Below are positions 1 to 64,000 of a DNA stretch of 64,000 nucleotides, piece by piece. This DNA comes from Ulva prolifera. Taxonomy: Eukaryota > Chlorophyta > Ulvophyceae > Ulvales > Ulvaceae. Positions within the stretch are counted from its first letter, which is position 1; each line of letters begins with the position of its first letter. A program made the position numbers and the translations under genes. The notes under the pieces were generated by a model. It was given only the letters and a program-made list of their open reading frames with translations, made no database searches and was not told where the DNA came from. Location of the stretch: the NCBI GenBank assembly GCA_023078555.1, contig CM041199.1:10837943-10901942 (forward strand), in the 5' to 3' direction.

Positions 1-299
1 CGCGCACCATAGGGAAGTTGCCAGAAACATCCTTTGATTCTGAAAGATCTAGGACGTCAAGTATGCATTGCACAGTTGTTGCTAACTACTAGGAGTGGCG
101 TGGAACAAAAGTGCACACTTTTCACCAACCATGTGAATGGACTTGGTTGTAGCCACGCAACCCCCCGCGCAGCAAAAGGTACGTCGCCATCAACATTCCA
201 AGATTTTGGGGGGTATGGGATGTCCATCATTCATTGCGTATTTTCTGCAGACACCATGGCGTGGTGTGGTGCAAAAGTGCACACTTTCCACCAACCCAT

Positions 300-466
300 G
301 TGAATGGACTTGGTTGTAGCCACGCAACCCCCCGCGCAGCAAAAGGTACATCGCGATCAACATTCCAAGATGTTGGGGGGTATGGGATGTCCATCATTCA
401 TTGCGTATTTTCTGCAGACACCATGGCGTGGTGTGGTGCAAAAGTGCACATTTTCCACCAACCCAT
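300..466. repeat. Reference copy of class A with three dyads
   Basis: 167-bp A monomer. Perfect inverted repeats can be read at 358-375 (CAACAT-TCCAAG-ATGTTG), in the segment starting acacca near 418 (ACACCA-TGGCG-TGGTGT), and just beyond it (AAAGTG-CA-CACWTT, where this copy has an acatttt variant). The first two dyads are present in most A monomers. Confidence 0.8.
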
Positions 467-1299
467 GTGAATGGACTTGGTTGTACCCACGCACCCCCTG
501 CGCATCAAAAGGTACGTCGCCATCAACATTCCAAGATGTTGGGGGTATGGGATGTCCATCATTCATTGCGTATTTTCTGCAGACACCATGGAGTGGTGTG
601 GTGCAAAAGTGCACACTTTCCACCAACCCATGTGAATGGACTTGGTTGTAGCCACGCAACCCCCCGCGCATCAAAAGGTACGTCCCCATGAACATTCAAA
701 GATGTTGGGGGGTATGGGATGTCCATCGTCCATTGCGTATTTTCTGCAGACACCATGGAGTGGTGTGGTGCAAAAGTGCACACTTTCCACCAACCCATGT
801 GAATGGACTTGGTTGTAGCCACGCAACCCCCCGCGCATCAAAAGGTACGTCCCCATGAACATTCAAAGATGTTGGGGGGTATGGGATGTCCATCATCCAT
901 TGCGTATTTTCTGCAGACACCATGGAGTGGTGTGGTGCAAAAGTGCACACTTTCCACCAACCCATGTGAATGGATTTGGTTGTAGCCACGCAACCCCCCG
1001 CGCATCAAAAGGTACGTCCCCATGAACATCCAAAGATGTTGGGGGGTATGGGATGTCCATCATCCATTGCGTATTTTCTGCAGACACCATGGAGTGGTGT
1101 GGTGCAAAAGTGCACACTTTCCACCAACCCATGTGAATGGACTTGGTTGTAGCCACGCAACCCCCCGCGCAGCAAAAGGTACGTCGCCATCAACATTCCA
1201 AGATTTTGGGGGGTATGGGATGTCCATCATTCATTGCGTATTTTCTGCAGACACCATGGAGTGGTGTAATGCAAAAGTGCACACTTTCCACCAACCCAT

Positions 1300-1631
1300 G
1301 TGAACGGACTTGGTTGCAGCCACGCAACCCCCCGCACATCAAAGGTACGACTACATGAACATTCCAAGATGTTGGGGGGTATGGGATGTCCATCATTCAT
1401 TGCGTATTTTCTGCAGACACCATGGAGTGGTGTAATGCAAAAGTGCACACTTTCCACCAACCCATGTGAACGGACTTGGTTGCAGCCACGCAACCCCCCG
1501 CACATCAAAGGTACGACTACATGAACATTCCAAGATGTTGGGGGGCATGGGATGTCCATCATTCATTGCGTATTTTCTGCAGACACCATGGAGTGGTGTG
1601 GTGCAAAAGTGCACACTTTCCACCAACCCAT
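1300..1631. repeat. D run, 2 monomers
   Basis: Both with centre gactac; the second has gcatggg and returns to gtgtggtg. D differs from A by gtgaacgg, gttgcagcc, ccgcacatcaaagg (one A fewer) and gtgtaatg. Confidence 0.9.
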
Positions 1632-2299
1632 GTGAATGGACTTGGTTGTAGCCACGCAACCCCCCGCGCATCAAAAGGTACGTCGACATGAACATTCAAA
1701 GATGTTGGGGGGTATGGGATGTCCATCATTTATTGCGTATTTTCTGCAGACACCATGGCGTGGTGTGGTGCAAAAGTGCACACTTTCCACCAACCCATGT
1801 GAATGGACTTGGTTGTAGCCACGCAACCCCCCGCGCATCAAAAGGTACGTCGCCATGAACATTCAAAGATGTTGGGGGGTATGAGATGTCCATCATTCAT
1901 TGCGTATTTTCTGCAGACACCATGGAGTGGTGTGGTGCAAAAATGCACACTTTCCACCAACCCATGTGAATGGACTTGGTTGTAGCCACGCAACCCCCCG
2001 CGCAGCAAAAGGTACGTTGCCATCAACATTCCAAGATGTTGGGGGGTATGGGATGTCCATCATTCATTGCGTATTTTCTGCAGACACCATGGCGTGGTGT
2101 GGTGCAAAAGTGTACACTTTCCACCAACCCATGTGAATGGACTTGGTTGTAGCCACGCAACCCCCCGCGCATCAAAAGGTACATCGCCATCAACATTTTA
2201 AGATGTTGGGGGGTATGGGATGTCCATCATTCATTGCGTATTTTCTGCAGACACCATGGAGTGGTGTGGTGCAAAAGTGCACACTTTCCACCAACCCAT

Positions 2300-2465
2300 G
2301 TGAATGGACTTGGTTGTAGCCACGCAACCCCCCGCGCATCAAAAGGTACGTCGCCATGAACATTCCAAGATGTTGGGGGGTATGGGATGATTATCATTCA
2401 TTGCATATTTGCTGCTGACTCCTAGGAGTGGCGTGGGGCAAAAGTGCACACTTTTCACCAACCAT
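2300..2465. repeat. Reference copy of class B
   Basis: 166 bp. The left half is as in A (gtagccacgcaacc, atgaacattccaag); from gggatgattatc on it diverges from A and resembles X (gctgctgactcc, ggagtggcgtgg, cacttttcaccaacc). Contains ATGAT-T-ATCAT, ACTCCTAGGAGT, AAAAGTG-CA-CACTTTT and TTCAC-CAACCAT-GTGAA. Confidence 0.88.
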
Positions 2466-2631
2466 GTGAATGGACTTGGTTGTAGCCACGCAACCCCCCG
2501 CGCATCAAAAGGTACGTCGCCATGAACATTCCAAGATGTTGGAGGGTATGGGATGATTATCATTCATTGCATATTTGCTGCTGACTCCCAGGAGTGGCGT
2601 GGGGTAAAAGTGCACACTTTTCACCAACCTT

Positions 2632-2796
2632 GTGAATGGACTTGGCTATAGACAAGCATACCCCCGCGCACCATAGGGAAGTTGCCAGAAACATCCTTTG
2701 ATTCTGAAAGATCTAGGACGTCAAGTATGCATTGCACAGTTGTTGCTAACTCCCAAGAGTGGCGTGGAACAAAAGTGCACACTTTTCACCAACCAT
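2632..2796. repeat. Reference copy of the X anchor monomer
   Basis: First complete X, 165 bp. The left half aligns only loosely with A (shared gtgaatggacttgg and cccccgcgca, then catagggaagttgccag and the BglII/AatII-bearing agatctaggacgtc). The right half (ctaactcc, ggagtggcgtgg, cacttttcaccaacc) is B-like. AGATCT was seen only in X, so it marks block boundaries. Confidence 0.9.
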
Positions 2797-3129
2797 GTGA
2801 ATGGACTTGGTTGTAGCCACGCAACCCCCCGCGCAGCAAAAGGTACGTTGCCATCAACATTCCAAGATGTTGGGGGGTATGGGATGTCCATCATTCATTG
2901 CGTATTTTCTGCAGACACCATGGAGTGGTGTGGTGCAAAAGTGTACACTTTCCACCAACCCATGTGAATGGACTTGGTTGTAGCCACGCAACCCCCCGCG
3001 CATCAAAGGGTACATCGCCATCAACATTTTAAGATGTTGGGGGGTATGGGATGATTATCATTCATTGCATATTTGCTGCTGACTCCCAGGAGTGGCGTGG
3101 GGCAAAAGTGCACACTTTTCACCAACCTT
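2632..3129. repeat. Block 2: X-A-B hybrid (3 monomers)
   Basis: X with ctcccaagag, one A (gttgcc, gtgtacac), and a B (2964-3129) whose left half is the catcgcc/attttaag type of A, with the private variant catcaaaggg. The same three-monomer block recurs as block 7. Confidence 0.88.
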
Positions 3130-3461
3130 GTGAATGGACTTGGCTATAGACAAGCATACCCCCGCGCACCATAGGGAAGTTGCCAGAAACATCCTTTGAT
3201 TCTGAAAGATCTAGGACGTCAAGTATGCATTGCACAGTTGTTGCTAACTCCCAGGAGTGGCGTGGAACAAAAGTGCACACTTTTCACCAACCATGTGAAT
3301 GGACTTGGTTGTAGCCACGCAACCCCCCGCGCAGCAAAAGGTACGTTGCCATCAACATTCAGAGATGTTGGGGGGTATGAGATGTCCATCATTCATTGCG
3401 TATTTTCTGCAGACACCATGGAGTGGTGTAATGCAAAAGTGCACACTTTCCACCAACCCAT

Positions 3462-3793
3462 GTGAACGGACTTGGTTGCAGCCACGCAACCCCCCGCACA
3501 TCAAAGGTACGACTACATGAACATTCCAAGATGTTGGGGGGTATGGGATGTCCATCATTCATTGCGTATTTTCTGCAGACACCATGGAGTGGTGTAATGC
3601 AAAAGTGCACACTTTCCACCAACCCATGTGAACGGACTTGGTTGCAGCCACGCAACCCCCCGCACATCAAAGGTACGACTACATGAACATTCCAAGATGT
3701 TGGGGGGCATGGGATGTCCATCATTCATTGCGTATTTTCTGCAGACACCATGGAGTGGTGTGGTGCAAAAGTGCACACTTTCCACCAACCCAT
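3462..3793. repeat. D run, 2 monomers
   Basis: Same gactac-gactac pair as at 1300, 2,162 bp (13 monomers) downstream of it. Confidence 0.9.
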
Positions 3794-3960
3794 GTGAATG
3801 GACTTGGTTGTAGCCACGCAACCCCCCGCGCATCAAAAGGTACGTCGACATGAACATTCAAAGATGTTGGGGGGTATGGGATGTCCATCATTCATTGCGT
3901 ATTTTCTGCAGACACCATGGAGTGGTGTAATGCAAAAGTGCACACTTTCCACCAACCCAT

Positions 3961-4458
3961 GTGAACGGACTTGGTTGCAGCCACGCAACCCCCCGCACAT
4001 CAAAGGTACGATGACATGAACATTCCAAGATGTTGGGGGGTATGGGATGTCCATCATTCATTGCGTATTTTCTGCAGACACCATGGAGTGGTGTAATGCA
4101 AAAGTGCACACTTTCCACCAACCCATGTGAACGGACTTGGTTGCAGCCACGCAACCCCCCGCACATCAAAGGTACGATAACATGAACATTCCAAGATGTT
4201 GGGGGGTATGGGATGTCCATCATTCATTGCGTATTTTCTGCAGACACCATGGAGTGGTGTAATGCAAAAGTGCACACTTTCCACCAACCCATGTGAACGG
4301 ACTTGGTTGCAGCCACGCAACCCCCCGCACATCAAAGGTACGACTACATGAACATTCCAAGATGTTGGGGGGCATGGGATGTCCATCATTCATTGCGTAT
4401 TTTCTGCAGACACCATGGAGTGGTGTGGTGCAAAAGTGCACACTTTCCACCAACCCAT
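3961..4458. repeat. D run, 3 monomers
   Basis: Centres gatgac, gataac, gactac; the last has gcatggg. gataac is private to this run. Confidence 0.9.
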
Positions 4459-5458
4459 GTGAATGGACTTGGTTGTAGCCACGCAACCCCCCGCGCATCA
4501 AAAGGTACGTCGACATGAACATTCAAAGATGTTGGGGGGTATGGGATGTCCATCATTTATTGCGTATTTTCTGCAGACACCATGGCGTGGTGTGGTGCAA
4601 AAGTGCACACTTTCCACCAACCCATGTGAATGGACTTGGTTGTAGCCACGCAACCCCCCGCGCATCAAAAGGTACGTCGCCATGAACATTCAAAGATGTT
4701 GGGGGGTATGAGCTGTCCATCATTCATTGCGTATTTTCTGCAGACACCATGGAGTGGTGTGGTGCAAAAATGCACACTTTCCACCAACCCATGTGAATGG
4801 ACTTGGTTGTAGCCACGCAACCCCCCGCGCAGCAAAAGGTACGTTGCCATCAACATTCCAAGATGTTGGGGGGTATGGGATGTCCATCATTCATTGCGTA
4901 TTTTCTGCAGACACCATGGCGTGGTGTGGTGCAAAAGTGTACACTTTCCACCAACCCATGTGAATGGACTTGGTTGTAGCCACGCAACCCCCCGCGCATC
5001 AAAAGGTACATCGCCATCAACATTTTAAGATGTTGGGGGGTATGGGATGTCCATCATTCATTGCGTATTTTCTGCAGACACCATGGAGTGGTGTGGTGCA
5101 AAAGTGCACACTTTCCACCAACCCATGTGAATGGACTTGGTTGTAGCCACGCAACCCCCCGCGCATCAAAAGGTACGTCGCCATGAACATTCCAAGATGT
5201 TGGGGGGTATGGGATGATTATCATTCATTGCATATTTGCTGCTGACTCCTAGGAGTGGCGTGGGGCAAAAGTGCACACTTTTCACCAACCATGTGAATGG
5301 ACTTGGTTGTAGCCACGCAACCCCCCGCGCATCAAAAGGTACGTCGCCATGAACATTCCAAGATGTTGGAGGGTATGGGATGATTATCATTCATTGCATA
5401 TTTGCTGCTGACTCCCAGGAGTGGCGTGGGGCAAAAGTGCACACTTTTCACCAACCTT

Positions 5459-6788
5459 GTGAATGGACTTGGCTATAGACAAGCATACCCCCGCGCACCA
5501 TAGGGAAGTTGCCAGAAACATCCTTTGATTCTGAAAGATCTAGGACGTCAAGTATGCATTGCACAGTTGTTGCTAACTCCCAGGAGTGGCGTGGAACAAA
5601 AGTGCACACTTTTCACCAACCATGTGAATGGACTTGGTTGTAGCCACGCAACCCCCCGCGCAGCAAAAGGTACGTTGCCATCAACATTCAGAGATGTTGG
5701 GGGGTATGAGATGTCCATCATTCATTGCGTATTTTCTGCAGACACCATGGAGTGGTGTAATGCAAAAGTGCACACTTTCCACCAACCCATGTGAACGGAC
5801 TTGGTTGCAGCCACGCAACCCCCCGCACATCAAAGGTACGACTACATGAACATTCCAAGATGTTGGGGGGTATGGGATGTCCATCATTCATTGCGTATTT
5901 TCTGCAGACACCATGGAGTGGTGTAATGCAAAAGTGCACACTTTCCACCAACCCATGTGAACGGACTTGGTTGCAGCCACGCAACCCCCCGCACATCAAA
6001 GGTACGACTACATGAACATTCCAAGATGTTGGGGGGCATGGGATGTCCATCATTCATTGCGTATTTTCTGCAGACACCATGGAGTGGTGTGGTGCAAAAG
6101 TGCACACTTTCCACCAACCCATGTGAATGGACTTGGTTGTAGCCACGCAACCCCCCGCGCATCAAAAGGTACGTCGACATGAACATTCAAAGATGTTGGG
6201 GGGTATGGGATGTCCATCATTCATTGCGTATTTTCTGCAGACACCATGGAGTGGTGTAATGCAAAAGTGCACACTTTCCACCAACCCATGTGAATGGACT
6301 TGGTTGTAGCCACGCAACCCCCCGCGCATCAAAAGGTACATCGCCATCAACATTCCAAGATGTTGGGGGGTATGGGATGTCCATCATTCATTGCGTATTT
6401 TCTGCAGACACCATGGAGTGGTGTGGTGCAAAAGTGCACACTTTCCACCAACCCATGTGAATGGACTTGGTTGTAGCCACGCAACCCCCCGCGCATCAAA
6501 AGGTACGTCGCCATGAACATTCCAAGATGTTGGGGGGTATGGGATGATTATCATTCATTGCATATTTGCTGCTGACTCCTAGGAGTGGCGTGGGGCAAAA
6601 GTGCACACTTTTCACCAACCATGTGAATGGACTTGGTTGTAGCCACGCAACCCCCCGCGCATCAAAAGGTACGTCGCCATGAACATTCCAAGATGTTGGA
6701 GGGTATGGGATGATTATCATTCATTGCATATTTGCTGCTGACTCCCAGGAGTGGCGTGGGGCAAAAGTGCACACTTTTCACCAACCTT
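5459..6788. repeat. Block 4: X-5 A/D-2 B (8 monomers)
   Basis: Starts like block 3 (cattcagag A, then two D and a gtcgacatgaac A) but goes straight to a catcgcc A and the two B. It can be read as block 3 with six internal monomers removed. Repeated as block 8. Confidence 0.87.
5791..6122. repeat. D run, 2 monomers
   Basis: gactac-gactac pair of block 4. Confidence 0.9.
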
Positions 6789-7619
6789 GTGAATGGACTT
6801 GGCTATAGACAAGCATACCCCCGCGCACCATAGGGAAGTTGCCAGAAACATCCTTTGATTCTGAAAGATCTAGGACGTCAAGTATGCATTGCACAGTTGT
6901 TGCTAACTCCCAAGAGTGGCGTGGAACAAAAGTGCACACTTTTCACCAACCATGTGAATGGACTTGGTTGTAGCCACGCAACCCCCCGCGCAGCAAAAGG
7001 TACGTTGCCATCAACATTCCAAGATGTTGGGGGGTATGGGATGTCCATCATTCATTGCGTATTTTCTGCAGACACCATGGAGTGGTGTGGTGCAAAAGTG
7101 TACACTTTCCACCAACCCATGTGAATGGACTTGGTTGTAGCCACGCAACCCCCCGCGCATCAAAAGGTACATCGCCATCAACATTTTAAGATGTTGGGGG
7201 GTATGGGATGTCCATCATTCATTGCGTATTTTCTGCAGACACCATGGAGTGGTGTGGTGCAAAAGTGCACACTTTCCACCAACCCATGTGAATGGACTTG
7301 GTTGTAGCCACGCAACCCCCCGCGCATCAAAAGGTACGTCGCCATGAACATTCCAAGATGTTAGGGGGTATGGGATGATTATCATTCATTGCATATTTGC
7401 TGCTGACTCCCAGGAGTGGCGTGGGGCAAAAGTGCACACTTTTCACCAACCATGTGAATGGACTTGGTTGTAGCCACGCAACCCCCCGCGCATCAAAAGG
7501 TACGTCGCCATGAACATTCCAAGATGTTGGAGGGTATGGGATGATTATCATTCATTGCATATTTGCTGCTGACTCCCAGGAGTGGCGTGGGGCAAAAGTG
7601 CACACTTTTCACCAACCTT
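6789..7619. repeat. Block 5: X-2 A-2 B (831 bp)
   Basis: X with ctcccaagag, A with gttgcc/gtgtacac, A with catcgcc/attttaag, B with gttagggggtatggg, B with ggaggg. Block 9 is the second copy, differing visibly by gtcgcc in the first A. Confidence 0.87.
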
Positions 7620-9116
7620 GTGAATGGACTTGGCTATAGACAAGCATACCCCCGCGCACTATAGGGAAGTTGCCAGAAACATCCTTTGATTCTGAAAGAT
7701 CTAGGACGTCAAGTATGCATTGCACAGTTGTTGCTAACTCCTAGGAGTGGCGTGGAACAAAAGTGCACACTTTTTACCAACCATGTGAATGGACTTGGTT
7801 GTAGCCACGCAACCCCCCGCGCAGCAAAAGGTACGTCGCCATCAACATTCCAAGATTTTGGGGGGTATGGGATGTCCATCATTCATTGCGTATTTTCTGC
7901 AGACACCATGGCGTGGTGTGGTGCAAAAGTGCACATTTTCCACCAACCCATGTGAATGGACTTGGTTGTACCCACGCACCCCCTGCGCATCAAAAGGTAC
8001 GTCGCCATCAACATTCCAAGATGTTGGGGGTATGGGATGTCCATCATTCATTGCGTATTTTCTGCAGACACCATGGAGTGGTGTGGTGCAAAAGTGCACA
8101 CTTTCCACCAACCCATGTGAATGGATTTGGTTGTAGCCACGCAACCCCCCGCGCATCAAAAGGTACGTCCCCATGAACATCCAAAGATGTTGGGGGGTAT
8201 GGGATGTCCATCATCCATTGCGTATTTTCTGCAGACACCATGGAGTGGTGTGGTGCAAAAGTGCACACTTTCCACCAACCCTTGTGAATGGACTTGGTTG
8301 TAGCCACGCAACCCCCCGCGCAGCAAAAGGTACGTCGCCATCAACATTCCAAGATTTTGGGGGGTATGGGATGTCCATCATTCATTGCGTATTTTCTGCA
8401 GACACCATGGCGTGGTGTGGTGCAAAATTGCACATTTTCCACCAACCCATGTGAATGGACTTGGTTGTAGCCACGCAACCCCCCGCGCAGCAAAAGGTAC
8501 GTTGCCATCAACATTCCAAGATGTTGGGGGGTATGGGATGTCCATCATTCATTGCGTATTTTCTGCAGACACCATGGCGTGGTGTGGTGCAAAAGTGTAC
8601 ACTTTCCACCAACCCATGTGAATGGACTTGGTTGTAGCCACGCAACCCCCCGCGCATCAAAAGGTACATCGCCATCAACATTCCAAGATGTTGGGGGGTA
8701 TGGGATGTCCATCATTCATTGCGTATTTTCTGCAGACACCATGGAGTGGTGTGGTGCAAAAGTGCACACTTTCCACCAACCCATGTGAATGGACTTGGTT
8801 GTAGCCACGCAATCCCCCGCGCATCAAAAGGTACGTCGCCATGAACATTCCAAGATGTTGGGGGGTATGGGATGATTATCATTCATTGCATATTTGCTGC
8901 TGACTCCTAGGAGTGGCGTGGGGCAAAAGTGCACACTTTTCACCAACCATGTGAATGGCCTTGGTTGTAGCCACGCAACCCCCCGCGCATCAAAAGGTAC
9001 GTCGCCATGAACATTCCAAGATGTTGGAGGGTATGGGATGATTATCATTCATTGCATATTTGCTGCTGACTCCCAGGAGTGGCGTGGGGCAAAAGTGCAC
9101 ACTTTTCACCAACCTT
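7620..9116. repeat. Block 6: X-6 A-2 B (9 monomers)
   Basis: The anchor has the private variant gcactatagg and a run of five T in cttttt. The A monomers are: gattttgg type with cacatttt, tacccacgcacccc type with a five-G run, gtcccc type, gattttgg type with gcaaaattgcac, gttgcc type, catcgcc type. The first four recur in block 10. Confidence 0.87.
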
Positions 9117-9614
9117 GTGAATGGACTTGGCTATAGACAAGCATACCCCCGCGCACCATAGGGAAGTTGCCAGAAACATCCTTTGATTCTGAAAGATCTA
9201 GGACGTCAAGTATGCATTGCACAGTTGTTGCTAACTCCCAAGAGTGGCGTGGAACAAAAGTGCACACTTTTCACCAACCATGTGAATGGACTTGGTTGTA
9301 GCCACGCAACCCCCCGCGCAGCAAAAGGTACGTTGCCATCAACATTCCAAGATGTTGGGGGGTATGGGATGTCCATCATTCATTGCGTATTTTCTGCAGA
9401 CACCATGGAGTGGTGTGGTGCAAAAGTGTACACTTTCCACCAACCCATGTGAATGGACTTGGTTGTAGCCACGCAACCCCCCGCGCATCAAAGGGTACAT
9501 CGCCATCAACATTTTAAGATGTTGGGGGGTATGGGATGATTATCATTCATTGCATATTTGCTGCTGACTCCCAGGAGTGGCGTGGGGCAAAAGTGCACAC
9601 TTTTCACCAACCTT
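9117..9614. repeat. Block 7: X-A-B hybrid (498 bp)
   Basis: Second copy of block 2, including ctcccaagag in X and the catcaaaggg/attttaag left half of the hybrid B at 9449-9614. It also precedes a block beginning with the cattcagag A, as block 2 does. Confidence 0.87.
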
Positions 9615-10943
9615 GTGAATGGACTTGGCTATAGACAAGCATACCCCCGCGCACCATAGGGAAGTTGCCAGAAACATCCTTTGATTCTGAAAGATCTAGG
9701 ACGTCAAGTATGCATTGCACAGTTGTTGCTAACTCCCAGGAGTGGCGTGGAACAAAAGTGCACACTTTTCACCAACCATGTGAATGGACTTGGTTGTAGC
9801 CACGCAACCCCCCGCGCAGCAAAGGTACGTTGCCATCAACATTCAGAGATGTTGGGGGGTATGAGATGTCCATCATTCATTGCGTATTTTCTGCAGACAC
9901 CATGGAGTGGTGTAATGCAAAAGTGCACACTTTCCACCAACCCATGTGAACGGACTTGGTTGCAGCCACGCAACCCCCCGCACATCAAAGGTACGACTAC
10001 ATGAACATTCCAAGATGTTGGGGGGTATGGGATGTCCATCATTCATTGCGTATTTTCTGCAGACACCATGGAGTGGTGTAATGCAAAAGTGCACACTTTC
10101 CACCAACCCATGTGAACGGACTTGGTTGCAGCCACGCAACCCCCCGCACATCAAAGGTACGACTACATGAACATTCCAAGATGTTGGGGGGCATGGGATG
10201 TCCATCATTCATTGCGTATTTTCTGCAGACACCATGGAGTGGTGTGGTGCAAAAGTGCACACTTTCCACCAACCCATGTGAATGGACTTGGTTGTAGCCA
10301 CGCAACCCCCCGCGCATCAAAAGGTACGTCGACATGAACATTCAAAGATGTTGGGGGGTATGGGATGTCCATCATTCATTGCGTATTTTCTGCAGACACC
10401 ATGGAGTGGTGTAATGCAAAAGTGCACACTTTCCACCAACCCATGTGAATGGACTTGGTTGTAGCCACGCAACCCCCCGCGCATCAAAAGGTACATCGCC
10501 ATCAACATTCCAAGATGTTGGGGGGTATGGGATGTCCATCATTCATTGCGTATTTTCTGCAGACACCATGGAGTGGTGTGGTGCAAAAGTGCACACTTTC
10601 CACCAACCCATGTGAATGGACTTGGTTGTAGCCACGCAACCCCCCGCGCATCAAAAGGTACGTCGCCATGAACATTCCAAGATGTTGGGGGGTATGGGAT
10701 GATTATCATTCATTGCATATTTGCTGCTGACTCCTAGGAGTGGCGTGGGGCAAAAGTGCACACTTTTCACCAACCATGTGAATGGACTTGGTTGTAGCCA
10801 CGCAACCCCCCGCGCATCAAAAGGTACGTCGCCATGAACATTCCAAGATGTTGGAGGGTATGGGATGATTATCATTCATTGCATATTTGCTGCTGACTCC
10901 CAGGAGTGGCGTGGGGCAAAAGTGCACACTTTTCACCAACCTT
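9615..10943. repeat. Block 8: X-5 A/D-2 B (8 monomers)
   Basis: Second copy of block 4 with one fewer A in the first A monomer (gcagcaaaggtac near 9820), which makes it 1,329 bp instead of 1,330. Two D monomers lie at 9946-10277. Confidence 0.87.
9946..10277. repeat. D run, 2 monomers
   Basis: gactac-gactac pair of block 8, the 25-monomer copy of the pair at 5791. Confidence 0.9.
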
Positions 10944-11774
10944 GTGAATGGACTTGGCTATAGACAAGCATACCCCCGCGCACCATAGGGAAGTTGCCAG
11001 AAACATCCTTTGATTCTGAAAGATCTAGGACGTCAAGTATGCATTGCACAGTTGTTGCTAACTCCCAAGAGTGGCGTGGAACAAAAGTGCACACTTTTCA
11101 CCAACCATGTGAATGGACTTGGTTGTAGCCACGCAACCCCCCGCGCAGCAAAAGGTACGTCGCCATCAACATTCCAAGATGTTGGGGGGTATGGGATGTC
11201 CATCATTCATTGCGTATTTTCTGCAGACACCATGGAGTGGTGTGGTGCAAAAGTGTACACTTTCCACCAACCCATGTGAATGGACTTGGTTGTAGCCACG
11301 CAACCCCCCGCGCATCAAAAGGTACATCGCCATCAACATTTTAAGATGTTGGGGGGTATGGGATGTCCATCATTCATTGCGTATTTTCTGCAGACACCAT
11401 GGAGTGGTGTGGTGCAAAAGTGCACACTTTCCACCAACCCATGTGAATGGACTTGGTTGTAGCCACGCAACCCCCCGCGCATCAAAAGGTACGTCGCCAT
11501 GAACATTCCAAGATGTTAGGGGGTATGGGATGATTATCATTCATTGCATATTTGCTGCTGACTCCCAGGAGTGGCGTGGGGCAAAAGTGCACACTTTTCA
11601 CCAACCATGTGAATGGACTTGGTTGTAGCCACGCAACCCCCCGCGCATCAAAAGGTACGTCGCCATGAACATTCCAAGATGTTGGAGGGTATGGGATGAT
11701 TATCATTCATTGCATATTTGCTGCTGACTCCCAGGAGTGGCGTGGGGCAAAAGTGCACACTTTTCACCAACCTT
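10944..11774. repeat. Block 9: X-2 A-2 B (831 bp)
   Basis: Second copy of block 5. It keeps ctcccaagag, attttaag and gttaggggg, and ends in front of an anchor with gcactatagg, as block 5 does. Confidence 0.87.
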
Positions 11775-13103
11775 GTGAATGGACTTGGCTATAGACAAGC
11801 ATACCCCCGCGCACTATAGGGAAGTTGCCAGAAACATCCTTTGATTCTGAAAGATCTAGGACGTCAAGTATGCATTGCACAGTTGTTGCTAACTCCTAGG
11901 AGTGGCGTGGAACAAAAGTGCACACTTTTTACCAACCATGTGAATGGACTTGGTTGTAGCCACGCAACCCCCCGCGCAGCAAAAGGTACGTCGCCATCAA
12001 CATTCCAAGATTTTGGGGGGTATGGGATGTCCATCATTCATTGCGTATTTTCTGCAGACACCATGGCGTGGTGTGGTGCAAAAGTGCACATTTTCCACCA
12101 ACCCATGTGAATGGACTTGGTTGTACCCACGCACCCCCTGCGCATCAAAAGGTACGTCGCCATCAACATTCCAAGATGTTGGGGGTATGGGATGTCCATC
12201 ATTCATTGCGTATTTTCTGCAGACACCATGGAGTGGTGTGGTGCAAAAGTGCACACTTTCCACCAACCCATGTGAATGGATTTGGTTGTAGCCACGCAAC
12301 CCCCCGCGCATCAAAAGGTACGTCCCCATGAACATCCAAAGATGTTGGGGGGTATGGGATGTCCATCATCCATTGCGTATTTTCTGCAGACACCATGGAG
12401 TGGTGTGGTGCAAAAGTGCACACTTTCCACCAACCCTTGTGAATGGACTTGGTTGTAGCCACGCAACCCCCCGCGCAGCAAAAGGTACGTCGCCATCAAC
12501 ATTCCAAGATTTTGGGGGGTATGGGATGTCCATCATTCATTGCGTATTTTCTGCAGACACCATGGCGTGGTGTGGTGCAAAATTGCACATTTTCCACCAA
12601 CCCATGTGAATGGACTTGGTTGTACCCACGCACCCCCTGCGCATCAAAAGGTACGTCGCCATCAACATTCCAAGATGTTGGGGGTATGGGATGTCCATCA
12701 TTCATTGCGTATTTTCTGCAGACACCATGGAGTGGTGTGGTGCAAAAGTGCACACTTTCCACCAACCCATGTGAATGGACTTGGTTGTAGCCACGCAACC
12801 CCCCGCGCATCAAAAGGTACGTCCCCATGAACATTCAAAGATGTTGGGGGGTATGGGATGTCCATCATCCATTGCGTATTTTCTGCAGACACCATGGAGT
12901 GGTGTGGTGCAAAAGTGTACACTTTCCACCAACCCATGTGAATGGACTTGGTTGTAGCCACGCAACCCCCCGCGCATCAAAAGGTACGTCGCCATGAACA
13001 TTCCAAGATGTTGGAGGGTATGGGATGATTATCATTCATTGCATATTTGCTGCTGACTCCCACGAGTGGCGTGGGGCAAAAGTGCTCACTTTTCACCAAC
13101 CTT
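11775..13103. repeat. Block 10: X-6 A-1 B (8 monomers)
   Basis: The first four A monomers repeat block 6 at an offset of 4,155 bp. After about 12,625 the copy switches to another tacccacgcacccc A and a gtcccc A, then a single B with the private centre ctcccacgag and gtgctcac. This is the end of the 25-monomer duplication. Confidence 0.86.
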
Positions 13104-13934
13104 GTGAATGGACTTGGCTATAGACAAGCATACCCCCGCGCACCATAGGGAAGTTGCCAGAAACATCCTTTGATTCTGAAAGATCTAGGACGTCAAGTAT
13201 GCATTGCACAGTTGTTGCTAACTCCCAGGAGTGGCGTGGAACAAAAGTGCAGACTTTTCACCAACCATGTGAATGGACTTGGTTGTAGCCACGCAACCCC
13301 CCGCGCAGCAAAAGGAACGTCGCCATCAACATTCCAAGATTTTGGGGGGTATGGGATGTCCATCATTCATTGCGTATTTTCTGCAGACACCATGGCGTGG
13401 TGTGGTGCAAAAGTGCACACTTTCCACCAACCCATGTGAATGGACTTGGTTGTAGCCACGCAACCCCCCGCGCAGCAAAAGGTACGTTGCCATCAACATT
13501 CCAAGATGTTGGGGGGTATGGGATGTCCATCATTCATTGCGTATTTTCTGCAGACACCATGGCGTGGTGTGGTGCAAAAGTGTACACTTTCCACCAACGC
13601 ATGTGAATGGACTTGGTTGTACCCACGCACCCCCTGCGCATCAAAAGGTACGTCGCCATCAACATTCCAAGATGTTGGAGGGTATGGGATGTCCATCATC
13701 CATTGCGTATTTTCTGCAGACACCATGGAGTGGTGTGGTGCAAAAATGCACACTTTCCACCAACCCATGTGAATGGACTTGGTTGTAGCCACGCAACCCC
13801 CCGCGCATCAAAAGGTACGTCGCCATGAACATTCCAAGATGTTGGGGGGTATGGGATGATTATCATTCATTGCATATTTGCTGCTGACTCCCAGGAGTGG
13901 CGTGGGGCAAATGTGCACACTTTTCACCAACCAT
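13104..13934. repeat. Block 11: X-3 A-1 B (831 bp)
   Basis: The first A has aaaggaacgtcgcc, the second gttgcc with ccaacgcatg, the third tacccacg with ggaggg, catccatt and aaaatgcac. The single B ends in ccatgtgaatgg, so it is a penultimate-type B joined directly to the next X. X has a private gtgcagac. Confidence 0.87.
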
Positions 13935-14931
13935 GTGAATGGACTTGGCTATAGACAAGCATACCCCCGCGCACCATAGGGAAGTTGCCAGAAACATCCT
14001 TTGATTCTGAAAGATCTAGGACGTCAAGTATGCATTGCACAGTTGTTGCTAACTCCCAGGAGTGGCGTGGAACAAAAGTGCACACTTTTCACCAACCATG
14101 TGAATGGACTTAGTTGTAGCCACGCAACCCCCCGCGCAGCAAAAGGAACGTCGCCATCAACATTCCAAGATTTTGGGGGGTATGGGATGTCCATCATTCA
14201 TTGCGTATTTTCTGCAGACACCATGGCGTGGTGTGGTGCAAAAGTGCACACTTTCCACCAACCCATGTGAATGGACTTGGTTGTAGCCACGCAACCCCCC
14301 GCGCAGCAAAAGGTACGTTGCCATCAACATTCCAAGATGTTGGGGGGTATGGGATGTCCATCATTCATTGCGTATTTTCTGCAGACACCATGGCGTGGTG
14401 TGGTGCAAAAGTGTACACTTTCCACCAACGCATGTGAATGGACTTGGTTGTACCCACGCACCCCCTGCGCATCAAAAGGTACGTCGCCATCTACATTCCA
14501 AGATGTTGGAGGGTATGGGATGTCCATCATCCATTGCGTATTTTCTGCAGACACCATGGAGTGGTGTGGTGCAAAAATGCACACTTTCCACCAACCCATG
14601 TGAATGGACTTGGTTGTAGCCACGCAACCCCCCGCGCATCAAAAGGTACGTCGCCATGAACATTCCAAGACGTTGGGGGGCATGGGATGATTATCATTCA
14701 TTGCATATTTGCTGCTGACTCCCAGGAGTGGCGTGGGCCAAAAGTGCACACTTTTCTCCAACCATGTGAATGGACTTGGTTGTAGCCACGCAACCCCCCG
14801 CGCATCAAAAGGTACGTCGCCATGAACATTCCAAGATGTTGGAGGGTATGGGATGATTATCATTCATTGCATATTTGCTGCTGACTCCCAGGAGTGGCGT
14901 GGGGCAAAAGTGCACACTTTTCACCAACCTT
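13935..14931. repeat. Block 12: X-3 A-2 B (6 monomers)
   Basis: X and the three A repeat block 11 at 831 bp. The first B differs (gacgttggggggcatggg, gggccaaaag, tctccaacc), and a normal last B follows. Private changes are ggacttagttg near 14,110 and catctacattcc near 14,490. Confidence 0.87.
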
Positions 14932-16261
14932 GTGAATGGACTTGGCTATAGACAAGCATACCCCCGCGCACCATAGGGAAGTTGCCAGAAACATCCTTTG
15001 ATTCTGAAAGATCTAGGACGTCAAGTATGCATTGCACAGTTGTTGCTAACTCCTAGGAGTGGCGTGGAACAAAAGTGCACACTTTTCACCAACCATGTGA
15101 ATGGACTTGGTTGTAGCCACGCAACCCCCCGCGCAGCAAAAGGTACGTCGCCATCAACATTCCAAGATTTTGGGGGGTATGGGATGTCCATCATTCATTG
15201 CGTATTTTCTGCAGACACCATGGAGTGGTGTGGTGCAAAAGTGCACATTTTCCACCAACCCATGTGAATGGACTTGGTTGTACCCACGCACCCCCTGCGC
15301 ATCAAAAGGTACGTCGCCATCAACATTCCAAGATGTTGGGGGTATGGGATGTCCATCATTCATTGCGTATTTTCTGCAGACACCATGGAGTGGTGTGGTG
15401 CAAAAGTGCACACTTTCAACCAACCCATGTGAAAGGACTTGGTTGTAGCCACGCAACCCCCCGCGCATCAAAAGGTACGTCCCCATGAACATTCAAAGAT
15501 GTTGGGGGTTATGGGATGTCCATCATCCATTGCGTATTTTCTGCAGACACCATGGAGTGGTGTGGTGCAAAAGTGCACACTTTCCACCAACCCATGTGAA
15601 TGGACTTGGTTGTAGCCACGCAACCCCCCGCGCAGCAAAAGGTACGTCGCCATCAACATTCCAAGATTTTGGGGGGTATGGGATGTCCATCATTCATTGC
15701 GTATTTTCTGCAGACACCATGGCGTGGTGTGGTGCAAAAGTGTACACTTTCCACCAACCCATGTGAATGGACTTGGTTGTAGCCACGCAACCCCCCGCGC
15801 ATCAAAAGGTACATCGCCATCAACATTCCAAGATGTTGGGGGGTATGGGATGTCCATCAGTCATTGCGTATTTTCTGCAGACACCATGGAGTGGTGTGGT
15901 GCAAAAGTGCACACTTTCCACCAACCCATGTGAATGGACTTGGTTGTAGCCAAGCAACCCCCCGCGCATCAAAAGGTACGTCGCCATGAACATTCCAAGA
16001 TGTTAGGGGGTATGGGATGATTATCATTCATTGCATATTTGCTGCTGACTCCCAGGAGTGGCGTGGGGCAAAAGTGCACACTTTTCACCAACCATGTGAA
16101 TGGACTTGGTTGTAGCCACGCAACCCCCCGCGCATGAAAAGGTACGTCGCCATGAACATTCCAAGATGTTGGAGGGTATGGGATGATTATCATTCATTGC
16201 ATATTTGCTGCTGACTCCCAGGAGTGGCGTGGGGCAAAAGTGCACACTTTTCACCAACCTT
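14932..16261. repeat. Block 13: X-5 A-2 B (8 monomers)
   Basis: Order: gattttgg A, tacccacg A with ctttcaacc and gtgaaagg, gtcccc A with gggggttatggg, gattttgg A, catcgcc A with catcagtcattg. The first B has gttaggggg and the second gcatgaaaagg. First member of the first about 4.16-kb super-repeat. Confidence 0.87.
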
Positions 16262-16927
16262 GTGAATGGACTTGGCTATAGACAAGCATACCCCCGCGCA
16301 CCATAGGGAAGTTGCCAGAAACATCCTTTGATTCTGAAAGATCTAGGACGTCAAGTATGCATTGCACAGTTGTTGCTAACTCCTAGGAGTGGCGTGGAAC
16401 AAAAGTGCACACTTTTCACCAACCATGTGAATGGACTTGGTTGTAGCCACGCAACCCCCCGCGCAGCAAAAGGTACGTCGCCATCAACATTCCAAGATTT
16501 TGGGGGGTATGGGATGTCCATCATTCATTGCGTATTCTCTGCAGAAACCATGGAGTGGTGTGGTGCAAAAGTGCACACTTTCCACCAACCCATGTGAATG
16601 GACTTGGTTGTAGCCACGCAACCCCCCGCGCATCAAAAGGTACGTCGACATGAACATTCAAAGATGTTGGGGGGTATGGGATGTCCATCATTCATTGCGT
16701 ATTTTCTGCAGACACCATGGCGTGGTGTGGTGCAAAAGTGCAAACTTTCCACCAACCCATGTGAATGGACTTGGTTGTAGCCACGCAACCCCCCGCGCAT
16801 CAAAAGGTACGTCGCCATGAACATTCAAAGATGTTGGGGGGTATGAGATGTCCATCATTCATTGCGTATTTTCTGCAGACACCATGGAGTGGTGTAATGC
16901 AAAAGTGCACACTTGCCACCAACCCAT

Positions 16928-17093
16928 GTGAACGGACTTGGTTGCAGCCACGCAACCCCCCGCACATCAAAGGTACGACTACATGAACATTCCAAGATGT
17001 TGGGGGGCATGGGATGTCCATCATTCATTGCGTATTTTCTGCAGACACCATGGAGTGGTGTGGTGCAAAAGTGCACACTTTCCACCAACCCAT
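16928..17093. repeat. Single D
   Basis: Centre gactac with gcatggg, after an A with cttgcc. Confidence 0.88.
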
Positions 17094-17260
17094 GTGAATG
17101 GACTTGGTTGTAGCCACGCAACCCCCCGCGCATCAAAAGGTACGTCGACATGAACATTCAAAGATGTTGGGGGGTATGGGATGTCCATCATTCATTGCGT
17201 ATTTTCTGCAGACACCATGGAGTGGTGTAATGCAAAAGTGCACACTTTCCACCAACCCAT

Positions 17261-17757
17261 GTGAACGGACTTGGTTGCAGCCACGCAACCCCCGCACATC
17301 AAAGGTACGATGACATGAACATTCCAAGATGTTGGGGGGTATGGGATGTCCATCATTCATTGCGTATTTTCTGCAGACACCATGGAGTGGTGTAATGCAA
17401 AAGTGCACACTTTCCACCAACCCATGTGAACGGACTTGGTTGCAGCCACGCAACCCCCCGCACATCAAAGGTACGATGACATGAACATTCCAAGATGTTG
17501 GGGGGTATGGGATGTCCATCATTCATTGCGTATTTTCTGCAGACACCATGGAGTGGTGTAATGCAAAAGTGCACACTTTCCACCAACCCATGTGAACGGA
17601 CTTGGTTGCAGCCACGCAACCCCCCGCACATCAAAGGTACGACTACATGAACATTCCAAGATGTTTGGGGGCATGGGATGTCCATCATTCATTGCGTATT
17701 TTCTGCAGACACCATGGAGTGGTGTGGTGCAAAAGTGCACACTTTCCACCAACCCAT
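17261..17757. repeat. D run, 3 monomers, first is 165 bp
   Basis: Centres gatgac, gatgac, gactac. The first has five C (aacccccgcac) instead of six; the third has gtttgggggcatggg. Confidence 0.9.
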
Positions 17758-19090
17758 GTGAATGGACTTGGTTGTAGCCACGCAACCCCCCGCGCATCAA
17801 AAGGTACGTCGACATGAACATTCAAAGATGTTGGGGGGTATGGGATGTCCATCATTCATTGCGTATTTTCTGCAGACACCATGGCGTGGTGTGGTGCAAA
17901 AGTGCACACTTTCCACCAACCCATGTGAATGGACTTGGTTGTAGCCACGCAACCCCCCGCGCAGCAAAAGGTACGTCGACATGAACATTCAAAGATGTTG
18001 GGGGGTATGGGATGTCCATCATTCATTGCGTATTTTCTGCAGACACCATGGCGTGGTGTGGTGCAAAAGTGCACACTTTCCACCAACCCATGTGAATGGA
18101 CTTGGTTGTAGCCACGCAACCCCCCGCGCAGCAAAAGGTACGTTGCCATCAACATTCCAAGATGTTGGGGGGTATGGGATGTCCATCATTCATTGCGTAT
18201 TTTCTGCAGACACCATGGCGTGGTGTGGTGCAAAAGTGTACACTTTCCACCAACCCATGTGAATGGACTTGGTTGTAGCCACGCAACCCCCCGCGCAGCA
18301 AAAGGAACGTCGCCATCAACATTCCAAGATTTTGGGGGGTATGGGATGTCCATCATTCATTGCGTATTTTCTGCAGACACCATGGCGTGGTGTGGTGCAA
18401 AAGTGCACACTTTCCACCAACCCATGTGAATGGACTTGGTTGTAGCCACGCAACCCCCCGCGCAGCAAAAGGTACGTTGCCATCAACATTCCAAGATGTT
18501 GGGGGGTATGGGATGTCCATCATTCATTGCGTATTTTCTGCAGACACCATGGCGTGGTGTGGTGCAAAAGTGTACACTTTCCACCAACGCATGTGAATGG
18601 ACTTGGTTGTACCCACGCACCCCCTGCGCATCAAAAGGTACGTCGCCATCAACATTCCAAGATGTTGGAGGGTATGGGATGTCCATCATCCATTGCGTAT
18701 TTTCTGCAGACACCATGGAGTGGTGTGGTGCAAAAATGCACACTTTCCACCAACCCATGTGAATGGACTTGGTTGTAGCCACGCAACCCCCCGCGCATCA
18801 AAAGGTACGTCGCCATGAACATTCCAAGACGTTGGGGGGCATGGGATGATTATCATTCATTGCATATTTGCTGCTGACTCCCAGGAGTGGCGTGGGCCAA
18901 AAGTGCACACTTTTCTCCAACCATGTGAATGGACTTGGTTGTAGCCACGCAACCCCCCGCGCATCAAAAGGTACGTCGCCATGAACATTCCAAGATGTTG
19001 GAGGGTATGGGATGATTATCATTCATTGCATATTTGCTGCTGACTCCCAGGAGTGGCGTGGGGCAAAAGTGCACACTTTTCACCAACCTT

Positions 19091-20253
19091 GTGAATGGAC
19101 TTGGCTATAGACAAGCATACCCCCGCGCACCATAGGGAAGTTGCCAGAAACATCCTTTGATTCTGAAAGATCTAGGACGTCAAGTATGCATTGCACAGTT
19201 GTTGCTAACTCCTAGGAGTGGCGTGGAACAAAAGTGCACACTTTTCACCAACCATGTGAATGGACTTGGTTGTAGCCACGCAACCCCCCGCGCAGCAAAA
19301 GGTACGTCGCCATCAACATTCCAAGATTTTGGGGGGTATGGGATGTCCATCATTCATTGCGTATTTTCTGCAGACACCATGGAGTGGTGTGGTGCAAAAG
19401 TGCACATTTTCCACCAACCCATGTGAATGGACTTGGTTGTACCCACGCACCCCCTGCGCATCAAAAGGTACGTCGCCATCAACATTCCAAGATGTTGGGG
19501 GTATGGGATGTCCATCATTCATTGCGTATTTTCTGCAGACACCATGGAGTGGTGTGGTGCAAAAGTGCACACTTTCAACCAACCCATGTGAAAGGACTTG
19601 GTTGTAGCCACGCAACCCCCCGCGCATCAAAAGGTACGTCCCCATGAACATTCAAAGATGTTGGGGGGTATGGGATGTCCATCATCCATTGCGTATTTTC
19701 TGCAGACACCATGGAGTGGTGTGGTGCAAAAGTGTACACTTTCCACCAACCCATGTGAATGGACTTGGTTGTAGCCACGCAACCCCCCGCGCATCAAAAG
19801 GTACATCGCCATCAACATTCCAAGATGTTGGGGGGTATGGGATGTCCATCAGTCATTGCGTATTTTCTGCAGACACCATGGAGTGGTGTGGTGCAAAAGT
19901 GCACACTTTCCACCAACCCATGTGAATGGACTTGGTTGTAGCCACGCAACCCCCCGCGCATCAAAAGGTACGTCGCCATGAACATTCCAAGATGTTAGGG
20001 GGTATGGGATGATTATCATTCATTGCATATTTGCTGCTGACTCCCAGGAGTGGCGTGGGGCAAAAGTGCACACTTTTCACCAACCATGTGAATGGACTTG
20101 GTTGTAGCCACGCAACCCCCCGCGCATGAAAAGGTACGTCGCCATGAACATTCCAAGATGTTGGAGGGTATGGGATGATTATCATTCATTGCATATTTGC
20201 TGCAGACTCCCAGGAGTGGCGTGGGGCAAAAGTGCACACTTTTCACCAACCTT
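19091..20253. repeat. Block 15: X-4 A-2 B (7 monomers)
   Basis: Block 13 minus one A: gattttgg, tacccacg (ctttcaacc, gtgaaagg), gtcccc with gtgtacac, and catcgcc with catcagtcattg. The private base gctgcagactcc in the last B near 20,200 turns CTGCTG into a PstI-like CTGCAG. Confidence 0.86.
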
Positions 20254-21252
20254 GTGAATGGACTTGGCTATAGACAAGCATACCCCCGCGCACCATAGGG
20301 AAGTTGCCAGAAACATCCTTTGATTCTGAAAGATCTAGGACGTCAAGTATGCATTGCACAGTTGTTGCTAACTCCTAGGAGTGGCGTGGAACAAAAGTGC
20401 ACACTTTTCACCAACCATGTGAATGGACTTGGTTGTAGCCACGCAACCCCCCGCGCAGCAAAAGGTACGTCGCCATCAACATTCCAAGATTTTGGGGGGT
20501 ATGGGATGTCCATCATTCATTGCGTATTTTCTGCAGACACCATGGAGTGGTGTGGTGCAAAAGTGCACATTTTCCACCAACCCATGCGAATGGACTTGGT
20601 TGTAGCCACGCAACCCCCCGCGCAGCAAAAGGTACGTCGCCATCAACATTCCAAGATTTTGGGGGGTATGGGATGTCCATCATTCATTGCGTATTTTCTG
20701 CAGACACCATGGAGTGGTGTGGTGCAAAAGTGCACACTTTCCACCAACCCATGTGAATGGACTTGGTTGTACCCACGCACCCCCTGCGCATCAAAAGGTA
20801 CGTCGCCGTCAACATTCCAAGATGTTGGAGGGTATGGGATGTCCATCATTCATTGCGTATTCTCTGCAGAAACCATGGAGTGGTGTGGTGCAAAAGTGCA
20901 CACTTTCCACCAACCCATGTGAATGGACTTGGTTGTAGCCACGCAACCCCCCGCGCATCAAAAGGTACGTCGACATGAACATTCAAAGATGTTGGGGGGT
21001 ATGGGATGTCCATCATTCATTGCGTATTTTCTGCAGACACCATGGCGTGGTGTGGTGCAAAAGTGCAAACTTTCCACCAACCCATGTGAATGGACTTGGT
21101 TGTAGCCACGCAACCCCCCGCGCATCAAAAGGTACGTCGCCATGAACATTCAAAGATGTTGGGGGGTATGAGATGTCCATCATTCATTGCGTATTTTCTG
21201 CAGACACCATGGAGTGGTGTAATGCAAAAGTGCACACTTGCCACCAACCCAT

Positions 21253-21418
21253 GTGAACGGACTTGGTTGCAGCCACGCAACCCCCCGCACATCAAAGGTA
21301 CGACTACATGAACATTCCAAGATGTTGGGGGGCATGGGATGTCCATCATTCATTGCGTATTTTCTGCAGACACCATGGAGTGGTGTGGTGCAAAAGTGCA
21401 CACTTTCCACCAACCCAT
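21253..21418. repeat. Single D
   Basis: Copy of the D at 16,928 in the second super-repeat. Confidence 0.88.
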
Positions 21419-21585
21419 GTGAATGGACTTGGTTGTAGCCACGCAACCCCCCGCGCATCAAAAGGTACGTCGACATGAACATTCAAAGATGTTGGGGGGT
21501 ATGGGATGTCCATCATTCATTGCGTATTTTCTGCAGACACCATGGAGTGGTGTAATGCAAAAGTGCACACTTTCCACCAACCCAT

Positions 21586-22083
21586 GTGAATGGACTTGGT
21601 TGCAGCCACGCAACCCCCCGCACATCAAAGGTACGATGACATGAACATTCCAAGATGTTGGGGGGTATGGGATGTCCATCATTCATTGCGTATTTTCTGC
21701 AGACACCATGGAGTGGTGTAATGCAAAAGTGCACACTTTCCACCAACCCATGTGAACGGACTTGGTTGCAGCCACGCAACCCCCCGCACATCAAAGGTAC
21801 GATGACATGAACATTCCAAGATGTTGGGGGGTATGGGATGTCCATCATTCATTGCGTATTTTCTGCAGACACCATGGAGTGGTGTAATGCAAAAGTGCAC
21901 ACTTTCCACCAACCCATGTGAACGGACTTGGTTGCAGCCACGCAACCCCCCGCACATCAAAGGTACGACTACATGAACATTCCAAGATGTTTGGGGGCAT
22001 GGGATGTCCATCATTCATTGCGTATTTTCTGCAGACACCATGGAGTGGTGTGGTGCAAAAGTGCACACTTTCCACCAACCCAT
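21586..22083. repeat. D run, 3 monomers
   Basis: Copy of the run at 17,261 with six C throughout. The first D starts gtgaatgg rather than gtgaacgg, so D identity begins at gttgcagcc here. Confidence 0.9.
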
Positions 22084-23083
22084 GTGAATGGACTTGGTTG
22101 TAGCCACGCAACCCCCCGCGCATCAAAAGGTACGTCGACATGAACATTCAAAGATGTTGGGGGGTATGGGATGTCCATCATTCATTGCGTATTTTCTGCA
22201 GACACCATGGCGTGGTGTGGTGCAAAAGTGCACACTTTCCACCAACCCATGTGAATGGACTTGGTTGTAGCCACGCAACCCCCCGCGCAGCAAAAGGTAC
22301 GTTGCCATCAACATTCCAAGATGTTGGGGGGTATGGGATGTCCATCATTCATTGCGTATTTTCTGCAGACACCATGGCGTGGTGTGGTGCAAAAGTGTAC
22401 ACTTTCCACCAACCCATGTGAATGGACTTGGTTGTAGCCACGCAACCCCCCGCGCAGCAAAAGGAACGTCGCCATCAACATTCCAAGATTTTGGGGGGTA
22501 TGGGATGTCCATCATTCATTGCGTATTTTCTGCAGACACCATGGCGTGGTGTGGTGCAAAAGTGCACACTTTCCACCAACCCATGTGAATGGACTTGGTT
22601 GTAGCCACGCAACCCCCCGCGCAGCAAAAGGTACGTTGCCATCAACATTCCAAGATGTTGGAGGGTATGGGATGTCCATCATCCATTGCGTATTTTCTGC
22701 AGACACCATGGAGTGGTGTGGTGCAAAAATGCACACTTTCCACCAACCCATGTGAATGGACTTGGTTGTAGCCACGCAACCCCCCGCGCATCAAAAGGTA
22801 CGTCGCCATGAACATTCCAAGACGTTGGGGGGCATGGGATGATTATCATTCATTGCATATTTGCTGCTGACTCCCAGGAGTGGCGTGGGCCAAAAGTGCA
22901 CACTTTTCTCCAACCATGTGAATGGACTTGGTTGTAGCCACGCAACCCCCCGCGCATCAAAAGGTACGTCGCCATGAACATTCCAAGATGTTGGAGGGTA
23001 TGGGATGATTATCATTCATTGCATATTTGCTGCTGACTCCCAGGAGTGGCGTGGGGCAAAAGTGCACACTTTTCACCAACCTT

Positions 23084-24745
23084 GTGAATGGACTTGGCTA
23101 TAGACAAGCATACCCCCGCGCACCATAGGGAAGTTGCCAGAAACATCCTTTGATTCTGAAAGATCTAGGACGTCAAGTATGCATTGCACAGTTGTTGCTA
23201 ACTCCTAGGAGTGGCGTGGAACAAAAGTGCACACTTTTCACCAACCATGTGAATGGACTTGGTTGTAGCCACGCAACCCCCCGCGCAGCAAAAGGTACGT
23301 CGCCATCAACATTCCAAGATTTTGGGGGGTATGGGATGTCCATCATTCATTGCGTATTTTCTGCAGACACCATGGAGTGGTGTGGTGCAAAAGTGCACAT
23401 TTTCCACCAACCCATGTGAATGGACTTGGTTGTACCCACGCACCCCCTGCGCATCAAAAGGTACGTCGCCATCAACATTCCAAGATGTTGGGGGTATGGG
23501 ATGTCCATCATTCATTGCGTATTTTCTGCAGACACCATGGAGTGGTGTGGTGCAAAAGTGCACACTTTCAACCAACCCATGTGAAAGGACTTGGTTGTAG
23601 CCACGCAACCCCCCGCGCATCAAAAGGTACGTCCCCATGAACATTCAAAGATGTTGGGGGGTATGGGATGTCCATCATCCATTGCGTATTTTCTGCAGAC
23701 ACCATGGAGTGGTGTGGTGCAAAAGTGCACACTTTCCACCAACCCATGTGAATGGACTTGGTTGTAGCCACGCAACCCCCCGCGCAGCAAAAGGTACGTC
23801 GCCATCAACATTCCAAGATTTTGGGGGGTATGGGATGTCCATCATTCATTGCGTATTTTCTGCAGACACCATGGCGTGGTGTGGTGCAAAAGTGCACATT
23901 TTCCACCAACCCATGTGAATGGACTTGGTTGTACCCACGCACCCCCTGCGCATCAAAAGGTACGTCGCCATCAACATTCCAAGATGTTGGGGGTATGGGA
24001 TGTCCATCATTCATTGCGTATTTTCTGCAGACACCATGGAGTGGTGTGGTGCAAAAGTGCACACTTTCCACCAACCCATGTGAACGGACTTGGTTGTAGC
24101 CACGCAACCCCCCGCGCATCAAAAGGTACGTCCCCATGAACATTCAAAGATGTTGGGGGGTATGGGATGTCCATCATCCATTGCGTATTTTCTGCAGACA
24201 CCATGGAGTGGTGTGGTGCAAAAGTGTACACTTTCCACCAACCCATGTGAATGGACTTGGTTGTAGCCACGCAACCCCCCGCGCATCAAAAGGTACATCG
24301 CCATCAACATTCCAAGATGTTGGGGGGTATGGGATGTCCATCAGTCATTGCGTATTTTCTGCAGACACCATGGAGTGGTGTGGTGCAAAAGTGCACACTT
24401 TCCACCAACCCATGTGAATGGACTTGGTTGTAGCCACGCAACCCCCCGCGCATCAAAAGGTACGTCGCCATGAACATTCCAAGATGTTAGGGGGTATGGG
24501 ATGATTATCATTCATTGCATATTTGCTGCTGACTCCCAGGAGTGGCGTGGGGCAAAAGTGCACACTTTTCACCAACCATGTGAATGGACTTGGTTGTAGC
24601 CACGCAACCCCCCGCGCATGAAAAGGTACGTCGCCATGAACATTCCAAGATGTTGGAGGGTATGGGATGATTATCATTCATTGCATATTTGCTGCTGACT
24701 CCCAGGAGTGGCGTGGGGCAAAAGTGCACACTTTTCACCAACCTT
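23084..24745. repeat. Block 17: X-7 A-2 B (10 monomers)
   Basis: An extended form of block 13: gattttgg, tacccacg with gtgaaagg, gtcccc, gattttgg with cacatttt, tacccacg with gtgaacgg, gtcccc with gtgtacac, and catcgcc with catcagtcattg. Most of it is duplicated again inside blocks 18-19. Confidence 0.87.
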
Positions 24746-26742
24746 GTGAATGGACTTGGCTATAGACAAGCATACCCCCGCGCACCATAGGGAAGTTGCC
24801 AGAAACATCCTTTGATTCTGAAAGATCTAGGACGTCAAGTATGCATTGCACAGTTGTTGCTAACTCCTAGGAGTGGCGTGGAACAAAAGTGCACACTTTT
24901 CACCAACCATGTGAATGGACTTGGTTGTAGCCACGCAACCCCCCGCGCAGCAAAAGGTACGTCGCCATCAACATTCCAAGATTTTGGGGGGTATGGGATG
25001 TCCATCATTCATTGCGTATTTTCTGCAGACACCATGGCGTGGTGTGGTGCAAAAGTGCACACTTTCCACCAACCCATGTGAATGGACTTGGTTGTAGCCA
25101 CGCAACCCCCCGCGCAGCAAAAGGTACGTCGCCATCAACATTCCAAGATTTTGGGGGGTATGGGATGTCCATCATTCATTGCGTATTTTCTGCAGACACC
25201 ATGGAGTGGTGTGGTGCAAAAGTGCACACTTTCCACCAACCCATGTGAATGGACTTGGTTGTACCCACGCACCCCCTGCGCATCAAAAGGTACGTCGCCG
25301 TCAACATTCCAAGATGTTGGAGGGTATGGGATGTCCATCATTCATTGCGTATTCTCTGCAGAAACCATGGAGTGGTGTGGTGCAAAAGTGCACACTTTCC
25401 ACCAACCCATGTGAATGGACTTGGTTGTAGCCACGCAACCCCCCGCGCATCAAAAGGTACGTCGACATGAACATTCAAAGATGTTGGGGGGTATGGGATG
25501 TCCATCATTCATTGCGTATTTTCTGCAGACACCATGGAGTGGTGTGGTGCAAAAGTGCACACTTTCAACCAACCCATGTGAAAGGACTTGGTTGTAGCCA
25601 CGCAACCCCCCGCGCATCAAAAGGTACGTCCCCATGAACATTCAAAGATGTTGGGGGGTATGGGATGTCCATCATCCATTGCGTATTTTCTGCAGACACC
25701 ATGGAGTGGTGTGGTGCAAAAGTGCACACTTTCCACCAACCCATGTGAATGGACTTGGTTGTAGCCACGCAACCCCCCGCGCAGCAAAAGGTACGTCGCC
25801 ATCAACATTCCAAGATTTTGGGGGGTATGGGATGTCCATCATTCATTGCGTATTTTCTGCAGACACCATGGCGTGGTGTGGTGCAAAAGTGCACATTTTC
25901 CACCAACCCATGTGAATGGACTTGGTTGTACCCACGCACCCCCTGCGCATCAAAAGGTACGTCGCCATCAACATTCCAAGATGTTGGGGGTATGGGATGT
26001 CCATCATTCATTGCGTATTTTCTGCAGACACCATGGAGTGGTGTGGTGCAAAAGTGCACACTTTCCACCAACCCATGTGAACGGACTTGGTTGTAGCCAC
26101 GCAACCCCCCGCGCATCAAAAGGTACGTCCCCATGAACATTCAAAGATGTTGGGGGGTATGGGATGTCCATCATCCATTGCGTATTTTCTACAGACACCA
26201 TGGAGTGGTGTGGTGCAAAAGTGTACACTTTCCACCAACCCATGTGAATGGACTTGGTTGTAGCCACGCAACCCCCCGCGCATCAAAAGGTACATCGCCA
26301 TCAACATTCCAAGATGTTGGGGGGTATGGGATGTCCATCAGTCATTGCGTATTTTCTGCAGACACCATGGAGTGGTGTGGTGCAAAAGTGCACACTTTCC
26401 ACCAACCCATGTGAATGGACTTGGTTGTAGCCACGCAACCCCCCGCGCATCAAAAGGTACGTCGCCATGAACATTCCAAGATGTTAGGGGGTATGGGATG
26501 ATTATCATTCATTGCATATTTGCTGCTGACTCCCAGGAGTGGCGTGGGGCAAAAGTGCACACTTTTCACCAACCATGTGAATGGACTTGGTTGTAGCCAC
26601 GCAACCCCCCGCGCATGAAAAGGTACGTCGCCATGAACATTCCAAGATGTTGGAGGGTATGGGATGATTATCATTCATTGCATATTTGCTGCTGACTCCC
26701 AGGAGTGGCGTGGGGCAAAAGTGCACACTTTTCACCAACCTT
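24746..26742. repeat. Block 18: X-9 A-2 B (12 monomers, 1,997 bp)
   Basis: Begins like block 19 (gattttgg, gattttgg, tacccacg with gtcgccgtcaac). The next A (about 25,411-25,577) is a hybrid that returns to the sequence of block 17. Its second part is a copy of 23.5-24.7 kb with a private change, ttttctacag, near 26,190. Confidence 0.88.
25411..25577. repeat. Hybrid A monomer at a duplication junction
   Basis: Left part (gtcgacatgaac, cattcaaag, six G) matches the monomer at 27,408; right part (catggagtgg, ctttcaacc, gtgaaagg) matches the monomer ending near 23,584. The switch lies between the G run (25,491) and catgga (25,538). Confidence 0.88.
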
Positions 26743-27741
26743 GTGAATGGACTTGGCTATAGACAAGCATACCCCCGCGCACCATAGGGAAGTTGCCAGA
26801 AACATCCTTTGATTCTGAAAGATCTAGGACGTCAAGTATGCATTGCACAGTTGTTGCTAACTCCTAGGAGTGGCGTGGAACAAAAGTGCACACTTTTCAC
26901 CAACCATGTGAATGGACTTGGTTGTAGCCACGCAACCCCCCGCGCAGCAAAAGGTACGTCGCCATCAACATTCCAAGATTTTGGGGGGTATGGGATGTCC
27001 ATCATTCATTGCGTATTTTCTGCAGACACCATGGCGTGGTGTGGTGCAAAAGTGCACACTTTCCACCAACCCATGTGAATGGACTTGGTTGTAGCCACGC
27101 AACCCCCCGCGCAGCAAAAGGTACGTCGCCATCAACATTCCAAGATTTTGGGGGGTATGGGATGTCCATCATTCATTGCGTATTTTCTGCAGACACCATG
27201 GAGTGGTGTGGTGCAAAAGTGCACACTTTCCACCAACCCATGTGAATGGACTTGGTTGTACCCACGCACCCCCTGCGCATCAAAAGGTACGTCGCCGTCA
27301 ACATTCCAAGATGTTGGAGGGTATGGGATGTCCATCATTCATTGCGTATTCTCTGCAGAAACCATGGAGTGGTGTGGTGCAAAAGTGCACACTTTCCACC
27401 AACCCATGTGAATGGACTTGGTTGTAGCCACGCAACCCCCCGCGCATCAAAAGGTACGTCGACATGAACATTCAAAGATGTTGGGGGGTATGGGATGTCC
27501 ATCATTCATTGCGTATTTTCTGCAGACACCATGGCGTGGTGTGGTGCAAAAGTGCAAACTTTCCACCAACCCATGTGAATGGACTTGGTTGTAGCCACGC
27601 AACCCCCCGCGCATCAAAAGGTACGTCGCCATGAACATTCAAAGATGTTGGGGGGTATGAGATGTCCATCATTCATTGCGTATTTTCTGCAGACACCATG
27701 GAGTGGTGTAATGCAAAAGTGCACACTTGCCACCAACCCAT

Positions 27742-27907
27742 GTGAACGGACTTGGTTGCAGCCACGCAACCCCCCGCACATCAAAGGTACGACTACATGA
27801 ACATTCCAAGATGTTGGGGGGCATGGGATGTCCATCATTCATTGCGTATTTTCTGCAGACACCATGGAGTGGTGTGGTGCAAAAGTGCACACTTTCCACC
27901 AACCCAT
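27742..27907. repeat. Single D
   Basis: Third copy of the D at 16,928. Confidence 0.88.
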
Positions 27908-28074
27908 GTGAATGGACTTGGTTGTAGCCACGCAACCCCCCGCGCATCAAAAGGTACGTCGACATGAACATTCAAAGATGTTGGGGGGTATGGGATGTCC
28001 ATCATTCATTGCGTATTTTCTGCAGACACCATGGAGTGGTGTAATGCAAAAGTGCACACTTTCCACCAACCCAT

Positions 28075-28572
28075 GTGAACGGACTTGGTTGCAGCCACGC
28101 AACCCCCCGCACATCAAAGGTACGATGACATGAACATTCCAAGATGTTGGGGGGTATGGGATGTCCATCATTCATTGCGTATTTTCTGCAGACACCATGG
28201 AGTGGTGTAATGCAAAAGTGCACACTTTCCACCAACCCATGTGAACGGACTTGGTTGCAGCCACGCAACCCCCCGCACATCAAAGGTACGATGACATGAA
28301 CATTCCAAGATGTTGGGGGGTATGGGATGTCCATCATTCATTGCGTATTTTCTGCAGACACCATGGAGTGGTGTAATGCAAAAGTGCACACTTTCCACCA
28401 ACCCATGTGAACGGACTTGGTTGCAGCCACGCAACCCCCCGCACATCAAAGGTACGACTACATGAACATTCCAAGATGTTTGGGGGCATGGGATGTCCAT
28501 CATTCATTGCGTATTTTCTGCAGACACCATGGAGTGGTGTGGTGCAAAAGTGCACACTTTCCACCAACCCAT
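28075..28572. repeat. D run, 3 monomers
   Basis: Third copy of gatgac-gatgac-gactac, with gtttgggggcatggg in the last. No D is found downstream of this point. Confidence 0.9.
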
Positions 28573-29405
28573 GTGAATGGACTTGGTTGTAGCCACGCAA
28601 CCCCCCGCGCATCAAAAGGTACGTCGACATGAACATTCAAAGATGTTGTGGGGTATGGGATGTCCATCATTCATTGCGTATTTTCTGCAGACACCATGGC
28701 GTGGTGTGGTGCAAAAGTGCACACTTTCCACCAACCCATGTGAATGGACTTGGTTGTAGCCACGCAACCCCCCGCGCAGCAAAAGGTACGTTGCCATCAA
28801 CATTCCAAGATGTTGGGGGGTATGGGATGTCCATCATTCATTGCGTATTTTCTGCAGACACCATGGCGTGGTGTGGTGCAAAAGTGTACACTTTCCACCA
28901 ACCCATGTGAATGGACTTGGTTGTAGCCACGCAACCCCCCGCGCATCAAAAGGTACATCGCCATCAACATTCCAAGATGTTGGGGGGTATGGGATGTCCA
29001 TCATTCATTGCGTATTTTCTGCAGACACCATGGAGTGGTGTGGTGCAAAAGTGCACACTTTCCACCAACCCATGTGAATGGACTTGGTTGTAGCCACGCA
29101 ACCCCCCGCGCATCAAAAGGTACGTCGCCATGAACATTCCAAGATGTTGGGGGGTATGGGATAATTGTCATTCATTGCATATTTGCTGCTGACTCCTAGG
29201 AGTGGCGTGGGGCAAAAGTGCACACTTTTCACCAACCATGTGAATGGACTTGGTTGTAGCCACGCAACCCCCCGCGCATCAAAAGGTACGTCGCCATGAA
29301 CATTCCAAGATGTTGGAGGGTATGGGATGATTATCATTCATTGCATATTTGCTGCTGACTCCCAGGAGTGGCGTGGGGCAAAAGTGCACACTTTTCACCA
29401 ACCTT

Positions 29406-30232
29406 GTGAATGGACTTGGCTATAGACAAGCATACCCCCGCGCACCATAGGGAAGTTGCCAGAAACATCCTTTGATTCTGAAAGATCTAGGACGTCAAGT
29501 ATGCATTGCACAGTTGTTGCTAACTCCCAGGAGTGGCGTGGAACAAAAGTGCACACTTTTCACCAACCATGTGAATGGACTTGGTTGTAGCCACGCAACC
29601 CCCCGCGCAGCAAAAGGTACGTTGCCATCAACATTCCAAGATGTTGGGGGGTATGGGATGTCCATCATTCATTGCGTATTTTCTGCAGACACCATGGAGT
29701 GGTGGTGCAAAAGTGTACACTTTCCACCAACCCATGTGAATGGACTTGGTTGTAGCCACGCAACCCCCCGCGCATCAAAAGGTACATCGCCATCAACATT
29801 CCAAGATGTTGGGGGTATGGGATGTCCATCATTCATTGCGTATTTTCTGCAGACACCATGGAGTGGTGTGGTGCAAAAGTGCACACTTTCCACCAACCCA
29901 TGTGAATGGACTTGGTTGTAGCCACGCAACCCCCCGCGCATCAAAAGGTATCCCCATGAACATTCAAAGATGTTGGGGGGTATGGGATGTCCATCATCCA
30001 TTGCGTATTTTCTGCAGACACCATGGAGTGGTGTGGTGCAAAAGTGCACACTTTCCACCAACCCATGTGAATGGACTTGGTTGTAGCCACGCAACCCCCC
30101 GCGCATCAAAAGGTACGTCGCCATGAACATTCCAAGATGTTGGAGGGTATGGGATGATTATCATTCATTGCATATTTGCTGCTGACTCCCAGGAGTGGCG
30201 TGGGGCAAAAGTGCACACTTTTCACCAACCTT
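29406..30232. repeat. Block 20: X-3 A-1 B (827 bp)
   Basis: Short because of three small deletions: gagtggtggtgc near 29,700 (2 bases), a five-G run near 29,813 (1 base) and aaggtatcccc near 29,949 (2 bases). It opens domain II. Confidence 0.86.
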
Positions 30233-30730
30233 GTGAATGGACTTGGCTATAGACAAGCATACCCCCGCGCACCATAGGGAAGTTGCCAGAAACATCCTTT
30301 GATTCTGAAAGATCTAGGACGTCAAGTATGCATTGCACAGTTGTTGCTAACTCCCAAGAGTGGCGTGGAACAAAAGTGCACACTTTTCACCAACCATGTG
30401 AATGGACTTGGTTGTAGCCACGCAACCCCCCGCGCAGCAAAAGGTACGTCACCATCAACATTCCAAGATGTTGGAGGGTATGGGATGTCCATCATTCATT
30501 GCGTATTTTCTGCAGACACCATGGAGTGGTGTAATGCAAAAGTGCACACTTTCCACCAACCCATGTGAATGGACTTGGTTGTAGCCACGCAACCCCCCGC
30601 GCATGAAAAGGTACGTCGCCATGAACATTCCAAGATGTTGGGGGGTATGGGATGATTATCATTCATTGCATATTTGCTGCTGACTCCCAGGAGTGGCGTG
30701 GGGCAAAAGTGCACACTTTTCACCAACCAT
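30233..30730. repeat. Block 21: X-A-B (498 bp)
   Basis: X with ctcccaagag, A with gtcacc, ggaggg and gtgtaatg, B with gcatgaaaagg ending ccatgtgaatgg, so this B is the penultimate type joined to X. Confidence 0.87.
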
Positions 30731-31394
30731 GTGAATGGACTTGGCTATAGACAAGCATACCCCCGCGCACCATAGGGAAGTTGCCAGAAACATCCTTTGA
30801 TTCTGAAAGATCTAGGACGTCAAGTATGCATTGCACAGTTGTTGCTAACTCCCAAGAGTGGCGTGGAACAAAAGTGCACACTTTTCACCAACCATGTGAA
30901 TGGACTTGGTTGTAGCCACGCAACCCCCCGCGCAGCAAAAGGTACGTCGCCATCAACATTCCAAGATGTTGGAGGGTATGGGATGTCCATCATTCATTGC
31001 GTATTTTCTGCAGACACCATGGAGTGGTGTGGTGCAAAAGTGCACACTTTCCACCAACCCATGTGAATGGACTTGGTTGTAGCCACGCAACCCCCCGCGC
31101 AGCAAAAGGTACGTCGCCATGAACATTCCAAGATGTTGGGGGGTATGGGATGATTATCATTCATTGCATATTTGCTGCTGACTCCCAGGAGTGGCGTGGG
31201 GCAAAAGTGCACACTTTTCACCAACCATGTGAATGGACTTGGTTGTAGCCACGCAACCCCCCGCGCATCAAAAGGTACGTCGCCATGAACATTCCAAGAT
31301 GTTGGAGGGTATGGGATGATTATCATTCATTGCATATTTGCTGCTGACTCCCAGGAGTGGCGTGGGGCAAAAGTGCACACTTTTCACCAACCTT
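30731..31394. repeat. Block 22: X-A-2 B (4 monomers)
   Basis: X with ctcccaagag, A with ggaggg and gtgtggtg, B whose left half has gcagcaaaagg (an A/X-adjacent type of left half), then a last B with ggaggg. Confidence 0.86.
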
Positions 31395-31892
31395 GTGAAT
31401 GGACTTGGCTATAGACAAGCATACCCCCGCGCACCATAGGGAAGTTGCCAGAAACATCCTTTGATTCTGAAAGATCTAGGACGTCAAGTATGCATTGCAC
31501 AGTTGTTGCTAACTCCCAGGAGTGGCGTGGAACAAAAGTGCACACTTTTCACCAACCATGTGAATGGACTTGGTTGTAGCCACGCAACCCCCCGCGCAGC
31601 AAAAGGTACGTCGCCATCAACATTCCAAGATGTTGGAGGGTATGGGATGTCCATCATTCATTGCGTATTTTCTGCAGACACCATGGAGTGGTGTAATGCA
31701 AAAGTGCACACTTTCCACCAACCCATGTGAATGGACTTGATTGTAGCCACGCAACCCCCCGCGCATGAAAAGGTACGTCGCCATGAACATTCCAAGATGT
31801 TGGGGGGTATGGGATGATTATCATTCATTGCATATTTGCTGCTGACTCCCAGGAGTGGCGTGGGGCAAAAGTGCACACTTTTCACCAACCAT
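31395..31892. repeat. Block 23: X-A-B, first half of 1,329-bp repeat, copy 1
   Basis: A with ggaggg and gtgtaatg. B starts gtgaatggacttgattg, a G-to-A change near 31,740 shared only with block 25, and has gcatgaaaagg and a ccatgtgaatgg end. Confidence 0.88.
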
Positions 31893-32723
31893 GTGAATGG
31901 ACTTGGCTATAGACAAGCATACCCCCGCGCACCATAGGGAAGTTGCCAGAAACATCCTTTGATTCTGAAAGATCTAGGACGTCAAGTATGCATTGCACAG
32001 TTGTTGCTAACTCCCAGGAGTGGCGTGGAACAAAAGTGCACACTTTTCACCAACCATGTGAATGGACTTGGTTGTAGCCACGCAACCCCCCGCGCAGCAA
32101 AAGGTACGTTGCCATCAACATTCCAAGATGTTGGGGGGTATGGGATGTCCATCATTCATTGCGTATTTTCTGCAGACACCATGGAGTGGTGTGGTGCAAA
32201 AGTGTACACTTTCCACCAACCCATGTGAATGGACTTGGTTGTAGCCACGCAACCCCCCGCGCATCAAAAGGTACATCGCCATCAACATTCCAAGATGTTG
32301 GGGGGTATGGGATGTCCATCATTCATTGCGTATTTTCTGCAGACACCATGGAGTGGTGTGGTGCAAAAGTGCACACTTTCCACCAACCCATGTGAATGGA
32401 CTTGGTTGTAGCCACGCAACCCCCCGCGCAGCAAAAGGTACGTCGCCATGAACATTCCAAGATGTTGGGGGGTATGGGATGATTATCATTCATTGCATAT
32501 TTGCTGCTGACTCCCAGGAGTGGCGTGGGGCAAAAGTGCACACTTTTCACCAACCATGTGAATGGACTTGGTTGTAGCCACGCAACCCCCCGCGCATCAA
32601 AAGGTACGTCGCCATGAACATTCCAAGATGTTGGAGGGTATGGGATGATTATCATTCATTGCATATTTGCTGCTGACTCCCAGGAGTGGCGTGGGGCAAA
32701 AGTGCACACTTTTCACCAACCTT
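31893..32723. repeat. Block 24: X-2 A-2 B, second half of 1,329-bp repeat, copy 1
   Basis: A with gttgcc and gtgtacac, A with catcgcc, B with a gcagcaaaagg left half, last B with ggaggg. Ends against an anchor with the private change gtgaatgtacttgg near 32,730. Confidence 0.87.
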
Positions 32724-33221
32724 GTGAATGTACTTGGCTATAGACAAGCATACCCCCGCGCACCATAGGGAAGTTGCCAGAAACATCCTTTGATTCTGAA
32801 AGATCTAGGACGTCAAGTATGCATTGCACAGTTGTTGCTAACTCCCAAGAGTGGCGTGGAACAAAAGTGCACACTTTTCACCAACCATGTGAATGGACTT
32901 GGTTGTAGCCACGCAACCCCCCGCGCAGCAAAAGGTACGTCGCCATCAACATTCCAAGATGTTGGAGGGTATGGGATGTCCATCATTCATTGCGTATTTT
33001 CTGCAGACACCATGGAGTGGTGTAATGCAAAAGTGCACACTTTCCACCAACCCATGTGAATGGACTTGATTGTAGCCACGCAACCCCCCGCGCATGAAAA
33101 GGTACGTCGCCATGAACATTCCAAGATGTTGGGGGGTATGGGATGATTATCATTCATTGCATATTTGCTGCTGACTCCCAGGAGTGGCGTGGGGCAAAAG
33201 TGCACACTTTTCACCAACCAT
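32724..33221. repeat. Block 25: X-A-B, first half of 1,329-bp repeat, copy 2
   Basis: Copy of block 23 with the shared acttgattg variant. The anchor differs from block 23 by ctcccaagag instead of ctcccaggag and by gtgaatgtacttgg. Confidence 0.88.
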
Positions 33222-34052
33222 GTGAATGGACTTGGCTATAGACAAGCATACCCCCGCGCACCATAGGGAAGTTGCCAGAAACATCCTTTGATTCTGAAAG
33301 ATCTAGGACGTCAAGTATGCATTGCACAGTTGTTGCTAACTCCCAGGAGTGGCGTGGAACAAAAGTGCACACTTTTCACCAACCATGTGAATGGACTTGG
33401 TTGTAGCCACGCAACCCCCCGCGCAGCAAAAGGTACGTTGCCATCAACATTCCAAGATGTTGGGGGGTATGGGATGTCCATCATTCATTGCGTATTTTCT
33501 GCAGACACCATGGAGTGGTGTGGTGCAAAAGTGTACACTTTCCACCAACCCATGTGAATGGACTTGGTTGTAGCCACGCAACCCCCCGCGCATCAAAAGG
33601 TACATCGCCATCAACATTCCAAGATGTTGGGGGGTATGGGATGTCCATCATTCATTGCGTATTTTCTGCAGACACCATGGAGTGGTGTGGTGCAAAAGTG
33701 CACACTTTCCACCAACCCATGTGAATGGACTTGGTTGTAGCCACGCAACCCCCCGCGCAGCAAAAGGTACGTCGCCATGAACATTCCAAGATGTTGGGGG
33801 GTATGGGATGATTATCATTCATTGCATATTTGCTGCTGACTCCCAGGAGTGGCGTGGGGCAAAAGTGCACACTTTTCACCAACCATGTGAATGGACTTGG
33901 TTGTAGCCACGCAACCCCCCGCGCATCAAAAGGTACGTCGCCATGAACATTCCAAGATGTTGGGGGGTATGGGATGATTATCATTCATTGCATATTTGCT
34001 GCTGACTCCCAGGAGTGGCGTGGGGCAAAAGTGCACACTTTTCACCAACCTT
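33222..34052. repeat. Block 26: X-2 A-2 B, second half of 1,329-bp repeat, copy 2
   Basis: Copy of block 24 except that the last B has a six-G run (gttggggggtatggg) where block 24 has ggaggg, so the two B of this block are more alike than usual. Confidence 0.87.
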
Positions 34053-34717
34053 GTGAATGGACTTGGCTATAGACAAGCATACCCCCGCGCACCATAGGGA
34101 AGTTGCCAGAAACATCCTTTGATTCTGAAAGATCTAGGACGTCAAGTATGCATTGCACAGTTGTTGCTAACTCCCAGGAGTGGCGTGGAACAAAAGTGCA
34201 CACTTTTCACCAACCATGTGAATGGACTTGGTTGTAGCCACGCAACCCCCCGCGCAGCAAAAGGTACGTTGCCATCAACATTCCAAGATGTTGGGGGGTA
34301 TGGGATGTCCATCATTCATTGCGTATTTTCTGCAGACACCATGGAGTGGTGTGGTGCAAAAGTGTACACTTTCCACCAACCCATGTGAATGGACTTGGTT
34401 GTTGCCACGCAACCCCCCGCGCATCAAAAGGTACATCGCCATCAACATTCCAAGATGTTGGGGGGTATGGGATGTCCATCATTCATTGCGTATTTTCTGC
34501 AGACACCATGGAGTGGTGTAATGCAAAAGTGCACACTTTCCACCAACCCATGTAAATGGACTTGGTTGTAGCCACGCAACCCCCCGCGCATGAAAAGGTA
34601 CGTCGCCATGAACATTCCAAGATGTTGGGGGGTATGGGATGATTATCATTCATTGCATATTTGCTGCTGACTCCCAGGAGTGGCGTGGGGCAAAAGTGCA
34701 CACTTTTCACCAACCAT
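34053..34717. repeat. Block 27: X-2 A-B (4 monomers)
   Basis: The second A carries two private changes, ttggttgttgcc near 34,400 and, at its end, catgtaaatgg near 34,551. Both recur in the damaged block 32, which identifies it as a relative. B has gcatgaaaagg. Confidence 0.88.
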
Positions 34718-35548
34718 GTGAATGGACTTGGCTATAGACAAGCATACCCCCGCGCACCATAGGGAAGTTGCCAGAAACATCCTTTGATTCTGAAAGATCT
34801 AGGACGTCAAGTATGCATTGCACAGTTGTTGCTAACTCCCAGGAGTGGCGTGGAACAAAAGTGCACACTTTTCACCAACCATGTGAATGGACTTGGTTGT
34901 AGCCACGCAACCCCCCGCGCAGCAAAAGGTACGTTGCCATCAACATTCCAAGATGTTGGGGGGTATGGGATGTCCATCATTCATTGCGTATTTTCTGCAG
35001 ACACCATGGAGTGGTGTGATGCAAAAGTGTACACTTTCCACCAACCCATGTGAATGGACTTGGTTGTAGCCACGCAACCCCCCGCGCATCAAAAGGTACA
35101 TCGCCATCAACATTCCAAGACGTTGGGGGGTATGGGATGTCCATCATTCATTGCGTATTTTCTGCAGACACCATGGAGTGGTGTGGTGCAAAAGTGCACA
35201 CTTTCCACCAACCCATGTGAATGGACTTGGTTGTAGCCACGCAACCCCCCGCGCATCAAAAGGTACGTCGCCATGAACATTCCAAGATGTTAGGGGGTAT
35301 GGGATGATTATCATTCATTGCATATTTGCTGCTGACTCCCAGGAGTGGCGTGGGGCAAAAGTGCACACTTTTCACCAACCATGTGAATGGACTTGGTTGT
35401 AGCCACGCAACCCCCCGCGCATCAAAAGGTACGTCGCCATGAACATTCCAAGATGTTGGAGGGTATGGGATGATTATCATTCATTGCACATTTGCTGCTG
35501 ACTCCCAGGAGTGGCGTGGGGCAAAAGTGCACACTTTTCACCAACCTT
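34718..35548. repeat. Block 28: X-2 A-2 B, cassette K1
   Basis: The first A has gtgtgatg and gtgtacac, the second gacgttgggg. The first B has gttaggggg, the last B catttgctg after ttgcac. The same cassette recurs as blocks 39 and 45 and, damaged, as block 48. Confidence 0.87.
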
Positions 35549-36380
35549 GTGAATGGACTTGGCTATAGACAAGCATACCCCCGCGCACCATAGGGAAGTT
35601 GCCAGAAACATCCTTTGATTCTGAAAGATCTAGGACGTCAAGTATGCATTGCACAGTTGTTGCTAACTCCTAGGAGTGGCGTGGAACAAAAGTGCACACT
35701 TTTCACCAACCATGTGAATGGACTTGGTTGTAGCCACGCAACCCCCCGCGCAGCAAAAGGTACGTTGCCATCAACATTCAAAAGATGTTGGGGGGTATGG
35801 GATGTCCATCATTCATTGCGTATTTTCTGCAGACACCATGGAGTGGTGTGATGCAAAAGTGTACACTTTCCACCAACCCATGTGAATGGACTTGGTTGTA
35901 GCCACGCAACCCCCCGCGCATCAAAAGGTACATCGCCATCAACATTCCAAGATGTTGGGGGGTATGGGATGTCCATCATTCATTGCGTATTTTCTGCAGA
36001 CACCATGGAGTGGTGTGGTGCAAAAGTGCACACTTTCCACCAACCCATGTGAATGGACTTGGTTGTAGCCACGCAACCCCCCGCGCATCAAAAGGTACGT
36101 CGCCATGAACATTCCAAGATGTTAGGGGGTATGGGATGATTATCATTCATTGCATATTTGCTGCTGACTCCCAGGAGTGGCGTGGGGCAAAAGTGCACAC
36201 TTTTCACCAACCATGTGAATGGACTTGGTTGTAGCCACGCAACCCCCCGCGCATCAAAAGGTACGTCGCCATGAACATTCCAAGATGTTGGAGGGTATGG
36301 GATGATTATCATTCATTGCATATTTGCTGCTGACTCCCAGGAGTGGCGTGGGGCAAAAGTGCACACTTTTCACCAACCTT
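35549..36380. repeat. Block 29: X-2 A-2 B, cassette K2
   Basis: The first A has a one-base insertion (cattcaaaagatg) with gtgtgatg, the second catcgcc. Related copies are blocks 33, 40 and 46. It follows cassette K1 here, in blocks 39-40 and in blocks 45-46. Confidence 0.87.
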
Positions 36381-36711
36381 GTGAATGGACTTGGCTATAG
36401 ACAAGCATACCCCCGCGCACCATAGGGAAGTTGCCAGAAACATCCTTTGATTCTGAAAGATCTAGGACGTCAAGTATGCATTGCACAGTTGTTGCTAACT
36501 CCCAAGAGTGGCGTGGAACAAAAGTGCACACTTTTCACCAACCATGTGAATGGACTTGGTTGTAGCCACGCAACCCCCCGCGCAGCAAAAGGTACGTCGC
36601 CATGAACATTCCAAGATGTTGGGGGGTATGGGATGATTATCATTCATTGCATATTTGCTGCTGACTCCCAGGAGTGGCGTGGGGCAAAAGTGCACACTTT
36701 TCACCAACCAT
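36381..36711. repeat. Block 30: X-B (2 monomers, the minimal block)
   Basis: An anchor (ctcccaagag) followed at once by a B with gcagcaaaagg left half and ccatgtgaatgg end. This is the shortest form of the grammar; blocks 47 and 50 have the same form. Confidence 0.88.
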
Positions 36712-37375
36712 GTGAATGGACTTGGCTATAGACAAGCATACCCCCGCGCACCATAGGGAAGTTGCCAGAAACATCCTTTGATTCTGAAAGATCTAGGACG
36801 TCAAGTATGCATTGCACAGTTGTTGCTAACTCCCAGGAGTGGCGTGGAACAAAAGTGCACACTTTTCACCAACCATGTGAATGGACTTGGTTGTAGCCAC
36901 GCAACCCCCCGCGCAGCAAAAGGTACGTTGCCATCAACATTCCAAGATGTTGGGGGGTATGGGATGTCCATCATTCATTGCGTATTTTCTGCAGACACCA
37001 TGGAGTGGTGTGGTGCAAAAGTGTACACTTTCCACCAACCCATGTGAATGGACTTGGTTGTAGCCACGCAACCCCCCGCGCATCAAAAGGTACATCGCCA
37101 TCAACATTCCAAGATGTTGGGGGTATGGGATGTCCATCATTCATTGCGTATTTTCTGCAGACACCATGGAGTGGTGTAATGCAAAAGTGCACACTTTCCA
37201 CCAACCCATGTGAATGGACTTGGTTGTAGCCACGCAACCCCCCGCGCATGAAAAGGTACGTCGCCATGAACATTCCAAGATGTTGGGGGGTATGGGATGA
37301 TTATCATTCATTGCATATTTGCTGCTGACTCCCAGGAGTGGCGTGGGGCAAAAGTGCACACTTTTCACCAACCAT
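36712..37375. repeat. Block 31: X-2 A-B (4 monomers)
   Basis: A with gttgcc and gtgtacac, A with catcgcc, a five-G run and gtgtaatg, B with gcatgaaaagg. Closely related to block 27 but without its private changes. Confidence 0.86.
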
Positions 37376-38307
37376 GTGAATGGACTTGGCTATAGACAAG
37401 CATACCCCCGCGCACCATAGGGAAGTTGCCAGAAACATCCTTTGATTCTGAAAGATCTAGGACGTCAAGTATGCATTGCACAGTTGTTGCTAACTCCCAG
37501 GAGTGGCGTGGAACAAAAGTGCACACTTTTCACCAACCATGTGAATGGACTTGGTTGTAGCCACGCAACCCCCCGCGCAGCAAAAGGTACGTTGCCATCA
37601 ACATTCCAAGATGTTGGGGGGTATGGGATGTCCATCATTCATTGCGTATTTTCTGAGACACCATTGAGTGGTGTGGATGCAAAGTGTACACTTCCACCAA
37701 CCCATGTGAATGGACTTGGTTGTAGCCACGCAACCACCCGCGCATCAAAGTCATCGCATCAACATTCCCAAGACGTTGGGGGGTATGGGATGTCCATCAT
37801 TCATTGCGTATTTTCTGCAGACACCATGGAGTGGTGGTGGTGCAAAAGTGCACACTGTTCCACCAACCCATGTGAAAATGGACGTTGGTTGTATCCACGC
37901 AACCCCCCGCGCATCAAAAGGTACGTCGCCAGGGAACATTCCAAGATGTTAGGGGTATGGGATGATTATCATTCATTGCATATGGTTGTTGCCACGCAAC
38001 CCCCCGCGCATCAAAAGGTACATCGCCATCAACATTCCAAGATGTGGGGGGTATGGGATGGTCCATCATTCATTGCGTATTTTCTGCAGACACCATGGAG
38101 TGGTGTAATGCAAAGTTGCACACTTTCCTTCCACCACCCATGTAAATGGTACTTGGTGTAGCCACGCAACGCCCGCAGCATGAAAGGTACGTCGCCATGA
38201 ACATTCCAATATGTTGGGGGGTATGGGATGATTATCATTCATTGCAATATTTGCTGCTGACTCCCAGGAGTGGCGTGGGGCAAAAGTGCACACTTTTCAC
38301 CAACCTT
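37376..38307. repeat. Block 32: X-2 A-truncated B-A-B (damaged, about 5.6 monomers)
   Basis: Left part resembles cassette K1 (caagacgttgggg, gttaggggtatggg). A B is cut after gattatcattcattgcat near 37,981 and joined directly to an A at tggttgttgccacg. That A and the following B carry the ttgttgcc and catgtaaatgg variants of block 27. Many one-base indels: ttctgagacacc, gtggatgcaaagtg, gtgaaaatggacgttgg, aaagttgcac. Confidence 0.85.
37660..38265. other. Indel-rich patch 1
   Basis: Many one- to three-base gains and losses relative to the class sequences, within block 32. It coincides with the truncated-B junction. Confidence 0.85.
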
Positions 38308-39137
38308 GTGAATGGACTTGGCTATAGACAAGCATACCCCCGCGCACCATAGGGAAGTTGCCAGAAACATCCTTTGATTCTGAAAGATCTAGGACGTCAA
38401 GTATGCATTGCACAGTTGTTGCTAACTCCTAGGAGTGGCGTGGAACAAAAGTGCACACTTTTCACCAACCATGTGAATGGACTTGGTTGTAGCCACGCAA
38501 CCCCCCGCGCAGCAAAGGTACGTTGCCATCAACATTCAAAGATGTTGGGGGGTATGGGATGTCCATCATTCATTGCGTATTTTCTGCAGACACCATGGAG
38601 TGGTGTGATGCAAAAGTGTACACTTTCCACCAACCCATGTGAATGGACTTGGTTGTAGCCACGCAACCCCCCGCGCATCAAAAGGTACATCGCCATCAAC
38701 ATTCCAAGATGTTGGGGGGTATGGGATGTCCATCATTCATTGCGTATTTTCTGCAGACACCATGGAGTGGTGTGGTGCAAAAGTGCACACTTTCCACCAA
38801 CCCATGTGAATGGACTTGGTTGTAGCCACGCAACCCCCCGCGCATCAAAAGGTACGTCGCCATGAACATTCCAAGATGTTAGGGGGTATGGGATGATTAT
38901 CATTCATTGCATATTTGCTGCTGACTCCCAGGAGTGGCGTGGGGCAAAAGTGCACACTTTTCACCAACCATGTGAATGGACTTGGTTGTAGCCACGCAAC
39001 CCCCCGCGCATCAAAAGGTACGTCGCCATGAACATTCCAAGATGTTGGAGGGTATGGGATGATTATCATTCATTGCACATTTGCTGCTGACTCCCAGGAG
39101 TGGCGTGGGGCAAAAGTGCACACTTTTCACCAACCTT
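38308..39137. repeat. Block 33: X-2 A-2 B (cassette K2)
   Basis: The first A has gcagcaaaggtac (one A fewer), cattcaaagatg and gtgtgatg. The last B has ttgcacatttgc. With blocks 34-36 it forms a 2.66-kb segment repeated at 42,959. Confidence 0.86.
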
Positions 39138-39801
39138 GTGAATGGACTTGGCTATAGACAAGCATACCCCCGCGCACCATAGGGAAGTTGCCAGAAACAT
39201 CCTTTGATTCTGAAAGATCTAGGACGTCAAGTATGCATTGCACAGTTGTTGCTAACTCCTAGGAGTGGCGTGGAACAAAAGTGCACACTTTTCACCAACC
39301 ATGTGAATGGACTTGGTTGTAGCCACGCAACCCCCCGCGAAGCAAAAGGTACGTCGCCATGAACATTCAAAGATGTTGGGGGGTATGGGATGTCCATCAT
39401 CCATTGCGTATTTTCTGCAGACACCATGGAGTGGTGTGGTGCAAAAGTGTACACTTTCCACCAACCCATGTGAATGGACTTGGTTGTAGCCACGCAACCC
39501 CCTGCGCATCAAAAGGTACGTCCCCATGAACATTCCAAGATGTTGGGGGTATGGGATGTCCATCATCCATTGCGTATTTTCTGCAGACACCATGGAGTGG
39601 TGTGGTGCAAAAGTGCACACTTTCCACCAACCCATGTGAATGGACTTGGTTGTAGCCACGCAACCCCCCGCGCATCAAAAGGTACGTCGCCATGAACATT
39701 CCAAGATGTTGGAGGGTATGGGATGATTATCATTCATTGCATATTTGCTGCTGACTCCCAGGAGTGGCGTGGGGCAAAAGTGCACACTTTTCACCAACCT
39801 T
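39138..39801. repeat. Block 34: X-2 A-B, cassette P
   Basis: The first A has the private left half ccgcgaagcaaaagg with atgaacattcaaag. The second has accccctgcgcatc, gtcccc and a five-G run. The single B is the last-B type (ggaggg, ccttgtgaatgg). Same cassette in blocks 37, 41 and 53. Confidence 0.88.
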
Positions 39802-40301
39802 GTGAATGGACTTGGCTATAGACAAGCATACCCCCGCGCACCATAGGGAAGTTGCCAGAAACATCCTTTGATTCTGAAAGATCTAGGACGTCAAGTATGC
39901 ATTGCACAGTTGTTGCTAACTCCCAAGAGTGGCGTGGAACAAAAGTGCACACTTTTCACCAACCATGTGAATGGACTTGGTTGTAGCCACGCAACCCCCC
40001 CGCGCAGCAAAAGGTACGTCGCCATCAACATTCCAAGATGTTGGAGGGTATGGGATGTCCATCATTCATTGCGTATTTTCTGCAGACACCATGGAGTGGT
40101 GTAATGCAAAAGTGCACACTTTCCACCAACCCATGTGAATGGACTTGGTTGTAGCCACGCAACCCCCCGCGCATGAAAAGGTGCGTCGCCATGAACATTC
40201 CAAGATGTTGGGGGGGTATGGGATGATTATCATTCATTGCATATTTGCTGCTGACTCCCAGGAGTGGCGTGGGGCAAAAGTGCACACTTTTCACCAACCT
40301 T
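39802..40301. repeat. Block 35: X-A-B
   Basis: The A monomer has seven C after caa and the following B seven G. B carries gcatgaaaaggtgcg, a change shared with blocks 38 and 42, and ends ccttgtgaatgg. Confidence 0.87.
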
Positions 40302-40966
40302 GTGAATGGACTTGGCTATAGACAAGCATACCCCCGCGCACCATAGGGAAGTTGCCAGAAACATCCTTTGATTCTGAAAGATCTAGGACGTCAAGTATGC
40401 ATTGCACAGTTGTTGCTAACTCCCAGGAGTGGCGTGGAACAAAAGTGCACACTTTTCACCAACCATGTGAATGGACTTGGTTGTAGCCACGCAACCCCCC
40501 GCGCAGCAAAAGGTACGTTGCCATCAACATTCAAAGATGTTGGGGGGTATGAGATGTCCATCATTCATTGCGTATTTTCTGCAGACACCATGGAGTGGTG
40601 TAATGCAAAAGTGCACACTTTCCACCAACCCATGTGAATGGACTTGGTTGTAGCCACGCAACCCCCCCGCGCATCAAAAGGTACGTCGCCATGAACATTC
40701 CAAGATGTTAGGGGGTATGGGATGATTATCATTCATTGCATATTTGCTGCTGACTCCCAGGAGTGGCGTGGGGCAAAAGTGCACACTTTTCACCAACCAT
40801 GTGAATGGACTTGGTTGTAGCCACGCAACCCCCCGCGCATCAAAAGGTACGTCGCCATGAACATTCCAAGATGTTGGAGGGTATGGGATGATTATCATTC
40901 ATTGCACATTTGCTGCTGACTCCCAGGAGTGGCGTGGGGCAAAAGTGCACACTTTTCACCAACCTT
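40302..40966. repeat. Block 36: X-A-2 B
   Basis: A with cattcaaag, gagatgtcc and gtgtaatg, a first B with seven C and gttaggggg, a last B with ttgcacatttgc. Block 43 is its copy. Confidence 0.86.
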
Positions 40967-41630
40967 GTGAATGGACTTGGCTATAGACAAGCATACCCCC
41001 GCGCACCATAGAGAAGTTGCCAGAAACATCCTTTGATTCTGAAAGATCTAGGACGTCAAGTATGCATTGCACAGTTGTTGCTAACTCCTAGGAGTGGCGT
41101 GGAACAAAAGTGCACACTTTTCACCAACCATGTGAATGGACTTGGTTGTAGCCACGCAACCCCCCGCGAAGCAAAAGGTACGTCGCCATGAACATTCAAA
41201 GATGTTGGGGGGTATGGGATGTCCATCATCCATTGCGTATTTTCTGCAGACACCATGGAGTGGTGTGGTGCAAAAGTGTACACTTTCCACCAACCCATGT
41301 GAATGGACTTGGTTGTAGCCACGCAACCCCCTGCGCATCAAAAGGTACGTCCCCATGAACATTCCAAGATGTTGGGGGTATGGGATGTCCATCATCCATT
41401 GCGTATTTTCTGCAGACACCATGGAGTGGTGTGGTGCAAAAGTGCACACTTTCCACCAACCCATGTGAATGGACTTGGTTGTAGCCACGCAACCCCCCGC
41501 GCATCAAAAGGTACGTCGCCATGAACATTCCAAGATGTTGGAGGGTATGGGATGATTATCATTCATTGCATATTTGCTGCTGACTCCCAGGAGTGGCGTG
41601 GGGCAAAAGTGCACACTTTTCACCAACCTT
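40967..41630. repeat. Block 37: X-2 A-B, cassette P
   Basis: Copy of block 34; its anchor has catagagaag instead of catagggaag. Confidence 0.87.
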
Positions 41631-42128
41631 GTGAATGGACTTGGCTATAGACAAGCATACCCCCGCGCACCATAGGGAAGTTGCCAGAAACATCCTTTGA
41701 TTCTGAAAGATCTAGGACGTCAAGTATGCATTGCACAGTTGTTGCTAACTCCCAAGAGTGGCGTGGAACAAAAGTGCACACTTTTCACCAACCATGTGAA
41801 TGGACTTGGTTGTAGCCACGCAACCCCCCGCGCAGCAAAAGGTACGTCGCCATCAACATTCCAAGATGTTGGAGGGTATGGGATGTCCATCATTCATTGC
41901 GTATTTTCTGCAGACACCATGGAGTGGTGTAATGCAAAAGTGCACACTTTCCACCAACCCATGTGAATGGACTTGGTTGTAGCCACGCAACCCCCCGCGC
42001 ATGAAAAGGTGCGTCGCCATGAACATTCCAAGATGTTGGGGGGTATGGGATGATTATCATTCATTGCATATTTGCTGCTGACTCCCAGGAGTGGCGTGGG
42101 GCAAAAGTGCACACTTTTCACCAACCTT
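41631..42128. repeat. Block 38: X-A-B
   Basis: Copy of block 35 with normal six-C and six-G runs and the shared aaaaggtgcg in B. Confidence 0.87.
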
Positions 42129-42958
42129 GTGAATGGACTTGGCTATAGACAAGCATACCCCCGCGCACCATAGAGAAGTTGCCAGAAACATCCTTTGATT
42201 CTGAAAGATCTAGGACGTCAAGTATGCATTGCACAGTTGTTGCTAACTCCCAGGAGTGGCGTGGAACAAAAGTGCACACTTTTCACCAACCATGTGAATG
42301 GACTTGGTTGTAGCCACGCAACCCCCCGCGCAGCAAAAGGTACGTTGCCATCAACATTCCAAGATGTTGGGGGGTATGGGATGTCCATCATTCATTGCGT
42401 ATTTTCTGCAGACACCATGGAGTGGTGTGATGCAAAAGTGTACACTTTCCACCAACCCATGTGAATGGACTTGGTTGTAGCCACGCAACCCCCCGCGCAT
42501 CAAAAGGTACATCGCCATCAACATTCCAAGACGTTGGGGGGTATGGGATGTCCATCATTCATTGCGTATTTTCTGCAGACACCATGGAGTGGTGTGGTGC
42601 AAAAGTGCACACTTTCCACCAACCCATGTGAATGGACTTGGTTGTAGCCACGCAACCCCCCGCGCATCAAAAGGTACGTCGCCATGAACATTCCAAGATG
42701 TTAGGGGGTATGGGATGATTATCATTCATTGCATTTTTGCTGCTGACTCCCAGGAGTGGCGTGGGGCAAAAGTGCACACTTTCACCAACCATGTGAATGG
42801 ACTTGGTTGTAGCCACGCAACCCCCCGCGCATCAAAAGGTACGTCGCCATGAACATTCCAAGATGTTGGAGGGTATGGGATGATAATCATTCATTGCACA
42901 TTTGCTGCTGACTCCCAGGAGTGGCGTGGGGCAAAAGTGCACACTTTTCACCAACCTT
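42129..42958. repeat. Block 39: X-2 A-2 B, cassette K1
   Basis: Copy of block 28 with anchor variant catagagaag. The B monomers carry private changes: ttgcatttttgc near 42,733, a missing T in cacactttcacc near 42,780, and gatgataatc near 42,882. Confidence 0.87.
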
Positions 42959-43790
42959 GTGAATGGACTTGGCTATAGACAAGCATACCCCCGCGCACCA
43001 TAGGGAAGTTGCCAGAAACATCCTTTGATTCTGAAAGATCTAGGACGTCAAGTATGCATTGCACAGTTGTTGCTAACTCCTAGGAGTGGCGTGGAACAAA
43101 AGTGCACACTTTTCACCAACCATGTGAATGGACTTGGTTGTAGCCACGCAACCCCCCGCGCAGCAAAAGGTACGTTGCCATCAACATTCAAAAGATGTTG
43201 GGGGGTATGGGATGTCCATCATTCATTGCGTATTTTCTGCAGACACCATGGAGTGGTGTGATGCAAAAGTGTACACTTTCCACCAACCCATGTGAATGGA
43301 CTTGGTTGTAGCCACGCAACCCCCCGCGCATCAAAAGGTACATCGCCATCAACATTCCAAGATGTTGGGGGGTATGGGATGTCCATCATTCATTGCGTAT
43401 TTTCTGCAGACACCATGGAGTGGTGTGGTGCAAAAGTGCACACTTTCCACCAACCCATGTGAATGGACTTGGTTGTAGCCACGCAACCCCCCGCGCATCA
43501 AAAGGTACGTCGCCATGAACATTCCAAGATGTTAGGGGGTATGGGATGATTATCATTCATTGCATATTTGCTGCTGACTCCCAGGAGTGGCGTGGGGCAA
43601 AAGTGCACACTTTTCACCAACCATGTGAATGGACTTGGTTGTAGCCACGCAACCCCCCGCGCATCAAAAGGTACGTCGCCATGAACATTCCAAGATGTTG
43701 GAGGGTATGGGATGATTATCATTCATTGCACATTTGCTGCTGACTCCCAGGAGTGGCGTGGGGCAAAAGTGCACACTTTTCACCAACCTT
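42959..43790. repeat. Block 40: X-2 A-2 B, cassette K2
   Basis: Copy of block 29, with the cattcaaaagatg insertion and gtgtgatg. It starts the second copy of the 38,308-40,966 segment. Confidence 0.87.
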
Positions 43791-44454
43791 GTGAATGGAC
43801 TTGGCTATAGACAAGCATACCCCCGCGCACCATAGGGAAGTTGCCAGAAACATCCTTTGATTCTGAAAGATCTAGGACGTCAAGTATGCATTGCACAGTT
43901 GTTTGCTAACTCCTAGGAGTGGCGTGGAACAAAAGTGCACACTTTTCACCAACCATGTGAATGGACTTGGTTGTAGCCACGCAACCCCCCGCGAAGCAAA
44001 AGGTACGTCGCCATGAACATTCAAAGATGTTGGGGGGTATGGGATGTCCATCATCCATTGCGTATTTTCTGCAGACACCATGGAGTGGTGTGGTGCAAAA
44101 GTGTACACTTTCCACCAACCCATGTGAATGGACTTGGTTGTAGCCACGCAACCCCCTGCGCATCAAAAGGTACGTCCCCATGAACATTCCAAGATGTTGG
44201 GGGTATGGGATGTCCATCATCCATTGCGTATTTTCTGCAGACACCATGGAGTGGTGTGGTGCAAAAGTGCACACTTTCCACCAACCCATGTGAATGGACT
44301 TGGTTGTAGCCACGCAACCCCCGCGCATCAAAAGGTACGTCGCCATGAACATTCCAAGATGTTGGAGGGTATGGGATGATTATCATTCATTGCATATTTG
44401 CTGCTGACTCCCAGGAGTGGCGTGGGGCAAAAGTGCACACTTTTCACCAACCTT
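43791..44454. repeat. Block 41: X-2 A-B, cassette P
   Basis: Copy of block 34 with a one-base insertion in the anchor (gttgtttgct near 43,902) and a five-C run in B near 44,320. Confidence 0.87.
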
Positions 44455-44952
44455 GTGAATGGACTTGGCTATAGACAAGCATACCCCCGCGCACCATAGG
44501 GAAGTTGCCAGAAAACATCCTTTGATTCTGAAAGATCTAGGACGTCAAGTATGCATTGCACAGTTGTTGCTAACTCCCAAGAGTGGCGTGGAACAAAAGT
44601 GCACACTTTTCACCAACCATGTGAATGGACTTGGTTGTAGCCACGCAACCCCCCGCGCAGCAAAAGGTACGTCGCCATCAACATTCCAAGATGTTGGAGG
44701 GTATGGGATGTCCATCATTCATTGCGTATTTTCTGCAGACACCATGGAGTGGTGTAATGCAAAAGTGCACACTTTCCACCAACCCATGTGAATGGACTTG
44801 GTTGTAGCCACGCAACCCCCCGCGCATGAAAAGGTGCGTCGCCATGAACATTCCAAGATGTGGGGGGTATGGGATGATTATCATTCATTGCATATTTGCT
44901 GCTGACTCCCAGGAGTGGCGTGGGGCAAAAGTGCACACTTTTCACCAACCTT
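44455..44952. repeat. Block 42: X-A-B
   Basis: Copy of block 35. The anchor has cagaaaacatcc (one extra A) and B has gatgtggggggtat (one T missing) with the shared aaaaggtgcg. Confidence 0.87.
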
Positions 44953-45618
44953 GTGAATGGACTTGGCTATAGACAAGCATACCCCCGCGCACCATAGGAA
45001 GTTGCCAGAAACCAATCCTTTGATTCTGAAAGATCTAGGACGTCAAGTATGCATTGCACAGTTGTTGCTAACTCCCAGGAGTGGCGTGGAACAAAAGTGC
45101 ACACTTTTCACCAACCATGTGAATGGACTTGGTTGTAGCCACGCAACCCCCCGCGCAGCAAAAGGTACGTTGCCATCAACATTCAAAGATGTTGGGGGGT
45201 ATGAGATGTCCATCATTCATTGCGTATTTTCTGCAGACACCATGGAGTGGTGTAATGCAAAAGTGCACACTTTCCACCAACCCATGTGAATGGACTTGGT
45301 TGTAGCCACGCAACCCCCCGCGCATCAAAAGGTACGTCGCCATGAACATTCCAAGATGTTAGGGGGGTATGGGATGATTATCATTCATTGCATATTTGCT
45401 GCTGACTCCCAGGAGTGGCGTGGGGCAAAAGTGCACACTTTTCACCAACCATGTGAATGGACTTGGTTGTAGCCACGCAACCCCCCGCGCATCAAAAGGT
45501 ACGTCGCCATGAACATTCCAAGATGTTGGAGGGTATGGGATGATTATCATTCATTGCACATTTGCTGCTGACTCCCAGGAGTGGCGTGGGGCAAAAGTGC
45601 ACACTTTTCACCAACCTT
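44953..45618. repeat. Block 43: X-A-2 B
   Basis: Copy of block 36. The anchor has caccataggaag and gaaaccaatcc (one base lost, two gained); the first B has gttagggggg. Confidence 0.86.
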
Positions 45619-46285
45619 GTGAATGGACTTGGCTATAGACAAGCATACCCCCGCGCACCATAGGGAAGTTGCCAGAAACATCCTTTGATTCTGAAAGATC
45701 TAGGACGTCAAGTATGCATTGCACAGTTGTTGCTAACTCCTAGGAGTGGCGTGGAACAAAAGTGCACACTTTTCACCAACCATGTGAATGGACTTGGTTG
45801 TAGCCACGCAACCCCCCGCGCAGCAAAAGGTACGTTGCCATCAACATTCAAAGGATGTTGGGGGGTATGGGATGTCCATCATTCATTGCGTATTTTCTGC
45901 AGACACCATGGAGTGGTGTGATGCAAAAGTGTACACTTTCCACCAACCCATGTGAATGGACTTGGTTGTAGCCACGCAACCCCCCGCGCATCAAAAGGTA
46001 CATCGCCATCAACATTCCAAGATGTTGGGGGGTATGGGATGTCCATCATTCATTGCGTATTTTCTGCAGACACCATGGAGTGGTGTGGTGCAAAAGTGCA
46101 CACTTTCCACCAACCCATGTGAATGGACTTGGTTGTAGCCACGCAACCCCCCGCGCATCAAAAGGTACGTCGCCATGAACATTCCAAGATGTTAGGGGGG
46201 TATGGGATGATTATCATTCATTGCATATTTGCTGCTGACTCCCAGGAGTGGCGTGGGGCAAAAGTGCACACTTTTCACCAACCAT
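45619..46285. repeat. Block 44: X-2 A-B
   Basis: The first A has cattcaaaggatg with gtgtgatg, the second catcgcc. The single B (gttagggggg, ccatgtgaatgg end) is joined directly to X, so this looks like cassette K2 missing its last B. Confidence 0.86.
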
Positions 46286-47115
46286 GTGAATGGACTTGGC
46301 TATAGACAAGCATACCCCCGCGCACCATAGGGAAGTTGCCAGAAACATCCTTTGATTCTGAAAGATCTAGGACGTCAAGTATGCATTGCACAGTTGTTGC
46401 TAACTCCCAGGAGTGGCGTGGAACAAAAGTGCACACTTTTTCACCAACCATGTGAATGGACTTGGTTGTAGCCACGCAACCCCCCGCGCAGCAAAAGGTA
46501 CGTTGCCATCAACATTCCAAGATGTTGGGGGGTATGGGATGTCCATCATTCATTGCGTATTTTCTGCAGACACCATGGAGTGGTGTGATGCAAAAGTGTA
46601 CACTTTCCACCAACCCATGTGAATGGACTTGGTTGTAGCCACGCAACCCCCCGCGCATCAAAGGTACATCGCCATCAACATTCCAAGACGTTGGGGGGTA
46701 TGGGATGTCCATCATTCATTGCGTATTTTCTGCAGACACCATGGAGTGGTGTGGTGCAAAAGTGCACACTTTCCACCAACCCATGTGAATGGACTTGGTT
46801 GTAGCCACGCAACCCCCCGCGCATCAAAAGGTACGTCGCCATGAACATTCCAAGATGTTAGGGGGTATGGGATGATTATCATTCATTGCATATTTGCTGC
46901 TGACTCCCAGGAGTGGCGTGGGGCAAAAGTGCACACTTTTCACCAACCATGTGAATGGACTTGGTTGTAGCCACGCAACCCCCGCGCATCAAAAGGTACG
47001 TCGCCATGAACATTCCAAGATGTTGGAGGGTATGGGATGATTATCATTCATTGCACATTTGCTGCTGACTCCCAGGAGTGGCGTGGGGCAAAAGTGCACA
47101 CTTTTCACCAACCTT
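46286..47115. repeat. Block 45: X-2 A-2 B, cassette K1
   Basis: Copy of block 28, with an extra T in cactttttcacc of the anchor near 46,440, gcatcaaaggtac near 46,665, and a five-C run near 46,980. Confidence 0.86.
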
Positions 47116-47945
47116 GTGAATGGACTTGGCTATAGACAAGCATACCCCCGCGCACCATAGGGAAGTTGCCAGAAACATCCTTTGATTCTGAAAGATCTAG
47201 GACGTCAAGTATGCATTGCACAGTTGTTGCTAACTCCTAGGAGTGGCGTGGAACAAAAAGTGCACACTTTTCACCAACCATGTGAATGGACTTGGTTGTA
47301 GCCACGCAACCCCCCGCGCAGCAAAAGGTACGTTGCCATCAACATTCAAAAGATGTTGGGGGGTATGGGATGTCCATCATTCATTGCGTATTTTCTGCAG
47401 ACACCATGGCGTGGTGTGGTGCAAAAGTGCACACTTTCCACCAACCCATGTGAATGGACTTGGTTGTAGCCACGCAACCCCCCGCGCATCAAAAGGTACA
47501 TCGCCATCAACATTCCAAGATGTTGGGGGGTATGGGATGTCCATCATTCATTGCGTATTTTCTGCAGACACCATGGAGTGGTGTGGTGCAAAAGTGCACA
47601 CTTTCCACCAACCCATGTGAATGGACTTGGTTGTAGCCACGCAACCCCCCGCGCATCAAAAGGTACGTCGCCATGAACATTCCAAGATGTTGGGGGGTAT
47701 GGATGATTATCATTCATTGCATATTTGCTGCTGACTCCCAGGAGTGGCGTGGGGCAAAAGTGCACACTTTTCACCAACCATGTGAATGGACTTGGTTGTA
47801 GCCACGCAACCCCCCGCGCATCAAAAGGTACGTCGCCATGAACATTCCAAGATGGTTGGAGGGTATGGGATGATTATCATTCATTGCACATTCTGCTGAC
47901 TCCCAGGAGTGGCGGGGGCAAAAGTGCACACTTTTCACCAACCTT
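47116..47945. repeat. Block 46: X-2 A-2 B, K2-like
   Basis: Has the cattcaaaagatg insertion, but the first A continues as the ggcg, gtgtggtg, gtgcac type rather than gtgtgatg, so it is a recombinant of K2. Indels begin here: ggtatggatg, gatggttgg, ttgcacattctgc, ggcgggggc. Confidence 0.85.
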
Positions 47946-49020
47946 GTGAATGGACTTGGCTATAGACAAGCATACCCCCGCGCACCATAGGGAAGTTGCC
48001 AGAAACATCCTTTGATTCTGAAAGATCTAGGACGTCAAGTATGCATTGCACAGTTGTTGCTAACTCCCAAGAGTGGCGTGGAACAAAAGTGCACACTTTT
48101 CACAACCATGTGAATGGACTTGGTTGTAGCCACGCAACCCCCGCGCAGCAAAAGGTACGTCGCCATGAACATTCCAAGATGTTGGGGGGTATGGGATGAT
48201 TATCATTCATTGCATATTTGCTGCTGACTCCCAGGAGTGGCGTGGGGCAAAAGTGCACACTTTTCACCAACCATGTGAATGGACTTGGCTATAGACAAGC
48301 ATACCCCGCGCACCATAGGGAAGTTGCCAGAAACATCCTTGATTCTGAAAGATCTAGGACGTCAAGTATGCATTGCACAGTTGTTGCTAACTCCCAGGAG
48401 TGGCGTGGAACAAAAGTGCACACTTTCACCAACCATGTGAATGGACTTGGTTGTAGCCACGCAACCCCCCGCGCAGCAAAAGGTACGTTGCCATCAACAT
48501 TCCAAGATGTTGGGGGGTATGGATGTCCATCATTCATTGCGTATTTTTCTGCAGAACACCATGGAGTGGTGTGATGCAAAAGTGTACACTTTCCACCAAC
48601 CCATGTGAATGGACTTGTTGTAGCCACGCAACCCCCGCGCATCAAAAGGTACATCGCCATCAACCTCCAAGACGTTGGGGGGTATGGGATGTCCATCATT
48701 CATTGCGTATTTTCTGCAGACACCATGGAGTGGTGTGGTGCAAAAGTGCACACTTTCCACCAACCCATGTGAATGGACTTGGTGTAGCCACGCAACCCCC
48801 CGCGCATCAAAAGGTACGTCGCCAATGAACATTCCAAGATGTTAGGGGGGTATGGGATGATATCATTCATTGCGTATTTTCTGCAGACACCATGGAGTGG
48901 TGTGGGGCAAAAGTGCACACTTTCACCAACCCATGTGAATGGACTTGGTTGTAGCCACGCAACCCCCCGCGCATCAAAGGTACGTCGCCATGAACATTCC
49001 AAGATGTTGTGAGGGTATGG
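47700..49020. other. Indel-rich patch 2
   Basis: Indels about every 50-100 bases, many in homopolymers (C, G, T runs) and some elsewhere (gatggttgg, ggcgggggc, gttgtgagg). Confidence 0.85.
47946..48274. repeat. Block 47: X-B (2 monomers)
   Basis: Same form as block 30. It loses one C in cacaaccatg near 48,104 and one in cgcaacccccgcg near 48,138. Confidence 0.84.
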
Positions 49021-49101
49021 GGATGATTATCATTCATTGCATATTTGCTGCTGACTCCCAGGAGTGGCGTGGGGCAAAAGTGCACACTTTTCACCAACCT
49101 T
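48275..49101. repeat. Block 48: X-2 A-B/A hybrid-B (damaged cassette K1)
   Basis: Follows K1 order (gtgtgatg, gacgttgggg, gttagggggg). The fourth monomer starts as B (gatgatatcattc) but continues as A (gcgtattttctgcagac, gtggtgtgg) and ends as a mixture (ggggcaaaag, ctttcaccaaccc). Frequent indels: ataccccgcg, catccttgatt, ttttttctgcagaa-like insertion near 48,545, caacctccaag, gttgtgagg. Confidence 0.83.
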
Positions 49102-49932
49102 GTGAATGGACTTGGCTATAGACAAGCATACCCCCGCGCACCATAGGGAAGTTGCCAGAAACATCCTTTGATTCTGAAAGATCTAGGACGTCAAGTATGC
49201 ATTGCACAGTTGTTGCTAACTCCTAGGAGTGGCGTGGAACAAAAGTGCACACTTTTCACCAACCATGTGAATGGACTTGGTTGTAGCCACGCAACCCCCC
49301 GCGCAGCAAAAGGTACGTCGCCATCAACATTCCAAGATGTTGGGGGGTATGGGATGTCCATCATTCATTGCGTATTTTCTGCAGACACCATGGAGTGGTG
49401 TGGTGCAAAAGTGTACACTTTCCACCAACCCATGTGAATGGACTTGGTTGTAGCCACGCAACCCCCCGCGCATCAAAAGGTACGTCGCCATGAACATTCC
49501 AAGATGTTGGGGGGTATGGGATGTCCATCATTCATTGCGTATTTTCTGCAGACACCATGGAGTGGTGTGGTGCAAAAGTGCACACTTTCCACCAACCCAT
49601 GTGAATGGACTTGGTTGTAGCCACGCAACCCCCCGCGCATCAAAAGGTACGTCGCCATGAACATTCCAAGATGTTGGGGGTATGGGATGTCCATCATTCA
49701 TTGCGTATTTTCTGCAGACACCATGGCGTGGTGTGGTGCAAAAGTGCACACTTTCCACCAACCCATGTGAATGCACTTGGTTGTAGCCACGCAACCCCCC
49801 GCGCATCAAAAGGTACGTCGCCATGAACATTCAAAGATGTTGGGGGGTATGGGATGTCCATCATTCATTGCGTATTTTCTGCTGACTCCCAGGAGTGGCG
49901 TGGGGCAAAAGTGCACACTTTTCACCAACCTT
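49102..49932. repeat. Block 49: X-3 A-A/B hybrid
   Basis: Clean sequence. Three A (the third with ggcg, followed by gtgaatgcacttgg) and a final monomer (49,767-49,932) that is A up to gcgtattttctgc and B from tgactcccagg. It is the only block whose B right half is joined this far to the right. Confidence 0.87.
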
Positions 49933-50258
49933 GTGAATGGACTTGGCTATAGACAAGCATACCCCCGCGCACCATAGGGAAGTTGCCAGAAACATCCTTT
50001 GATTCTGAAAGATCTAGGACGTCAAGTATGCATTGCCAGTTGTTGCTAACTCCCAAGAGTGGCGTGGAACAAAAGTGCACACTTTTCACCAACCATGTGA
50101 ATGGACTTGGTGAGCCACGCAACCCCCGCGCAGCAAAAGGTACGTCGCCATGAACATTCCAAGATGTTGGGGGGTATGGGATGATATCATCATTGCATAT
50201 TTGCTGCTGACTCCCAGGAGTGGCGTGGGGCAAAAGTGCACAACTTTTCACCAACCAT
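49933..50258. repeat. Block 50: X-B (2 monomers)
   Basis: Same form as blocks 30 and 47. It has several small deletions: cattgccagttg (2 bases), ttggtgagccacgc, gatatcatcattg, and an extra A in gcacaactttt. Confidence 0.84.
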
Positions 50259-50480
50259 GTGAATGGACTTGGCTATAGACAAGCATACCCCCGCGCACCA
50301 TAGGGAAGTTGCCAGAAACATCCTTTGATTCTGAAGATCTAGGACGTCAAGTATGCATTGCACAGTTGTTGCTAACTCCCAGGAGTGGTGTGGTGCAAAA
50401 TGCACACTTTCCACCAACCCATGTGAATGGACTTGGTTGTAGCCACGCAACCACCCGCGCAGCAAAAGGTACGTTGCCAT
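50030..50480. other. Indel-rich patch 3
   Basis: Covers block 50 and the hybrid anchor of block 51. Clean sequence resumes by about 50,500, apart from isolated changes. Confidence 0.82.
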
Positions 50481-51087
50481 CAACATTCCAAGATGTTGGG
50501 GGTATGGGATGTCCATCATTCATTGCGTATTTTCTGCAGACACCATGGCGTGGTGTGGTGCAAAAGTGTACACTTTCCACCAACCCATGTGAATGGACTT
50601 GGTTGTAGCCACGCAACCCCCCCGCGCATCAAAAGGTACATCGCCATCAACATTCCAAGATGTTGGGGGGTATGGGATGTCCATCATTCATTGCGTATTT
50701 TCTGCAGACACCATGGAGTGGTGTGGTGCAAAAGTGCACACTTTCCACCAACCCATGTGAATGGACTTGGTTGTAGCCACGCAACCCCCCGCGCATCAAA
50801 AGGTACGTCGCCATGAACATTCCAAGATGTTGGGGGGTATGGGATGATTATCATTCATTGCATATTTGCTGCTGACTCCCAGGAGTGGCGTGGGGCAAAG
50901 TGCACACTTTTCACCAACCATGTGAATGGACTTGGTTGTAGCCACGCAACCCCCCGCGCATCAAAAGGTACGTCGCCATGAACATTCCAAGATGTTGGAG
51001 GGTATGGGATGATTATCATTCATTGCATATTTGCTGCTGACTCCCGGGAGTGGCGTGGGGCAAAAGTGCACACTTTTCACCAACCTT
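50259..51087. repeat. Block 51: X/A hybrid-2 A-2 B
   Basis: The anchor starts as X but after ggagtgg near 50,385 continues as A (tgtggtgcaaaatgc, ctttccaccaaccc). Then A with aaccacccgcgc, A with catcgcc and seven C, two B, the last with ctcccgggag. Confidence 0.86.
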
Positions 51088-52072
51088 GTGAATGGACTTG
51101 GCTATAGACAAGCATACCCCCGCGCACCATAGGGAAGTTGCCAGAAACATCCTTTGATTCTGAAAGATCTAGGACGTCAAGTATGCATTGCACAGTTGTT
51201 GCTAACTCCTAGGAGTGGCGTGGAACAAAAGTGCACACTTTTCACCAACCATGTGAATGGACTTGGTTGTAGCCACGCAACCCCCCGCGCAGCAAAAGGT
51301 ACGTCGCCATCAACATTCCAAGATTTTGGGGGGTATGGGATGTCCATCATTCATTGCGTATTTTCTGCAGACACCATGGCGTGGTGTGGTGCAAAAGTGC
51401 ACATTTTCCACCAACCCATGTGAATGGACTTGGTTGTACCCACGCACCCCCTGCGCATCAAAAGGTACGTCGCCATCAACATTCCAAGATGTTGGGGGGT
51501 ATGGGATGTCCATCATTCATTGCGTATTTTCTGCAGACACCATGGAGTGGTGTGGTGCAAAGTGCACACTTTCCACCAACCATGTGAATGGACTTGGTTG
51601 TAGCCACGCAACCCCCCGCGCATCAAAAGGTACGTCCCATGAACATTCAAAGATGTTGGGGGGTATGGGATGTCCATCATTCATTGCGTATTTTCTGCAG
51701 ACACCATGGAGTGGTGTGGTGCAAAAGTGCACACTTTCCACCAACCCATGTGAATGGACTTGGTTGTAGCCACGCAACCCCCGCGCATCAAAAGGTACGT
51801 CCCCATGAACATTCCAAGATGTTGGGGGGTATGGGATGTCCATCATCCATTGCGTATTTTCTGCAGACACCATGGAGTGGTGTGGTGCAAAAGTGCACAC
51901 TTTCCACCAACCCAGTGAATGGACTTGGTTGTAGCCACGCAACCCCCCGCATCAAAAGGTACGTCGCCATGAAACATTCCAAGATGTGGAGGGTATGGGA
52001 TATCATTCATTGGCACATTGCTGCTGATCCCAGGAGTGGCGTGGGGCAAAAGTGCACACTTTCACCAACCTT
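51088..52072. repeat. Block 52: X-4 A-B (damaged in second half)
   Basis: The first two A (gattttgg, tacccacg) are clean. Then indels appear: gtgcaaagtgc, ccaaccatgtg, acgtcccatg, cccagtgaatgg, ccccccgcatc, gaaacattcc. The B is badly eroded (gatgtggagg, ggatatcattc, ttggcacattgctgctgatcc). Layout as in block 55. Confidence 0.84.
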
Positions 52073-52545
52073 GTGAATGGACTGGCTATAGACAAGCTAC
52101 CCCCGCGCACCATAGAGACAGTTGCCAGAAACATCCTTGATTCTGAAGATCTAGGACGTCAAGTAGGCATGCACAGTTGTTGCTAACTCCTAGGAGTGGC
52201 GTGGAACAAAGTGCACACTTTTCACCAACCATGTGAATGGACTTGGTTGTAGCCACGCAACCCCCCGCGAAGCAAAAGTACGTCGCCATGAACATTCAAA
52301 GATGTTGGGGGGTATGGGATGTCCATCATCCTTGCGTATTTTCTGCAGGACACCATGGAGTGGTGGTGCAAAAGTGGAACTTTCCACCAACCCATGGAAT
52401 GGACTTGGTTGTAGCCACGCAACCCCCCGCGCATCAAAAGGTACGTCCCCATGAACATTCCAAGATGTTGGGGGGTATGGGATGTCCATCATCCATTGCG
52501 TATTTTCTGCAGACACCATGGAGTGGTGTGGTGCAAAGTGCACAC
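51555..52545. other. Indel-rich patch 4
   Basis: The most eroded stretch. Deletions inside ordinary words (aagctacccc, ctgctgatcc, catccttgcg, cccagtgaatgg) as well as in homopolymers. It ends just before the clean domain III. Confidence 0.85.
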
Positions 52546-52726
52546 TTTCCACCAACCCATGTGAATGGACTTGGTTGTAGCCACGCAACCCCCCGCGCAT
52601 CAAAAGGTACGTCGCCATGAACATTCCAAGATGTTGTGGGGTATGGGATGATTATCATTCATTGCATATTTGCTGCTGACTCCCAGGAGTGGCGTGGGGC
52701 AAAAGTGCACACTTTTCACCAACCTT
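52073..52726. repeat. Block 53: X-2 A-B, damaged cassette P
   Basis: Recognised as cassette P by ccgcgaagcaaaag and catagaga. The anchor is eroded (gactggctata, aagctacccc, catccttgattc, gtaggcatgcac), as is the first A (tcatccttgcg, gcaggacacc, gtggaactttcc). The B is nearly intact, with gttgtgggg. Confidence 0.84.
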
Positions 52727-54893
52727 GTGAATGGACTTGGCTATAGACAAGCATACCCCCGCGCACCATAGGGAAGTTGCCAGAAACATCCTTTGATTCT
52801 GAAAGATCTAGGACGTCAAGTATGCATTGCACAGTTGTTGCTAACTCCTAGGAGTGGCGTGGAACAAAAGTGCACACTTTTCACCAACCATGTGAATGGA
52901 CTTGGTTGTAGCCACGCAACCCCCCGCGCAGCAAAAGGTACGTCGCCATCAACATTCCAAGATTTTGGGGGGTATGGGATGTCCATCATTCATTGCGTAT
53001 TTTCTGCAGACACCATGGCGTGGTGTGGTGCAAAAGTGCACATTTTCCACCAACCCATGTGAATGGACTTGGTTGTACCCACGCAACCCCCCGCGCATCA
53101 AAAGGTACGTCCCCATGAACATTCCAAGATGTTGGGGGGTATGGGATGTCCATCATCCATTGCGTATTTTCTGCAGACACCATGGAGTGGTGTGGTGCAA
53201 AAGTGCACACTTTCCACCAACCCATGTGAATGGACTTGGTTGTAGCCACGCAACCCCCCGCGCATCAAAAGGTACGTCGACATGAACATTCCAAGATGTT
53301 GGGGGGTATGGGATGTCCATCATTCATTGCGTATTTTCTGCAGACACCATGGCGTGGTGTGGTGCAAAAGTGCACACTTTCCACCAACCCATGTGAATGC
53401 ACTTGGTTGTAGCCACGCAACCCCCCGCGCATCAAAAGGTACGTCGCCATGAACATTCAAAGATGTTGGGGGGTATGGGATGTCCATCATTCATTGCGTA
53501 TTTTCTGCAGACACCATGGCGTGGTGTGGTGCAAAAGTGCACACTTTCCACCAACCCATGTGAATGCACTTGGTTGTAGCCACGCAACCCCCCGCGCATC
53601 AAAAGGTACGTCGCCATGAACATTCAAAGATGTTGGGGGGTATGGGATGTCCATCATTCATTGCGTATTTTCTGCAGACACCATGGCGTGGTGTGGTGCA
53701 AAAATGCACACTTTCCACCAACCCATGTGAATGGACTTGGTTGTAGCCACGCAACCCCCCGCGCATCAAAAGGTACGTCGCCATGAACATTCAAAGATGT
53801 TGGGGGGTATGAGATGTCCATCATTCATTGCGTATTTTCTGCAGACACCATGGAGTGGTGTGGTGCAAAAATGCACACTTTCCACCAACCCATGTGAATG
53901 GACTTGGTTGTAGCCACGCAACCACCCGCGCAGCAAAAGGTACGTTGCCATCAACATTCCAAGATGTTGGGGGGTATGGGATGTCCATCATTCATTGCGT
54001 ATTTTCTGCAGACACCATGGAGTGGTGTGGTGCAAAAGTGCACACTTTCCACCAACCCATGTGAATGGACTTGGTTGTAGCCACGCAACCCCCCGCGCAT
54101 CAAAAGGTACGTCCCCATGGACATTCAAAGATGTTGGGGGGTATGGGATGTCCATCATCCATTGCGTATTTTCTGCAGACACCATGGAGTGGTGTGGTGC
54201 AAAAATGCACACTTTCCACCAACCCATGTGAATGGACTTGGTTGTAGCCACGCAACCACCCGCGCAGCAAAAGGTACGTTGCCATCAACATTCCAAGATG
54301 TTGGGGGGTATGGGATGTCCATCATTCATTGCGTATTTTCTGCAGACACCATGGCGTGGTGTGGTGCAAAAGTGTACACTTTCCACCAACCCATGTGAAT
54401 GGACTTGGTTGTAGCCACGCAACCCCCCGCGCATCAAAAGGTACATCGCCATCAACATTCCAAGATGTTGGGGGGTATGGGATGTCCATCATTCATTGCG
54501 TATTTTCTGCAGACACCATGGAGTGGTGTGGTGCAAAAGTGCACACTTTCCACCAACCCATGTGAATGGACTTGGTTGTAGCCACGCAACCCCCCGCGCA
54601 TCAAAAGGTACGTCGCCATGAACATTCCAAGATGTTGGGGGGTATGGGATGATTATCATTCATTGCATATTTGCTGCTGACTCCCAGGAGTGGCGTGGGG
54701 CAAAAGTGCACACTTTTCACCAACCATGTGAATGGACTTGGTTGTAGCCACGCAACCCCCCGCGCATCAAAAGGTACGTCGCCATGAACATTCCAAGATG
54801 TTGGAGGGTATGGGATGATTATCATTCATTGCATATTTGCTGCTGACTCCCGGGAGTGGCGTGGGGCAAAAGTGCACACTTTTCACCAACCTT
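52727..54893. repeat. Block 54: X-10 A-2 B (13 monomers)
   Basis: Order: gattttgg A; a hybrid A joining tacccacg to acgtcccc; gtcgac A; two A with gtgaatgcacttgg starts; gagatgtcc A with aaaatgcac; aaccacc/gttgcc A; gtccccatggac A; a second aaccacc/gttgcc A with gtgtacac; catcgcc A; B; B with ctcccgggag. Repeated as block 57. Confidence 0.88.
54846..54857. repeat. Perfect 12-bp palindrome ACTCCCGGGAGT in last B
   Basis: Same site as ACTCCTAGGAGT in other B and X monomers. The CG centre form was seen near 51,040, 54,850, 59,013 and 62,177 only. Confidence 0.85.
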
Positions 54894-55891
54894 GTGAATG
54901 GACTTGGCTATAGACAAGCATACCCCCGCGCACCATAGGGAAGTTGCCAGAAACATCCTTTGATTCTGAAAGATCTAGGACGTCAAGTATGCATTGCACA
55001 GTTGTTGCTAACTCCTAGGAGTGGCGTGGAACAAAAGTGCACACTTTTCACCAACCATGTGAATGGACTTGGTTGTAGCCACGCAACCCCCCGCGCAGCA
55101 AAAGGTACGTCGCCATCAACATTCCAAGATTTTGGGGGGTATGGGATGTCCATCATTCATTGCGTATTTTCTGCAGACACCATGGCGTGGTGTGGTGCAA
55201 AAGTGCACATTTTCCACCAACCCATGTGAATGGACTTGGTTGTACCCACGCACCCCCTGCGCATCAAAAGGTACGTCGCCATCAACATTCCAAGATGTTG
55301 GGGGGTATGGGATGTCCATCATTCATTGCGTATTTTCTGCAGACACCATGGAGTGGTGTGGTGCAAAAGTGCACACTTTCCACCAACCCATGTGAATGGA
55401 CTTGGTTGTAGCCACGCAACCCCCCGCGCATCAAAAGGTACGTCCCCATGAACATTCAAAGATGTTGGGGGGTATGGGATGTCCATCATTCATTGCGTAT
55501 TTTCTGCAGACACCATGGAGTGGTGTGGTGCAAAAGTGCACACTTTCCACCAACCCATGTGAATGGACTTGGTTGTAGCCACGCAACCCCCCGCGCATCA
55601 AAAGGTACGTCCCCATGAACATTCCAAGATGTTGGGGGGTATGGGATGTCCATCATCCATTGCGTATTTTCTGCAGACACCATGGAGTGGTGTGGTGCAA
55701 AAGTGCACACTTTCCACCAACCCATGTGAATGGACTTGGTTGTAGCCACGCAACCCCCCGCGCATCAAAAGGTACGTCGCCATGAACATTCCAAGATGTT
55801 GTGGGGTATGGGATGATTATCATTCATTGCATATTTGCTGCTGACTCCCAGGAGTGGCGTGGGGCAAAAGTGCACACTTTTCACCAACCTT
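54894..55891. repeat. Block 55: X-4 A-1 B (6 monomers)
   Basis: gattttgg A with cacatttt, tacccacgcacccc A, two gtcccc A (the second with catccatt), B with gttgtgggg. The next anchor starts gtgaacggacttggc, a private T-to-C. Copies: blocks 58 and 61. Confidence 0.88.
55011..55022. repeat. Perfect 12-bp palindrome ACTCCTAGGAGT in X
   Basis: Typical X copy. Other centres at this position are CA (imperfect dyad) and CAAG (dyad broken), so the site is a convenient subtype marker. Confidence 0.85.
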
Positions 55892-56890
55892 GTGAACGGA
55901 CTTGGCTATAGACAAGCATACCCCCGCGCACCATAGGGAAGTTGCCAGAAACATCCTTTGATTCTGAAAGATCTAGGACGTCAAGTATGCATTGCACAGT
56001 TGTTGCTAACTCCTAGGAGTGGCGTGGAACAAAAGTGCACACTTTTCACCAACCATGTGAATGGACTTGGTTGTAGCCACGCAACCCCCCGCGCAGCAAA
56101 AGGTACGTTGCCATCAACATTCCAAGATGTTGGGGGGTATGGGATGTCCATCATTCATTGCGTATTTTCTGCAGACACCATGGCGTGGTGTGGTGCAAAA
56201 GTGTACACTTTCCACCAACCCATGTGAATGGACTTGGTTGTAGCCACGCAACCCCCCGCGCATCAAAAGGTACATCGCCATCAACATTCCAAGATGTTGG
56301 GGGGTATGGGATGTCCATCATTCATTGCGTATTTTCTGCAGACACCATGGAGTGGTGTGGTGCAAAAGTGCACACTTTCCACCAACCCATGTGAATGGAC
56401 TTGGTTGTAGCCACGCAACCCCCCGCGCATCAAAAGGTACGTCCCCATGAACATTCAAAGATGTTGGGGGGTATGGGATGTCCATCATTCATTGCGTATT
56501 TTCTGCAGACACCATGGAGTGGTGTGGTGCAAAAGTGCACACTTTCCACCAACCCATGTGAATGGACTTGGTTGTAGCCACGCAACCCCCCGCGCATCAA
56601 AAGGTACGTCCCCATGAACATTCCAAGATGTTGGGGGGTATGGGATGTCCATCATCCATTGCGTATTTTCTGCAGACACCATGGAGTGGTGTGGTGCAAA
56701 AGTGCACACTTTCCACCAACCCATGTGAATGGACTTGGTTGTAGCCACGCAACCCCCCGCGCATCAAAAGGTACGTCGCCATGAACATTCCAAGATGTTG
56801 TGGGGTATGGGATGATTATCATTCATTGCATATTTGCTGCTGACTCCCAGGAGTGGCGTGGGGCAAAAGTGCACACTTTTCACCAACCTT
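55892..56890. repeat. Block 56: X-4 A-1 B (6 monomers)
   Basis: Same second half as block 55 (two gtcccc A and a gttgtgggg B), but the first two A are the gttgcc/gtgtacac and catcgcc types. A recombinant of two block kinds. Confidence 0.87.
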
Positions 56891-59057
56891 GTGAATGGAC
56901 TTGGCTATAGACAAGCATACCCCCGCGCACCATAGGGAAGTTGCCAGAAACATCCTTTGATTCTGAAAGATCTAGGACGTCAAGTATGCATTGCACAGTT
57001 GTTGCTAACTCCTAGGAGTGGCGTGGAACAAAAGTGCACACTTTTCACCAACCATGTGAATGGACTTGGTTGTAGCCACGCAACCCCCCGCGCAGCAAAA
57101 GGTACGTCGCCATCAACATTCCAAGATTTTGGGGGGTATGGGATGTCCATCATTCATTGCGTATTTTCTGCAGACACCATGGCGTGGTGTGGTGCAAAAG
57201 TGCACATTTTCCACCAACCCATGTGAATGGACTTGGTTGTACCCACGCAACCCCCCGCGCATCAAAAGGTACGTCCCCATGAACATTCCAAGATGTTGGG
57301 GGGTATGGGATGTCCATCATCCATTGCGTATTTTCTGCAGACACCATGGAGTGGTGTGGTGCAAAAGTGCACACTTTCCACCAACCCATGTGAATGGACT
57401 TGGTTGTAGCCACGCAACCCCCCGCGCATCAAAAGGTACGTCGACATGAACATTCCAAGATGTTGGGGGGTATGGGATGTCCATCATTCATTGCGTATTT
57501 TCTGCAGACACCATGGCGTGGTGTGGTGCAAAAGTGCACACTTTCCACCAACCCATGTGAATGCACTTGGTTGTAGCCACGCAACCCCCCGCGCATCAAA
57601 AGGTACGTCGCCATGAACATTCAAAGATGTTGGGGGGTATGGGATGTCCATCATTCATTGCGTATTTTCTGCAGACACCATGGCGTGGTGTGGTGCAAAA
57701 GTGCACACTTTCCACCAACCCATGTGAATGCACTTGGTTGTAGCCACGCAACCCCCCGCGCATCAAAAGGTACGTCGCCATGAACATTCAAAGATGTTGG
57801 GGGGTATGGGATGTCCATCATTCATTGCGTATTTTCTGCAGACACCATGGCGTGGTGTGGTGCAAAAATGCACACTTTCCACCAACCCATGTGAATGGAC
57901 TTGGTTGTAGCCACGCAACCCCCCGCGCATCAAAAGGTACGTCGCCATGAACATTCAAAGATGTTGGGGGGTATGAGATGTCCATCATTCATTGCGTATT
58001 TTCTGCAGACACCATGGAGTGGTGTGGTGCAAAAATGCACACTTTCCACCAACCCATGTGAATGGACTTGGTTGTAGCCACGCAACCACCCGCGCAGCAA
58101 AAGGTACGTTGCCATCAACATTCCAAGATGTTGGGGGGTATGGGATGTCCATCATTCATTGCGTATTTTCTGCAGACACCATGGAGTGGTGTGGTGCAAA
58201 AGTGCACACTTTCCACCAACCCATGTGAATGGACTTGGTTGTAGCCACGCAACCCCCCGCGCATCAAAAGGTACGTCCCCATGGACATTCAAAGATGTTG
58301 GGGGGTATGGGATGTCCATCATCCATTGCGTATTTTCTGCAGACACCATGGAGTGGTGTGGTGCAAAAATGCACACTTTCCACCAACCCATGTGAATGGA
58401 CTTGGTTGTAGCCACGCAACCACCCGCGCAGCAAAAGGTACGTTGCCATCAACATTCCAAGATGTTGGGGGGTATGGGATGTCCATCATTCATTGCGTAT
58501 TTTCTGCAGACACCATGGCGTGGTGTGGTGCAAAAGTGTACACTTTCCACCAACCCATGTGAATGGACTTGGTTGTAGCCACGCAACCCCCCGCGCATCA
58601 AAAGGTACATCGCCATCAACATTCCAAGATGTTGGGGGGTATGGGATGTCCATCATTCATTGCGTATTTTCTGCAGACACCATGGAGTGGTGTGGTGCAA
58701 AAGTGCACACTTTCCACCAACCCATGTGAATGGACTTGGTTGTAGCCACGCAACCCCCCGCGCATCAAAAGGTACGTCGCCATGAACATTCCAAGATGTT
58801 GGGGGGTATGGGATGATTATCATTCATTGCATATTTGCTGCTGACTCCCAGGAGTGGCGTGGGGCAAAAGTGCACACTTTTCACCAACCATGTGAATGGA
58901 CTTGGTTGTAGCCACGCAACCCCCCGCGCATCAAAAGGTACGTCGCCATGAACATTCCAAGATGTTGGAGGGTATGGGATGATTATCATTCATTGCATAT
59001 TTGCTGCTGACTCCCGGGAGTGGCGTGGGGCAAAAGTGCACACTTTTCACCAACCTT
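56891..59057. repeat. Block 57: X-10 A-2 B (13 monomers)
   Basis: Copy of block 54 at an offset of 4,164 bp, with the same hybrid second A, aaccacc, atggac and ctcccgggag variants. I see no difference between the two by eye. Confidence 0.88.
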
Positions 59058-60055
59058 GTGAATGGACTTGGCTATAGACAAGCATACCCCCGCGCACCAT
59101 AGGGAAGTTGCCAGAAACATCCTTTGATTCTGAAAGATCTAGGACGTCAAGTATGCATTGCACAGTTGTTGCTAACTCCTAGGAGTGGCGTGGAACAAAA
59201 GTGCACACTTTTCACCAACCATGTGAATGGACTTGGTTGTAGCCACGCAACCCCCCGCGCAGCAAAAGGTACGTCGCCATCAACATTCCAAGATTTTGGG
59301 GGGTATGGGATGTCCATCATTCATTGCGTATTTTCTGCAGACACCATGGCGTGGTGTGGTGCAAAAGTGCACATTTTCCACCAACCCATGTGAATGGACT
59401 TGGTTGTACCCACGCACCCCCTGCGCATCAAAAGGTACGTCGCCATCAACATTCCAAGATGTTGGGGGGTATGGGATGTCCATCATTCATTGCGTATTTT
59501 CTGCAGACACCATGGAGTGGTGTGGTGCAAAAGTGCACACTTTCCACCAACCCATGTGAATGGACTTGGTTGTAGCCACGCAACCCCCCGCGCATCAAAA
59601 GGTACGTCCCCATGAACATTCAAAGATGTTGGGGGGTATGGGATGTCCATCATTCATTGCGTATTTTCTGCAGACACCATGGAGTGGTGTGGTGCAAAAG
59701 TGCACACTTTCCACCAACCCATGTGAATGGACTTGGTTGTAGCCACGCAACCCCCCGCGCATCAAAAGGTACGTCCCCATGAACATTCCAAGATGTTGGG
59801 GGGTATGGGATGTCCATCATCCATTGCGTATTTTCTGCAGACACCATGGAGTGGTGTGGTGCAAAAGTGCACACTTTCCACCAACCCATGTGAATGGACT
59901 TGGTTGTAGCCACGCAACCCCCCGCGCATCAAAAGGTACGTCGCCATGAACATTCCAAGATGTTGTGGGGTATGGGATGATTATCATTCATTGCATATTT
60001 GCTGCTGACTCCCAGGAGTGGCGTGGGGCAAAAGTGCACACTTTTCACCAACCTT
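59058..60055. repeat. Block 58: X-4 A-1 B (6 monomers)
   Basis: Copy of block 55, with the standard gtgaatgg start of the following anchor. Confidence 0.88.
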
Positions 60056-62221
60056 GTGAATGGACTTGGCTATAGACAAGCATACCCCCGCGCACCATAG
60101 GGAAGTTGCCAGAAACATCCTTTGATTCTGAAAGATCTAGGACGTCAAGTATGCATTGCACAGTTGTTGCTAACTCCTAGGAGTGGCGTGGAACAAAAGT
60201 GCACACTTTTCACCAACCATGTGAATGGACTTGGTTGTAGCCACGCAACCCCCCGCGCAGCAAAAGGTACGTCGCCATCAACATTCCAAGATTTTGGGGG
60301 GTATGGGATGTCCATCATTCATTGCGTATTTTCTGCAGACACCATGGCGTGGTGTGGTGCAAAAGTGCACATTTTCCACCAACCCATGTGAATGGACTTG
60401 GTTGTACCCACGCACCCCCTGCGCATCAAAAGGTACGTCGCCATCAACATTCCAAGATGTTGGGGGGTATGGGATGTCCATCATTCATTGCGTATTTTCT
60501 GCAGACACCATGGAGTGGTGTGGTGCAAAAGTGCACACTTTCCACCAACCCATGTGAATGGACTTGGTTGTAGCCACGCAACCCCCCGCGCATCAAAAGG
60601 TACGTCCCCATGAACATTCAAAGATGTTGGGGGGTATGGGATGTCCATCATTCATTGCGTATTTTCTGCAGACACCATGGAGTGGTGTGGTGCAAAAGTG
60701 CACACTTTCCACCAACCCATGTGAATGGACTTGGTTGTAGCCACGCAACCCCCCGCGCATCAAAAGGTACGTCCCCATGAACATTCCAAGATGTTGGGGG
60801 GTATGGGATGTCCATCATCCATTGCGTATTTTCTGCAGACACCATGGAGTGGTGTGGTGCAAAAGTGCACACTTTCCACCAACCCATGTGAATGGACTTG
60901 GTTGTAGCCACGCAACCCCCCGCGCATCAAAAGGTACGTCGACATGAACATTCCAAGATGTTGGGGGGTATGGGATGTCCATCATTCATTGCGTATTTTC
61001 TGCAGACACCATGGCGTGGTGTGGTGCAAAAGTGCACACTTTCCACCAACCCATGTGAATGCACTTGGTTGTAGCCACGCAACCCCCCGCGCATCAAAAG
61101 GTACGTCGCCATGAACATTCAAAGATGTTGGGGGGTATGGGATGTCCATCATTCATTGCGTATTTTCTGCAGACACCATGGCGTGGTGTGGTGCAAAAGT
61201 GCACACTTTCCACCAACCCATGTGAATGCACTTGGTTGTAGCCACGCAACCCCCCGCGCATCAAAAGGTACGTCGCCATGAACATTCAAAGATGTTGGGG
61301 GGTATGGGATGTCCATCATTCATTGCGTATTTTCTGCAGACACCATGGCGTGGTGTGGTGCAAAAATGCACACTTTCCACCAACCCATGTGAATGGACTT
61401 GGTTGTAGCCACGCAACCCCCCGCGCATCAAAAGGTACGTCGCCATGAACATTCAAAGATGTTGGGGGGTATGAGATGTCCATCATTCATTGCGTATTTT
61501 CTGCAGACACCATGGAGTGGTGTGGTGCAAAAATGCACACTTTCCACCAACCCATGTGAATGGACTTGGTTGTAGCCACGCAACCACCCGCGCAGCAAAA
61601 GGTACGTTGCCATCAACATTCCAAGATGTTGGGGGGTATGGGATGTCCATGATTCATTGCGTATTTTCTGCAGACACCATGGCGTGGTGTGGTGCAAAAG
61701 TGTACACTTTCCACCAACCCATGTGAATGGACTTGGTTGTAGCCACGCAACCCCCCGCGCATCAAAAGGTACATCGCCATCAACATTCCAAGATGTTGGG
61801 GGGTATGGGATGTCCATCATTCATTGCGTATTTTCTGCAGACACCATGGAGTGGTGTGGTGCAAAAGTGCACACTTTCCACCAACCCATGTGAATGGACT
61901 TGGTTGTAGCCACGCAACCCCCCGCGCATCAAAAGGTACGTCGCCATGAACATTCCAAGATGTTGGGGGGTATGGGATGATTATCATTCATTGCATATTT
62001 GCTGCTGACTCCCAGGAGTGGCGTGGGGCAAAAGTGCACACTTTTCACCAACCATGTGAATGGACTTGGTTGTAGCCACGCAACCCCCCGCGCATCAAAA
62101 GGTACGTCGCCATGAACATTCCAAGATGTTGGAGGGTATGGGATGATTATCATTCATTGCATATTTGCTGCTGACTCCCGGGAGTGGCGTGGGGCAAAAG
62201 TGCACACTTTTCACCAACCTT
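60056..62221. repeat. Block 59: X-10 A-2 B (13 monomers, recombinant)
   Basis: The front is the block 58 type (gattttgg, tacccacgcacccc, two gtcccc). It continues with the rear of block 57 (gtcgac, two gtgaatgcac, gagatgtcc, aaccacc, catcgcc) and lacks the gtccccatggac A and one aaccacc A. A private catgattcatt near 61,650 replaces catcattcatt. Last B has ctcccgggag. Confidence 0.87.
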
Positions 62222-62886
62222 GTGAATGGACTTGGCTATAGACAAGCATACCCCCGCGCACCATAGGGAAGTTGCCAGAAACATCCTTTGATTCTGAAAG
62301 ATCTAGGACGTCAAGTATGCATTGCACAGTTGTTGCTAACTCCTAGGAGTGGCGTGGAACAAAAGTGCACACTTTTCACCAACCATGTGAATGGACTTGG
62401 TTGTAGCCACGCAACCCCCCGCGCAGCAAAAGGTACGTCGCCATCAACATTCCAAGATGTTGGGGGGTATGGGATGTCCATCATTCATTGCGTATTTTCT
62501 GCAGACACCATGGAGTGGTGTGGTGCAAAAGTGCACACTTTCCACCAACCCATGTGAATGGACTTGGTTGTAGCCACGCAACCCCCCGCGCATCAAAAGG
62601 TACGTCCCCATGGACATTCAAAGATGTTGGGGGGTATGGGATGTCCATCATCCATTGCGTATTTTCTGCAGACACCATGGAGTGGTGTGGTGCAAAAGTG
62701 CACACTTTCCACCAACCCATGTGAATGGACTTGGTTGTAGCCACGCAACCCCCCGCGCATCAAAAGGTACGTCGCCATGAACATTCCAAGATGTTGTGGG
62801 GTATGGGATGATTATCATTCATTGCATATTTGCTGCTGACTCCCAGGAGTGGCGTGGGGCAAAAGTGCACACTTTTCACCAACCTT
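62222..62886. repeat. Block 60: X-2 A-1 B (4 monomers)
   Basis: A with gtcgcc and gatgttgg, A with gtccccatggac and catccatt, B with gttgtgggg. The gtccccatggac monomer links it to the inside of blocks 54 and 57, so it looks like a deleted 13-monomer block. Confidence 0.86.
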
Positions 62887-63884
62887 GTGAATGGACTTGG
62901 CTATAGACAAGCATACCCCCGCGCACCATAGGGAAGTTGCCAGAAACATCCTTTGATTCTGAAAGATCTAGGACGTCAAGTATGCATTGCACAGTTGTTG
63001 CTAACTCCTAGGAGTGGCGTGGAACAAAAGTGCACACTTTTCACCAACCATGTGAATGGACTTGGTTGTAGCCACGCAACCCCCCGCGCAGCAAAAGGTA
63101 CGTCGCCATCAACATTCCAAGATTTTGGGGGGTATGGGATGTCCATCATTCATTGCGTATTTTCTGCAGACACCATGGCGTGGTGTGGTGCAAAAGTGCA
63201 CATTTTCCACCAACCCATGTGAATGGACTTGGTTGTACCCACGCACCCCCTGCGCATCAAAAGGTACGTCGCCATCAACATTCCAAGATGTCGGGGGGTA
63301 TGGGATGTCCATCATTCATTGCGTATTTTCTGCAGACACCATGGAGTGGTGTGGTGCAAAAGTGCACACTTTCCACCAACCCATGTGAATGGACTTGGTT
63401 GTAGCCACGCAACCCCCCGCGCATCAAAAGGTACGTCCCCATGAACATTCAAAGATGTTGGGGGGTATGGGATGTCCATCATTCATTGCGTATTTTCTGC
63501 AGACACCATGGAGTGGTGTGGTGCAAAAGTGCACACTTTCCACCAACCCATGTGAATGGACTTGGTTGTAGCCACGCAACCCCCCGCGCATCAAAAGGTA
63601 CGTCCCCATGAACATTCCAAGATGTTGGGGGGTATGGGATGTCCATCATCCATTGCGTATTTTCTGCAGACACCATGGAGTGGTGTGGTGCAAAAGTGCA
63701 CACTTTCCACCAACCCATGTGAATGGACTTGGTTGTAGCCACGCAACCCCCCGCGCATCAAAAGGTACGTCGCCATGAACATTCCAAGATGTTGTGGGGT
63801 ATGGGATGATTATCATTCATTGCATATTTGCTGCTGACTCCCAGGAGTGGCGTGGGGCAAAAGTGCACACTTTTCACCAACCTT
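62887..63884. repeat. Block 61: X-4 A-1 B (6 monomers)
   Basis: Third copy of the block 55 type, with a private gatgtcggggggt (T to C) near 63,291. Confidence 0.88.
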
Positions 63885-64000
63885 GTGAATGGACTTGGCT
63901 ATAGACAAGCATACCCCCGCGCACCATAGGGAAGTTGCCAGAAACATCCTTTGATTCTGAAAGATCTAGGACGTCAAGTATGCATTGCACAGTTGTTGCT
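63885..64000. repeat. Block 62: partial X at the window end
   Basis: First 116 bases of an anchor, with the usual gaaagatctaggacgtc, cut by the window end. Confidence 0.9.

What the first reader, a model, noticed from the sequence alone, without database searches (positions are those of the whole stretch)
1..64000. A punctuated satellite: every block fits X-(A or D)n-B(1-2)
The array has no single HOR length. A diverged anchor X recurs 62 times at spacings of 2 to 17 monomers, and each X is preceded by a monomer with a B-type right half, without a visible exception. Typical HOR arrays repeat a fixed number of monomers; here the boundary pair B|X is kept while the middle expands and contracts. 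Either B|X is functionally constrained, or exchange takes place almost only inside A runs. The second could follow from A monomers being so alike.
Basis: partly seen in the sequence, partly recalled or inferred. Interest (0 to 1): 0.75.

Follow-up and report, generated by a model that had tools for sequence, protein, structure and literature searches.

The report
Irregular 167-bp satellite repeat array
A million-base tandem repeat on one algal chromosome keeps two of its repeat types side by side, most likely because DNA exchange rarely finds enough matching sequence to separate them, and not because the pair does a job.

Summary
The pattern is real in the window, but the rule is local. The window belongs to a ~1.07-Mb, one-strand, 167-bp satellite array on one contig of a chlorophyll a/b alga.

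After one miscalled monomer was corrected, 61 X have a visible predecessor and 60 follow a B-type right half; 59 of 61 blocks fit the grammar.

Array-wide the rule fails: 67 of 922 exact X cores follow an exact A-type right half. One such joint, X17, has 43 copies within 93 kb. In eight sampled loci, B is followed by A in 20 of 125 cases.

'Half-B' is a phase artefact. B differs from A only over a ~75-bp end. X is a diverged monomer sharing no exact run over 17 bp with A. Simulated unequal exchange needing 20-30 identical bases keeps B|X in 95-100% of X while spacings vary; with no such need it falls to 19-36%. Of 24 in-register A|X joints, 23 fall at the two longest A-X identity runs.

A functional constraint on B|X is not needed. 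260 X cores remain unclassed, and any centromere role is untested.

The parts
1..64000 (+). 167-bp satellite array filling the window (part of a ~1.07-Mb array, C4 ~10,095,528 to between 11,167,904 and 11,180,001)
   Evidence: eight 10-kb samples of C4 are the same satellite; last 3.6 kb of the contig are not
1..91 (+). partial X monomer at the window edge (core at 27)
590..756 (+). example of an A monomer
   Evidence: 0.98 identity to the A consensus
1258..1589 (+). two D monomers (an A subtype)
2258..2590 (+). two B monomers: A-type middle with the B-type end
2591..2755 (+). X monomer following B B; 0.72 identity to A
49725..50055 (+). exception: a monomer that is A except for its last 9 bases, followed by X
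37828..38266 (+). irregular block: B joined to a truncated A (122 bp), then B; probably poor consensus
52686..55850 (+). first copy of a 19-monomer exact repeat (offset 25 monomers)
56850..60014 (+). second copy of that repeat
27..8026 (+). stretch that recurs at C4:10505001-10513000 at 99.975% identity without gaps

Best explanation
This is a non-coding satellite array with an irregular higher-order structure, shaped by unequal homologous exchange and block copying between out-of-step copies. There are three monomer types: A; B, which differs from A only over a ~75-bp end; and X, a diverged monomer. Exchange needs a minimum run of identical sequence. Such runs are plentiful between A and A and between A and the A-like middle of B, so A runs grow and shrink, and B|X groups are copied or lost as units. 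Across the B end and X, A offers at most 17 identical bases, so exchange seldom puts A directly before X. B|X is therefore nearly a conserved quantity of the process. It is broken by rare joints at the longest A-X identity runs or by out-of-register joints such as X17, and these then spread like any other block. Shown here: the types, the counts, the lack of identity, the joints and their copy numbers. Inferred: that homologous exchange is the process and that its working threshold is about 15-30 bp.
For: Identity: A-B 0.922 with a 94-bp exact run; A-X 0.719 with 16-17 bp at most; within the B end A and B share no run over 17 bp. Census of in-register exchange sites in the window: 0.4% of sites with 25 identical bases would put a non-B before X, 3.3% with 8. 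Simulation, 24 runs in each of 24 settings, B|X among X in runs that kept at least 10 X: need 0, 0.19-0.36; 10, 0.61-0.84; 15, 0.73-0.88; 20, 0.95-0.98; 25, 0.97-1.00; 30, 1.00; median distinct spacings 7.5-13 (14 seen in the window). Real joints: of 24 in-register A|X cases, read by eye from the matched strings, 19 lie at the 15-bp run (columns 41-55), 4 at the 17-bp run (columns 13-29) and 1 between; these are the two longest A-X runs. Spread without B: X17 43 copies; 9 copies at 10.160-10.176 Mb and 8 at 10.223-10.231 Mb. Block copying: 25-monomer offset; ~333-kb copy.
Against: 260 of 922 X cores match neither the exact B nor the exact A pattern (595 and 67), so array-wide B|X is only bounded between 64.5% and 92.7%; the exact B pattern also finds only 47 of 59 X cores in the window. 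The 24 in-register joints are few founders (about six by my grouping), and a long identity run catches a random breakpoint more often, so their position is support, not proof. X17 is out of register and is not explained by in-register exchange. 62 of 67 A|X lie in the left 215 kb, which a uniform neutral model does not predict. The simulation starts with B|X in place: it explains keeping, not origin; in it X is more alike than A in only about half to three quarters of the runs that need identity. At 20 bases 61 of 79 kept runs reach 60/61, so not all. Census and first simulation still held one false X of 62. Gene conversion or break-induced replication could give the same picture.
Confidence: 0.83

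Rival explanations
1. B|X is a functional unit (for example a binding site spanning the joint) and selection removes X that lose B.
For: 60 of 61 X in the window and 69 of 72 in eight sampled loci follow B; only 5 of 67 exact A|X joints lie right of 10.31 Mb.
Against: 67 of 922 X cores follow an exact A right end; X17 multiplied to 43 copies and lies in sequence that is not private; B often occurs without X outside the window (20 of 125 followed by A); exchange with an identity need gives the same adjacency without selection.
Confidence: 0.06
2. Exchange is confined to A runs because A monomers are most alike; B and X are bystanders.
For: A runs vary most in number; A-A exchange sites are the most abundant by composition.
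Against: X is the most uniform class and A the least; 25-monomer and ~333-kb copies carry B and X along; B|X joints fall into 16 haplotypes, the commonest 31 times (before the correction).
Confidence: 0.06
3. The order is partly an assembly product (collapsed or duplicated repeats), so block lengths and the ~333-kb copy are not real.
For: Private, indel-rich stretches inside the window; a 99.975% copy ~333 kb away.
Against: 17 of 384 monomers hold over 30% private 31-mers, so most of the window is consistent; X17 copies and in-register A|X joints recur many times.
Confidence: 0.05

Closest known systems
Human alpha-satellite arrays with irregular higher-order repeats (PMC4920115, passages read)
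   Same: monomers of several types whose order is rearranged between neighbouring repeats; that paper classes 58% of alpha-satellite reads as irregular and 23% as regular
   Different: I recall no sequence relation and tested none; three main types, no fixed repeat length in the window; centromere role untested here
Smith's unequal-crossover model of satellites (as summarised in PMC8122249, passages read)
   Same: out-of-register exchange makes and reshapes tandem arrays without selection
   Different: here a minimum identity is added, which makes one type boundary nearly unbreakable
Switchgrass centromere repeats with truncated monomers inside larger units (PMC4053949, passages read)
   Same: ~170-bp monomers, multi-monomer units, monomers of altered length carried along (compare X17 and the 202-bp X)
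   Different: switchgrass variants lie on many chromosomes; this family was seen on one contig
Green-algal centromeres (PMC11005252, PMC8226300; passages read)
   Same: chlorophyll a/b organisms, by light-harvesting genes here
   Different: those centromeres are built of LINE or Copia elements, and the two Chlorella ones are said to lack tandem satellites; nothing here shows that this array is a centromere

Membership tests
satellite DNA with higher-order repeat (HOR) structure | long head-to-tail array of one monomer length | tested here: met
   core word 4126 forward, 0 reverse
satellite DNA with higher-order repeat (HOR) structure | several monomer types in a recurring order | tested here: met
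   59 of 61 blocks fit X-A(n)-B(1-2) in the window
satellite DNA with higher-order repeat (HOR) structure | fixed number of monomers per unit | tested here: not met
   14 X spacings in the window; only local repetition at 25 monomers. Hence irregular, not regular, HOR
centromeric satellite | carries CENH3 chromatin | not testable with these tools
   no ChIP data
centromeric satellite | present on all or most chromosomes | tested here: inconclusive
   core count 4126 in the genome, ~4351 expected from this array alone, so probably only here; other chromosomes could use other DNA
functionally constrained B|X unit | X does not persist or spread without B | tested here: not met
   67 of 922 X cores after an exact A right end, X17 with 43 copies

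The most novel reading that the evidence does not exclude
The array is the working centromere of one chromosome of a green-lineage alga, a satellite centromere in a group whose described centromeres are transposon-based; and its joints give a sequence-only estimate (about 15-30 bp) of the identity that its exchange machinery needs.
Probability: 0.1. Interest if true: 0.6.

Novelty: new member of a known kind. Interest (0 to 1): 0.3.

Why it matters
It shows that a strict-looking grammar in a satellite can follow from the identity requirement of DNA exchange alone, so adjacency rules in centromere-like arrays should be tested against such a null before function is claimed. The joints that break the rule, and their spread, offer a way to estimate the minimum homology for exchange from one assembled array. 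A megabase nucleosome-length satellite on a single contig of an alga also deserves a chromatin test.

Tried and rejected
Shuffling monomers as the null: excludes chance order but ignores block copying, so it is not the argument. First classification: counted a truncated A at 37975 as X; found, corrected. One search miscalled some edge and altered-length monomers of the sampled loci; recounted in a shifted phase, which dropped monomers under 140 bp or with 30 or more gaps (kept: 383 of 385 in the window; 59 of 60 or 60 of 61 per locus, L014-L021). X17 estimated from spacings (34 of 99) included unreliable long spacings; replaced by the pattern count of 43. The first B-before-X pattern had a gap range that missed the normal distance (4 matches); the corrected one gave 595. 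'Both misfits lie in poor patches' was in a draft; one search bears it out for the block at 37828, not for the one at 49725. Search for a protected motif: the two least variable 12-column windows start at columns 44 and 14, the second inside a near-palindrome; by my own estimate, not run, such runs are expected at 72% identity, so no claim. COX1 search found nothing. Papers with '167 bp', 'satellite', 'green alga' and 'centromer' together: none. A search for a Bryopsis genome paper gave only a bacterial announcement. Species left unnamed.
Full report
What is there. The window is C4:10837943-10901942 of an 88.9-Mb genome in 44 contigs and is satellite throughout. Eight 10-kb samples of C4 between 10.10 and 11.16 Mb are the same satellite on the same strand. 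The left edge is abrupt at about C4:10,095,528; the right edge lies between 11,167,904 (a match) and 11,180,001, since the last 3.6 kb of the contig are not satellite. Not every base between was seen. A 24-base core word occurs 4126 times forward and 0 times reverse in the genome (only the first 100 places are listed, all on C4); its density in 144 kb of window and samples predicts about 4351 in this array alone, so the family is probably confined to it.

The organism. The genome has 38 matches to the chlorophyll a/b-binding family. For one of these proteins the best PDB chains by total score are two multi-domain chains of entry 9vfj, which belongs to Euglena gracilis (the paper was seen only as a search listing); the best single-domain match is 7dz7 chain V, and it scores higher than any single domain of 9vfj (330 against 235 bits; that 7dz7 is from Chlamydomonas is recalled). 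I take it as a chlorophyll a/b alga, probably green, and leave the species open.

The observation. I cut the window into 385 monomers by alignment to the A consensus, classed them and corrected one false X after looking at the letters. Of 61 X with a visible predecessor, 60 follow a B-type right half and one follows an A whose last 9 bases are B-type. 59 of 61 blocks fit X-A(n)-B(1-2), and X spacing is 2-17 monomers. The misfit block at 37828-38266 lies in monomers with 58-95% private 31-mers, probably poor consensus. The exception at 49725 has 7% private 31-mers and may be a real recombinant; a private stretch begins at 50056.

What B is. B has an A-type middle and differs only from about column 130 of one monomer to column 37 of the next. 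In the window 91 of 92 B right ends are followed by the matching left end. Cut at another phase, the array reads as three whole types A, B and X; the chimeric look is a matter of phase. Outside the window a few B ends are followed by plain A left ends, so this link too can be broken.

The rule outside the window. In eight samples 69 of 72 X follow B and 3 follow A; B is followed by X 69, by B 36 and by A 20 times of 125. In the whole genome there are 922 exact X cores. 595 follow an exact B right end, 67 follow an exact A right end (complete list) and 260 match neither and were not classed; in the window the exact B pattern finds 47 of 59 X cores and the exact A pattern none. Of the 67, 43 are X17, an A monomer joined 17 bp out of register to X (letters; complete list of 43), within C4:10,216,699-10,309,220. 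The other 24 are in register: 9 at 10.160-10.176 Mb, 8 at 10.223-10.231, 2 at 10.284, 1 at 10.345, and 4 single places further right, two of which are 333,303 bp apart. 62 of 67 lie left of 10.31 Mb. So X without B exists, arose several times and spreads, mostly in the left part of the array.

Why B|X is kept. A and B are 92% identical with a 94-bp exact run; A and X are 72% identical with no exact run over 17 bp; within the B end A and B share no run over 17 bp. Of in-register exchange sites in the window (offsets up to 25 monomers) 0.4% of those with 25 identical bases would put a non-B before X, against 3.3% with 8 (one false X still in, X|X counted as a break). In simulated arrays of about 384 monomers with up to 1500 exchanges, 24 runs in each of 24 settings, only runs with at least 10 X left counted: no identity needed, B|X 0.19-0.36 (68 of 96 runs kept); 10 bases 0.61-0.84 (81); 15 bases 0.73-0.88 (82); 20 bases 0.95-0.98 (79); 25 bases 0.97-1.00 (70); 30 bases 1.00 (83). 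Runs reaching 60/61: 0 of 68, 11 of 81, 27 of 82, 61 of 79, 61 of 70 and 83 of 83. A smaller first run agrees in trend (0.42, 0.66, 0.99, 0.98, 1.00 at 0, 12, 20, 25, 30 bases). Median distinct X spacings in the simulations are 7.5-13; the window has 14. The real joints fit: read by eye from the strings, 19 of 24 in-register A|X joints fall at the 15-bp A-X run (columns 41-55), 4 at the 17-bp run (13-29) and 1 between; these are the two longest A-X identities. They are about six founders by my grouping, so this is support rather than proof.

Turnover is by blocks. X is the most uniform class (median pairwise identity 0.994; B 0.964; A 0.940, with the false X still in), which does not fit exchange in A runs only, although A's spread also reflects its subtypes; in the simulations X is not consistently the more uniform class. 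An offset of 25 monomers gives 14.5% identical monomers, mean over offsets 1.2%, with a 19-monomer exact repeat at 52686-55850 and 56850-60014. Window 27-8026 recurs at C4:10505001-10513000 with 99.975% identity and no gaps. The B|X joints of the window fall into 16 haplotypes, the commonest 31 times (before the correction), so they are far from 60 independent observations.

Comparison. Irregular higher-order structure is common in human alpha satellite (58% of reads in PMC4920115, passages). Satellites shaped by unequal exchange without selection are a classical model (Smith, as summarised in PMC8122249, passages). Truncated monomers inside larger units are described in switchgrass, and low tandem-repeat abundance in small basal-plant genomes including green algae (PMC4053949, passages). 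Described green-algal centromeres are transposon-based (PMC11005252, PMC8226300, passages). One search for a 167-bp green-algal centromeric satellite found no paper in the held library.

Verdict. The pattern is real in the window, broken elsewhere in the array, and expected from identity-limited exchange. It is a known kind of satellite with a clear example of how an adjacency can be kept without function.

Noticed in passing
C4:9800001-10010000 (L010, L011, L012): A 19-bp tandem repeat (GGACATTGACCTCCATTCT) fills nearly all of L011, and a 12-base word of it is as frequent in the 10-kb samples at 9.80 and 10.00 Mb (445-479 copies each); perhaps a ~200-kb minisatellite left of the satellite.
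   Followed up: partly
window 27-8026 and L026 (C4:10505001-10513000): 99.975% identity over 8000 bp about 333 kb apart; other exact X places and two A|X joints show a similar offset. A recent very long duplication or an assembly duplication.
   Followed up: partly
L020 2318-2519 and 4351-4552: X monomers of 202 bp with a 37-bp internal tandem duplication, each after a monomer that is an A/B recombinant within the B right half.
   Followed up: partly
window bins from 37501, 38001, 47501, 48001, 48501, 50001, 51501 and 52001: 500-bp bins with 21-61% private 31-mers (the window as a whole has 4%), probably poorly polished consensus.
   Followed up: partly
C4:10266000-10282000: X17 recurs at a 516-bp spacing, so a new three-monomer unit seems to be spreading there.
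   Followed up: no
L013 (C4:10050001-10060000) 908-1426, minus strand: Open frame with a weak match to the Ulp1 protease family (E 0.0003, just over the cut-off), perhaps part of a transposon between the two repeat arrays.
   Followed up: no
monomer columns 15-30: Near-palindrome AAAAGTG-CA-CACTTT(T): 7-bp arms in the B and X left ends, one base short in A.
   Followed up: no
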